This document shows positions 1-64,000 of a stretch of DNA of 64,000 nucleotides, piece after piece (position 1 is the first letter of the stretch; every line of letters begins with the position of its first letter). A program made the position numbers and the translations under genes. The notes under the pieces were generated by a model that was not told the origin of the DNA, did not search any database, and saw nothing but the letters and a program-made list of their open reading frames with translations. This stretch comes from Neckera pumila (Eukaryota; Streptophyta; Bryopsida; Hypnales; Neckeraceae), in assembly GCA_963969595.1 (NCBI GenBank), contig OZ018416.1:4666065-4730064 (forward strand). Reading direction: 5' to 3'.

Positions 1-330
1 CCTTGCAAAATTGTTTCCCAAAGTTTAGTTTCCAAAACATTTGAAAATTTATCAAGGTTTAGCCTCCAAAAATTAGAATACCAAGAGTCGTTTCCCTTTT
101 CTCCTTAGCCAAATGTATTAGACAAGTTAGTTTTTGTTTATTAGAACACCCAAAGTCTAAAAATTAGACAAAAAACCCGAACTGAGTAAAGGACCGAATT
201 GGGCAAAGGCCAAACTGGGCAAGGACCGGACTGTGCAAGGGACTGCCGAGCCAACCGGCCTCCGCCACGTGGAGGCGCCACGCAGCAGGGCCCACGGCTG
301 CAGAAGGGGGGCCAGTGACCGTGCTGCTCC

Positions 331-461
331 TGACTGGGGGATGGACTGCTTGACTGGTCTGGATTGCTCGACTGGGGTCTGGACTGCTTGACTGGGTCTG
401 GACTGCTCCGACTGGGGTCTGGACTTTGCTCTGACTGGGGTCTAGACTGCTCTGAACTGGT
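331..461. repeat. ~20-bp GC-rich tandem repeat
   Basis: About six imperfect copies of a unit close to ACTGGGGTCTGGACTGCTTG lie head to tail. They form the 3' part of a GC-rich island (about 180-520) in otherwise AT-rich DNA. The overlapping open frames on both strands follow from the repeat and show no protein signature. Confidence 0.8.
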
Positions 462-539
462 TCCAAAAATTTTGCCCGAACTGGTTCCACAACTTTCTCA
501 TCAAGACCTCTTCTTTTTAAAAACAAAACAAAAAGAAAC

Positions 540-2245
540 TAATTGCCACTTTCAGTGTCAACCATCTAATCTTGTCTCTTGAAACTAAAATTTTTAGTAG
601 TTTAGGAAGATAGAAACAATAGAAGTAGAAACTAGTTGTTCTAAAGAGGCAAGCATTGCAAGAAGAAGAAGTCCAAAGAAGGAGAAGAGACATTTAGAAA
701 CCAAATTAGGTAGAAACTCCAATTGCAAATGAGAAGATGAAGTGACAAATTGAGAGGTTGAAGAGACAATGGGTAGTGGATAGGACTAGGAGAAAATCTT
801 AGGAAACAAGTATGAATCATTAGAATTAGGAATAGACAATAATTAACAAGATAGGAGATAGGGATTTCAAAGTCAATTACTGTTTGGGAGTTGAATTCAA
901 TTATTTATTCCAAGACTAGTCAACCTTTGGGATATTTAAATAATTGAGTTAGAATAGTATTAAAAGAAAAGGATGGAATAGAAATAGAAGAGAAAGAAGG
1001 AAATTGTGGAGATTTCCAAAATTTGTATTAAAAAACCTATCTTTAAGAGGTGAGCAAAAATCCAAGATCACATCCAAGGATGGCAGATCGGGAGTACTTG
1101 GAGGAGCTACTCTATAACACAGTAGATGAAGGGCAACTCGAGGTAGTTTTCTAAACTCTTCCCCTTCTTTTTAATTGTTTAGGTTTAGCATTTTTAACAC
1201 TTAGCCAAAGTTCAAGACCAATTTAGAGCATCTAGACTAGATTTTTCTCAAGTTCAGACTTAAAAACCTGTAGAGTAAGATTAGGGCTTTCCAAAACCAT
1301 CTCACACTTAGGATTTGGAATTAAAACGAGTGAGAAATGGGAAGATGAAGTTTATGACCTAATTTGGATGATAAGTGATTAGAAGATAAACAAGAGTTAA
1401 TTTAGAAAGTATTAACTAGAAGTAACCTAGGTCTCAAAAGTGAAATTAAAAGTTAATTATCAAATTAGAGTTAAGAGTAATCAACAGATGAAGTTTTGAA
1501 CACCAATTAGCGGTCAAACTTCATCCATCAATAACTTTTGATAGGGTAAGTGGAATATCAAGCAAGATGACATTTTAGAAAGCTTAGATTAGCCTCTTCA
1601 AGGATAAAACTTAAAACTCTTAAAAAAAATAGTAACTTATTAGAGCTTAATCAAACTTCAAAGAACCAGGTTAGAAAGAATTAGATAGTCTTAACCTAAT
1701 CAAAGGAAGAATTTAGGATTAGGAAGTCAAACTAGGATCCTAAAGTAACCCTAAAGTAACCCTAAAGTGGTTTGAACTTCAAGAAAAAACACAAACCCTA
1801 GGAGTTATTCAAGGATGAAGTTTGGATCAAGGAACGTATGAAGTTGACCTAAAATAATTCATCCAAGTCAAAATTTAGGTTTTAGTTAGGTCTTAATTCT
1901 ATAAAACTAGGGTCAATTTCCAAGACTAATTGAATTAGGAAACATGACCTAAATCGTGGATGAAGTTTCAATAGCCCCAAAAGGGCTAAACTTCATCCGC
2001 CCATTACTTTTGCTAGGAAAAGGGGCTAGGGTTGAATTTTATGTTTTTAGAAATGGCATGAAACGATCTATGACTTAGGATAGTTAAGTCTGGACTGTAA
2101 TTAGGTTGACTTCAAAACCACCGTGATCTCTTTTTATTGAAGAAGTTAGAATAGATATCATCAAGTAGTTCAAATCTTTGATTTTCATATACATTTGTGG
2201 ATGTTAGGAACATAGGAAAGAAGATCCATTGCTTGGAAGGGACAA
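540..2245. other. AT-rich non-coding stretch, probable decayed retroelement interior
   Basis: No convincing coding sequence. Purine-rich runs (960-1010) precede a short ATG frame at 1080-1142 that ends in GAG followed by GT, as an exon donor would. The motif GGATGAAGTTT/AAACTTCATCC recurs near 1490, 1520, 1830, 1960 and 1990. The stretch ends in a block shared with 57.0-57.1 kb. Confidence 0.4.
1080..1142 (+). other. possible short leader exon
   Basis: ATG opens 21 codons that read as an acidic peptide (starts MADREYLEELL) and stop being exon-like at GAG|GTAGTT, a possible 5' splice donor. A comparable short ATG frame ending GAG|GTAAGC lies at 56743-56820, at a similar place relative to a shared hairpin block. 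I do not recognise the peptide. This may be chance; confidence is low. Confidence 0.2.
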
Positions 2246-2250
2246 TGGAT

Positions 2251-2340
2251 TGGCGCTAGACACCCGTAGGTTGTATAAAAATCCACAAAAAACTAGAGCC
2301 TAGTTGTGCTCGTTTATTTACCAAAGGTGGGTAAATAAAT
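2251..2340 (+). repeat. conserved block ending in a perfect hairpin
   Basis: The block starts with GGCGCTAGACACCCGTAGG and runs to a perfect 10-bp stem (2313-2322 with 2330-2339) closed by the 7-base loop AAAGGTG. A diverged copy at 57030-57102 keeps the order and the loop (AAGGGTG) but has a different, still perfect, stem. It may be the end of a repeat family, since homology stops soon after the hairpin in both places. Confidence 0.5.
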
Positions 2341-2362
2341 ACTCACAGTATCTACTAGCTTA

Positions 2363-3235
2363 AAATTTGTCTTGATGTTTTGAAACTTTTTTTAGAAGAT
2401 AGAAAAATTGATTAGCTTCATGGAAATATAAATTTTTTTCCATCGATGCCCAAGAACAAAAGTTATGCCCCAAACAACTAGTAAGAAATTTGAAAGGGGA
2501 GGAGAGGAGGGGGAGAAGGGGCAGCAAAAAAAATTTTGAAATTTGAAAAAAAAATTTTGAATTTTTTTTCTTGTAGATTATATTTTTGTCTACCAAAAAA
2601 GCTTTAATTCATTCAATTTGGATTTTTTAAGAGAAAATTATAGACAATCTTATTTTTTGGACAATTAGAGCATCTTCTTGAAAAATAAGATGTAGGATTT
2701 ATTTTTTAATGCAACTTTTACAATTTTTCAAAAAACAAAGTTCTACATGGTTTAATTTACTTGCTAGAACAATCTCACTATTGGAATTAGTGAATTTTAA
2801 TTCCATTTTAGAGATATTAATAATTTAATTTTTCCTTCTATCTCGTACCTACTTTTACTTAACAATTTTTTGAAGTATAAAAATTAATTTTTTTTTTTTT
2901 TTTTTTTTTCCTAGATTCTCAACTCAATTTTCTACCATAAAGATTAAAGCTCAAAACTCATAAGTGCAAAAAATTAAAGTTAAGAAGGTTTGAAGTCAAA
3001 TAATCTAGTCCCACAATGTGCTAAAAAACTGAATTTTTTCACTTTAAATGTAGATACCTTGCAATTTGTATGGTTAAGAAAAATTTGAAATTTTTTCCAC
3101 ACATTCTCTACTAAGGTGTAAGATCTGACGGTTAGATGTGCAAAAAAAACAATTTTCAAGTTTTCTTACTCTTTACCATAGAAATGGTAGTTTTGAGTCT
3201 TTCATGGCAGAAAAAAGACCTTGGTCCTCTAGGGA
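2363..3235 (+). mobile_element. TTAA-flanked element, group II, left end lost
   Basis: This stretch aligns along most of its length with the reverse complement of 54293-55213 and more patchily with 18648-19206. Shared parts are the 'agatagaaaaattgattagc' region, the GGGGCAGCAAAAAAAATTTT block, and the right end TTGGTCCTCTAGGGA followed by TTAA (3236-3239). The left terminus with CCCC is not visible, so this copy is truncated or decayed. It is non-coding. Confidence 0.6.
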
Positions 3236-3339
3236 TTAAGATTCAAGTATTACATTGGATGAATAAAAAGTGGTTGGACCAAATAGTATAGGTTTGCAAG
3301 CCCTCTGTTTATTGTCTAGAATATGCATGTTGGTGCGTT

Positions 3340-3490
3340 TAAACAACATTCATTGGCCTAGAAGGCAATCCAAAGAATTTAAAATCTCCTTAAAGTCGGG
3401 TATGGGGCATATTGCTGGCACAAAGTTTGTGCAATCAAGGCATGTAAAAGTGAATAGTAAGTAGTACTTTGACTTTGTATCCTAAATGTG
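3340..3490. repeat. dispersed repeat shared with 29.5 kb
   Basis: The segment around 'ggcaatccaaag...aaagtttgtgca.tcaaggcatg' recurs at 29510-29640 in the same orientation with moderate divergence. No coding signal. Confidence 0.5.
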
Positions 3491-3659
3491 GTATTTGGCA
3501 AACCATATTCACTATTGAAGTGGGTCCATGTGGGCGCTTTATTCCCACCCATGGAAAAAAGTGTACACAAGGCCAGACTCTTGTAATTGTGAGGTCGAAC
3601 TCCTAAGGGGTGTCTAACAACGTGTAATCCAGTTGAGCCTTCCAAGCAATGAATCTTTG

Positions 3660-4060
3660 TTGTTTTCCTAATCCTAACTGTTTATTAGTTAATACATAGT
3701 CAAAATAATCAATTTTGAACCATTTGTTAGAATTGGCGTTGGTTTTGACTTTAGTTGTCAAAACTGAGATCCAATAGTGATCAATTAAACAAGATGGAGA
3801 AAATAATTTAATTTAACAAGGTTTGTTTTGCCCTTTATTTAGATGACAAAGGATTCTAATTTTAAAAGAGATTTCTAAATAATAATGGATGAAGTTCTAA
3901 ATTTGATTTATCTTTGGTAAACTTTGAAATAAATTTTCAACTACTTCTTACTAGTGAGATAAACTTGGGATTTACTATTGTCCTAGGAGATTGTCGCTTT
4001 TATCTTTTTACCTTAGCTTTTGACTCTTTAAGAGGGTAAAACTCTTAACTTTAACTTTTT
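3660..4060. other. T-rich stretch without a gene
   Basis: AT-rich sequence without long frames or clear terminal repeats. It leads into the tandem motifs at 4079-4540. Confidence 0.5.
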
Positions 4061-4078
4061 GATCTAAATGTTATTCAC

Positions 4079-4540
4079 TAGGAATTCTGACCGTGTCGGT
4101 TCATCAAATTTTTTAAGTAATTCTCTTTTATTCTAAGTTCTGACTTTTGATTTTTTTAGGTAATTGTTATTTACTGTGAATTTTGACCGTGTCGGTTCAT
4201 CAAAATTCTATGTAATTCGTTTCTACTGTAAAGTTTTAATTTATTTCTACTTTTATCTTGTATTTTAATATTCCTAAAATGTTTCTACTTGATTCCTAAA
4301 TAAGTAATTTATCCTTTATGATTCTTTTTATCCTTAGTAATAGATTCTCAATTAATTCTTACTAGATGGATAAACTTAGAGTTTTAACTTCTATCTTTTG
4401 AATTTAGTATTCTTATCTTTTAATCTGTACTTCAATGTTTTACAACGGTAAAAGCTTCTTATTTTTTACTTCCTGGGCAATTGTTGTTTACGGGTGGATT
4501 TTGACCGTTGTCCGGTTCATCAAAATTCTTCCGTAATTCT
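4079..4540. repeat. three spaced copies of a GACCGTGTCGGTTCATCAAA motif
   Basis: Copies centre near 4088-4112, 4184-4210 and 4500-4527, each embedded in 'gaattttgaccg..tcggttcatcaaaattct'. The third has two inserted bases. Spacing is irregular, so this looks like an old local duplication in a T-rich repeat. Confidence 0.55.
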
Positions 4541-4582
4541 TTTTTATCCTAAAGTTCTAAGTTACTGCTACTTTTATCTTGT

Positions 4583-4692
4583 AGATTCTTAAAAGATTCT
4601 TAAAAGGTTCTTAAAAGATTCTTAAAAGATTCTTAAAAGATTCTTGAAAGATTCTTGAAAGATTCATTAAAAGATTCCTAAAAGATTCCTCT
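4583..4692. repeat. 11-bp tandem repeat (AGATTCTTAAA)n
   Basis: About ten consecutive near-identical copies of AGATTCTTAAA, with AGATTCTTGAA and AGATTCCTAAA variants towards the 3' side. Confidence 0.9.
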
Positions 4693-4699
4693 CGATAAC

Positions 4700-5670
4700 T
4701 TCTCTTTTTTACAGCTACTTTCTTCTAGGGATAAATTCTAGTAACTTTTCTTAATTGCGAAAAAAACTTTGTGTAATTGCTATAGTAATCTTCTAAAAGT
4801 CCTTCGTAAATTCTATTGGGTTTTTTCCCAATTTCCTATGAAGATTCCAATTTTACTAATAATTCGGAAAGTTTAACTTCTAATCTACTAACTTGAAAAA
4901 AATACAAGAATAAAATAATCAGTAAAAATTAGTTACTAACCTGAACATTGTTGCTTTCTTTGTTGTACAAAGCCACCCACTGGTCAATTGCATGCTCCAA
5001 CTCCATCTTCCGTGTTTGGCATTTAGACATTCGCTTTTTTACAACCTTTTTAATAGTTTTAGAAATCCCAAACTTTTCTGTTCAACTATTTCCTTTTCTT
5101 TTGTTGGCTTTTCTTTTCTTTCAAGTGTTTTCTTTTCTTTTTGGAGATATTTTGTAGAATCAAATCTAATCAAATCTAATCCCAATGTTGGGAGATATTT
5201 TGAAAGAAATCCAACCAAATCTAACAATAAATCCTTGGCTAATTCTATTGGAACCAACCAAATTCTGAAACAAAGTTTGTCTAATTTCTTCTAACTAATA
5301 ACTAACTTCTAGCATCTTTCAAGGTCAACTATTCCCTTCTTTTGTTTTTTCTATTTGTCTTTTATCCAAAGTCAAGTCTCAAACTACAAATTAAATATTC
5401 CAAACAAATGGTCTAACCTCGATTTAGAAACTTCCTTGTTTAAGTTTCATACTCAAATGGTTAATACTTGTTTTTGAACTTCACTTGTTCAAATTTGTTC
5501 TGCAGTTTTCTTGTACAGGGCTTGAAACCAGCATCTAAAGTTGTGAGCTTGGATTGGACTGGAGATAATTAGCACTTGAATTGTTGAGTTGGAAGCAGGT
5601 ACCTCCAAGTTCTGGAGTTGCTGCTGACTTTAACTTTGAGTTTTGAGATTCTAATTGTATAATTCCTTCC
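4700..5670. other. AT-rich stretch without a supported gene
   Basis: Several overlapping 60-100 codon frames on both strands (4948-5294) have low-complexity Phe/Leu or Lys/Glu composition caused by polypyrimidine runs. None shows a domain. I see no gene. Confidence 0.5.
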
Positions 5671-5680
5671 CTCACTCTCC

Positions 5681-5945
5681 CTGGTTGAATCCTAGCTAGT
5701 CTACTTCCGTGGAACTCTCAATAACCTCTTTGGTTTGAAATTTAACTAGTCCAATTCCTTGGAATTCTCAATAACCACTCTGGTCAGGATTCTACTAATT
5801 TGATTTTTTGGAATTCTCAAACCCACTCTGGTCTGGATCCTAACTAATCTACTTCTTTGAAATCTCAAAACCCACTCCGGTCTGAAATTTTAATGAGTCT
5901 GACACTTTTGGGAAACTCTAGTCTGAATTCTAACTAGTCTAAACA
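5681..5945. repeat. ~49-bp minisatellite
   Basis: Five to six diverged copies of a unit resembling 'ggtctgaatcctaactagt' plus 'cta.ttccttggaattctca' plus 'ataaccactct'. Copy starts lie near 5683, 5731, 5783, 5830, 5879 and 5922. A run of 19 A follows at about 5950. Confidence 0.8.
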
Positions 5946-6059
5946 ACAGAAGAAAAAAAAAAAAAAAAAAATCCTTGTGGCTCTGGGAGCATCATCCCAT
6001 GTTGACTTCAGTTGTATTGAATTTGATGTATATGAAAATTGGTCAAGTCAAGGCAACTA

Positions 6060-6501
6060 AGGTAAAGCAGCCCATTGTGGTCAGAATTAGGAGTCTGCCA
6101 TCATCCCATCACCAAAGTTTTTCAGTTTTTTTACCATGTGAAGACAAGTATGAGAATTTGTGAAGGCAATTGAAATCATAATTTTCAGACAGAGTATGAA
6201 TTAGCTATGAATTTCTCAAGTGTTCAGCCCAAAGAAGTCGACAGACTACCCCAAAACCAACTGCAAGTGTATCCATAATGCTCACCTACCTCTTCTAAAG
6301 GAGACAATTTTTTTTTATATGTGGATGGCCATAAAAAGTCACTTCCTACAATGACTTACACTGAAATTACTGCATGTTCCTAATAGGGTCACTAATTACT
6401 CCAATGAAGTTAGGTGAGATGTTGATTGTGGTCAGAAAAACCACAATGGGGTCATCGTGTGTCCCCCATGGGTCATTTGACCACAATGGGCTGCCTTACC
6501 T
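6060..6501. mobile_element. 442-bp inverted-repeat element with TA duplication
   Basis: The left end AGGTAAAGCAGCCCATTGTG is matched by the reverse complement of the right end (one mismatch over ~26 bp). The element is flanked by TA at 6058-6059 and 6502-6503. No coding capacity. The terminus AGGTAnnGCAnCCCA resembles the terminus of the larger element at 49869-53755, which also sits between TA dinucleotides. A TA duplication is typical of Tc1/mariner, but these ends are not the usual Stowaway CTCCCTC type. Confidence 0.65.
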
Positions 6502-6519
6502 TAGTATGCATGGACTTGA

Positions 6520-6725
6520 TGGCTTCTGACCAATCGCTTGCCGACTGGCTCCTTACTGTCTCCTTGTTGGCTACTTCCCCGGCCCTACCGGGTGCCGTGC
6601 CTGGTGCCGGCCGGTCCTTTGCCGCTCCGTTGGCTGGTCTCGGGGGTGCTCGGGTCGGTACTTGGGCCGGCACTTGGGCCGATACTAGGGTATCGCTGTT
6701 GGCTGGCTCTGGCCTTTTCTAAAAT
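6520..6725. other. GC-rich island, no gene recognised
   Basis: A GC-rich patch rich in Gly, Ala and Pro codons in several frames on both strands. Frames overlap without domain signatures, so composition rather than coding probably explains them. Confidence 0.4.
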
Positions 6726-6839
6726 GATTTTTGTTTTTTTAAACCAAAACCAAGGCGGTTGTTGCCAAAATGGGTATTCCAAATCACAACTTGGGTCTTT
6801 ATATGGGGACCCCTTAACTTAATAAAAACATGGAAAATT

Positions 6840-7800
6840 TCCTTGCAGGGCGAAGCTTCGTCGTATAATGCTCTAAGCTCGTGAATTTGGAGATATTTGG
6901 TGATCTAATGGTTTCCAAACGACATATACTAAGGACGATAGCTTTGCCATATTAGAGGAGTTAGCCTCAAATTTGGACAATTTTGATAAAGGATTTAAAC
7001 TCAATCTAACAGAAAATTGAGTCTAGAGCGATAGCTCCGCCATATTAGAGGGATTAGCCTCAAATTTGGACAACTTTGACAAAGGAATTCTTAACGACAA
7101 GAATTTGGTTCCAACCCAAACTTCTCTTAAAAACACTTATGACTCTTCTCCGAACAACGTTTTCAAACATCAAGGCTCTAGGGGGATGTTCTATGACGTG
7201 AGTCAAGATATCCCACACAAGGAGCTCGGTTTGAAGGGGTTAAAAAACACAATTTCCTAAACTTCAACAAAGAAAACACATATAATGTGGGTAATCTCAA
7301 TTCAAACTCATATAAGCCAATAAGCAATTCAAAGGGATCCCCACGTCCTTTGAAAGAGCTCAAAATACAAGAGAAAAGTTGATAAAAGGTAAGGAGCAAA
7401 GCTTCAAATGCATTAAAACAAATGTTTGGCGGAAAACCGTCAATTCCAACAACGTGGCCGCGTTTTGGCCAAACTTTACGAAAAATAAAAAGGGGTGTGA
7501 AGTGAGGGGAGGGGGAGGCCTTATATACTCGCTCAAGGCTTCACCTTCCCCCCAATTTCCTAATTCTACTTCCAAGGTAATTTCAAATTTACTAATTAAA
7601 ATTCTACACTATTGCTGTGAGCACTCTAACTTTTGGAGAAATGCTCCAAATTTTAAACTGATTGCGCCATTGTCTTCAAAAGACCCAAATTAGTTGAAGC
7701 GTCCTAGGACTTTGTATTTCTAGGCCGATTTGTATATAAAAACCAACGTTTAGCATATTGCTAAAAAAGGTAAAAATCCAATTGTTGGAGATAATTTTGT
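6840..7800 (-). repeat. LTR-like sequence, minus orientation
   Basis: Read on the minus strand, this stretch has a G/C-purine-rich block, a TATA box, and downstream T-rich leader text including 'tttgttgaagttt'. The same order occurs on the plus strand at about 42990-43300. Inside it, a ~60-bp unit (AGCTCCGCCATATTAGAGG...) occurs twice, at about 6929-6989 and 7028-7087. The ends of the putative LTR are not resolved and no partner LTR or pol gene is adjacent. Confidence 0.35.
7521..7529 (-). promoter_or_regulatory. TATA box of LTR-like promoter
   Basis: On the minus strand the sequence reads GAGTATATAAGGCC, just before a CCTCCCCCTCCCC tract. The layout matches the TATATAAG at 43076-43083, where a gggggagg tract lies upstream of the box. 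Confidence 0.45.
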
Positions 7801-8189
7801 TTTAAAGTTTTGACTGGCTAGGGTTGTTGAGGAGGTCCAAGATAGTAAGAAAAGAGTCCTAGTTGACTCCAATCGGAATTTGGGAGCTCTTGGTGTGCCA
7901 GTCAATGTATCAAATGTTTTAAAATCCGTTAAAAATCTGTTAGAGATGTCGGTTCTGATACTTGTTGGGGTCGGAATATGATGGAATTTGGTCGGGCACT
8001 TTATTAGCACTAAAAATTCTATCCTAATTTTTAGTGGGATTTTACCGCCACTTTGGGATTTTCTAGGAATTTTCCAATGCGTAAAAACACGGTTGACTTC
8101 CCAAGGAGTCATTTTGCAATTCAGAAAATTACGAAACTTTTTGGGCAACCTCTAGGAAGTTTCCAAGTGCCATGTGCAAACTTACAACC

Positions 8190-8330
8190 TTCTTTGCACT
8201 AATAAAAGGTGTGTGTAATTTGTAACCTTCCAGTTTAATTCCCACCCGGGGAGGAATTATTCTGGATATAGGGTTCATTCCCTCCCGGGGGAGAATCATT
8301 CTTGGTCAAGGGAATCTAGCAATCCAGCTT
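8190..8330. repeat. pair of CCCGGGGAGGAAT-type repeats
   Basis: 'cacccggggaggaattattct' and 'ctcccgggggagaatcattct' lie about 45 bp apart, near a potential AATAAAAGG signal at 8200. They are probably part of a decayed LTR. No gene. Confidence 0.35.
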
Positions 8331-8739
8331 CATTGTTACGTTCATGGCAGGTTTTTTGGTCAAAACCGCCGTTCTTTGGTCAAGGACTATTTGTAATCTT
8401 GGTTTTATAGTTTTACTTGTATTGTCACATGACTTTTTTTCTATCTTCTATTCTTTTAATACCGCCTGAACCCTCAAATATATTCCCAAATTCTCAAATA
8501 GACTTAATATTAGCTTAATCGCAGTGATTATAGTGGTTCTAGCTTCTTGGTCAAATTCTATTGCATTTGTAGGGATTTCTCTCAAATGTCATGTGAATAC
8601 ATTTATACTATCTTTTTAACCCTAATTAACCCTAAATGTGAGCAAAAAGCAAAAAAAAAAAAATTTTGAGATTCAAGTGCTAACTTGGAGGCTCACAGTC
8701 CAATAGGTTGAAACATTCCCAACAAAAAACGCAAAAAAC

Positions 8740-10018
8740 AATCTTTCTTAAAGATCCACTCAAAAGCAAGCCTATCTTTAAAGTATTAACCAATACAAGT
8801 GTTGATGTCTAAGAGCTCAAAGTTTGGTTTTCAAATTATGAAATTCCAAATCCTACATAAAATATTTTTTAATCATCCTCTACAACCCAAGATGGTTGCT
8901 GAGAGTAGACCTTGAACCCGAAAATTGGAGAACGGGAAACTAGGACGTCATGAGAACAAGTCCTTAAGTGGTGTTGGTCCACTTCTTGAAGTGCAGGGCT
9001 GAATACCAATCCCGAGTCCCGACCTTGCAGTACCGGTATAATGGGAACATGCTGTAACTAGCACAGTCTGGCATGTACTTATTGAACATGTACTCTACAA
9101 TACAATACTGGAAGGTTTTCTGAATAATGTGGAAGACAATATGGAGATTGTAAGAGAAATTAACCCTGAACTCAGGTCAAGTCTATAGGCCAACCGGAGC
9201 CTCTTATAGAGACTGTTTTGCCTCCCTTTTATCTTTGGAGAAATGCAAGAACTTTTTATTTGTGATGCATGATAAGGTAGAAGGAGCTAAATGTGATATT
9301 TGTTCAAGTGTGCAAATCTTGAGGGTAGCTACAGAATAAAATGATATGCGCTTGTTAGGAAATGACTTAAGAAAACTAACAAAATTAGTTTTCTATTTTT
9401 TCAAACTTGTATGAATATAATACGAATTTTTGAAAACAAATGCCTGGATACACCTACGGTGGACACTAGACTAATACCAATTAAAGTTGGGGCACTGAAA
9501 TACCCAAAAGCGACACATTGTAAGCTTGGATCACGCACATATGATTGGTCAACACAAGAATCTCCATCATGACAATGACAATTTCTTGGAATCCCTCTTG
9601 TCTACTTTGGGTCCCCACTTGTCCACTTTGGTCCACTTGCATGTGGATTTAGGTTGTTTTCTAGATGTCTATAACCAACTCCTGCTACATTTAGTTGCTT
9701 CTACCTTAAGATTTGCAAATTTGAAGTTCATATTCGCAATCGGAGGCTCCAAATTAGCATTGAGAAGTGTAGAGAAGTAGATTAATCAAGCACAAAATAG
9801 GGGGTCTTTTTCTTTACATTCAACCTTGGCCTTACCTTTGCAAGAGTCTTGTTGCACTACAATAGACTTGAACCCAAACTTAGGCCATGAATGATGGCAG
9901 TTTGTGCGTTGGAATGGCAAACTTATAGCACGCAATCTTTGGTACCAATTCTTGAGCATAGGGGGATGTAAGTAGTCAGTGAACAAGGCCGGGGTGAACT
10001 AACCCCTTGCTAGTCCTC
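8740..10018. repeat. segment shared with 35.2-35.5 kb and 37.0-38.3 kb
   Basis: Text at 8740-8935 aligns with 35262-35485. Text at 9060-9130 aligns with 37150-37200 and 38110-38140. Text at 9870-9985 aligns with 38200-38300. In the second location these parts are split by other DNA. The 9710-9800 part also resembles 18330-18425, 24960-25020 and 62745-62820. The short frames here are not conserved as protein. Confidence 0.6.
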
Positions 10019-10021
10019 TAA

Positions 10022-11267
10022 GAGCATCGCCACTGCAGGGCACCAAGTGAAGCTGATCTAGTGAACTAGCGCATCTGGACAAGTATTTTCCCCCACCGCA
10101 TGCACGTTGACTCGCTAGAAATGCCCAGCCACTTCAAGTTTTGAAGAGGGGCCGGGCAAATGGGAAAGCCATGGTGCGCCTTGCTATGGGGTTTGACTTC
10201 AATTTTTACCCTAACTTTGAGGTACTGACGCCCCCAATTGGCACTCAAATGTTATTAAAAGAGTTTGACTGCCATAAAATTCCCTTCTTTTGTATGAAAA
10301 ACAAAGGAAAAAATACTTTTGACTACAAGAAAGATTCCTTTACTTGTGTATCAAAATTGGAATGAAAGTATTTCAACTTTTGTTAAGTTCTAAGTGAGAA
10401 GAGTAGCTCACTATATACACATGGGGTGGTAGGAGGTAGAACAAACAATGTAGGATAAGTAAATTAGATGTAGTAGGAGCTCCACCAATCATATTTTTTT
10501 CGAAAGTAGGAATTGTGTTAAAAGTGGAATTTCTAACCTCGTTTAAACATAGTAGAATAACTTTTTTCAATAAACTTTGAGCTAATTAAAGTTGGTGAAT
10601 CAAGATAAATTTCATCTCCAAAAATCCATTTGAGATTTTGAGTCTCCAATAAAAATTTATGGACAAATTTCTACTATGCATTTCTACAAATGTAAAAAGA
10701 ATTCCCTTCTAATCCTCTTTAGGAATTTGTCCATAACTTTTGAGTGGAGACTTGAAATCTCAAACGGATTTTTGTATGTAAAATTTATCTTGATTTAACA
10801 TCTTGTATTAGTTCAAAGTCTTTTGAAAAAAACGATTCTACTATACCTAAATGAGGTCTGAAATTCTACTTTTAATACTATTTTTACTTTTGAATAAGCT
10901 ATGAGTGGTGGAGCTCCTACTACATCTAATTTACTTATCCCACATTGTTTGTTCTACCTTCTACCACCTCATGTCCTCATGTGTATATAGTGAGCTTCTC
11001 TATTAGTTCAAAAATACAAACTAAGTTGGAAATGCCTTTGAAACAATGTGATCTAGTTCTCAATGAACTAAATAAAAGTTTTTTGAGTTTAATTTTAAAA
11101 CCATCAAAATCTTTTGCATTACATATCTGGCACCCATTATATATTGACGCCCATGTTTGGCACGTCAGCCGTGGGGCACAAGAAGAGTGGTAAAGTTCCA
11201 CTCTTCAAATCAACTCACCCAAACCCCACTTGGCACCCCTCCTTGGCGAGTCTGCAGTGGCGATGCT
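10022..11267. mobile_element. PIF/Harbinger-type element (1246 bp) with TAA duplication
   Basis: The left end GAGCATCGCCACTGCAG is repeated inverted at the right end (CTGCAGTGGCGATGCTC). TAA flanks both sides (10019-10021, 11268-11270). A second copy in opposite orientation at 40658-41901 is flanked by TTA. A three-base TWA duplication with GAGCATC-like ends is characteristic of PIF/Harbinger. The element encodes no transposase and contains the hairpin at 10395-10998. Confidence 0.85.
10395..10998. repeat. ~600-bp hairpin repeat inside the PIF-type element
   Basis: The left arm (from 'agctcactatatacacatgg', 10398) is the reverse complement of the right arm (to 'gtgtatatagtgagct', ~10993), with the fold centre near 10690. 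The arms share blocks such as 'ggagctcctactacatctaa' and 'cctaaatgaggtct'. Related hairpins occur at 19640-20095, 32938-33260, 35800-36665, 39110-39560 and 40925-41515. Confidence 0.85.
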
Positions 11268-11607
11268 CTAAGAGCATCTCTACAATGGCCATGCCAAGGG
11301 GATGCGCCATCTAGGGACTTGGCTTGGCCTTCAGCCAGGGCAGCATGAATCCACTGGTGCTGCCCCATGGCAAACGCTCCATAGGGACATGCCATCTGCA
11401 ACTTGGACTGGACCCCAGGAAACGATCGCCACTTCACCCACATGCTTTGTTAGGAAAAGCTAGGGTGGGCCTTAAATATGGCAGTGTCAGTCTTTTTGTC
11501 TTCATGCCTCCTTCTTTCTTCAAGCATCCTTCCTTCTCTGTGCTTCCCCCTTGCTTTGCTCTCAGAACCAACAGCTAACTTGATTTTGTTCCATTTATTC
11601 TGAGTGC

Positions 11608-11951
11608 CATTAGAGAAAATCTCAGGCCTTTGGAGGATTGCTCCACAGCCCTCCGAGGTACCCTGAAATCGATTTTTTTTTTTGCTCAAAAATTCATTTT
11701 TTCCCTATTTTCGAGCAGCAGGTCCTGCTATGACAGTGGCGTAGGAACCAAAATATGCAAATAAAAAATTAATTAATTAATTAATTTTTAATCTTAAAAG
11801 ATATTTTTTTTTAAATTAAAAAAAAATAAAAAAAATCTGTGAAATCTGACTGCTCACCGTAGCAGTCAACTATAGTGACAGACCAAGCTTTTTAATAGCT
11901 TGGTTTGTCACTCCAGAGCAGCCCTCTGGAGGGTTGATATTTCTTCTAATG
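11608..11951. mobile_element. MITE of the CATTA family, copy A
   Basis: The left end CATTAGAGAAAATCTCAGG and the right end ATATTTCTTCTAATG form imperfect inverted repeats of about 35 bp. The core contains (AATT)n and A/T runs and an inner stem, CCAAGCTTTTTAATAGCTTGG. Copy D (15805-17628) shares both halves. Copies B (28830-29132) and C (35862-36145) share the end design. No coding sequence. Confidence 0.75.
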
Positions 11952-12065
11952 CTTTGAAACTTAAGTGGATGAATTAGCAAGGGTTGAAGGATCATTTTTG
12001 TGGGTTAGAAGACATTTTCATTGGCATTAACAAACATGGTGTCGTGAAGAGCAAGATTATCCGCC

Positions 12066-13324
12066 CATATAGCAAACTTGCATGAGGATGACAAACAAGA
12101 GGACCAACTCTTCAACAACTTTCTAAATTAGGCTTGTGATGATTCATTTGTTGAGCTTGAGGTACCAGCAAGTGGCTCAAGGCCAGGACGACAAGGGATT
12201 ATATATAGAGAGAGACAAGAAGGCTATGAGAGGATGTTTGTAGATTTTTTTTCAAAGACTCTAGTTTATGGGCCTACTCATTTCTGCCGCTGCTTTCGCA
12301 TGCGTAGGCCACTATTTTTAGATATTATGGCCAAGGTTTGTGCTAGAGATAGTTACTTCTTGCAAAAGGAAGATGCAATTGGAAAATTAGGCCTATTTTC
12401 TATTCAAAAGTGTACTATAGCACTAGGCATGCTTGCATACGGCGTTACAGCAGATGCAATAGATGAATATTGTAGGATTGCTAAGTCCACCGCCATGGAA
12501 GCCATGAAACGACTTTGTATTGCAATTCGTGCAGAATTTGGTGCTGAACACTTGAGACAGCCAACAAAAGCCGACTTTCAGAAGCAATTGGCCATAAATG
12601 CTGAGCGGGGGTGGCCAAGGATGTTTGGATCCGTCGATTGCATGCACTACACTTGGAAAAATTGCCCTATGGCCTGGTAGGGCAATTATGGAAACAAAGA
12701 TGGAAATAGATCCATCATACTAGAAGCCATAGCTGACAAGGAGTTGCATATATGGCATGTGTTTTTGGGTTTGTCCGGTGCAAACAATGAAATTAATGTA
12801 CTGGATTGTAGCCCCTTGGTACACAACATGCTTACAAGTGAAGCCCATGACATGCATTTTGTTGTGAATGGCATGTTGTACAAGCATTTTTACCTGCTTG
12901 CAAATGGGATATACCCACCGTGGTTGTGTTTTGTGCAAACAATTCATGCACTTGATGATGCAAAACAACAAAACTTTGCTCAAAAACAAGAGGTTGCCGC
13001 AAGGATGTAGAAAGGTGCTTCGGTGTGTTGCAAGCCTATTTTGCAATTATACACAATCCATGTCGCCAATGGAGTCTTGACTGCATCGCTAGCATTATGT
13101 TTGCATGTTGTATCCTACATAATATGATCCTTGAGGATGAGGAAGATGCAGGATTAGATTTCTTGTTTGATTTAGATAGAGCTATACCAATGCATAGGAA
13201 TCTTTCTTATAATGACTTAGTTAAAGAAACTGTACAAATTGAAAATGAAGACACTCATTATAGTCTTAGAGGTGATCTTATAGAGCACTTGTGGGCACTT
13301 AAAGAAGCTACAACTCTAAATTGA
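12066..13324 (+). pseudogene. PIF/Harbinger DDE transposase, inactivated
   Basis: A DDE-type nuclease that would cut and paste a Harbinger element. Readable text begins before any ATG: the acidic N-terminal part, then SGSRPGRQG and the family-typical stretch RERQEGYERMFVDFF. Then come RMRRPLF, the first Asp in FGSVDCMHYTW, the second in NEINVLD, and the Glu in DVERCFGVLQ, followed by the CCILHNMILEDE block. Breaks: TAG at 12129-12131; TAG at 12678-12680, just after the first Asp block; and a frame change (+0 to +2) near 13008, just before the DVER block. The C-terminal part then stays open to TGA at 13322. All three catalytic acids are still encoded. Length, about 400 codons, is normal for the family. 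ORF1 lies convergently at 14640-15329, and both sit inside the relic 11271-18289. It cannot make a full protein. Confidence 0.9.
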
Positions 13325-14639
13325 TGAAGTATTACATGATCAAAGTTCATATAAATCAGCATTCAAATCTAAAGTGTGATTTTGACTGCCACTTCTTTCT
13401 TCTGTGCACTCATAGTCTTGAAGGTCTACTGCGTTGTTTTGTGCTACAAATTGTGACCATTGTGACTTGCTATTGCAATGAGTTTTGGAGGAGCCTCTGT
13501 GTGGAGGCGTAAAGCTATGCTGAAATGATTGCAATATAAGGTTCTTGCTACTGGACAAAACTCTAGGTTTTTGAAGGATGGAGATTTCTTGCACAAGGAC
13601 TTGTATGGGCATCATAGGCTGCTGCACACTCTCCTAAAAGTGGTAGCCATGGCCGCGGCTGACATACCTATTCAAGGAAATTGGAAAGATGCTGTACCTG
13701 GCTTCTTGGTGTACACCTCCAAAATTGTTCCCTTAGTTATATTGTTCGTCACCTGCGGAGAAGTAGAGATTATGAACGTGCAAACAAAAAAGACATTAGA
13801 TTGAACTAGCAAACAAAGTGGAGCCACTAATGAAGTAAAAATCAAAGTGCAGCCAGAAATGAAATAAGTAAAAAGAAACGGACAAACATGAATAATGTGC
13901 TAGACTACTGGGCAATTGCCTTCAAAGGGAAATGGGCTTACCTTTGATTGCAAGAACTTCCTTTGAGTCGTCATAAACATGGTCTTCTTTGTACTGACCA
14001 CCGTCACCTTCTTGCAGCTTGTGCTCTTCAAAGTCTTCACCATCATTGTTGTTGTCATGTCCACGTTTTGCGTATGGTTGACATCTTGCGTACAGATAGT
14101 CTTCTACACGTCCGTCTTCTTGGTCTTCAGTTTCAGGAATCATTTCGGAGCTCCCTTTGTCAATGGCCTGGCTTCAACCACGTTCATCATTTTCGAGGCT
14201 ATTTTCTCCATCATAATTAGCTTGAGGAGCAACTCCACGGCCAGGTAATGCACATTCACTGCCACCTGCAATTTCATCGAAGTGCAAGGCTGAGCATGCT
14301 GAGCTGTACTGGGATGGCGGAGGTTGCCGACTGGATGACCCCTGTTCGATGTACCTGCGATCATCAGAGCTTTGACGCTTATCATGAGAGCTTTCATGCT
14401 CATTGAAGTGAGTTGCTAGAGCTCCGGTGCTTCCCCCCGCAACTTCATGCATGAACCCAGACAAATGCACAGCGTGTTGTCTTCGCCGTAGAGGAGTCAT
14501 GGCCGCATCCACTCTCCTACGTAGCACTTCATCAGTTTCTACCGAAATTGCTGGAGGTTGCTGCTTTCATGGGCTCTGCATGCGCATGTCTTCGCCAAAC
14601 AAAGTTCTAGCTTTTCAAGTTCTTCCTCTTGATGGAGCT
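13325..14639. other. spacer between the Harbinger transposase and ORF1
   Basis: Several overlapping frames of 70-117 codons exist on both strands (for example minus 14174-14527, His/Ser/Gly rich, and minus 13922-14143, Asp/Glu rich). They could be remains of the ORF1 C-terminal side or spurious. I find no family motif in them. Confidence 0.4.
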
Positions 14640-15329
14640 TTAAGTATCTGGCCGCACTTTGATGGAATGGGTCATCAACAAAAACAAATTTTCTTCCTCC
14701 ATTATTTGGTTTTTCTTCAGTGAAGCATTTGCAATAGCTTGTATTGCTGCTGCTTGTTTATGTGCGACACTCTCCCTTAATGCTGCTAGTCTTTGTTCTT
14801 CCTTCGCATTTTTGGAACCTTGAGGTCCGAGTCTGTTGCTTGTGTCCGTTGAATTGCCTCCGCTACATGTGGCCGATGAACTTCCTCTGGCAGCTGAACT
14901 CATGGAAGGTTGGAACAATGTACAATTGGAATCAGAAGACACCTCTTTCCTCTTCATCACTGGAGCATTTGATTTGTCTACGGTGCAGCCTAAATTCCAA
15001 CAAGAGACGTCCTTCACAAGCTCCCAGACGTGCAAATATGCAAACTCAATATTTTTGGATGTCTTGACCCGGTACAATTCTAAGGCTCTCTGAAGCACAT
15101 CACCTGCATTGGTGCCACTAACATTTAGGTTAGAACATTGCTGAAGGATGCCAATGAATTTAGTAACGTTGTGTAATTGTGCTTGATTAAGCCCACTTTG
15201 ACTCCAAAGATTGAGCGGGCCTAAAATTAAATGGTCTCCATGTATCATAGTATTCAAAAATTTGCTCCCAGAAAGCCATCCCCTTCTGCCCATTTCCAAC
15301 AATTGGATCCTGGGAAATTCTAAGAACAC
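14640..15329 (-). CDS. Harbinger ORF1-like Myb/trihelix DNA-binding protein
   Basis: An uninterrupted 229-codon frame. Residues 55-110 fit the Myb/SANT-like (trihelix) protein encoded beside Harbinger transposases: HNVTKFIGILQQC, then SGTNAGDVLQRALELYRVK, then FAYLHVWELVKD, then W. A Ser/Thr-rich linker follows (residues 130-170). After it comes GPQGSKNAKEEQ, matching the family's G.K.AKEE motif, and a basic/helical tail. In known Harbingers this protein binds element DNA and carries the transposase into the nucleus. The N-terminal ~50 residues (MFLEFPRIQLL...) match poorly, so the first trihelix helices may be damaged or the true start may lie upstream. It is opposite in strand to the transposase, about 1.3 kb away. 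It is probably a relic with one surviving frame, not a host gene. Confidence 0.75.
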   Translation of the reverse strand: MFLEFPRIQLLEMGRRGWLSGSKFLNTMIHGDHLILGPLNLWSQSGLNQAQLHNVTKFIGILQQCSNLNVSGTNAGDVLQRALELYRVKTSKNIEFAYLHVWELVKDVSCWNLGCTVDKSNAPVMKRKEVSSDSNCTLFQPSMSSAARGSSSATCSGGNSTDTSNRLGPQGSKNAKEEQRLAALRESVAHKQAAAIQAIANASLKKNQIMEEENLFLLMTHSIKVRPDT

Positions 15330-15804
15330 TTGTTGTTAATTGTCTTTCTTCTTTTGCTTTAAAGTTTTTCCCTTTCCCTCCCTGTCCCTATGTTCTCCAT
15401 CTAATTGTGCATCAGATTCCACAAATCTTCAGCCTTTGTCGCTTTGCTTGCAGGCAATACTTTTGCCCCTACCTCTTCTTCCTTGCCAATTGCGGACGGA
15501 CAAGCTCTCCTCCTATGCAAGGGAGAAATTCATTCCAATACCAATGAAGCAGCAATGTCATTAATATTGCAGTAATAGGAAGCCCTAATGGAAAGCACGA
15601 CAAAAATGACAGCCTTCTTTTTCATAGAGAACTCTAAATCAGAAATGAAATGTCTTCAAAATCGTTGAAGCTTAGACACAGATTCACAATCATAAGAAAA
15701 GAAAAAGACTATGAAAATAGAAAATTCAGCAATTCGCCACTAAAGAGAGAAGCAAACCTAACCCCTAATCCAATGAATTCCTGCTTGCCTTGTTTGTACT
15801 CACC

Positions 15805-17628
15805 CATTAGAGAAAATTTCAAGCCTTTGGAGGGTTGCTCCACAGCCCTCTGAGATACCCTGAAATTTACTTTAATTTTGTTCAAAATTTCGTTTTTCCC
15901 CTATTTCCACCCAGTTGAAACTACAGCGGTAGTAGTGCAAGAACTGAAATTTACGAGTAAAATTTTTATTTTTTATTTTTTATTTTTTTATTTTTTAAAT
16001 CTTAAAAAATTATTTTAAAAAAAAAGCCTTTTCTGGTACACCTCTTATCAAGAGCCCTGATCTATTCTTGTTTGTGCCTAATCAAGCGTATTTCTTAAAC
16101 AAGATTTTCAAACCATAGATACAAGTATTTCATACTCTAAATTCCCATCATAACTTTCAATCATGCAAAATACCATAAGATAGTATTTGTTTGCTCCATG
16201 TAGAAGCAAAATAATGTAAACATGTAATCTGAGTGTAACTTGCTGGAATATGTTTACAAGCTTATTAGGCAAAAAGATAAGTTATCAACAAGATAATTTA
16301 TCCAACAAATTATCCAATCTCACTATACAAACTTTTTTTCTCACAATGGACAAAGTAGGAATGTAGGAATAAAACCCAGTTCAAAGTATCTAAGAAGTTT
16401 TATGAGGACAAAGGCCTCACTTGCATCCATACACCACAACAAACAATTAGTCAGTTACGGTGTGTATGTGAGGTGTCTTCAACCTTATGTTACTTGTCAT
16501 CGTTTTCACACAAAACAACTTAGAAAAGAACACAACAAACCAACTAAAGTCCATGCAATATTGCAATACAGATCAACAAAATGCAAGACACGAAACCTGA
16601 CTATTGAAAGTGGATTGTGAGGAAGCCATCCTTGAAGCACAACTCCTATTCTAAGCCAAGTAATCAAGGGAACAGGTATGCTTGAGCAATCAGACTAAAC
16701 TACGGTAGGTGCACTAGGTACTCAGTAAGAGAGACTCCAGTTGAAATACCAAACACAATGATTTGGTAGTACAAACAGGGAGCAAACTTGTAGTCAAGAG
16801 AAGCTTTCAAAAAAAGCAAATCCAGACCAAATCTACCAGCTCATGAGGGAACTGTAGTCCTTCATTATAATTAGCCCCATAGGCCAACCTAAAGCCTACT
16901 TGGTTGTGTAAAGAGGGTTAATTAAGCTTAAATCCAAGCATTAAAAATACTCTAACCACCAATTCTGCTAATAATAAGGTACAGCATTAGATGTCTGCCC
17001 AGACATAATGTGAGTATATAAAACTAGCTGTTGCATAATGCATACATGGAGGTTAACTAAATAACCCATTGGGAAATTTAACAAAATTTGTCAGGATGTA
17101 TGTTATCCTTTGCAAATTGTTAGCAGAATAGCTATTGATAGTAAAATAGGTAATTAAACATACCTTAAGAGGTACTTTAACTTTTTGCAATTGAGCTGAG
17201 ATTTTAATATCTATATATGTGCTACTCATAATACTCTCTCATTCTGGTTTTATCTAACTGTCATCAAGACAGATTAGTCCGTAAACATATTTTAAGGAAA
17301 TATGTAATTCCAAGGATAGTTTTTCAAAACTTCAATATCATTCATCCACTAAGTCATGTTTACATGTATATAAATTTAACCAACAAATATAAAAAAATGT
17401 TGGTGTGCTAGATAACTTTTCAAGAATAACTTTCACAATGAAAGCTTGAAGTGTAAATCTAGAAAAAAGAAAAAAGAAAAAAAATTGCAAAAATTGATTG
17501 TTTCGGCAAGCAGCCAGCCAAGCTAACTACTCACCGCAGCAGTCAGCTGGAGTGATAGACCAAGCTTTTTAATAGCTTGGTTTGTCACTCCAGAGCAGCC
17601 CTCCGAAGGGCTGATATTTTTTCTAATG
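15805..17628. mobile_element. MITE of the CATTA family, copy D, split by 1.4 kb
   Basis: The left half (15805 to ~16024) aligns with the left half of copy A (CATTAGAG...CTCCACAGCCCTC). The right half (~17461-17628) aligns with its right half, including CCAAGCTTTTTAATAGCTTGG and TTTTTTCTAATG. The intervening ~1.4 kb (16025-17460) is absent from copy A, so it is an insertion or internal acquisition. It is AT-rich and shows no coding sequence. Copies A and D lie in direct orientation on either side of the Harbinger coding region. Confidence 0.65.
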
Positions 17629-17666
17629 CTGTTGAGATGGCAAACTTGTTTGTGCAGGCCGTCGCC

Positions 17667-18209
17667 CTACTTCAATGCCAATTTCACCTTTGGCTGGCAC
17701 AGCTCCACTGCGCCGTCCACGACCTCTTCCAATTGCTTCAGCTCCTCTCGTACCTCTACAAATGCCCATGACGACATTGGCGCCGACAGCAAGAACACCT
17801 TCAAGAACTTCGTTGCATGCCTCCTGACCACTATTGCCTTTGCTTCTTCCAACTTCTTGTTCGCCCAACAACTCTCTGAAAGCTCCAACTTCTGCACGTC
17901 CTTCAAATGCAAACCCAAACCCTAATCTAAATTGGTCCCCACTATCTTCAGCATCTCCCGTGCTTCTAGACAACGCTCCTCTTTGACCTCATCTAAGCAC
18001 AAAAAAATCGCTTTGCTTCAATCTCCCTCCACATAATCCTCCTTGCCTTCCAGCCATTTTGGATAACTTCGGATAACGTTCACACTATGCTCGTTCAGCA
18101 ATCGCACATGGGAGTCAGAGTATATAGCATGGCACGTGCAAGCCACGCCATTTGCCACTGCCATCTTCAAATCTTGAAGTGGCCGGCCAAAATTTTCAGC
18201 TTGGCGCAT
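17667..18209 (-). pseudogene. unrecognised degenerate reading frame
   Basis: One minus-strand frame reads continuously across 18209-17667 apart from TGA near 18018 and TAG near 17929. It gives gene-like text: SYPKWLEGKEDYVEGD, then LDEVKEERCLEAREMLKIVG, then LHLKDVQKLELSESCWANKK and VEVREELKQLEEVVDGAVEL. The C-terminal part looks amphipathic and helical. I do not recognise the family. It lies in the GC-richer right side of the Harbinger relic and may be captured host sequence. Competing frames on both strands make this uncertain. Confidence 0.3.
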
Positions 18210-18647
18210 CAGTCATAGGGCGTTATTTTAGCCCAGGCTAGGGCACTGGCCGTATATGGTCCACTTGGCGCCCTACTGTGGGGCTGCTTTAAGGAAAACG
18301 CCGAAATTTTTTATTTTTCACGCATAACAAAATTTGCAAATTTTGAATTCATATTTACAATCATAGGCCCTAATTTCGTGAGGAGAGGTGTATAAGGTAA
18401 ATTAATCAAGCACAAAATAGGGAGTCTTTTTTTTACATGCACCTCTGGAATGACTTTGTGGGGGATTGAGAGAAGGGGTTAGTCCGCCCTGGCTGTGAAT
18501 GGAGAGTTAGCTAATCATCTTTTTGTCTTTCTTTTCACATGTCATTTGGTTGTTGCCTAAGCTTTTATTCATTTAATTCGACAAAAAGCCTAATTTTATT
18601 TTTGGCATTCCAGTCATTTCTTTAACTTTGCAAAAGCAATCAATTAA

Positions 18648-19206
18648 CCCCTAAAGTCCCATTGTCGATTTTGGGCAGGTTCCTATGAGCTCAATTTTAG
18701 TGAAACTTCTTGAAACTTTCCTATAAGATAGAAAAATTTATTAGCTTTTTGGAAATGTAATTTTTATTTCAATCGGTGCACGAGAGCAAAAGTTATGCTA
18801 CAATAACCTCAAACAAGGGAGACCGGGCAGCAAAAAAAATCCATAAAAAATTGAAATAAATTATTTAATTATTTTTCTCTAATAGAATATGTTTTTGTCT
18901 AAATAGGAAGCTTTGATTCATTCCATTTGGATTAGTGATGCAAAATTTATAGAGTTTCTTGTTTTGCGGGCAATCAAAGCGTTTTACTGAAAAAAAAACT
19001 TTTTCTTTCACTTTGATTGTTGATATCTTTCAATCCGTACTATTAGACATCATGAAATTTTACCACATGATCTGAGAAAAGCATAGTACAAGATCTTGCA
19101 GTTAGATTCTAAAAAAAATATAATGTTTTGATTTCTTGGATGAAAGCAACAAGAGTAGCAGTTTTGAGTGATTTTTGAAAGAAAAATGGCCTTGGGACTT
19201 TAGGGG
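18648..19206 (+). mobile_element. TTAA-flanked element, group II, 559 bp
   Basis: Ends are CCCCTAAAGTCCCA and the inverted TGGGACTTTAGGGG, flanked by TTAA at 18644-18647 and 19207-19210. The duplicated segment at 38.66 kb has the empty site: 'gcaaaagcaat' then TTAA then 'ga.gtcaacaaa'. Internal text matches the longer group II copies at 2363-3235 and 54293-55213, but is about 360 bp shorter. No coding sequence. Confidence 0.9.
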
Positions 19207-19639
19207 TTAAAAGACAACAAAGAAAATTTATAACACAGTTTGAATCACTAAGTTAAAAGCAATTCATCAATTTAAGCAATTGTACACTACTATATATGGC
19301 TAGCAGGTTTGGCTTAAATTAATTAAATTAAAAAAATAAAATGCCAAAGTTTTTGCTAATTTTGGAACCAGACAACCAAATCAACAAATAAATGTGAAGA
19401 TGGTTTATCAAAAATCCAAAGAATCCATTAACAATCTATTAACAATCCATTGAGTCAACTAACAATCTATCATTTGATCATCTACCATCAAGAATTTTTT
19501 TTGATGGCAATATGAAGGATTGCTTCATTGACATTTTGTGAGAATGATGAAGAGTATAAGGTTGTTTTTATAATGAGATCCATTGTTCATCATATGAATC
19601 CTCAAAGGATATAGGACAATTTGAAGATGAGAGCTTAAG

Positions 19640-20095
19640 CATTCATTTTCAAGAACACAGGAATTGTGTTTAAAGCATAATAGAATAATTTTTTTAAACC
19701 TTTGAACTAAGAAAAGTTCAAAAATCAAGCTTGGTTTCATCTTCCAAAAAAATGTTATGAGCATAACTCAGAGGGGATGTTTAAAAATGTCAAAGAAAAA
19801 TGTCCCTTCCAATTCCTCTTTGAACTTTGTCCATAATTTTTTATGGGAGGCTTGAAATCTCAATCAGGTTTTGGAGATGAAAGTTAGCTTGATTTTCTAC
19901 ATTAACCTAGCTCAAAGTTAAAAAAACAACTTATTCTACTATGCTTAAATACGATTTGAAATTCTACTTTGACTTTGAACACAACTTTTGCTTTTGCTTT
20001 AACTATGAGCTATCGAACTTCTACTAATCTTAATTTACATATCCGACATAGATTGTTTTACCTCTTACCTTCCCACTTGTATAAAGACCTTGTCC
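19640..20095. repeat. hairpin-family repeat copy
   Basis: A diverged member of the ~600-bp hairpin family; its arms meet near 19800-19830 around 'aattcctctttgaactttgtccataa'. It pairs with 39110-39560 in the duplicated segment, so it predates the duplication. Confidence 0.6.
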
Positions 20096-20950
20096 TCAAG
20101 CATGTCTCCTCATCTCAAGATACTCACAATAATTGGCTTTTGGAGTCATGTGAAACAATTGTTAGATTCTCTTGAATTTAATGTCAAAATTTGAAGACAA
20201 AACCCAATTCTAATTGGCTATATCCTTGGGCTATTTAGTTAGGAACCAACAAAAGCTTATGTGGATAAATTGAAATTTACTTGCTATTAATGGTGATAGG
20301 ATAAAAAAATACCATCATTTCTTTTTTATAAGTGATTCATTTTCTTTACTCCTAGATTTCCGTTCAGTTATATGACCTAAAATTCAAGATTCAAGACAAT
20401 ACTTTATTGATTTCACTCGATTGATTTTCTATTAGCCACTGGATCTTCCCGCTCTTTGACCCCAATTGTTAGCAAAGAAGGTGCACATGCATAAGGCTAT
20501 CCAAAGTTTACATAAATAAAAACTTGTTAAAGAGTGTTTAGGTTTGGTAGGACATTTTCAACACACAATAGAGTTGAGGTTTTTAATTGGAGAAGTTTGT
20601 GTCCACATAGCATAAAGCCAACCACCTTGTTGTACATAAAGGCATGTAGAATTGTTCATTATGGATAGGTGACATATTGAATTGGTTTGAACTCTCACTT
20701 AAATTTTGAAGGCCTTAAATTCATTTACCAATTATGATAGTACGGGGTGAGAAAGATCCATTAGATTGGCAAGGTATACACTATTTTATTCAATAATGTC
20801 CATATCCAATGTAAATAAAAAAAGGTTCAACAAAATTGTTGCTAGATGAATTACTAATACATTTAGAGGTTATTTTTGTGCAATGGAGTTGTGCATTATT
20901 TATTATACCATTGAATTGATATTTTTCATTCATATGTAATCAACCATTGT

Positions 20951-21505
20951 TTTTGTAAAAAGCTTGGTCTCTCTAAAGGCACTTCAAACAAGGTCCTACA
21001 TAATACTTTTTAATAAGGTAAACTTCACTTCAAAAAATCCACAAAATTTGCAAAATAATAAGTGTTTTTTATTTTTATTTTTAAAATTTATGATTTTTAT
21101 TTGTCTTAAAAAAAAAGGGTATCTCTAATTATAATTTGACTCTATCTACACACATCATCTTGAATGGTTTTTAAATCTCTCTAGCTTAGGTGCATAGAAG
21201 TCCGCCCTAATAAAATCCTCAAAATTTCTAAAACTTGATAAATGGCAAGGTTGACATTGGGTGATAAATTGCAAAAGCAATTTAAGCTAATTCAATAAAG
21301 TTTTTTTTGTCTCAATTGTCTCTACTAACCTAGCTCCTTGGATATAATATCCCTCCGTTATTCATGCCATTCTTAGTCTGTTAGAGCACACTAGCAATCA
21401 AAATTTAGACAATAATGAAGGACAAAAAGTCCATTCCTCATTGAAACCCTTCCCCTTAGTAAATTCCTCACCAAATTCAAAACAAACTACATATTTTGAA
21501 AGCTA
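20951..21505. other. AT-rich stretch without a gene
   Basis: Nothing beyond A/T-rich text is visible. It lies between the end of one duplicated segment and the start of the next. Confidence 0.5.
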
Positions 21506-21652
21506 TGAGAAGAGACAAAAGGTGTCAAATTTTCAGGTGCACGGTTTAAAAAAAAAAAAATGTTGTAAAAAGCTTGAAATAAGAAATTAAAATTGTGGTT
21601 AGAAGGCTCTAGAAGTTGTTGGAAGTTCACCACCAATCTACCACCAATTTAA

Positions 21653-22963
21653 CCCCTAAAGGACCAAACACCATTTTTTGGCAACATAGTGATTTTGGGT
21701 AGCTTACTACGAACGGAGTTTTTATTTTTTTCTTTGAAATTTTCACACAACATGTGCCCAAGGAGTAGCTTTTAGGTCCAACAATTTTCATAACTTTTGA
21801 CTACACGGATAAAAAGTTATTGCATGATATGTAGTTTTTGATACTCGGAGGGTAGCTTGGGTAGCTCAAAAAACTTCCTTAAAAATCGCTTTTTAAAAAA
21901 TAAAAAATTGAGAGTGGTTCTAAAGAAATATTTAGAAGCATAAAAGTTTGAATCATTCCATTTTGTTTAATGAGATGAGAGTTATGAGTAATTCCATTTT
22001 GCGGGTAGGCATGGAGTCACTGGATTCCAAACCTACCCACAAATTTGAATCCCTCATAGCTCTCATCTCATTAAAAAAAATGGAGTGATTCAAACTTTTC
22101 TACTTCTAAATATTTCTTTAGCATCACTCTCAATTTTTCAATTTTCAAAAAAGTGATTTTTAAAGAAGTTTTTTGAGTTGCCCGAGCTGCCTGCCGAGTA
22201 TCCAGAACTACATATTCCCTCTGTCCCACTAAAAAACTCCAAATCAAGCACAATTTTTGTCTCATTAAAAAGCTCCGTTTTTAGATTTCGATTGTTGGGT
22301 AAGTGTTGGCCGTGTTGAATGACCTCGTGGGGGCAAGTCAAGTGATTAGGGAGCATTCTTTGCCAAAAATTTTTGGCCTTGCCCATATGAGAAACCTTGG
22401 ACTCGTTGTGCTTCCTTAGATAGTAGTATTGACAATGGATTTGGTGACCACTTTGACACTTTGAAGAGTTGTTCTTGAAGTGGTGTAGGGATCTTTGGTG
22501 TAGGTATTTAGGTTGCAATAGATGTTTCTAGAATTCCAATGTTGCTACCAACATTTAAATCATCAAGAATGATGGAGCTAGCAGCATTTACAAATTTTGT
22601 CAAAAACAATACTTTCCGCATGGATTTTGGGTGCCTAAACGACGGTGCCTAAGTTTGAGATTTTGCAAAGATCAAAAGGATGGGATGTTAGTTTTTGAAT
22701 GCATGTATCCCTATTAGAAAGACTAAAAATGTAGTTAATCTTTCATGGGGAAGCTTTTTGGAGGTTTTTAGTGGGACAAAGGGAGTATCATGCAATAACT
22801 TTTTAATTGTGTAGTCAAAAGTAGTAAAAATTGTTGGACCTAAAAGCTACTCCTTGGGTACTTGTTGTGTGAAATTTTCAAAGAAAAACAAGAAAAACTC
22901 CGTTTGTAGTGAGCTGCCCAAAATTGCTATGTTGCCAGAAAACGAGGTTTGGTCCTTTAGTAC
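21653..22963. mobile_element. TTAA-flanked foldback element with nested Stowaway
   Basis: The left end is TTAA (21649-21652) plus CCCCTAAAGGACCAAA. The right end is TTTGGTCCTTTAGTAC plus TAA, a decayed version. The two arms (about 21653-22005 and 22030-22963 minus the nested MITE) are reverse complements, folding near 22015 (GGGTAGG...CCTACCC). Each arm resembles the outer half of group I elements such as 30777-31701. The paralogous segment near 57235 lacks the element, reading 'accaccaat' then TTAA. Non-coding. Confidence 0.85.
22215..22785. mobile_element. Stowaway (Tc1/mariner) MITE, 571 bp
   Basis: The terminal inverted repeats TTCCCTCTGTCCCACTAAAA and TTTTAGTGGGACAAAGGGAG match the Stowaway/plant mariner terminus (CTCCCTCnGTCCCA). 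TA lies on each side (22213-22214, 22786-22787). It interrupts one arm of the foldback; removing it restores the arm text 'actacaTAtcatgcaataac'. No transposase. Confidence 0.92.
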
Positions 22964-25079
22964 TAATCTACTCTCAATCTATTGAATATTGCTTGATTTG
23001 AGGTGCTTTCATGTTCTAAAGATCAATTTAGAGCCAAAACAATGTTGGCGATGTTGATGAGTATTGTACATTTCTAAAAAATAGTTTATTGTAGAATTGT
23101 GCTTCATATGGATCAGTCCTTCAAGGCCTAACAACTTCTTCACAATGGAAGTTTTCAGTGAGTCATCCCATTTTGATATTTATTTTCACAAAGATGTGCT
23201 TGAAATTTTCAATTTAACCATACAAAAGTAAATAGTACTTTGTCAGTATGCACAGAATTAATTGTGGAAAATATTGACCGTTGAACTTTTAGATTAAAAC
23301 AATTTTGGATGATCAGCTTATAGGCAATAAACAAAGCTTTTAGGGATGAAAAATTATAAGAATAATGCTTTTTTACCCCCCAATGTTTTTTATTGAAATC
23401 TACAAGAAATCATTATTTTTTAATTTTAAAAATAAAAAATAAAAACCTCTCTCAAATTTGTACACATTTTAAATAAAAGAAAAAGAAAGCCAAAACTAAC
23501 CAAATTGGATTCTATAAAATTTTAAATAATTTATATATGCGTTAGTTTTTGAAATGTAAAGATTGATATTATTATCATATTGTTTTGAACATCATCAAAG
23601 AAATTTGGAATCATTCTAATGATTTTGTGTTCTTGATCACACTACATTTGAAGCTTATATTTTTAAAATTCCTAAAAGTACAGCTCTGAAAGAATTCCCT
23701 CTAAACCTTGTTTGTTTGTGCAAACCAAAGACTAGATATGTCCAAGAAAATATTTTTTTTCCATCCCCACTATTCCTTTTATAGTAAAAATTATGTTTGC
23801 TCCCTTTTTCTACAAGACTACATTTCCTAAATAAACTTTTCAATTATATTTCTCACATTGAATTTTGAAAATTCAAAAAATGCATCAAGTCAATGTGTCA
23901 ACTTGTTATTCTACAAGATCCTACTTTACAAAACATTGAGATTTGTTTCACCCTACCAAGGATCTGCCATTGAAAATTTGAAAAAGACACATTGTGTGAT
24001 CTCAGTGCTTGAGGGGTTAAAGGCATGATTGATGGAGCATTTGTCTACCTAACACCTCAAATTTTAGTACATTTTCTCCCCTTTTTCTTAGCTTCTAGAA
24101 TATGGAATTGGTTTTAAAGTTTGGTGGAAAATTGACTTTGTGGGAAACATACACCATTATAACCAAGCCATGGTTTTCCCCATGCACGGAAGATACTATG
24201 CTATGCTAGATACCTAGAAGGAACTTCTCAACTAGTTCGTGGATAAATTGGGATTGGCTGAGGAGCCATCAATAAGACAATTTTGTTCATTGTAGGAGGT
24301 CTCCTTTTCAAAAGTGGCAAAAGGGATCCCTCCCTCATTGGTATACAATGTTACAGTCCCAAGGAATGGACTTTTTTGGTCCCTAATTCTAACACAATAG
24401 TCAAGAACCAAAGGGGCTGTGGAAATTGTACTCCATGTGTCTCAAAAATAAATAAAATAAATCCGTGATACTCCCATTGAAGAAACCACGGATACAGACA
24501 GAGGGAGTAGTCGTTCTGTGCTGTGGAAACAAGGTGCACTTGCCACAAGGCCCTCGTGGAACCTTAGTCATGTGGTCAATTCCAATCGTGGAAGTTGTTA
24601 GAGACTCCATTGTCATTGAATGTGATCTTCATGGCAATGGGAGATTGGGAAGATTGGGAGGTCTACGAGTCTACAACACGAAGATGCAGGGATGCTTTGT
24701 ATATCCGACACTTTGTCCGATACATTGACAGGGTCAAATGGGCGTTTTGGAGAATGAGGGTGTTGCTTTTTCAAGAAATTTACATAGAGTTTTTCCAATC
24801 AAGTAGCTTGAATCAGTATTTTCAGTATAAACATTCACTAAAGTACCGTGCCTGATCTGCCAATCCATCGCCACCTTTGGCAGGGCTAGGGGGATCGCCG
24901 GTGCGGTTTACGCCCAAGGAATACACTGGAATTCTTTATTTGCCACCCATAATAAAATCTGGAAATATTGTATTCGAATTTGCAATCGGAGGTTCCAAAT
25001 TAGGTCGGAGAGGTGATGAAATACAAAATTAGCGTCGATGGCAGCAACCTAGAAGCAATTTTTACATTTGCCTCGACAA

Positions 25080-25180
25080 GGGCCGGCAAAAAAGGGGGTC
25101 AATCCCCCGTTCGAGAATGAGGGGTCAATCACCCCTGGCCGGGAATCCGGGGTCAATCCCCCCCTGGCGGTGGGGCTAGG
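25080..25180. repeat. GC-rich GGGGTCAATC triplet repeat
   Basis: Three spaced copies of 'ggggtcaatcnccc' are separated by CTGGCCGGGAATCC-like text. The same cluster is in the paralogous segment at 63033-63100. It lies about 1.4 kb upstream of the receptor kinase reading frame. Its function is unknown. Confidence 0.6.
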
Positions 25181-25199
25181 CCTTAAACTATGTCTGCAT

Positions 25200-26604
25200 T
25201 CTACGAATCTACTCTCCCTCCCTTCATGGACACAAGGTTCCAGGACAATCTACAAATGGCCTTGTAGCAGCACGCATTCGCAATTTATTTTGTGTCGGCA
25301 ACTATCTGCGAAGCTTCAAATTTTCTGTGAATTCAATGCCGACCTTTGAATGGTGCAGATCTTGGTGGTGCAGCGGCGCACTTTCTCAAGACTGAAATTC
25401 AAGCAGGGCAATGTAGCTGGACTGACTGTCGAGGTTCCCGTACTTGCTCATGGCTTGCAGTTTCAGGTGCTGAGCAGGATGCTGGAATTGGCTGAAACTT
25501 GATGCAAGATGTAGAGTTTGGTATAGAGGACGGCAAGATTGCAGACTAGATTATTTGGGGTAGTCAATAGCTGGCAAATAGTACGCAGCTTGATACCGGC
25601 GATCTTCTCCTCCACTCACTAGACGATTTGGATCTCCGCTTCTTTGGCTGTGGTGGATGAGAGCTCTGTTGGCGAAATCCTAGTTTGAGGGGATCCGAGT
25701 GATATGTCGTCTACTTTCATTCTCTTGGTAAGATTCCCACTCTCTGTATGTGCTTCGTGAACTTCAATATAACTTGTTTCATTCGGAAGCTTGGCCCCTG
25801 TGTAAAGTGTTGATTGCAATTTGTGACAAGATTGTGCCATTTAGAATCGTACTGAGCATGTAATCTAAGTTAGATTAACATTTCAGTTGCCTCCTGGACT
25901 CCCATGCTTTTGATTCCTCCCGTAGTTTCCCAGAGTTACTTGAGTAACTGAACCTATACTGTGGAGAACATTAGCCCTTCGGACCCAATTTCCGGTATTT
26001 AGGATAGAGGATACTGTTTGCGTCACTTTTCAGCATTTTAACAGTCATACGCGAGGGTTTGTGGAAGATTTATAGCGCTGTAGACGGAGAGAACACGGTG
26101 GGTATTGGAGTCAAATATGTTGTGATCAAATTTTTGTCCCTGTTTCATTTCAAAGGGGGAGGGTTGTCTAGAACTTCACTAGAAGTGATAGAAGAGAATC
26201 CCATTTCTGTTTAAACATCGGTGGTCATAGACATTTGCCCAATTCATGCTCACACCACTTGCTTTTTGTAAGTCCAACTTAGTGTACGTTGTTGTTGGTG
26301 ACAGGGATGAACTTCCGATCCAAAATCAGGTTTCTGACGCGTTTAGTATCCTCTACCTTGCATTGAAATTTTGATTCCATTCACTTAAATATGGCCAAAT
26401 TTGAATATTTTTCTCTCCATGCAGACTTGCTTGAGTTAAAATTATGCTTTCCACAATGGCTTGGTTTCTCAATAAACTACAGCTCAATACCTCGGCGAAG
26501 ATAAAACCTAGTGGTCTTGGAGCCCTCACCAAAGCCATTTCTGATGCTCCACAGTTCTTTGATTTTAGTATGAGATGAGATCCCAAGACGGGAAGAAGGT
26601 CACA
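25200..26604 (+). promoter_or_regulatory. upstream region of the lectin receptor kinase, conserved in the duplicate
   Basis: Strongly conserved with 63160-64000 but without a shared long reading frame. Splice-donor-like CTTGGTAAG at ~25725 also occurs in the duplicate as GTTGGTAAG at ~63698, so a spliced 5' leader is possible. No clear TATA box could be assigned. Confidence 0.35.
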
Positions 26605-28623
26605 ATGGCCCTCAACATTGTGTTCCTCATGCTTTGTTGTGCCTCATTCTTCCCTTCCGTCAACGATAACTTCACCATCCCCACTCGCTTAATGCCCACC
26701 GACATCAACTGCTTAGACTCCTACCAGTGTAACTTTTTCCCTGACAATTAAACGATCGCCATCATCAACATCACAGACCCGAAGCAAGCTTCTTCAAGAG
26801 TCGTCTACTACATCACTCTTGTCCGCATGAAAGACCCCTCCACCAACACCGTCGCCTCCTTCAAAACCAGCTTCACCTTCCGAGAAGACCCCAAGAATTA
26901 CAACTCATCAGCAAATTCCACAGCCATGAAAACTTCCAAAAGTGGGGATGGCTTCACGTTCATGTTTTCAAATTTCAGTACATGGAGAGGGGAACCAGCA
27001 GGTTGATTCGGCATCTTCTCTCTCGTCCTTGAAAACAACCTCCGAGTGGCAGCCATTGAGTTTGATAGCTGGTCTAGTGTTGACACGGATCCAAATCTGT
27101 TGCAAGAAGAGCATGTAAGACTGGACATTCGAAGTGCGATCTCGGTCGACACTTGCTTCTTGTATGTGAAGAACAAAATAGGGATTACGTTCTGGAACAG
27201 GTCTATATCGTATGCGTGGATTGAGTATGATGGGGCAACAAGTAATTTGCAGGTGAGATTGGCGAATACTTCTTCAAGGCCCAGTGTGGCGCTTATCAAC
27301 TGCACTTACGATTTGAGTGATGCTGTGGATAAGAAGATGTGGATGGGATTTTCGGGTTCGCATGGGGATAACTCGTCGGTGTATTATATCTATAATTGGA
27401 CGTTTACGAGCTTTGGGATTGCAAGCGAATTTGCAGCAGAGTCGTCGAAGGCGAGCGCGGGGCTCATTGCAGGAGTTGTCTCTGGTGGGATTTTGTTTGG
27501 GAATCTCACCGTTGGGGTTTGTGTGTATGTAAATCGGAAGAAGAAGCGTGCCCGTGAGGAATGTTGGGAGATTAGCGAGATGATCGAAATGGCGGGTATG
27601 CCTGAGTTTATTAGCTACAAGCACCATGGCCACGAAACAGTTCAGCAACCAGTCCAAACTCAGAGAAGGCGGGTTCGGGAGTGTGTACAAAGGCGTATTA
27701 CCCAAGACGGGTGCTGAAGTTGCTATAAAAAGAGTATGCAACGACTCTCGACAAGGGGAGCGAGAGTTTCTAGCTGAGGTTAAGATCATAGCCAACTGTG
27801 GCATCGCAATGTTGTGGAGTTTGTGGGATTCTGCAGAGACAGAGGCAAGTTCTTGCTATTGTATGAGCTTTTGCCGAGAGGTTCTCTGGATCAAGCTTTG
27901 TTCAAACCAAAAAACTGAGATGAAGTTCTTTCGTGGAGTAAAAGGTGGAAAATTGTGTCTGGTACTGCTGCAGCTCTTCACTACCTTCATGAAGGATGGC
28001 GGCAACAAGTGATCCACCGTGATGTGAAGTCGAGTAACATCATGTTGGACGAGGAGTACAATCCAAAACTTGGAGACTTTGGACTTGCACGTCTCGTGGA
28101 CCATGAGAAGATCGCGTCAACCACAATGGTGGCTGGAACGTATGGATACATTACTCCAGAAGCTGCTGGTGGGAAATTCACGGATAAAACGGATGTGTAC
28201 GCATTTGGAGCTGTGGCATTGGAACTCGCCTGCGGAAGAAAAGCTTACAAGGCTAGTGTGGAAAATGACGCAAACTTGGTGTTGGTGGAAATGGTGTGGA
28301 GACGGTTAAAAGATGACCAGCTTCTCACTGTTGCGGATCCCTTGTTGAATGCTAATTTCGATTATGAGCAAATGGGTGTTGTTTTGAAATTAGGTTTGCT
28401 GTGCTCGCATCCGGATCCTGCGTGTCGACCTTCGATGCGGCAGGTTGTGCAGGTATTGGCTGGGGATGCGGAGGTGCATGATTTGCCGGACTCTCGGCCT
28501 GATGCTTCAGCTTTCTTAAGGCAAAGCATTCCACATCTTTCGATCGATGACCTCTTGAGCTCCAGATCTGGGACGCAACACTCTGGTGACAACGAGATTG
28601 AATCAGAATTGTTTTTTAGGTGA
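26605..28623 (+). pseudogene. L-type lectin-domain receptor-like kinase, inactivated
   Basis: A plasma-membrane receptor kinase: extracellular legume-lectin domain, one membrane helix, cytosolic Ser/Thr kinase. The ATG at 26605 starts a hydrophobic signal peptide (MALNIVFLMLCCASFF). The lectin domain shows SFKTSFTF, GDGFTFMF and IEFDSW...DPN. The membrane helix (AGLIAGVVSGGILFGNLTVG) is followed by RKKKR. Kinase parts are REGGFGSVYKG, VAIK, HRDVKSSNIM, DFGLARL, GTYGYITPEA and DVYAFGAVALEL; the usual APE is TPE. Breaks: TAA 26749-26751; TGA 27004-27006; a frame change near 27624 at the lectin-kinase junction; a second near 27797, just before HRNVVEF; and TGA 27916-27918. The last 220 codons are open to TGA at 28621-28623. 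Length, about 670 codons, is normal and there is no intron, as usual in this family. The conserved upstream region suggests another copy just beyond the window end. Confidence 0.92.
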
Positions 28624-28829
28624 CGAATGTGCTGTCATGCATTGATGCTTTGATTTAGGGTTTAGGGTTGCAGTACAAATGTTAGAATAAATCAGCAAAT
28701 TAATTTGGTGACTTTAGGTCGATCAAATGGTAGGATCAATCTAAGACTGTTGATCCAAATGTAATCTGCAGGTGTTGTTTTCAGGTTTTGATTGTTTTGG
28801 AAATAGGATTGAAAGTCACTGAAATGAGA

Positions 28830-29132
28830 CATTAGAGGACATTTGAGTCCTCTAGAAGACCATTTCAGGCTTGTTCACAATGCTGTCTCGATTTTGTGAA
28901 CAGCCGATACGCGCTGTCAATTTTTTTTTATTTAAATAAAAAAATAAAAAAAATCCCAAATATCATTCTAAGCATTTCTCCCCCCCCCCCCCCCCCCCCC
29001 CCCCCTCCTCCCCCCCAAAAAATGATGTGGTACGGTGTTGACCACATCAGCTAGCTGCTTCCCTTACGTTCCCACAATCTGGGAACGCAGGGGAACTCAC
29101 AGTCTTCTAGAGACCTTAAATGTCTCTTAATG
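28830..29132. mobile_element. MITE of the CATTA family, copy B
   Basis: The left end CATTAGAGGACATTTGAG and right end TTAAATGTCTCTTAATG are imperfect inverted repeats about 32 bp long (with CTCTAGAAGAC inside both). TTA can be read as the duplicated target at both edges (28832-28834 and 29128-29130). The core holds A/T runs and a 26-C homopolymer. The left half resembles copy C, including CCATTTCA.GC.TGTT. Confidence 0.75.
28980..29005 (+). repeat. poly(C) tract, 26 bases
   Basis: An uninterrupted run of 26 C followed by TCCTCCCCCCC. G-rich on the other strand, so it could fold as an i-motif/G-quadruplex. Homopolymer length may also be affected by sequencing. Confidence 0.8.
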
Positions 29133-29139
29133 GCATTTT

Positions 29140-29640
29140 TTGCAAGAAAATTAAAAGTGGGACACTTGTCTTTTCCTTGAACTCTTTGGATCTACCCTTT
29201 TCGAGGTGAATCTAAACTTTTTGAGGTGGGCAAGAATTACATTGGTTGGATGCCTTTTTGGTCCTTGCCTAAACGAAACTTCAAAAGGTTCCAAACTACT
29301 CTATGCCACTTCTTTATATTCCAGAAGGGAAGATTTAACTTGCAATTTGATGAAACTATTGTCATTGAATGTATAATGCAATCTATTGTTTAGAAATAAT
29401 TTTTAATTTTAAGAAAACTCAAAATTTGAGAGTGGGCAATTCAAAAAGATGGGCCGTGCTAAAAAATGGTCACTTGGATCATTGGTTGTTAACGGATTAA
29501 CCCTTAAACAAAATTCATTGGTCTAGAGGGCAATCCAAAGGAGAGTTTAAAATCTACATGAAGTTGGGAATGGGTTTTGTTGTTTGTCCAAAGTTTGTGC
29601 ACTCAAGGCATGCTAAAGTGAATAGTGTTGTGACTTTGTA
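29140..29640. other. AT-rich stretch without a gene
   Basis: No coding signal. The end (29510-29640) is the dispersed repeat also seen at 3340-3490. Confidence 0.5.
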
Positions 29641-30355
29641 TTCTAGCCCTTAAGAGATAGGCCCATAACCACTGATTCCAAGCCTCACTGCCATCATTCA
29701 GTTTGCTGCCATTTTGCAACTAGATATGAATGGAAAGTTTTATATTTATTTTTCAAAGATGAAATTATATTTCTTCTTTACTTACAAAGTTTTTAGAATT
29801 TTTTGTGGAAAATTATTTTTTTTAAAGAATTCTTGAAGAGAGAGTGAAAAAAAACCACATCAAATAGAAAATTATTTCAAAAATCGGAAAATTTCACCAT
29901 GTGTATATATTGTAGTGCGGAATATCATGACATAAATTCTATTTTCGGAGAATTCTATAATTAAAATTCAATAGACACCCAAAGTTCAAATTGCAATAAG
30001 TAATTTTGTATTAGTAGTTTTTTCAAAACTCAAAATGGAATAGATGACCTTCATTTTATTAGTTGTGCTCAAATTTTAAAAAAATCATTTTTGTAGAGGA
30101 ATTTTAGATTTAGAGGAAGAAGCAATAACTTACTACCCTAAACTAAAATAACATATTTTGTGATCCATTTTTTTATTAACTTCTCATTTATATAAAGACA
30201 AACACTGGCAAGACTACAAACTCAATTGGATACTCTTCATAGTCCACCATGAATTCATGAAAAGGTCAATAAACATAATGTGAATGTAAAAATGCTTCCA
30301 ATCTTTATATAAATCACCGCATTGTCATCCAAAAGCCACAAAATGGCTTTAGTAG
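29640..30355. repeat. repeat shared with 58430-59120
   Basis: Collinear with the interior of the inserted element at 58184-59193. Shared text includes 'gacccataac.actg.ttcaagcc', 'aaaatttcaccatg', 'gatgaccttcatttt' and 'attgtcatccaaa.gccac'. The inverted ends seen at 58184 and 59193 are not recognisable here, so this copy is truncated or older. Confidence 0.7.
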
Positions 30356-30776
30356 TATTACAAGACTAAACATTAGAAAAAAATTGACCCTCCAAAAGGC
30401 CATCTAAAAGGTCCAAGAAATGCCTTGTTAATTCATGTCCTTGCAAATAGAGTGTCAGATACTCAAATTCAATGTGGCCCCATGGACAAAACGCCAAGGT
30501 TGCAAAGGATCCAATTAGCAGCATTTGAGGTAGTTGAAAGTACCAAAAGTAGGAAGCTAGTACCAATAACTTCTAGTGTTTAATTCCAATATTGTGGAGG
30601 TACTATTAATAGCTATAATAGTTTAGATTTTGAAATTCCTTCCATAATGGTTGTCCTTGCTAGTTGTGAATGAAGCTTCTCACAAAAAAAAAAAAAAATA
30701 ATAGGAGTACAAAATGGTACTGGGGCCAACCTTCATTCCACTTGAAGCCATGAATTCCTTTTACTATACCTATTAA

Positions 30777-31701
30777 CCCCTAAAGGACCAACATGCATTT
30801 TTTGGCCGTATAGAAATTTTGGGCAGGTGCGTGTGACTAGAGATATCTATATTTGAGGCTGAAATTTTAATAGAAGGTGGGGGCAAGGAATATCTTCATG
30901 TGTACCAAGTTTCATGACATTTCAAAATACGAGTCAAAAGTTGTGACCTAATATGTTACTTTTTTTTTGTAACCGGGCAGTTTGGGCAGATCGGAAAAAA
31001 TCATTTTTTCCAGAATTTTTTTTTTGAAATTGGTTCTCTACATTTATATATACTTAAAAAGCTTTGGGTCACTCCATTTCAATCAATGAGTCAAAAGTTA
31101 TGAGGGTTTTTGAAATGCGGGCAATTATGGATTCTCTACTCTAAAAAAAACTTTAAAGTCGTTTATTTAACTCAATTTTCAATATTTTTGGAAAAAAATA
31201 AAATCCTAGGATGTAGATTGATTATTACAACATTACAACCGTTGGGATTGGCATTTTTAAATGCCATGATTAAATTTTTAACAATTTTGAATTTTGAATC
31301 ATTTTCTACTTCTTTCTACTTACTATTTTTTTCCTATATGTTGGACAATTCCAAATGATGTGAAATTTTTCATGCATATAGAAAACTTGTTTAGGAAACT
31401 GAATCCAAAGAAGCACCACCTTTATTGGCATTTTTTCATTGAAAAGTGAGCTTGCAAAGTGCAGCTGCCCGGTTTTTTGCAGGATTGAAAAAACGGTTTT
31501 CAAGACTTTGAATGCTTATATCTTATGATCCACACCGTGGAATTTTCTGAAATTTTTACAACATGTTTTCAAAATATCATACTACAAGATCCTACAGTTA
31601 CATGTGTCAAAAATTGTTTTTTTCCAAAAATTTGGTAGTTGTAATAGAAATGGCAGTTTTAGAGCGTTTTTGGTGATTACATAGTCATGAAACTTTAGGG
31701 G
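30777..31701 (+). mobile_element. TTAA-flanked element, group I, 925 bp
   Basis: Ends are CCCCTAAAGGACCAACATGC and CATGAAACTTTAGGGG, flanked by TTAA at 30773-30776 and 31702-31705. Inverted identity is short (about 9-13 bp). Internal landmarks in order: ATTTTGGGCAGGTGCGTG, CCGGGCAGTTTGGGCAG, 'gagtcaaaagttatgagg', TGCGGGCAATTATGGATTC, GTGCAGCTGCCCGG and AATGGCAGTTTTAGAGCG. Copies at 44545-45468, 55520-56431 and 60434-61360 are in the opposite orientation. No coding sequence. Confidence 0.9.
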
Positions 31702-31709
31702 TTAAATCA

Positions 31710-32930
31710 CTACCCATTTTTTTATTGGGAGAAATGTAATGTAATCATCAATTACCATTGTCCTTGTGGATCTTCCATTATTTAAAGCGGATCTAATCAC
31801 CATGTCAATGCCAATAGGCACCAAGGATTGGAACTAGCTGTGGATCCAATTTTTTTTTTATAGGTCCCTAAACCGCGGGAAGTGATATGGATGCGTCAAA
31901 GAAGACTCCAATTTTGACTAATTGCTCCGCTTTTGACTCCACCCGCAAGTTTAATAATCTTCCTCTGATTCCAAGAACCAATGACTATGTTGTATTTTGA
32001 GCTTAAGCAATTGTATTCTCTTCCCTTATGCAATTTTTTCTAGGATCCATTTTTCTCTAATGTGCAGTGCTTAGCAAGTCATATAATTCACTATTGAAGT
32101 ACATCCAACAGGTTGGAACATTCCAAAAAAATATGCAAAAAATCAATTTTTGTCAATAATTTTCTTCTGAAGCAAGGTATAAGGCCAACGATGCTAGCAT
32201 GTAAAACATATAAATGTGCACTTATAAGCCTTGAGCATGTATATAACCAAGATACCTTCAAGGATATTCTATAGCCATTGAAGGTGCTTATAATATAAAT
32301 ACCTATAATATAGGTATCTGTAACACAGATACATTATAAATTTAGAAGATTTTTATAATATAGACAACTATTGCATAGGTGTGTAGACTTCTAGGTTTAT
32401 ATATTCATGATTTTAGGCTCATGTAATCATGATTCCATCTTGAACTTCCTATACCACTCAATGTTCATTTTTGTCGTACGGAAGTCGTGAATTCATACTT
32501 GCGTACCATTACCGCACTAATTCCGTGTGTTAAAACAGGTACAACTTCCGTACATTTGATGTATTAGATTGATATGAATGGAAGTTGTGCCACTTTCATA
32601 TCATTGAGCTATGCATTGTAATCATGCAAATTTGACACTTTTGTACACCACTATATCTATGTATTTTCTTCATGGAATAAAAGTTGTTTTGAAAAAACCA
32701 AAAAATTTAAAATTTAAAAAAACAACTATATATATAATTTTTACAGCCCCACCACTTGGACAATTCATCAAGTGGGTGGTCAGAGCCATGGGGGTTTAAA
32801 CCCTTGACCTCCCAAATGAGGGGCCAACATACTTAGCCAGTGCACCATGTTGTAGTTGCTCTGACTAATGTAGGAGTAAAAATTCATTTGTATACTTCTT
32901 GCATTTTTTTTTTTTCCATTTCTTTTGTTA
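31710..32930. other. stretch without a gene
   Basis: AT-rich DNA with short duplicated words near 32280-32340 ('tataggtatctgtaacacagata'). A short block at 32740-32860 contains 'gggtttaaacccttgacctc', like many dispersed plant repeats. No frame or domain is supported. Confidence 0.45.
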
Positions 32931-32937
32931 ATTCAGC

Positions 32938-33260
32938 AGACTTTGGTGGCTGTTTAGGCATAGTAGAATTATTTTTTTCAAAAAACTATGAACTATCAAA
33001 AATTGTGAAATCAAGCCAGCTTCCATCTCCAAAAATCCGTTTGCAATTTGAAGTTTTCATTAAAAAGTTATAGACAAAAATCAGAGAGGATGTTTAAAAT
33101 AATATCAAAGATAATTTCCGTTCCAATCCCTCTCCGAACTTTGCTCATAACTTACGATTGGAGACTTCAAATTGCAAACAAATTTTTGGAGGTAAAATTT
33201 ATCTTGATTTCCCAACTTTTTCCAGTTAAATTTTTTTTGAAAAATGTTATTCTACTTTGC
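32938..33260. repeat. hairpin-family repeat, partial copy
   Basis: Contains the two inverted arms typical of the family: 'atcaagccagcttccatctccaaaaatccgtttgcaatttg' text is matched inverted by text ending 'ggaggtaaaatttatcttgat'. The fold centre is near 33110. The outer parts of the arms are missing. Confidence 0.6.
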
Positions 33261-33414
33261 CAAAATGGTCACCAAAGTGTACTAACTTTCAAAAATACGG
33301 AATTGTGAATGATTTAGTTTGAAAAGAAAATTCCATTTTACATAGAATTCCAACCTTGGTGACTTTAACATTGCTCAAATGCCAAAAAATTATTTGAAAC
33401 TCTTCTAAGTCAAA

Positions 33415-34380
33415 ATGAACAAAATGAACAAAAAAGTATTGATTTTTTGGTTGATGTGGATGTTGTACACTGGGGTACAGTTCATTTACAAATTGTTAAT
33501 TGTGCAATTCAAATTTTGTTTGCGTAGTATAGAAAAATATTGGAATTTTTTGTCTTGCATTGTTAATACTCAATTCTTACACAATTCCAATCAAGCATAC
33601 CAAATTGAAGTTCCGAAAATGCAAAATTCCATTTTTGGTGAATTTTTAAAGTCAATTTGCATAGTTATACATGATATTTTGTAGAATACAATTGATGATG
33701 AATTTTTTTAATTCAATTTTGGATATATATAGGAAACATCCATATGTACATCTTTCATATTAAAAAACACCCCCTTAAATAACAAAAATATTATCTAGGA
33801 CAAGTTCAACATAAGGCGTCATATAACCAAAGTTTGTAAAATAGATATTTCTATATATTAAGTAGATTTTGGCAAAGTAATTGTGACATCATGTTCAAAT
33901 TTACAAAATTAGTTACAATGTGTGGGTCAAATAGCAAAATCTAGTTAAAATTTAGAAATATTTATTTGAAAAAGTTTGGTCATATAATGCCTCATATTTA
34001 ACTCTTCCTTGCTCATATTTTTGTTACCCAAGGGATGTTGTTTAATATGAAAGATGTGCATATGGATGTTCCCTATATGTCTAAGCAATTAAATTAATAA
34101 AATTCACCACCAATTATTTTCTATAAAATATTATGTATAACTATGCAAATTGGCTTTAAAAATTCACCAAAAATAGAATTTTGCATTTTTGAAACTGAAA
34201 TTTGGTATACTTGATTGGAATTGCGTAAGAATTAAGTATTAATTAAGCAAGACAAAATATTCCAATTTTTCTCTATACTATGCAAAGAAAATTTGAATGG
34301 CACAATAGGCAACTTGTAAATGAACTGTACCCCACTGTACTATCCTAATCAACAAATTTTTTTGACCTTTTTGTTAACTT
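33415..34380. repeat. ~965-bp near-perfect palindrome (foldback)
   Basis: The left arm (33415 to ~33895) is matched inverted by the right arm (~33915-34380). Paired landmarks are 'ggggtacagttcatttac' with 'gtaaatgaactgtacccc', 'ccaatcaagcatacc' with 'ggtatacttgattgg', and 'catccatatgtacatctttc' with 'gaaagatgtgcatatggatg'. It is AT-rich; the frames inside are incidental. Pieces of it recur near 37240-37480. Confidence 0.85.
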
Positions 34381-34734
34381 GTGTCAAATCAACAAAAATC
34401 TATAAAAAAAATTGAAGCAGTACCCAAATCAACAAAAATTTGGTTTTCTATCCTATCCTAAATATTCTAGACTGGATCCACTATTAGTTGCCCGATCTTG
34501 CTTCATGGTGGCCAATTTTAAACCTACAATCTCACATTTACAAAAGTTATTTTTAACCAACACACCACACGAATCACTTGTTGAAATGGTTGTAAATTTT
34601 TTCATACTTAAAACTATTCATTGTTCATAGGGATTGATTTACCATGTTAAAAAGAATTAAAAATTAAAAATAAATTATTCTTTTTTTGCATTAGATTGTT
34701 TTGGCTCTTTGGTGAATTCAAAAAAAATTCAAGA

Positions 34735-35175
34735 ATTTTGTGATTTGTTTTTCACAAAATTGAGATACTTGAGAGTTGTTTTCTTTTCTACAATAGACTT
34801 TGGATATTTTTGGCAATGTAAAACTCTTTTTTTTATTTCCTTTTGGTAATATATAATGTAAACATTTTTTTGTATCTAAAAAAAATTTGAAAAATTTGAA
34901 AATATTTTTTTGACAAAATTGTAATGGCTAGGAATTGGATTTATTCCATATTGGACTTTGGATATTTTTAGTAATGTTAAAAACTTCTTTTTCCAATTTT
35001 TTTTTGCAGTAAATTATGCAAACTTTTATGTATTTCTAGAAAAGTATTTGTAAAAATTTTCAAAAAATACTTTTTTTTGACGAAATCATGATGGTTAGGA
35101 ACTGTTTTTTTTAAAAGAAGATTGCGGATATTTTTAGCAATGTTACAAAGTGCTTTTTTTTGCAAAAAAAATTCA
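34735..35175. repeat. ~160-bp tandem repeat, about 2.7 copies
   Basis: 'ggatatttttngnaatgtta' recurs at 34802, 34960 and 35126, with 'gac.aaat..tgatgg.taggaa' preceding the second and third copies at matching distance. Monomer length is satellite-like, but copy number is low. T-rich. Confidence 0.6.
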
Positions 35176-35799
35176 AAACTTTCCTTTCAATTTTTTGAGA
35201 AATGCCTTTAATCAGTGTCCATGTCGCACGGATTTCGTACAAGTGAAAGTGGGTTTAGTAGGTGAAAACATCCCAAAAAAAATACAAAAAACAATTTTTT
35301 GTCAACGATTCCCTCAACCAAGCCTATCTATCAAGGATTGAAGAGTACTTGCCTAATGTGGATGCTCTAAGAGCTCAAACATTGGTCTTCAAACTGCAAA
35401 GCATCCAATCCCACATACAATATTTTTTATTCATCCTCCGCAACTCAAGAAAGTTGAGAGTTAACCTTGAACTAGAAAATTGAGACGTCATGAAGTGAAA
35501 TCAGCAGTCCATAACATTCAATAACCTTCAAAAAAGCTACCTTTTCTTTTCTGGATTCCTCATCCACAAAATGCATTCTCTCATCATTAATGTAAGCTTT
35601 GGTGTCGGGACAGTGGCAGTATATTATAATATGCTCCATTTTCTTTTATTAATTCTAAGACCAAATATACAAATCAACAAATATTGTAGAAAAAGATGGT
35701 TTGCCAAGAAACTAAAGAATCCAATGAGTAATCTACTAATGCAATCGAACCATTTGCCATCAATGTCTTATTTTGGATTTTCAAGTGAGAAGACAATCC

Positions 35800-36665
35800 T
35801 TTGTATACACATGGGGTGGTAGAGGTAGAACAACTCATGTGGGATAAGTAAAGTAGAATTTCATTAAAAGAGATTTGGGGGGACTAAAGGGCCATTTCAA
35901 GCCTGTTTCTTCGACGTTGTTCCATTGGTAGATTGAGTACGCCCGATATCAGATTTTTTTTTTGAATTTTTTTTTTTGAAAAATCTAAAATGAAATTAAA
36001 GAAATAAATAAATAAATTTTCTTGGTGACATGGCAGTTGTTCTACTACATCACGCAGTAGCTGCGAATTGCTGCAAGGCTGTTCCCTTGACCATGGCAGC
36101 CCAAGAAACTCACAGCCCTTCAAAGGAGCTGAAAAACATCTAATGGTAGTTTTTCAACTACTCCTAGTTAAGTCAAAAGTAGGAATTGTGTTTAAAGTAG
36201 AATTTTAGACCTCATTTAGACATAGTAGACTAACTTTTTTTCTTAAACTTTGAACTAAGAAAAGTTGATAAATGAAGATAATATTAACTTCCAAAAATCG
36301 TTTGGAATTTTGAGTCTCCAATCAAAAGTTATGGACAAATTTGAGAGAGGGGTTGGAAAAATGTTAAAGAAAATGTCCATTCCAACCCCTCTCTCAGATT
36401 TGTCTATAAGTTTTGATTGGAGATACAAAATGCCAAATGGATTTTTTGAGGTGAAACTTATCTTCATTTAACAACTTTTTTAGTTCAAAGTTTTATGAAA
36501 AAAATTATTCCACTATGCCTAAATGAGGTCTAAAATTCCACTTTTAATACAATTCTTTGATTTTGACTTATAAACTATGAATGCTTCACACACTACAAAT
36601 TCTAATTTATTTATTCCACAAGGGTTGTTCTACCTCCTACCAAGCCATCTCTCTCTCTATATATA
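35800..36665. repeat. hairpin-family repeat carrying MITE copy C
   Basis: The left arm starts near 35805 ('tacacatggggtggtagagg'). The right arm ends with 'gttctacctcctaccaagcc' near 36645. The inner fold lies near 36365 around the inverted words GAGAGAGGGGTTGGAA and TTCCAACCCCTCTCTC. MITE C (35862-36145) sits inside the left arm. Confidence 0.75.
35862..36145. mobile_element. MITE of the CATTA family, copy C
   Basis: The left end CATTAAAAGAGATTTGG and right end CAAAGGAGCTGAAAAACATC+TAATG form imperfect inverted repeats. The inner text CCATTTCAAGCCTGTTTC and AGTAGCTGCGAATTGCTGC parallels copy B. Non-coding. Confidence 0.65.
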
Positions 36666-36950
36666 TAGCTTTCTTTTCCATTGAAAACTCAAAATATTAT
36701 TGGTTTTCTACGAATGCAAGTCAAAAGTTAAGAAAATAATTAGCCAAACTTTTGGGTTGCATTTATACAAAACCAATAATATCTTGAGTTTTAAAAACAT
36801 ACAATATATAGGTGTAGAATGTTGGTTATTGTATGTTTGGTTTAATAAGTGTATGAACTTTGGTTTTGTTTTAATTTTTAATGTATGTTGTACAGTTGGG
36901 GCTAGCTGACTTATTCTCTAATAAAATTGACGCGTGTAAATTAGCGACTG

Positions 36951-37015
36951 ATGGTGTGGTACATTCCACACCATTTCATCCACCGGAGGAGATGGTGTGG
37001 AATATACCACACCAT
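36951..37015. repeat. double cruciform of ATGGTGTGG...CCACACCAT palindromes
   Basis: Two small palindromes (36951-36974 and 36992-37015) each have perfect 9-bp arms and a 6-bp spacer. They are also inverted to one another around CCACCGGAGG. A third, ATGGTGTGGTATATTCCACACC, is at 40503-40524. Confidence 0.75.
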
Positions 37016-37029
37016 TCCATATGAAGAAA

Positions 37030-38340
37030 GGTTGCCCACCACTATGCTACTGAATGTTATGTCCATTTTCTAAAGTGCCAGGTGGAATACTCATCCCAAT
37101 ACATTGGAACCTTCTAATGTCGATACTATGGAAACACGCTATAACTCACACAATTTGGCGTGTACATATTAAACATGTACTATATAGTACAGTACAGTGC
37201 CCTATCAGTTCTTTTTAGATCATTTTGTTTCTTGGCATAATGTAGAATATTGATTTTAACAAAGGAATTGTACCATCATGCTCACATGTATGGAATTATT
37301 TATAATATGAAGGGCAAATAGAAAATCTAATTACAATAAAGACGTATTTATTTTCCAAACGTAGGGCATTGTCTGGTGCGCCAACATTGAAATCTCTATA
37401 GAGGAAATTGTAAAACTTTTCTGGAGATGTTTATTGATGAAAAAGTGTGTGTGTATGGATGTTTTCTACCTATCTCCGCAAACAAACTTAACAAAATTAT
37501 CGCAAATGTTTGTAGTTTAAGACATTGAAAATATTTTTAAAAACTTCTCAAATTATTTTATTATTTTTAAACAACCCCAATTGAATGTCTACCTTGGCCA
37601 TTTTTGGGGTTCCTAGTACTATATCCAACCCAAAAATGCAAATTTGAAAATGCAAATTGGAATTCAAGGAGTTTTAATAAAATTACACAAGCCCATAAGA
37701 GACTTTCTAAAAATAATAACTTTTCTACCTTCTACATGTGCTCAAAGTGCACTACTTTTGCGCATGTGCAGAGAATACAATTTTTTTCCCGATGATAAAA
37801 TGGTTGAAAAGAAGCATCTTGAAGTTAAAAAAATGGCTTTTAGAGGGGAATTTTTGAGATTTTTTACTTTTTTCTAAAAATAAAATCCCAAAGTGTCTAT
37901 TATCTTGCATTTTTAACACTCTTTAACCGTGTATAACTTTTAGAGATAAATTTTTCTAGGTCTGAAATTTTCAAACACATATCTTTTTGAATGTTCATAA
38001 ATTATCCATATTTTATTTTATTTAAAAAAAGTTATTCCAAAATTCAAAGTATTTGAGTACTATGGCCATCTTGAGCCAAAACCGGCAAGTATTTCTTGTA
38101 ACTACCCACTTTGGGTAGGGCACTATACAATACTGGAAGGCTTTCTGATTTGAAACCGCGATGGAAATCGTTAGAGCAAATAGCGCTGAACTTAGGCCTT
38201 AAGTGATGGCAGTTTGTGCATTGGAGTAGCAAATTTACATCACACAATCTTTGGTAACAAATCTTGAGCATAGAGTCAGTGAATGAGGAGTTGGCTTTTA
38301 TGTTCAAGAAGAACTGGCAGCTAGTTCAAAGTTAGCCGGT
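37030..38340. repeat. segment related to 9.0-10.0 kb, interrupted
   Basis: 37130-37200 and 38105-38340 align with consecutive parts of 9040-9985. The DNA between (37205-38100) is absent there and is AT-rich, with words shared with the palindrome at 33415-34380. No gene is seen. Confidence 0.5.
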
Positions 38341-38559
38341 GGAATTGAAAAAAAAATGGTTGCATTTGAAAACATTAGCAAAACTATGGTAAAACAATCT
38401 ACCAAATTTCTATTTTGAGTCAAAAATAGAGATTATAACTAAACTTTGTACTCAAAAAATCCGGTTCAATTTGTGATTTGAAGAAGATAGCCAGTAGAAC
38501 TCTAAAAGAACTTCCCAAATGCTAGTAATCTTTTACTATTCTTTTCATATTTCATATAT

Positions 38560-40370
38560 TATTTGGTGGTTCCCCTATATTGTTTGATTGTTGCCTAAAC
38601 TTAGTCATTTAATTTGGCAAAAAATTTAATCTTTTCTTAAGTTTGCAAAAGCAATCTGTTAAAGATGTCAACAAAAGAAATTGCAGCTCGGTTCAAATTA
38701 CTAAGTCAAATGCAATTCATCAATAATTCAAGGCAATTTCTACACTATTGTATTTGGATAGCAGGTTTGGCTTAAATTAATTAATTAAAAAAAAGTGTCA
38801 AATTTATTTGTTAATTTTGGGAGTTGAGATTAGACAATAGAACCTACAAAATATTGAAAAGATGGTTTTTCAAAAATCCAAAGAATCCATTAACAATCCA
38901 TTGATTGAAATACCAATCTATCATTTGATCATCTAACATCAAGATTTTTTTCATAGCAATATGAAGGAATTGCTTTTCATTGACATTTTGTGAGAGTGAA
39001 GAGTAGAAAGATTGTTTTTATGATGTATCCATTCTCTATCATGAATCCTCAAAGAGTCTGGAACAACTTCTAGATGAGAGCTTGACTGCTCATTGTCAAA
39101 AATGCAGGAGTTGTGTTCATAGAACTTTAGACCTCATGGGTGTAGTAAAACTACTTTTTTCAAAAACATTTGAACTAAAAAAAAGTTGGATATCAATCCA
39201 AGTTTCATCTACAAAAACCCGTTTGTGATTTTGAGCCTCCAAAAAAGAAAGTTATGAGCAAAACTCAGAGAAGATGTTTGAAAATGTCAAAGAAAATTGT
39301 CCCTTCCAACCCTTCTTTGAACCTGTAAATTTTTATTGGACACTTGAAAACCTCAAACGGTTTTTTGGAAATGAAAGTTATCTTGATCTTCTACATTAAC
39401 TTTGTTCAAAAAAAATTTAATTTTAATTCTTCTATACCTAAATGAGGTTTGAATTATTTTGAACATAATTCTTGCTTTTGACTTCACTATGAGTAGTTGA
39501 GCTTCAACTAATCCAAATTTACATATTCCACATGGGTTGTTTTACTTCCTATCTTCCCACTTGTATGAAGATCCTGTCTTCTCATCTCAACACACTCACA
39601 ACAATTGGCTTCTAAAATTATGTGAGACAAGTGTTTGATTTTTTTGAATTTAATGTCAAAATTTGAAGACAAGTTCTAACAATTTCTAATTGGCTATACC
39701 CTTAGGCTACTCAGCTGGGATCCAAGGGTAGCTTGTGTTGGGCATTTAAATCCTCTTGCAAAATCCTTGTTTATTTTTCAAAAGCGATTCATTTTTTTTA
39801 CTTCTATTTTTTCATTTGGTTGAACAACCTAAATTTCATGATTTAAGATGGTAATTTATTGATTTCACTCAGTTGATTTTTCAATAGCCGCTAGATCTTC
39901 CTACTCATCGACACCAATAGTTTGCAAAGAGAGTATTTAGGCATAAGAGTGTCCAAAGTTTTAGAGAATTTTTTAAAGAATGATTAGATTTGGTAGGACA
40001 TTTTCAACACACAGTGGAGTTGAGGTTTTAAGTGGAGAAGTTTTCATCCACAAAGCACCAATCCAACCACCTTGTTGTATATGAAGGCATATTAGATTGG
40101 TCATTATTGATATGTGACATATTGAATTGGTTTGAACCCTCACATAAATTTTGAGGCCTTAATTTTTCCAAATATGATAGTATTGGGTGAAGAAAATCCA
40201 TTAGATTGGCAAGGTAGATACTATTTTGTTCAAGAATGTCTATATCCAAAATAAATAAAAAAGGTTCAACAAAATTGATGCTGGATGAATTACTATTAAG
40301 TTTAGGGATTATTATTGTCCAATGGAGTTGTGCATTATCTATTGTACTATTGAATTCATATACTTCAAAG
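38560..40370. repeat. duplicated segment, copy 2 (pairs with 18540-20900)
   Basis: Collinear with copy 1 but lacking the TTAA-flanked element. The site at 38658-38661 reads 'caatctg' TTAA 'agatgtcaac', the unoccupied form. A minus-strand 145-codon frame at 40028-40465 is not conserved as protein in copy 1, so I treat it as chance. Confidence 0.85.
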
Positions 40371-40657
40371 AAAAGAGTATTTTTGTTGTGGAAAAGTAAT
40401 AAAATGTCAATAGTGTGTGCCAAAAAAAATGGTAACCATAGAATAAGCCCTACTATGCTTAACATTCAATAGTAAAATAGCTGGCTGCCTTCCTCCAACA
40501 AAATGGTGTGGTATATTCCACACCCATCAATAACTACAAGGTCACCTATAAAAATTTGTCAAAGTGAAAGCAAAAAAGCAACTGGGGTAAATCATTGAAG
40601 GTCATTAACTTAATACTCATATTTCAGTGCATATGACACACAAAGTAAATTTGCTTA

Positions 40658-41901
40658 GAGCATCGCCACCGCAAGACTCGCCAAGGAGGGGCACCAAGTG
40701 GGGTTTTGGTGAGTGGATTTGAAGAGTGGGGCTTTCCCACTCTTCCTCTGTCCCACTGCTGACACGCCAAACATGGGCGTCAAATATATAATACGTGCCA
40801 GATATGTAATGCAAAAGATTTTGATGGTTTTAAAATTAAACTCAAAAAACTTTTATTTAGTTCATTGAGAGCTAGATCACATTGTTTCAAAGGCATTTCC
40901 AACTTAGTTTGTATTTTTGAACTAATAGAGAAGCTCACTATATACACATAGGGTGGTAGGAGGTAGAACAAACAATGTGGGATAAGTAAATTAGATGTAG
41001 TAGGAGCTCCACCACTCATAGTTTATTCAAAAGTAAGAATTGTGTTAAATGTAGAATTTTAGACCTCATTTAGGCATAGTAAAATATTGTTTTGCAAAAA
41101 ACATTGAACTAAAAAAAGTTGTTAAATCAAGATAAATTTCACCTTCAAAAATTAATTTGTGATTTTAAGACTCTAATCAAAAGTTATAGACAAATTTCAA
41201 AAGAAGGTTAGAAGGGATTTTTTTTTTACATTTGTAGAAATGTATAGTAGAAATTTGTCCATAACTTTTGATGAAAGATTCAAAATCTCAAACGGATTTT
41301 TGTATATGAAATTTGACTTGATTATAAAACTTTTCTCAGTTCAAGGTTTTTTGAAAAAAGTGAATATACTATGCCTAAATGAGGTCTAAAATTCTACATT
41401 TAACACAATTCTTACTTTTGAATAAACTATGAGTGGTGGAGCTCCTACTACATCTAATTTACTTATCCCACATTGTTTATTCTACCTCCTACCACCCCAT
41501 GTGCATATAGTGAGCTACTTTTCTCACTTGGAATTCAACAAAAGTTGAAAATACTTTCAATCCAATTTTGATAGACACAAGTAAAGGAATTTTCTTGTAG
41601 TCAAAATTATTTTTTTCCTTTGTTTTTCATAAAAATGGAAGGAATTTCATAGCAATTAAACTTTTTAAATAACATTTGACTGCCATTTGGGCCTGTCAAT
41701 ACCTCAAAGTCAGGGTATAAAGTGGAGTCAAACCCATGGCGAGGCTTGCCAAGGCCTCCTCATTTGCCCGTCCGCTCTTCAAATTTTGAAGTGTCCGGGC
41801 ATTTCTAGCGAGTCCATGTGCCTGCGATGGGAGAAATTACTGGGCCTGACGTGCTAATTAGGAAAGTCAGCCTCACTTGGCTCCTTGCGGTGGTAATGCT
41901 C
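40658..41901. mobile_element. PIF/Harbinger-type element (1244 bp) with TTA duplication
   Basis: Ends are GAGCATCGCCACCGCAAG and CTTGCGGTGGTAATGCTC, flanked by TTA at 40655-40657 and 41902-41904. It is an opposite-orientation copy of 10022-11267, almost the same length, and contains the same hairpin (about 40925-41515). The different flanking triplet (TTA here, TAA there) shows independent insertions. No coding capacity. Confidence 0.88.
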
Positions 41902-41909
41902 TTAGTGCA

Positions 41910-42980
41910 TGGGTTGTTTAGACAAGGCCTCACATGTTCCCATTATATGAATGGTGGAATGAGTAAGTTAATGTCAGCCTGACTCAGATAGGAACAACTC
42001 CCAAAAAAAGAATTGACAGTAAGCTTAATTCCTCTAAACTGGCCGGAATCAATTTCACACATTGAATTCTATATTGTTCAAAATAAAAATTGAATTCAAT
42101 AAATGGATGGCAGCTGAAGAAAGCTGAATTCGGGCTCTCTTCATGCTGCCAAATGTTATGTGGTTGTAAGACAGGTCTAGGAGTAAAAAAAATTCTTGCA
42201 AAAAGGTGGATAATTCAAATTACAAGTATCTACCATCTGTGAAGAGATTCAAAAGGACTGTCGTTATCTCTGCAAAATTTTACAGCATTAAGTATGCTCA
42301 GCTTACATTCATGGAAAGTGGCAGTGGATTCCATTGGGACTTTGCCATGTTAGCTGTTCTAGGCATTGCACATAATTTCATTCTCTATGACCATTGTGCA
42401 AAGTAAGAATATGAGCTTGCACATACTTTGTAGAATTCCATGAGAGATTCCATAAAAAGTTCCATTATTTTTTGACTTGCAGAAGATATTCTTCCAGACA
42501 GTCAACTGCCAAAACCTACAATAAAAAATTCCTAGAAATTATCCAGGTTGCGGTAAAAATAAATCAAACTAGCTTTTTTTATGTTAACAAGATGCTCCTA
42601 CAAGTTGAAAGACATTCTACTAGCCAAAAGTACCCAAAACAACAAGATTCTCCAATTTTTAGCAAATTTAAAGATTACAATGGAGTTGATTAGTGTCTCT
42701 TGAATATACAAGTTTGGAATGGGATGAAATTAGGTCTTTTTTTACTCCCTCATTATCTACTAAAGACCCTAGGCTTGTTGTTTTTCACAAAAAAGGCAAA
42801 CTGCAATAATTGGATTTTTATCCCTTTTTGGTGTTCAATTAGCACTAGGTTTTGATGAGTTTCTTGAGAAAGAAAATTGGGGTGGGGGACTACAAGTATT
42901 TTAGAAATGGCCATTTGAAGCCAATGGCACAGTCCGTTTGTGATTTGGAGTTAATCTCCAAAAGTTAGAGCTTTGGACTA
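41910..42980. other. stretch without a recognised gene
   Basis: Short frames at 42206-42406 (+) and 42472-42693 (+) have no domain and no conserved duplicate here. Otherwise AT-rich text. Confidence 0.45.
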
Positions 42981-42989
42981 GTATAGAAA

Positions 42990-43860
42990 ATTGATAATTG
43001 AAAATTAGGATGAAAATTCTAATGGATAAGCTTACTATTAGGAAAAAGAGGGGGAGGTGAGTGCCCTTGGAAGAGTATATAAGGGCACTCATTTCCTTTC
43101 AAGACACCCTTTCTAGCCATTATTTGGCTTTATAACATATTGGTTCATTTAGTTGAACTTTTTGGACATTTTGAGGCGAAAGTTGTAAATGTGTGTTTTT
43201 GGAGCATTTCAAGCTCCATTTTGTTGCATTTCCACAAGCTTTGAAGGACTTAAGGGTCCCTTCAAACCTTGCTAACTTGTTTTGTTTCTTGTTGAAGTTT
43301 CCGTGCACTAATATTGACCGTTTTGTTGAGATTTGTATTTATTTATATATTGGTACTAACCCTAGAGATTACCCCCTACTTGTATCTTGGCAATGCCGCT
43401 TTGGAAACCTCTAGTGTACTTCCTTGTTAAAAAAGTTGCAATTTGTATACTAACTTGTTATTGTGAAATTCTATACTAATACATAGTTGTACTAAACATA
43501 GTTGTACTAACCTTGTACTAACATGTATTGTTTCTAACACATGTGAGTAAAACTGACTTGTTCCGAACCATAGTTGAGTTTTTTGAAGAATTCCTTCAAG
43601 CACGGCAAAGCTTTGACCTTGGATTCTAAAAATTGTTGTAGATTTTTGGTGATCTTTTAAAGTACAACAAAGCTTTGACTTTGGGTTTTAGGATTTGTTA
43701 TAGAGTTTTGATGATTTTTCAAAGTATGGCGAAGTTTTGGCTTCGGGTTCTAGGATTTGTTGTAGAATTTTGATGATTTTCCAAAGTATGGCAAAGTGTT
43801 GAACCCTGAGGTCCTAGGACATCCATACAAAATTCACCATTGCTACTCTACCGTTTAGTT
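42990..43860 (+). repeat. LTR-like sequence with TATA box and tandem repeats
   Basis: A purine-rich block, TATATAAG, and a leader with 'ctaacttgttttgtttcttgttgaagttt' resemble the minus-strand sequence at 7000-7800. Downstream, a ~73-bp unit ('aagtatggcaaagctttgac...ggatttgttgtag') occurs about three times between 43590 and 43800. LTR ends could not be set and no pol sequence adjoins. Confidence 0.35.
43076..43083 (+). promoter_or_regulatory. TATA box of LTR-like promoter
   Basis: TATATAAG lies about 25 bp after AAAAAGAGGGGGAGGTGAG and before 'ggcactcatttcc'. It is the plus-strand counterpart of the box at 7521-7529. Confidence 0.45.
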
Positions 43861-44544
43861 TCATAATGCTAATTTTAGATATCCAAATTTAGTATCCAAA
43901 AGTAGACATCAAAAAAACCTTGCCTAGTCTCCAAAAGTTGATACTAAGTATTTTCCAAAATCCCCCGTTTGAAAAGTTATTCTTTTTGTTCAAATTCCCC
44001 AAAAAATCATAGAACTAGTGGGTGACAAAATCCCAACTAGTTAGGATGCCCAAAGGCCTCTCAAAACCAAAATCAAGAAAAACGACCGGCCAGCAGGGTT
44101 TGAAGTAGAAGTTGTGGAAAGGAACGGCCAACCATCCTTGCCACATTACCGCCGACATGCAGGCAACCCCGGTGTTGTGGCCAACCACTATCTGACACAT
44201 ACAAGGTACTGGAAAATTGACAAACTAATTCCATCGTAGTGATAAACTCATTGCATTGGCATTCACTTGAACAAAAAGGAAGAGCAATACTTTTGGCTGC
44301 ATCTCTGGCATGTCACCAAAGAAAATTTTGCTAGCTTGGCAAGATATGTAACGTACAAAAATGAGTAAGCAAACAAGCTAGGGACAATTCACTAGGAAAG
44401 CAAAACCAATAGAAAGATGTCAAGAATTGCATTTATAAAATTGCCATGGTTGGATACCAGTCCAAAACACTGATTGCAAAAAAGAAGCCCTCACTTTTTG
44501 TTGACCGGCAATAATTCTCTTAGAATTAGTATAAATGTCATTAA

Positions 44545-45468
44545 CCGCGAAAGTTCCTTGACTATGTTCTCACCAAAAATGCTCCAATATTGCCATTTCT
44601 AATACAAGTACCAAATTTTTGAAAAATCTCATTTTTGGACACATGTAATTGTAGAATCTTGTAGTACTTTGGTTTGAAAAGATGTGGAAAAAATTGCAGA
44701 AATTTTCACCGTATAGATTGCAAGATATTAGCGTTTGAAAGTGGCAAAAGTCCTTTTTTTGGCCCTACAAAAAACTGGCAGCTGCACTTTACAAGGTAAG
44801 ATCATTATGAAAAGTTTTCCAAAATGTTGTGCTTCTTTGGATTCATTCTTCAAGGCAAGCTGGCTATATGCTTGAAAATTTTCAAACCATTTGGAATTGT
44901 ACAACATATAGGAAAAAAATATTAAAAAGAAAGAAATAGAGAATGATTTTAAATACTAAATTGTTGAGAATTTTGTTTTGGAACTGAAAAATGCCAATCC
45001 CAATGGTTGTAATGTTTTCATAAACAATTTACATCCTATGGGTTGTTGTTTTAAAAAAAATATTGAAAGTTAAACAAAATAATCAACTTCAAAGTTTATT
45101 TTAGAGTAGAGAATCCATAACTACCTGCAAACTGAAACTCCTCATAACCTTTGACTCATTGATCAAAATGGAATGATTCAAAGCTTTCTACGTATATATA
45201 AATCTAATAAATCAATTCCAAATTTTCATTTTTGAAAAAAGTGATTTTTTCTAATCTGCCCACACTGCCCGAGTTGAGAAATAAACTACATATCATGCAA
45301 TAACATTTGACTCATATTTCCAAATGTCATAAAATTTTGTACATATGAAAGATATTCCTTGTCCCCACCGTCTAGTAAAATTTTAGCTTAAAATATGCAA
45401 GTCTCTAGTCACACGTACCTGCCCAAAATTTCTATGTTGCCAAAAAACACATGTTGGTCCTTTAGGTG
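44545..45468 (-). mobile_element. TTAA-flanked element, group I, 924 bp
   Basis: Flanked by TTAA at 44541-44544 and 45469-45472. The left end CCGCGAAAG has drifted from CCCCTAAAG; the right end is GGTCCTTTAGGTG. Reverse complement of the order in 30777-31701, including TGCCATTTCTAATACAAG near one end and CTGCCCAAAATTTCTATG near the other. Non-coding. Confidence 0.88.
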
Positions 45469-45776
45469 TTAAGAACCTACATCTAGAATATGTGGTCCAC
45501 TATGAAAGATAATCCTAATCTGGTAGCAGAAATTTTGACTGTCTCAACACTCTCCTTCTATTCTACAATACATGAATTATTGTTCTCGTGCAGTGCACCA
45601 ATACAGAGTTTGTACTGTTTGTAATATTTTCCATTATGATTTTTGTAGACAAAAGGCGGTAATTATTTGCAACATGGATCTTCTAGGGGTTGATCTCTTT
45701 GATTTTCCATCAACCTCCAAATGGATGGTGATTAATAATTTCTACACTTTTGAACACAGTTATAAGAAAACCTCAT

Positions 45777-45954
45777 TTTAGATGATGAGCCCTGATTTTT
45801 CTTGACGGGTTTTAGTGGACATCAAATGCAACAAATTCCTATTTTTTAACAACAAAAACGTTCAACTTAACATCATTGTTGACGTAAAATATGAGTTTGT
45901 TACATTGGCCGTCTACTAAAATCCGTCAAGAAAATCTGAGCTCGTCACCTAAAA
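45777..45954. mobile_element. 178-bp MITE with ~60-bp inverted repeats
   Basis: The left arm TTTTAGATGATGAGCCCTGA and the right arm TGAGCTCGTCACCTAAAA match inverted over about 60 bp, including CTTGACGG/CCGTCAAG and TTTTAGT/ACTAAAA. The target duplication is unclear. Non-coding. Confidence 0.75.
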
Positions 45955-46259
45955 TGCAAGTCTCTATTTTTATAAAAATAGAAATGATATTGCTTCAATA
46001 CAATGATGATTGCATCATAAACTTGTACAACTTGTTCACCCATCAATTATACAAATATAGATTTTTTAAACTACTAAACTTGAAATTGACTGACAAATCA
46101 ATTTTTGCAATTCCTACTTACCAAACCCATAATGCTCCATTACGAAGATGATTGCACCAAGAAAACATACCCCTTGCATCAATCGATCATACAAAAGCCA
46201 AATTGAAATAAAATACAAACCCCTAAATTGATAGCCACAACTCAATTCTAAACATCCTA

Positions 46260-47450
46260 CTTACTGAGCTCATATCCACCACCACCACAGCAATGATCGT
46301 CTCAAGAAATCATACCCCTCCTGCACACACATAAACAGATTCACTAATTAAAGTACTCAATCAAACCTTAGGGTACGTCCCCACTTGCTGTCACGTAAAA
46401 TCCGGAGTTGCAAGGTGAAGCAGTCAAACATTGAAGACTCTTGTAGGCTCCGCCGGGTAGATTGGATCCAGGCTCCTTTATCAGATATTCAATTCTTGAA
46501 GATGTCGCTCTAGCAAGACGTGCGTGTACACATTGGCCAGTGTTAGGGCGTTTGGAGGAAGGTTTTCAGAGAGAATTCCGAGTCTGTAAAACGACATGTG
46601 CACACCTGAAGCATATGGTAATATCATGAGTGGGTCTTCTTCTCTAGTATGCAGACGTCAATACAAAGTGGCCTGCCTCAAGAAATGCGAAGCTCCGTTT
46701 TGTGTCTGTCGTTCTTCCACGGGAAGCGTTGCACTTAGAATTCCGTTCTTGAATCGCGGGCAATCGACATTGTGAATTGTTGGAGTGGACTTGAGTTCAG
46801 CTCCAGCTGCAACTACCACAGGTGCTTTTGATAACAATGCATTTGATAGCAGTGCGTTCATAATTTGGAGAAACATGGAAGAGGAATGTGGACAGAGACC
46901 ACAATGGCAAAGTGGTAGTCGTTGAAAAGTTGTGTTTATGAAATAACCTCTGTCTTAGCGTAAGTGGACCTCGAAGACCTTTTAACTTATTTTTCTCCTT
47001 CCATCCGAAGATCTATGAAACCCCTGGATTCCACTCCTTTTTTAAGGCTGCCGCTGGAATGTTCTACTAAAAAATTAAGCACCTAGGACCACCAACAAAC
47101 GTTGCTTGCAACGCCTGCCACATTGACCTCCACGTGGATTTGGTTAATGCAAAAGACCAATGGTGTGCATGCACACTCTCCTCGCACTCCAACACACTCC
47201 CCTAAGACCTTCGATAAGAGCAGGTGGGGACATACCCTTAGTACACACTTGCAACAAAATTACATTCAACAAACAAATGCTAAGCAAGGCCAAACTGGTT
47301 GAACATTGGGGTCCTGGCAGTCCAAGAAAATTCTGCAGAGCGGAAATGTGTCTGTAGTAAGAGCAGAGGAAGTCGTATTCACTTTGTATTCCAGGTCAAT
47401 GACCTTCAAGTTTTTGTTCATAATTTAATGGAATCCCGAGCATGGTTCCT
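46260..47450. other. GC-richer, apparently low-copy stretch; no gene recognised
   Basis: Base composition is more even than in the neighbours and I see no similarity to other parts of the window. The best frame is minus 46658-46876 (72 codons, starts MFLQIMNALLSNALL), which may be a short gene fragment; I cannot name it. Further minus-strand text around 46530-46620 (YRLGILSENLPPN) is out of register and uncertain. Confidence 0.3.
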
Positions 47451-47459
47451 TTGACGTAC

Positions 47460-48600
47460 AATAGTTCCACCCTTCTGTTTGTGAGCCAAAATAAATTTTA
47501 GTTCTATAACTTTCTTGGTAAATGCTGTGGAAGCTACTTTAGTTATCAAGGGGAAGGTAACTTGAAATTTCATTACCATATGTCTAAATTTAGGTAGCTT
47601 CAGTCTAGGATCGCTACATGAATGTTTCGTTTACTGGAACAGGAAATCCAAAAAATCATGCTAGTGACTAGCTATTTGCCTCGTCTACATTCCACAGACT
47701 CTAAAAGAGATGAGAAGTTCAGGTAGGATGTATATAGTGATTCGGGATGTTGTGATATGCCAAATCAAGAGAGCAAATTTGAAATATTGTGGAATCAACA
47801 TAAATTTATAGGTTCTATGTTGATTAGGGTAGGACATTCTAGTAGTGTATATTTGTTGGCTTCCCCTTTTCATTTCTTTAAGTCGCTATATATGTTGGCA
47901 TGTTGTATGAGTTTTGGGCAATTTGGCCAAAAACTTGTGTTGAATTTGCATTTGGAGCCATTTGTATATCGTTTGTTGAGTTTTGAGCTTGCTTCAAAAG
48001 ATGCTGGGGTCTTTTTGAGCTAGTACGGAGTATATTTTTTCTACTTTGATGGTGTTTTGAGTTCATACACTAACCATTTGCGTATTTTTGTGATCTTTTG
48101 GGCACTTGATTCATTTATATACTAACCATTTTGAACTGAGCTTATTGTGTGTTGTTTCATAAATGTTGTAGATAATCCCCTTTGAGCCTTGATGTTTGAA
48201 ATAAGTGGTTTGGCCGTACGTCAGATTCATTTGGAAGCTGTTGTTTATTGCAGTCCCTCAAAGTCCTGCAAATTGTTAAGTTATCAAGTGTTGTTGTAGT
48301 TTGGAGTTTCCTCTTAGAGCCTAGACTCTTGATTTCATACTCAAATAATTTCTTTGTTTTTCTATCCTACAGCAAAGCTATCATCCTAATACTAAATTTT
48401 AAGTCTTAAAATTTAGGACTAATTTTCCATACGACAAAGCTTCCTTTTAGGACTAATATTTAGCACTTTCTTTTGTGTGAGTTTTTCCAAAAGGGAACTC
48501 AAAAATTCCTTAATTTGTGTTAAGTTTGGTCCAAATCAAAGAAAATACAACCTAGCAAGGGCCAAAAATTATAGTCTAGATTGTGCCAGAAATTAATGCT
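47460..48600. other. stretch without a gene
   Basis: The frame at 47757-48023 (+, 88 codons) has no recognisable motif. The rest is AT-rich and without clear repeats. Confidence 0.45.
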
Positions 48601-48610
48601 AGAGAGGGCT

Positions 48611-49110
48611 CACTACAAAAAATAAGGTGTATAAATGATTACAGAAAATGACTCCAAAATAGTCATTTTGGACAAAAATGACTTGCTAATGACTTTTAGC
48701 CCTGCAGTCATAATAGGCAAGTCATTATTTTAATGATTGCAAGTTTATTATTACCATCCAATTTGGACTTGGATGAAGAACAAATGAGTCTGTCTACATG
48801 GCGTTGAGATTTGACCACAAATTTTTTTGTAAATGCTGGGCAGTTGACCCTTTTGGGGAGAAATTCGGCCGATGTGGATGTCCAACTCGGCCAATTATGC
48901 ATTCACTTTGCAGTTGCACTAGAGTGTGACAAGTGCTGACGTGGACATTTGCAAGAGTCATGCGGAAGTCATTTTGCATTCATGAAAAAACTGTCACGAC
49001 CTGTCAGGGCTTGACACGTGTCTAGTCATTTTATACTTATAGCTGCAATTTCCACCTGCGCAGACGAGTGAACTACTAACGCATGGCAAGTCATTTTGAA
49101 GTCATTCTGG
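48611..49110. mobile_element. CACTA-like terminus with GTCATTTT subterminal repeats
   Basis: CACTACAAAAAATAAGG resembles the CACTACAAGAAA end of CACTA (En/Spm) transposons. The next 500 bp contain many copies of (A)AGTCATTTT or its inverse (48659, 48720, 48967, 49023, 49089, 49100), like subterminal binding repeats. No matching right end (TTGTAGTG) was found, so this is a truncated or misjudged element. Confidence 0.4.
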
Positions 49111-49254
49111 GTTTAGGGTCGGGATTGCACTAGAAATACAATTTAGGTTGTCCGGTTAGCTAGCCAAAAATGGCCAATAGGTAGGTCGGAGCATGTTTCT
49201 TGATTGGATCAGTTTTTCATTTTGACATCTATATGTTGGATGCCTGATTTTCTA

Positions 49255-49562
49255 ATTCCAAAATTTGAAAGGATAGAAAGCCCAAAATTCACCCAAACAG
49301 GGGTTGGTTTTCTAATTCTAGAAGTCTAAGAGGGTTAGGAAGCCAAAATCTGTCCATAAGGGTTTGGTTTTCTAATTCCAAAGTCCAAAAGTGTTAAGGA
49401 AGCCAAAATTCTACTCATAGGGTTCTACCCACAAGGATTTGGTTTTCTAAATTCCAAAGTCTAAGACTATAGGGAAGCCCAAAATCTACACACTTGAGGG
49501 GGCTGGTTTTCTAATCCCAAAGTCTGCAAAGATTAGGAAGCTAAAACTCATCCAACAGAGGC
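49255..49562. repeat. ~62-bp minisatellite, left part
   Basis: About five copies of a unit of the form 'ggttttctaattccaaagtc' plus 'taagagggttaggaagcc' plus 'aaaatctacccanaggg'. The same array resumes at 53940-54075, after the copia fragment and its insertion, so the array was split. Confidence 0.8.
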
Positions 49563-49868
49563 TCGTTTTCTTGCTTTGCTGCCTTTAGTGAACCTGTATA
49601 TCGCCACACTTGCGCAACAGCACTTGATGAGCCTATTCATTTTGCAGAAGCTGCTACTCATCCTCAGTGGCGTGCTGCCATGGAGCAAGAAATGGTTTCC
49701 ATTTATGAAAACCACACTTGGTCACTCATTGAATTGCCCCTGCTTCTGCCGATATCAAATACAAAGCGCATCTTGTAGCCCGCATAGATCACCAACAATC
49801 AGGATTTGACTACCAAGAGACGTTTTCTCCAGTCGTTAAGTGGTCAACAATGAGAATTCTTGTTTGTA

Positions 49869-52800
49869 AGGTAGGCAACCCAAAAGCGCTACTTTTTGCA
49901 ACTGAGCCTATTTTCTATTATTGAACTAGTGATAATTCCATAAGTTCTTGTGGGCAAGTGAAAGGAAGTTCCAACGCACTAGAGAATGTGGCATTTGGAT
50001 ACCATATGCAAAAGTTATTAAAGAATAAAGTTGGTGTCGTACGCGCAATCTAGACGTAAGTATCCTTAACACAAAAATGTGCCAAGATAACACGAAATAT
50101 CGTCCCAGGAAATTTCCGGATTCTATGTAGTATGTTCTAGCTATCCGGCTTTTCTATCTTTCTTTTCTTCTCACTTACTTACTCTCTTTCCGACTTCCTT
50201 CACAATCCGGATCATAAACTATCCGGAATCCGGTTTACGTCTCTGCTCCCAATCCGGTTTTCTATACCTCTGTTTTACCATCAGAGGGTCCACTATTGGT
50301 CTTGTAGAGGGGTAGGGACTCACCACTCGTTGTTCTCCTACAATTCTAACAAACACAAATAAAAACACCCAAGTACTCAAAGGGTTGTAGTAAGACAAGA
50401 AGATCCGGATCCTCACAGCTCCCGGATGGTAAATCCGGAAAGCAGGTCACTTAGGAATACTTCACTCTCCCTAACTACAACGACAGATCTCAGAGTTAAG
50501 TATAAGGGAGTGTGATCTTTCTAGAGGTTGGATGAATTCTAAGGTTGGCAGATCTTCCGGATAGGTGGGAACTTCCTTGGGCGGGCGCTTACCTCCGCAC
50601 GGCTTGACAACCGGACTCGCTTCCCCGCTACTCAGATCCGAACTACTCTAGTAGTAATTTAAAGACACAGTGCACAGCTCCTAAGTCAACAATCCAACAA
50701 CATTACAATAGCACACTCTCGACTTAGACCGTATTCTCCTAAAATCCGGATTCCTCCTCACCCGTCCGTTCCTTCCAACACCCAGACCACAAGTCCACGC
50801 AATCCGGATACACTGATAAAGCCAAACTGCATACCTGAGGGCTTAGATTTCGAAAAGGGAATGAAATACAAATAAATATCAACTAGGAGAGAATGAGAGG
50901 CAACTAACTTGTCCGCCCTTAAAAACCCAAATCAAAACCAAAGTCAACACCCTAAAAACAACAAAGGGCAGCTCAAAACCAGGGCAACCTCACACACACA
51001 CCAAGGAAATCCCGATTTAACCGGAAAGTCCTTATCCTTAAACTTCCGGAACCCAGACCCACACTAGGATTCCGGTTCCAGATCTAACTAACTAAATTCT
51101 AATCCACCACCACAAGTAATCCCCTTTGAACTACTTGGTCATCCGAGACTTCTTTGAACTCCCGGCTCCCTGCTTGGTTGTCGATTTACCGGAACCCTTG
51201 GCTGGCGTCATCTTGGCAGCTCGAGGCGGATTCTGCCGGGTTGCAGGAGACGTCTCCTCTTCATCCGTATCCTCCTCAGAATCAGTAGCGGATGCAAACT
51301 CACCGGATTCAGAGTCCTCAATCTCTTGCTTTGCTGGCTTCTTACCTTCCGGCTTCCGCTTCTCCGACTTCCGGAGTTTGAGTTGCTTCCCAGGTTCTAC
51401 CATCTCCAGTTCTTCTTCCGGATCCGAGAATTCGACCTCCACTATTTCCGTCTTCGTGTTCTTCCGGGTTTCCGGCCTCGCCTCGGGAGCTGGATCTCCT
51501 AAATCGATCAACTGTGTCCCCCGTGCTGGTGATGGTTCCGCCATGTGGGGGAATTTCTCCGGGTGCTCCCTTGCCGGATTTATCGTTCCCATACCTTCTA
51601 AGAGGTCCCTCTGGATTGGCAATCTTTGCCCTGTCTTTCCGGATCCTGCCGGAGACTGTGAGGAAGGACTAAAAGTACTCACTGTTCCCCACTTCTAGAA
51701 TTGACCCGAGGAAGGTACCTGGGGCAACTTGAAGAGAGACTTCAAGCCCGGGTCTTCTTTTGTTCCGGAAGTTCCGGCTCCGTACTTGACCGGCGACTCC
51801 ATGAAGATATCCGGAAGCGGCCCGAACTCGTCCTTGGCCACATCCAGAGGTCTCAGCAGCTGCCTCATCTCGTCCAAAACGGTCTTCATCTTGGCCTCGT
51901 AATCGACCAAGACCTGCAACACTCGAGATCCGGTGACGATGCCATTGGTATCTAATTTCTTCGTGAAGAGCGCGGACCGGATGATCAAATGTTCCGGTTG
52001 TTCTACCAACCCCTTCAAATCCCGGACGAGCTTCAGGGCATCCGTCTCCTTCTTCTGGGCTGAGATCGACTGTCCCTCCGTCCAGTGAAACTTGTTCTTG
52101 TAGTTATCCCGTTCCACCTTCAGTAGTGCGATCTCCTTGTCCTTCTCTTGGAGTAGTGCCGTTTCAGGTCTCTTCCGGATTTCGTTGAAGATCTTATCCA
52201 TCTCAACGTTCAATTCGCTGGCGACGCCCGTGATCACCCCTGCCATCTCGGCGTGCATCTTCCGACACTGTGCCATCCACTGGGCTCCGGCATCATAGAA
52301 GTCGGAGACATCGGTATACTTCGGCAACGGTTGGGTCAGGGCCGGATTCGATTCCGGCACGTCCATACTCGCTCTTCGTGAATCTGGATTGGTTAACTTA
52401 TGCCGTTTCTTCTTCTCCAGCGGCTTCGGTTCCGGATGCTCCTCTTCTTCTTCTTCTTCTTCGGTTGCTTCTCCCGTCGGCTTCAACTCCTCTGTGAATC
52501 CGTATTTCAGGATCTGCATTCCGGTCTCATACGCAACTTGTTCTGGCGGGGTCATGTAATCATAATAATGATACAAATGGAACAAGTACGTACTGACGGG
52601 ACTCTGCTTGGCCTTCTAAACCGCCATCGCCATCTTCTTAACCTTCTGGTGAATTAGGCCTGCCCAATTCACGACCCGGCCTTCCAGCGCTCCGAAAATC
52701 GTATTCGCGACTGTGACCGTAATTCTCGTGGGCTTTTCCGGATATACTATGGGAATCAGGAAATTCAGTAACCTCCTATGACGCTCATTGCTACAGTCAC

Positions 52801-53755
52801 TCACGGAGAAGCCCTCGTTGTGGTGCGGTGGCTTCTTGAATTTTCCCTCATGAAACTTATCCGTCCGGGTTGCGCTTCCGGATTCGGACTGCGTTAACCC
52901 GTAAGTTTCCGCCCACATCCCTTCCGTCCAGGACGATAACCGCCCTCTTGGCGTCGGCTCAAACTGGTTCGGCGCCCCAAAAACTAACTTCCGAAGAAAG
53001 TCCTCACTCCTCACCGTCCAGGGTTTCCGGATAAACCCTATACACCCTATTGTGGACAGATCTTCCTCTAACTCTAAACGTTCACCGGGATTAGATGGAA
53101 TGATCAGGTATAAGAGTTTGACAGACGGAACTGTCTTCTGTCCCTGTGCTGACGTTTCTGCCATTGAACTCTAATCCGGTGCAGTCGGCACCCTCCTTTC
53201 CTTCTCTCCCTATCCGGCCTAACTCACTACTCTTTCACTCTTCTACGAGAAAACGCGCTCCAAACCTGCAAACACACACCTCCTCAAGCGGAAGAAAGAG
53301 GGAGAAGAATGAGAAGATAATCCGCTTAAGTACCCGGCCAGTGACCGACACCCGTTGGTTCGGTCATTTAATGCGCCGCCGTTTTCAAACGGATCCCTAG
53401 TTCCCGTAGGCCGGACCCTTAGTTCGTAGGTTTGCCGGAATCCGGATCTCTTTCCGGTTTTTGGATCCGGTAAAAGTCCTTCCCTTACTCCTTCTACAAA
53501 TTTTTATGAGCCGGAATTTTCCGGCTACCTAGTTTCTACTAAAAGTTCCGATTCAAGGTTCCACTACTACAAAATTTTGAAAATATTTACGGAATTGATC
53601 CTAAACTAATCCGGATTTCTAAATAATGACATTGCGTGCTCCCACAGTTGGGTTCTAAAAGCGCCATCTATGGTCTGGTAAGAAACTGAATTTTGAGATG
53701 TACACACAGCATAGATGGCGCTTTAAGGTCAGTGGCGCTTTTGGGATGTCTACCT
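49869..53755 (-). mobile_element. 3.9-kb inverted-repeat element, TA duplication, one long ORF
   Basis: The ends AGGTAGGCAACCCAAAAGCG and the inverted CGCTTTTGGGATGTCTACCT match over ~25 bp. TA flanks each side (49867-49868, 53756-53757), and excision restores the copia reading frame. The right subterminal part repeats AAAGCGCCATCTATG inverted (about 53657 and 53711). Between the ends lies an unusually CCGG-rich unit (TCCGGA, TTCCGG, ATCCGG) with one long minus-strand reading frame, a leader and a long trailer. Whether the ORF belongs to this element, or to a further retroelement nested inside it, is not settled; I could not find inner LTRs. Confidence 0.7.
51131..53164 (-). pseudogene. plant 'putative transposon protein'-like gene, 677 codons with two internal TAG
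   Basis: One frame runs from ATG 53164 to the TAG at 51131-51133 and is broken only by TAG at 52616-52618 and 51695-51697. The N-terminal third has FIRKPWTVRSEDFLRKLVFG, W.EGMWAETYG, SDCSNERHRRLLNFLIPIVY and ITVTVANTIFGALEGR, with VSTYLFHLYHYYDY after the first stop. This resembles proteins annotated as putative plant transposon or retrotransposon-associated proteins. An acidic run (EEEEEEEE) follows, then a probable coiled coil (around LLQEKDKEIALLKVERDNYK). The C-terminal third is Glu/Lys/Ser rich with a basic end (KKSRMTK). Biochemical role unknown. Both internal stops sit in the same hexamer TAGAAG. It may be decayed CAG codons, readthrough, or splice acceptors; I favour decay. Confidence 0.6.
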
Positions 53756-53939
53756 TATAGCGGCCATGCATCACTGGGTTCTCTATCATCTAGATGTTAA
53801 GACGGCGTTTCTAAATGGCACCATCACTGATACTGTTTTTCTGAAGCAACCCCAGGGCTTTGCAAAACCCGACCATGAACATCTGGTATGCAGGCTCCAT
53901 AAAGCCTTATACGGCTTAAGGCAGTAAATTTTAGTCTGA

Positions 53940-54075
53940 GAATGTAAGAAAGACCAAAATCTACCCTCAGGGCTAGTTTCCTAAATTCTAAGTCCCCAAG
54001 TGTTAAAAACCCAAAATCACCCAAGCAAAGGTTGGTTTTCTAATTCCAAAATCAGAGAGTGATAAAAGGGCCAGA
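53940..54075. repeat. ~62-bp minisatellite, right part
   Basis: Two to three further copies of the 49255-49562 unit ('ggttggttttctaattccaaaatc'), following the TAA of the copia fragment. With the left part they bracket the whole composite insertion. Confidence 0.75.
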
Positions 54076-54292
54076 AATTGCCACATATGTCTCACATTTC
54101 AATACAAAGATTCAGTTCATCAAGTGGGAGGTCAGCTAGGCCATATACCTGGTCTACAGACTATACTAAGAGCCTAAGAGGTCTAAACTCTCTGGCTATA
54201 TACTGGCTGAAATTTTTTCAACAATTCAAGCTCTGTTTTGGTTCTAACACACTACAAGTATCCAACCACTATAAGAAAAGGGAGTATTTTAA

Positions 54293-55213
54293 CCCCTAAA
54301 GGACCAAGGCCTTTTTTCTGCCAAAAAACTCTCAAAACTGCCATTTCTAGAGCAAAGAGTAAAAAAATTTAAAAATTGTTTTTTTTGCACATCTAACCAT
54401 AGGATCTTATACCTAACTAGTACATGAGAATGTGTGGAAAAAATTTCAGAATTTTTGACCGCACAGATTGTAAGATATTTGCATTTGAAGTGAAAAAAAC
54501 AAGTTTTTGAGCACATTGCGTGACTAGATTTTTTGACTTTGAACATTTTTGACTTAAATTTTTTGCCCTATAGAGTTTTGAGCTTTAAATCTTTCTAGTG
54601 AAGAATTGAGTTGAGAGTCTAAGGAAAAAAAAGAAATTCAAAAATCTTAATTTTCATTCTTAAAAAAATTGTTAAGTAGAAGTAGGTACAAGATAGAAGG
54701 AAAATCTAAAATATTAATATCTTTTAGATGGAATTAGAATGCACTAATCCCAATGGTGAGATTGTTCTAGCACAAAAACTAAACCATGTGGAACTTTTTT
54801 TTTTAAAAAATTGCAAAAATGCATTCCAAAATGAATCCTACAAGTTATTTTTTTCAAGAAGATGCTCTAATTGCCCAAAAAACAAGATTGTCTATAACTT
54901 TTTCATAAAAAATCCAAATGAAATGAATCAAAGCTTTATTAATAGACAAAAATATAATCTATAAGGAAAAAAATTTAAGAAAAAAATTAAATTTTTTGCA
55001 AGTTTTTTTTGCTGCCCCTTCTCCCTTGTTTTGAGCTTATTTGGGCATAACTTTTGTTCCCGGGCACCGATTGAAAAAAATCTATGTTTCCACGAAGCTT
55101 ATTAGTTTTTCTATCTCTAAAAAAAGTTTCAGAAAGTCATGACAAAAATTCAGCCCGTAGGTACTTGCCCAAAATCCCATTTGTCTCCCGAACAGACAAT
55201 GGTCTTTTAAGGG
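54293..55213 (-). mobile_element. TTAA-flanked element, group II, 921 bp
   Basis: Ends are CCCCTAAAGGACCAAGGCC and GGTCTTTTAAGGG, flanked by TTAA at 54289-54292 and 55214-55217. It is the inverse of 2363-3235 over nearly all its length and of 18648-19206 in part (TGCTGCCC, 'gcataacttttgttcccgg', TTGCCCAAAATCCCATTTG). Non-coding. Confidence 0.88.
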
Positions 55214-55519
55214 TTAAATGAGTTTTGCAGTATCGTCCTAGAAATAAGGTTATAAGTAATAACCTTTAAAGAGCTTTCAATAAAAATTTACTAGAAACAT
55301 ATGCATCTCTAATAAATTTTTATTGAAAATCTCTTAAAAGGTTAGTACATATAATCTTATATTTAGGACTACATTTGAAAACTCACTTAAAACATCCCCT
55401 TCTTGTGTAGTGAACTGAATTTGCTTACAACAAAACTAGACTAGACAACTCGAAAATTTAATAGTTATATGTTCTAGCTTCAAGTCAAATCTCAAAAGTG
55501 AAGGTAGGCCATCCATTAA

Positions 55520-56431
55520 CTCCTAAAGTTTTATGACTATGTTTTCACCGAAAACGCTCAAAAGCTGCCATTTTTAAAACAAGTACCAAATTTTTGAAAA
55601 AAAACTTTTTTTGACACATGTAATTGTAGGATCTTGTAGTATTCTGACTTGAGAATATGCAATAAAATTTGAGAAATTTCCATGGCATAGATTGCAAGAT
55701 ATAAGCATTCAAATTCAATGAAATTATTTTTCTGGCATTGCAAAAAAACAGAGCAGCTATACTTTACAACCTCACTTTTCTATCCAATTCATGGTGCTTC
55801 TTTGGATTCTTCTTCTTGGATAAGTTGGTCACATGCTTGAAAAATTTCACATCATTTGGATTTTTACAACTTATAGAAAAAAAATAGTAAGTAGAAAGAA
55901 GTAGAAAATGATTCAAAATACTAATTTGTTAAGAATTTAATTATAATGGAATTGAAAAATGCCAATCCCAATGCTAGCAATGCTATGATAAACAATCTAC
56001 ATCCTATAATGTGTTTTTTCAAAAAAGATTGAAAATTGAGTAAGATAAAGGACTTCAAAGTTTATTTTAGAATAGAGAATCCATAACTGCCCGCAAACAA
56101 AAAATGCTCATAACTTTGACTCATTGATCAAAATAGAATGATTCAAAGCTTTTCACATATATATAATTCTAGAAAACTAGTTTCAAATATTTGTTTTTGA
56201 AAAAAGGGATTTTTTCTTAAGTGCCCGGATTGCCCATTTACGAAAAAAGTAACATATTAGGCCATAATTTAGACTCATATTTTCAAATGTCATGAAATTT
56301 AGTGCATATGAAAGATATTTCTTGTCCCCGCCTTCTATTAAAATTTGGGTCAAAAATATGGAAATCTCTAATCAAACATACTTGCCTAAAATTTCTATGT
56401 AGCCAAAAAATGCATGTTGGTTCTTTAGGGG
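55520..56431 (-). mobile_element. TTAA-flanked element, group I, 912 bp
   Basis: Flanked by TTAA at 55516-55519 and 56432-56435. Ends are CTCCTAAAGTTTTATGAC and GGTTCTTTAGGGG. Same order as 44545-45468 and 60434-61360. It lies about 300 bp from 54293-55213 without overlap. Non-coding. Confidence 0.9.
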
Positions 56432-56742
56432 TTAAGGAATAGTTGACTCTATTAATCAAGGTTGGACTTTGACTAGAAGATAAGGAGAAAAATAAATGGA
56501 AGGGACTCTAGTTGTAAGAAGTTAAATTTCAAGGTTTGTTTGGTTCTTAGACAAATTGGCAAGCATTCAGGAAATTACATTTGATAGGATTTGCACTATA
56601 AAAAATCTCTTAGAAGAAATAGAAAATTGGAAAGAAGAAGGAGAAAAGAAAAGAATTAGAGAACAAGGAAGGAGGTTAAAACCCCTTTAATTATTTGTAC
56701 ATTTGTTATGACATACGAAATTTGAATACAAAAGAAGACAAG

Positions 56743-56820
56743 ATGGTGATCAAGGGGCATTACAACAAGATCACGCTTATGATTCACAAAGATGGAACAA
56801 TTGAATCCGTGGCATTTGAG
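56743..56820 (+). other. possible short leader exon
   Basis: An ATG frame of 26 codons (starts MVIKGHYNKITLMIH) ends in GAG|GTAAGCC, a good splice-donor context. It lies about 260 bp before the conserved block with the hairpin at 57078-57102, as the frame at 1080-1142 precedes the related block at 2251-2340 (there by about 1.1 kb). Unrecognised; may be chance. Confidence 0.25.
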
Positions 56821-57029
56821 GTAAGCCTTTGATTTTATTTTCTCCATTCTTTTTATTTCATAAAAATTATTGATTTAGGATCATTTTTGGCTTGGCTTAG
56901 CCCAAGCCAACCGTTATTACTAATTTATAATTGAATTATTTAGAAATTGCACTTGGGCAAATTTAAAAAGTAGAAAAAGTAACATCTACCCTTTACTTAG
57001 AAGGTGTAATTGGACGGCACGCTAGACAT

Positions 57030-57102
57030 CCACTAGGAATTTGACCACAATAGAAATTTAGAACCCAGTTGTGTGTACTTTATCCTAAGGGTGAGGATAA
57101 AG
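57030..57102 (+). repeat. conserved block ending in a covarying hairpin
   Basis: A diverged copy of 2251-2339: CACGCTAGACATCCACTAGG, then CCCAGTTGTG, then a perfect 9-bp stem (57078-57086 with 57094-57102) around the loop AAGGGTG. Stem bases differ from the first copy at about five pairs, yet pairing stays complete. Confidence 0.5.
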
Positions 57103-58183
57103 CGCCCACATGTGTCAAATTTTGAGGTGCACAATATCAAAAAAAGAAAAGTCATAGTAAAAGAATTTAGAAATAACAATTTAAAATTGTAATTAGAAGG
57201 TTTTAGAAGTTGTTTAAGTGAAATTCACCACCAATTTAATTAACACTACTTTGTGGCACTTTCTAGTTCTAAAGATCAATCTAAAGCTAAATCAGTGTTG
57301 GTGGATGTTGATGAGTATCACACATTCCTTAAAAATAGTTAGATGTACAAGTGTGCTTCATGGCGGGGATTAATCTCTCAAGGCCTAATAACTTCTTGAT
57401 TATGGAGGTTTTCAATGAGTCGTCCCACTTTGGTATTTTTTGGCACTTGGAAGTGTTTGAATTTTGAATTTTAACAAAAATAAAGAACACTTTTTCTAGT
57501 ATATACATAATTAATTGTAAAAAATACTGACCACTAGATTTTTAAATTATAAATTTTTGGATGATCAACTTGTAGGCAAAAAACACAATTTTTGGAGAAG
57601 AAAAATTACAAAAAGATGATTAATGACCTTTCCCCCCAAATTGTTTTATTGGAATCTAAAGTAAGTGAAGAATTTTTTAATTTAGAAATGAGAAATAAAA
57701 CCTCTCTCAAATTCATATATATTTTCAAATAAAAGAAGTAGGACACCAAAACTGACCAAATTGGATCCTATAAAATTATAAATAATTTATCAATGCGTTA
57801 ATTTTTTAAATTTAAAGATTAATATATTATTTGGAACATCATCAAAAAAATTGGAATAATTCTAGTGATTTTGTGTTCTTCATCCCATTAGCTTGAACCT
57901 TATACTTTTTAAATTGCTAAAATTATAACTTTGAAAAATTCTCTCTAGACTTGGTTTATTTGTGCAGACCAAAGACTATCGAGAAATGTCTTAGAAAATA
58001 TTTTTTCCCATCACCACTATTCCTTTAATTGGGAAAAAATTATGCTTGCTCATGTATTCTACAAGACTACATTTCCTAAATAGATTTTAAAGTATTTTTT
58101 ACATTGAAATTTTGAAAACTGGAATAATGCAACAAGTGTGTCAACTTGTAACTCTACAAGACCCTACTTTACAAAATATTGAG

Positions 58184-59193
58184 GGGTGATTGCATTTTGA
58201 AACATGTAGAAAATTATTTTGGTGGCTTTTTTGGTGAATGACCATCTTCATAAAGATGTTACAAATGTCCAATTTTTATTTATTTATTTACAAATTTTTC
58301 TATTTTTTACTAATTAAAACATCAAAATATGTATTTTTTTGAGATTTGGTGCTTTTCTAGTTCTCCTACTTAGAGAATTTTTCTATGGTTTTCCTTTAGT
58401 AGGGTACCTTCCTTTAAAGGACAGACCCATAACACTGGTTTCAAGCCATTCTGCCTATCACTCAGTTTTCTATCCTAGATATGAATGAAAATTTTTATAT
58501 TTCTTTTTCAAAGACAGAACTCTACATGTCTTCTATACTTCATAAACTTTTTAGATTTTTTTGTGAATTTTTTTTTTTAATTCTGAAGAAAAAGTGCAGA
58601 AAAATCATATCAAATAGAAAAATATTTCAAAAAATCTGAAAATTTCACCATGTTTGTATATTACGGTGACAAACATCATAGTGTAAACTCAATTTCTATA
58701 TCATTAGATAAATAGAAAATAATAAACATTGAAAATACATCCAAAGTTCAAATTAAAGTATTCAATATTAAGAATTTTTTTCAAAATTCAAATTGGAGTA
58801 GAAACTAGAGTAGATGACCTTCATTTTGTTAGTTGGGCTTAAACTCAAAAATATCATTTTTGTGGAGAAATTTCAGATTTAGAGCAAGGAGCAACAACTT
58901 CCCAAAATACACTAAAATAGCATATTTTGTAATCCGTTTTTTTACTAACTTCTCATTCACTTGAAGACAAGCACTGGAAAGACTACAAATTCAATTGAAT
59001 ACTCTTCATAACTCACCATAGAAGGTCAACAAGGGAAAGGGGGATAGAAAAATGCTTCCAATCGCTTTTCATCTCCCCTAGATTGTCATCCAAACGCCAC
59101 TGAGTGGCACTGGCAGCATTTCAGGCTTAAATTATTCCAAAGAAAAGAAGGCATGAATATCGACGAAATCGACAAGTGTTTCATGCAATCACC
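58184..59193. mobile_element. 1.0-kb insertion with GGTGATTGCAT ends
   Basis: The left end GGGTGATTGCATTTTGAAAC and the right end GTTTCATGCAATCACC are inverted. TTGAG stands on both sides (58179-58183 and 59194-59198). Copy 1 of the segment has the single unoccupied TTGAG near 23938 ('aaaacattgagatttg'). The interior matches 29640-30355. A 5-bp duplication does not fit the common plant superfamilies. Non-coding. Confidence 0.75.
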
Positions 59194-59537
59194 TTGAGAT
59201 TTGTTTCATCCTACCGAGAATTTGCCATTGAAAATTTGAAAAAGACACATTGTGTCCTCTTAGTCTTTGAGGGGTTAAGGTAATTACACCTAAAATCACA
59301 GGGTTCCTAAAATTGCACACTGGATATTGGCTTGCTTAAAATGTACTCCCACTGTTCATATGACTCTATGATTGGTTTTAGGTACACCTATTTTCAGCAC
59401 TTTGGAAATTCGTAGTTTATTCACATAGGTGTCCAAAAAATGCATTCTAAAAGAATCTAGAATCCCCTTTTGACTACCAATGGGACCCCACAATTTTTTT
59501 TTCAATATGATAGTGAAAACCATGCTGAATTGCTTAA

Positions 59538-60429
59538 CCCCTAAGGGCCCAAAGTCCCCTTGGGGGAAACTTGAGATTTCGGACAAGTTCCTTGAATGTG
59601 GATTTTTGACATGATTTTCTGAAACTTTTTGTGAGCGTGTAGTTTGTCAAGAGCTTTGCGTACATATGTGTTTCATAGAAATCCGACATGATTTGTAGAA
59701 GTTACGATGTTGTTTACCATCAGAGCAGTTTGCAGGGCAGCTGGGGCAGCAAAATTACCGTTTGACTGTACAGGGGCAGCAGTAGTGATAAAAAGAATGG
59801 AGGAGGGGAGGGCTGCTTCCCTTTCTACAAGGACTGCCCAGTCCAGAACCTTGTATTGAGGCCGCTGCAGACTTCTGTTGCTCATAAAAACCTCAAATTT
59901 TTCACTTTTTTCAAAAAAAAATTCTCCTGCTTGTCAAGTACAAGTAAATCTTTCTATCCACCGTTCGGATTTTCAATATCTATAAGCATGTGGTGGGAAA
60001 ACTGATTTGAAGATGGTCTAGTGCATTGTCATTTTCTGGGACATTGTGGCATTACAAGTTTTTTTTCCATGTGTTAGGTATGTTGGATTCATCTGAAAAT
60101 TGGTATGCATATGCCTAACTTCATTACCTATAAGAAAAAAATTTAATCCTATGGTGTATAGTGCAAAAAATTTCAACACAAGGTGGTCAAAGGCATCTGA
60201 AATTCTGGGGCATAGTGGAAAAAAAAAAAACTTTGACTTTGAATGCCAATATCTCTCAATTCATACGGTGAAACCTCACAAAATTTTCTCATCTTCTCAT
60301 ACAAGTTAGCTTGAAAATCCAATGGTTATATTTTCAAAAAATGTATTTTCAAAACTTCGGCAACAAACGTAGCAAAAAGGGTTATTTTTAGTGATTTTGG
60401 AGCCAAAAAATGGCTTGGGTCTTTAGGGG
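59538..60429. mobile_element. TTAA-flanked element, group III, 892 bp
   Basis: Ends are CCCCTAAGGGCCCAAAGTCC and GGGTCTTTAGGGG, flanked by TTAA at 59534-59537 and 60430-60433. Internal text (GGGCAGCTGGGGCAGC, 'ccgttcggattttcaatatc', 'ggtatgttggattcatctg') differs from groups I and II, but both end regions follow the same layout. Its right TTAA is also the left TTAA of the next element. Confidence 0.85.
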
Positions 60430-60433
60430 TTAA

Positions 60434-61360
60434 CCCCGAAAGTTCCATGACTATGTATTCACTAAAAATACTTCCAAACTGCCATGTTTAGTACAAGTAC
60501 CAAATTTTTTTTTTTTTTTTTTTTTTTGAGACATGTAACTGTAGGATCTTATAGTAAACTAGTTTTAGAAGATGTGGAAAAAATTTCAGAATTTTCCACC
60601 ATGCGGATTGGAAGATATTAGCATTTGAATTGGCAAAAATCCTTTTTTTGTCCCTGCGAAAATCAGGGCAGCTGCACTTCACAAGGTCACATTTGTTTGA
60701 AAAAATGTCCAAAATGGTGGTGCATCTTTGAATTCTTTTTCCTAAACAAGTTGGCTACATGCCTAAAATTTTTCAAATCATTTGATATTGTACAACATTT
60801 ACAAAAAAAATAGTAAGTAGAAAAAAGTAGAGAATGATCCAAAATACTAAACTATTAAGAATTTAATTAAAGGAATTGAAAAATGTCAATCCCAATGGTT
60901 GTAATGTTGTAATAAACAACCTACATCCTATGAATTTATTTTTTTCAGAAAATATTAAAAATTGAGTTAAATAAACAACTTCAAAGTTTATTTCAGAGTA
61001 GAGAATCTATAACTGCCTGCAAACTAAAAACCCTCATAACTTTTGACTCATTGGTAAAAATGGAATGATTCAAAGCTTTCCATGTATATATAACCCTAAA
61101 AAAACAATTTCAAATTTTTATTTTTGAAATAAGTGATTTTTTTTTATCTGTCCGAACTGCCCAATTACGAAAAAAAGTAACATATTTGGCCATAACTTTT
61201 GAATCCTATTTTCAAATGTCATGAAATTTAGTGCATATGAAAGATACTCCTTGCGCCCACCTTCTATTAAAATTTTAGCTTAAAATATGCAAATTTCTAG
61301 TCACACGTACCTGCCCAAAAATTTTATGTTGCCTAAAATTGCATGCTGGTCCTTTAGGGG
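60434..61360 (-). mobile_element. TTAA-flanked element, group I, 927 bp
   Basis: Ends are CCCCGAAAGTTCCATGAC and GGTCCTTTAGGGG, with TTAA at 60430-60433 (shared with the preceding element) and 61361-61364. Same internal order and orientation as 44545-45468. It contains a run of about 22 T near 60507. Non-coding. Confidence 0.9.
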
Positions 61361-61887
61361 TTAACTGTGCGATTTTAGGTGTAGTTACCTTAAAAGGATG
61401 CGGAGCATTTGTCTACCGAACACCTTAGCTTTTAATATATTTTATCGTCCTTTTTATAACTTTTAGAATATGGAGTCGATTTTAACTTTCGAGAAGACTT
61501 GACTTTGAGGGAAACATACCACTGTTATAACAAGGCCGCTGTCCTCCTCACGTTGGAAATATATTATGCTTTGCTAGATACCTAGGAGGGACTTGTTATC
61601 AATTCATTCAAGGATTGGGGGTGGCTAAAGAGCCATCAATAAGACAATATTGTTCACTGCACAAGGGTCTCATTTTCAAAAAGGCAAAAGCAATCCCTTC
61701 CTCATTGATACACAATGTTACGGTCCCAAGTGAGGAATGGACTTTTTTGTCCGCAATTCCAATACAATAGTAAAGGATGAAACGGCCAGCCGTGGAAAAT
61801 GTAGTCCCTCTTTCTCAAAAATAAATCCATGATACTCCCACAGCTCTCCCCAAGAATTCACGGATTTGTTGGGAGACAAAGGGTGTA

Positions 61888-62632
61888 GTCGTTCTAATCT
61901 GTTGAAACAACGTGCTGTTGCCACTAGGCCCTAGAGGAACCGCAGTCGTGGTCAATGGGAATCCTAAAACAGACTAGAAGTTGTTCGAGAAGCCATTGAC
62001 GTTGAATGTGATCATGCCCATGGCAGAATGGGAGGCCCACAAGTTCAGGACAGAAAAATGCAGTGATGTTTTGTATGTATGACACTTTGAACAAAACTTT
62101 GATTGGGTCAAATGGGCGTTTCTAAGAATGACAGGGTTGCTATGTCAAGAAATTACCTCACCCCAATTGCAATTTTAAAATTATAATGTAGGCATATAGC
62201 TTGAAGCTTCTAGTATTTTCAGTAAATACATTCACCAAAGTACTAATCTGTCGTTCTAATCTGTTGTTCTAATAGTCGTTCTAATCTGTTGAAACAACGT
62301 GCTGTTGTCACTAGGCCCTAGAGGAACCGCAGTCGTGGTCAATGGGAATCCTAAAACAGACTAGAAGTTGTTCGAGACGCCATTGACGTTGAATGTGATC
62401 ATGCCCATGGCAGAATGGGAGGCCCACAAGTTCAGGACAAAAAAATGCAGTGATGTTTTGTATGTATGACACTTTGAACAAAACTTTGATTGGGTCAAAT
62501 GGGCGTTTCTAAGAATGACGGGGTTGCTATGTCAAGAAATTACCTCACCCCAATTGTAATTTTAAAATTATAATGTAGGCATATAGCTTGAAGCTTCTAG
62601 TATTTTCAATAAATACATTCACCAAAGTACTA
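61888..62632. repeat. tandem duplication, 387-bp period
   Basis: 61888-62245 and 62275-62632 (358 bp) differ at only about six positions, for example gttgccac/gttgtcac and gacagggt/gacggggt. Copy 1 of the segment has a single equivalent near 24510-24850. The high identity marks it as the most recent visible rearrangement. Confidence 0.92.
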
Positions 62633-63032
62633 TATCTGCCTGATCTGCCAATCCATTGCCATGAGTGGCCGGGCCAGGGGATTGCTGGTGTAGTTTATGC
62701 TTAGGGAAAACACTGGAAATTTTTTATTTGCCATCCATGATTAAATTTGGAAATTTTGAATTCAAATTACCAATCAGAGGTTCCAAACTAATAAGGTAGG
62801 AGAGGTGATGAAATAAAAAATTAATGTGGCACCAACCAGGGCAAGTTTTTTTTTTCTGGCAATTTATCACCAAATTGTCAATCTCGTGAGCCACTGCGCC
62901 CTGCTCCCTCCAAATTCAGACCTTTCGTGGGAGGGCACACGGGGCTTCACTATTGATCTACAGTGCCTAAAAAAACCCGCTGAACCAGGGGGGGTATTTT
63001 TTACATTTACCCTTAACAAGGACAAAAAAATG

Positions 63033-63105
63033 GGGTCAATCCCCCCGGCCGAGAATCAAGGGTCAATCGCCCCTGGCCGGGAATCCGGGGTCAATCTATT
63101 TCTGG
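63033..63105. repeat. GGGGTCAATC triplet repeat, duplicate copy
   Basis: Three copies of the same GC-rich unit as at 25080-25180, with CCTGGCCGGGAATCC between the second and third. The third copy has decayed (ggggtcaatctatttctgg). Also part of a 130-codon plus-strand frame (62826-63218) that is not conserved in copy 1 and is probably not coding. Confidence 0.6.
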
Positions 63106-64000
63106 CGGTGTGGCTGGGCCCTGTTAAACTGCGTAATCCATCCCCACATTCTGCCATTTCTACTCTCCCTCTCGTCATGGACACAAGTTCCCAAGACAAG
63201 CTACGAATGGCCTCATAGCAGCACGCATTCACAATCTCCCTTGGAACTGATATTTTGTGTCTGCAACTATCTGCGAAGCTTCAAAGGTTCTGTGAATTCA
63301 ATGCAGAAGTTTGGATGGTGCAGATCTTGGTGGTGCAGCGGCGCACTTTCTCAAGACTGAGATTAAAGCAGGGCAATGTGGTTTGGCTGACTGCGTAGGT
63401 TCCGCGTACTTGCTCTTGGCCTGCAGTTTCAGGTGCTAAGCAGGATATTGGAATTGGCCGAAACTTGATGTAAGATGTAGCTAGAGTCTGGTGTAGAGGA
63501 CGGCAAGATTACAGACTAGATTATTTGGGGGGTCAGTCAATAGCTGGCAAGTAGTATGCAACTTAATACCGGCGATCTTCTCCTCCACTCACTAGACGAT
63601 TTGGGTCTCCGCTTCTTTGGCTGTGGCGGATGGGAGCTCTTTTGAAAAAATCCCAGTTCGAGGAGATCCGAGTGTAACGTCGTCGGCTTTAAATCTGTTG
63701 GTAAGAATTCCAGTCACTCTTTGTATGCGCTTCGTGAACCTCAGTATAACTTGTTTTATTCGGAAGCTTAGCCCCTGTGTGAAGTGTTGACTGCAATTTG
63801 TGATATGATTGTGCCATTTAGAATCGTACTGAGCTTGTAATCTAAGTTAGATTCACATTTGAGTTGCCTCTTGGATTCCCGTGCTTTGGATTCCTCTTGT
63901 AGCTGTAGCAAGTTCCCAGAGTTACTTGAGTAAGCGAACCATTACTATGGAGGATATATAGCTCTTCGGACCCAATTTCCGGTACTTAGAGTAGAGAATA

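Follow-up and report, generated by a model that had tools for sequence, protein, structure and literature searches.

Evidence for non-autonomous piggyBac elements and transposase-encoding relatives in the genome of a land plant

The window analyzed here, a stretch of 64,000 nucleotides from the moss Neckera pumila, contains a set of short repeated elements, and we conclude with high confidence that these are non-autonomous piggyBac elements (MITEs) of the plant, the genome of which also contains piggyBac elements that encode a transposase. The short and the transposase-encoding elements have shared ends and are flanked by TTAA, empty sites have one TTAA, the transposase frame is open and contains the aligned aspartates, and near-identical copies are present. 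Since full-length copies with an open gene for the enzyme reside in the same genome, this plant seems to possess a piggyBac system of its own.

Seven full copies of 559 to 927 bp were found in the window, and TTAA adjoined all 14 of their ends, in agreement with what an earlier reading made from the sequence alone had stated for each of the seven. These were e1 (18648..19206, plus strand, 559 bp), classed as a non-autonomous piggyBac element, with TTAA at 18644-18647 and 19207-19210; the subfamily A copies e2 (30777..31701, plus strand, 925 bp), e3 (44545..45468, minus strand, 924 bp), e5 (55520..56431, minus strand, 912 bp), and e7 (60434..61360, minus strand, 927 bp); the subfamily B copy e4 (54293..55213, minus strand, 921 bp); and e6 (59538..60429, plus strand, 892 bp). 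Because e6 and e7 share the TTAA at 60430-60433, the 14 ends have 13 separate flanks. When e2 was compared to six copies elsewhere in the genome, the identity was 92.7-95.4%. An eighth copy, e8 (21653..22966, right boundary approximate, no strand assigned), had been described as a foldback with one decayed end and proved to be so: it consists of two L-type ends in inverted orientation, with TTAA on the left and a decayed right end. Nested within it at about 22210-22786 is an insert that we take to be Stowaway-like, the target of which was TA in ACATAT. The ninth copy, e9, is a truncated member of subfamily B (2347..3235, plus strand) that is longer than previously noted; it does keep a single end, as had been claimed, but this is the right end at 3235 (TTAA adjoining TCCCTAGAG) rather than an end at 2363, and the left end is missing. 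The identity between e9 and e4 was 80% over 903 aligned columns. The empty, or preinsertion, site for e1 was found at 38659..38662 (no strand assigned) as a single TTAA within a duplicate of the e1 flanks, and a paralogous stretch without e8 has TTAA at 57236-57239, with a right flank that aligns only roughly. No matches were obtained when the window was scanned for Rfam families and tRNAs, and the MITE interiors that were assessed for coding potential (the subfamily A consensus, e4, and e6) had 10 to 26 stops in every frame.

The terminal inverted repeat of these elements is the 14-bp CCCCTAAAGNNCCA, which fits the 12- to 19-bp repeats starting with CCC that are given for piggyBac in excerpts of two papers (PMC2872659, PMC10813416). 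Compared to the literal CC[C/T]T motif of piggyBac, the first four bases of the ends here are CCCC, and CCCT lies one base in. Pairwise identity among the four copies of subfamily A (30777, 44545, 55520, and 60434) was 78-81%; subfamily B comprises the copies at 54293 and 2347 and, in part, that at 18648, and the copies at 59538 and 21653 fall outside both. The window ends compared (nine L-type and eight R-type) have in common a ATTTTGGGCAGGT-like or CTCAAAACTGCCATTTCT-like module, with drift in single copies. Allowing up to two mismatches, TTAACCCCTAAAG matched the window 19 times, compared to a mean of 3.00 in 100 shuffles (standard deviation, 1.96; maximum, 10). The window also contains 22 nine-mers within one mismatch of CCCCTAAAG, and TTAA preceded all 13 of those that are element ends but only 1 of the 9 that are not.

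Searches were extended to the window's own assembly, which is 339.5 Mb. Exact TTAACCCCTAAAG was found 28,152 times genome-wide versus 15 times for the reversed pattern. Exact CCCCTAAAGNNCCA was preceded by TTAA 17,155 times and by VTAA 693 times, and the outer base is therefore nonrandom, being T in 17,155 of 17,848 ends (about 96%) in a tally that was taken among NTAA ends only and covers the outermost base alone. These counts support the claim of a TTAA target. The sequence-only reading had proposed tabulating the flanking bases across the genome; this was run for the outermost position, where T dominated as anticipated, and neither TA in random context, the outcome named as telling against the claim, nor the free-context TA duplication of Tc1/mariner and Stowaway elements was seen. 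Duplication of a TTAA target, as in piggyBac, was thus evident from the window ends, the genome counts, and the empty sites with one TTAA. In a 210-kb sample of 21 stretches, mostly from one contig, relatives of the MITEs made up 11% of the bases and were present in 16 of the 21 stretches. End profiles built without flanks detected 51 ends in this sample, 40 of which had TTAA in the projected register. Twenty two-ended copies were paired by hand from the profile rows; TTAA flanked both ends of 15 of them, in one case once the register was shifted by a single base, and one end of the other 5. The 16 exact CCCCTAAAGNNCCA ends in the sample were flanked by TTAA (12), TTAG (3), or TAAA (1), and two of the three TTAG ends were missed by the end profiles. 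Element D (59279-61389, ends GGTAAYTACACC), which in the window is flanked by TTAA at each end, was considered as a second TTAA family and rejected; three cleanly readable ends from four partial or full copies elsewhere were flanked by gtaa, ctaa, and ttag, and we therefore interpret it as being of the TA type. The Harbinger-type, Stowaway-like, and TA-type elements of the window provide contrasting controls.

A genome search for PF13843, the piggyBac DDE domain, scored 116 among 872 candidates, with a best E value of 4.6e-80; every listed row was above the cutoff, and 0 of 14 control genomes gave a match. Seven of the 116 listed loci were fetched, and two of these, L036 (84-5709) and L037 (327-5949), have TTAA adjoining CCCCTAAAGTCCCA at both ends and a 638-amino-acid open frame between them. 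The two 5.6-kb elements are 99.2% identical and are the only ones of the seven with a TTAA-flanked CCCCTAAAG at each end; the ends of L038 and L041 are different CCCC/TCCC ends with TTAA, and L039, L042, and L040 have only one CCCCTAAA-type end each. The L036 protein matched Pfam PF13843 with an E value of 2.1e-81 and, among solved structures, the piggyBac transposase (PDB 6x67; 8.4e-36) and piggyBat (9c0f; 5.6e-24), with aligned aspartates at positions 291, 382, and 500. As for the C-terminal cysteine-rich domain of piggyBac, a Cys/His-rich tail is visible by eye, and PF13842 was unreported at E values up to 0.01. The sequence-only reading had suggested looking for a longer element that has these ends and codes for a DDD/DDE protein, and such an element, with a DDD piggyBac transposase, thus exists. 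That reading had also found no transposase in the stretch and left the driver unnamed; the window indeed contains no piggyBac gene, and a driver of this type is present elsewhere in the genome.

Further connections were found between the long elements and the MITEs. L036 and L037 are each inserted at a TTAA within a MITE, of the A type in the case of L036 and of the B type in that of L037, and an interior TTAA of e4 (element positions 368-371) matches the site that L037 occupies in another B-type copy. In addition, e4 aligns to both ends of L037, and both end regions of L036 have counterparts in e6 (positions 1-119 and 393-805; 71-72%), as would be expected if e6 were an internal-deletion derivative. 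The alignment of subfamily A to L036 and L037 is confined to part of the R-end region, and the exact parent of this subfamily was therefore not found among the loci compared. Two pairs of ends that face inward on contig 1 at a spacing of about 5.4 kb were considered as long copies; the first of them begins with a 923-bp MITE (L033) and was rejected. A scan of viral contigs gave six matches, none with an opposite end nearby, and a literature search for the end sequences returned only unrelated papers among the matches listed.

A TA target of the Tc1/mariner type, with ACCCC at the start of the repeat and no more than a strong preference for the outer T and A, would leave the same empty site as TTAA, and the base adjoining the repeat does vary, being G at 3 of the 16 exact ends in the 210-kb sample. 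We nonetheless consider this very improbable: outer V made up about 4% (693 compared to 17,155 for T), as against the approximately two thirds expected in random context, element D in the same window has varied outer bases at its three readable ends, and the insert in e8 uses TA within ACATAT. Moreover, the master element found encodes piggyBac, and not the mariner or Harbinger transposase that had been named as contrary evidence. Still less probable is a Kolobok driver. Kolobok elements also duplicate TTAA and are reported from chlorophytes and rhodophytes, but an excerpt of the same source gives them 5'-RR..YY-3' ends and another transposase (PMC9587614), whereas the ends here are 5'-CCCC and identical ends enclose a PF13843 gene, which supports the earlier preference for piggyBac over Kolobok.

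The probability that these elements are driven by a transposase of the PIF/Harbinger type, for example the disrupted one at 12132-13324, is negligible, even though the window contains Harbinger gene remnants (PF04827 and a NAM-associated protein). The Harbinger-type MITEs here have GAGCATC ends and 3-bp duplications (TAA at 10022-11268, TTA for the copy that begins at 40658), a symmetric TTAA-CCCC..GGGG-TTAA arrangement is incompatible with a 3-bp duplication and differs from the TWA of PIF/Harbinger (Tourist) elements, and the finding of L036 and L037 also counts against it. Spread by segmental duplication instead of transposition is just as hard to credit; sizeable duplications occur in the window (for example, 21522-26013 and 57112-64000), but the flanks of the copies differ beyond TTAA, element-free stretches have a single TTAA, and relatives are present in 16 of the 21 sampled stretches.

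Under the favored piggyBac interpretation, the genome's elements of about 5.4 to 5.6 kb encode a piggyBac-family DDD transposase, which would recognize the 14-bp inverted repeat together with two different subterminal modules, excise the element, and reinsert it at TTAA, with duplication of this target. A transposase of the L036 type may move the window MITEs in trans, the subterminal modules are putative binding sites, and excision is probably seamless, by analogy with known piggyBac elements. Stowaway/mariner and Tourist/Harbinger MITEs of plants are short, AT rich, noncoding, and high in copy number, and the elements described here share these traits; the former differ in their TA or TWA duplications and their ends, as is visible in the same window. 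The PF13843 DDE domain, three aligned aspartates, TTAA duplication, and CCC-start repeats are common to these elements and the piggyBac superfamily (PDB 6x67). Conversely, the host here is a land plant, the L036-type protein is 35% identical or less to named animal relatives among the matches listed, and the elements are about 5.4 to 5.6 kb long compared to about 2.5 kb for piggyBac (2472 bp in an excerpt of PMC10813416). Coral CMITEs (PMC2872659) are likewise MITEs of the piggyBac type; they have TTAA, occur as filled and empty alleles, and include adjoining copies, but the elements here have a plant host, are mostly about 0.9 kb, number tens of thousands of ends, and have two dissimilar subterminal modules.

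The piggyBac superfamily is old and already listed for land plants; the scale and the open autonomous copies look new. It seems fairly likely that the piggyBac system of this plant lineage is native to it rather than stray or contaminating: an old and diversified land-plant system that may still be active, that includes several autonomous families, and whose MITEs account for about one-tenth of the bases sampled. Plant MITEs are usually assigned to five superfamilies, and TTAA elements would be overlooked by annotation limited to these. If this is true, piggyBac would be of major importance in one land-plant lineage or more, given MITEs at about 11% of the sampled bases and near-identical autonomous copies, and this plant would provide a natural system for studying piggyBac function and silencing in plants, as well as descent versus transfer.

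The seven full copies that the sequence-only reading had placed at 18648, 30777, 44545, 54293, 55520, 59538 and 60434 were recovered with TTAA beside all 14 of their ends. Allowing up to two mismatches, TTAACCCCTAAAG matched the window 19 times, far above chance (shuffle mean, 3.00), and TTAA preceded all eight of the exact CCCCTAAAGNNCCA ends. No longer direct repeat was found beyond TTAA, where the bases differed at 5 to 8 of 8 positions in the eight copies compared and at 3 to 8 of 9, which argues against the 8- to 9-bp duplications of hAT and Mutator. Four copies, 78 to 81% identical, make up subfamily A; subfamily B comprises those at 54293 and 2347 and, in part, that at 18648; two further copies lie outside both. 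The 14-bp repeat CCCCTAAAGNNCCA was kept at the ends even between subfamilies with poorly aligning interiors, and two dissimilar subterminal modules, one per end, were also kept across subfamilies, with drift in single copies. A common repeat and common modules are the pattern expected if one transposase type reads the ends.

Duplicated stretches within the window supplied before-and-after pairs. The copy at 18648 is missing from the duplicate at 38.5 to 40.4 kb, where the junction is one TTAA. The foldback at 21653 is likewise missing at 57.2 kb; there the duplicate matches over the left flank and one TTAA, and a gap is needed to align its right flank. A large duplicated segment spans 21522-26013 and 57112-64000, a further duplication pairs 19215-20928 with 38669-40367, and 61886-62250 and 62273-62638 form a 98% tandem repeat.

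The assembly containing the window (C9:4666065-4730064) totals 339.5 Mb in 18 contigs. Across it, TTAACCCCTAAAG was counted 13,972 + 14,180 times and its reversed pattern 4 + 11 times. Exact CCCCTAAAGNNCCA was preceded by TTAA 17,155 times versus 693 times by VTAA, a comparison that covers the outermost base only; at that base the context is not random, which upholds the earlier argument for a 4-bp target over TA within TTAA. We also sampled 210 kb in 21 stretches, 19 of them on contig 1, where the 16 exact CCCCTAAAGNNCCA ends adjoined TTAA (12), TTAG (3) or TAAA (1). Profiles built from the interior side of the window ends, with flanks left out, located 51 ends in this sample, 40 with TTAA in the projected register. 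Manual inspection of the 11 others showed that two (L022:4556 and L013:8653) read TTAA once moved by one or two bases and that one (L025:2734) was an antisense overlap; the remaining eight carried one or two changes in TTAA, with the outermost base unchanged in every case. Perfect CCCCTAAAGGACCA ends behind TTAG at L008:1894 and L013:9695 were missed by the profiles. Twenty two-ended copies were paired by hand from the profile rows (one interrupted, one counted after a shift): TTAA stood on both sides of 15 and on a single side of 5, and none of the 20 had an identical non-TTAA tetramer on both sides. Among eight loci cut out genome-wide and selected for an exact TTAA end, a flank-blind search (up to two mismatches) found the opposite end at seven, all with TTAA, and none within reach at the eighth. 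At G000:C1:284032-289394, a 930-bp MITE (L035) lies between inward-facing TTAACCCCTAAAGTCCCA ends separated by about 5.4 kb, which either belong to one long copy or are independent of each other.

Several other elements of the window served as controls. MITEs of Harbinger type with GAGCATC ends have 3-bp duplications (TAA in one copy, TTA in another), and a Stowaway-like element within the foldback lies at TA in ACATAT, with the foldback's other arm as its empty site. MITE D (59279-61389; ends AGGTAAYTACACC) has TTAA on both sides, an empty site at 24017-24020 and the copies at 59538 and 60434 nested within it; three readable ends of D copies elsewhere have outer bases other than those in the window, and D is therefore read as a TA type. 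Together, these results indicate that the method separates TA/TWA elements from the TTAA family. A short foldback at 55218-55386 lies between TTAAs, has RTGAGTTTT ends and shares its left TTAA with the copy at 54293. The window also carries a broken PIF/Harbinger transposase (PF04827) with a NAM-associated gene (12132-15335); the Harbinger fragment matches mostly metagenome proteins and, among named ones, liverwort (49%), oomycete (51%), two grasses and poppy. An L-type lectin receptor kinase is split over frames at 27007-28623; its kinase part (27919-28623) has a metagenome protein as top match (88%) and the moss Ceratodon purpureus as best named match (66% over 95%), followed by one Ilex protein (51% over 76%), liverworts (54 to 55%) and then many seed plants. 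From these matches, the host is probably a moss.

The sequence-only reading had favored piggyBac with no driver in the window, and a longer copy with the same ends was sought. In a search of the assembly with PF13843, the piggyBac DDE domain, 872 candidates yielded 116 scored matches, with all listed rows above the cut-off and 0 of 14 control genomes matching; the matched part was stop-free in 35 of the 116 by our own count. Seven of these loci were fetched, and two, L036 (5,626 bp) and L037 (5,623 bp), are elements 99.2% identical (5,568/5,612 aligned bases), with TTAA followed inward by CCCCTAAAGTCCCA at each end and an open frame of 638 aa encoding a piggyBac-type transposase. The L036 protein matched PF13843 (E 2.1e-81) and the solved transposase 6x67 (E 8.4e-36), and its Asp 291, 382 and 500 align with the piggyBac catalytic triad, the Asp residues in the 6x67 motifs TIDE, CDN and GVD. 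Other ends, with TTAA flanks, bound L038 (5,363 bp; CCCCTTGGGGACT and CCCCTTGAGGACT) and L041 (5,544 bp; CCCCAAAACGTCC and TCCCAAAATGTCC), and L039, L042 and L040 each have a single CCCCTAAA-type end, their second end not being found at the fetched loci; agreement with the window ends on both sides thus holds for two of the seven loci. Paralogous window ends at 24016 and 59274, TTAA followed by CCCCTCAA and then ACACAATGTGTC, resemble the L038 end with CCCCTTGGGGACT and then ACACAATGTGTC.

The MITEs were then aligned with these elements. Positions 1-119 and 393-805 of the copy at 59538 align with the two end regions of L036 (71 to 72%), and the copy at 54293 aligns with both L037 ends (1-199 at 73%, 876-921 at 78%); this is the pattern expected of internal-deletion derivatives. 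For the copy at 18648 the alignment is at the R end, and for subfamily A it covers only part of the R-end region (67 to 74%). Each of these two long elements itself lies within a MITE, L036 at a TTAA in an A-type copy and L037 at one in a B-type copy. The uninterrupted window copies at 30777 and 54293, respectively, serve as empty-site counterparts; they are members of the families concerned, at other loci.

Among the best 120 of 152 transposase matches, metagenome proteins ranked highest (top match, 61% over 85%); a sea urchin protein (35%) was the best named match, and no plant-named protein occurred. In a tree of 34 rows (our 7 and 27 hand-picked from the best 120 of 152), rooted for drawing only, our 7 grouped with 16 metagenome sequences (support 100/100) apart from 11 others, and our own split into two or more deep lineages.

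Relatives of the window copies covered 23,513 of 210,000 bases (11.2%) of the sample, in 16 of 21 stretches, and reversed queries covered none of the same 210 kb; the 11% estimate applies to this sample, since one contig supplied 19 of the 21 stretches. In the parts of the literature covered, plants are named among piggyBac sources (PMC10813416), PiggyBac is listed among plant DNA superfamilies (review PMC10794571) and, in section 8 of PMC4438587, among superfamilies present in all groups studied, including land plants. A fern repeat table has 1,230 PiggyBac entries at 0.00% (PMC6890710), passages on yerba mate report no PiggyBac (PMC11709435) and those of a moss genome paper hold just the word piggybacking (PMC10619864); parts of a brown alga paper (PMC12477816), a haptophyte paper (PMC5963040) and PMC2872659, PMC9587614 and PMC5199201 were also drawn on. 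Among the titles and abstract openings listed in searches of the open literature, a scope outside which most subscription papers fall, none described a plant TTAA MITE family or an intact plant piggyBac. Given this negative and the earlier plant listings, the family is a very abundant set of members of a known superfamily in an unexpected host.
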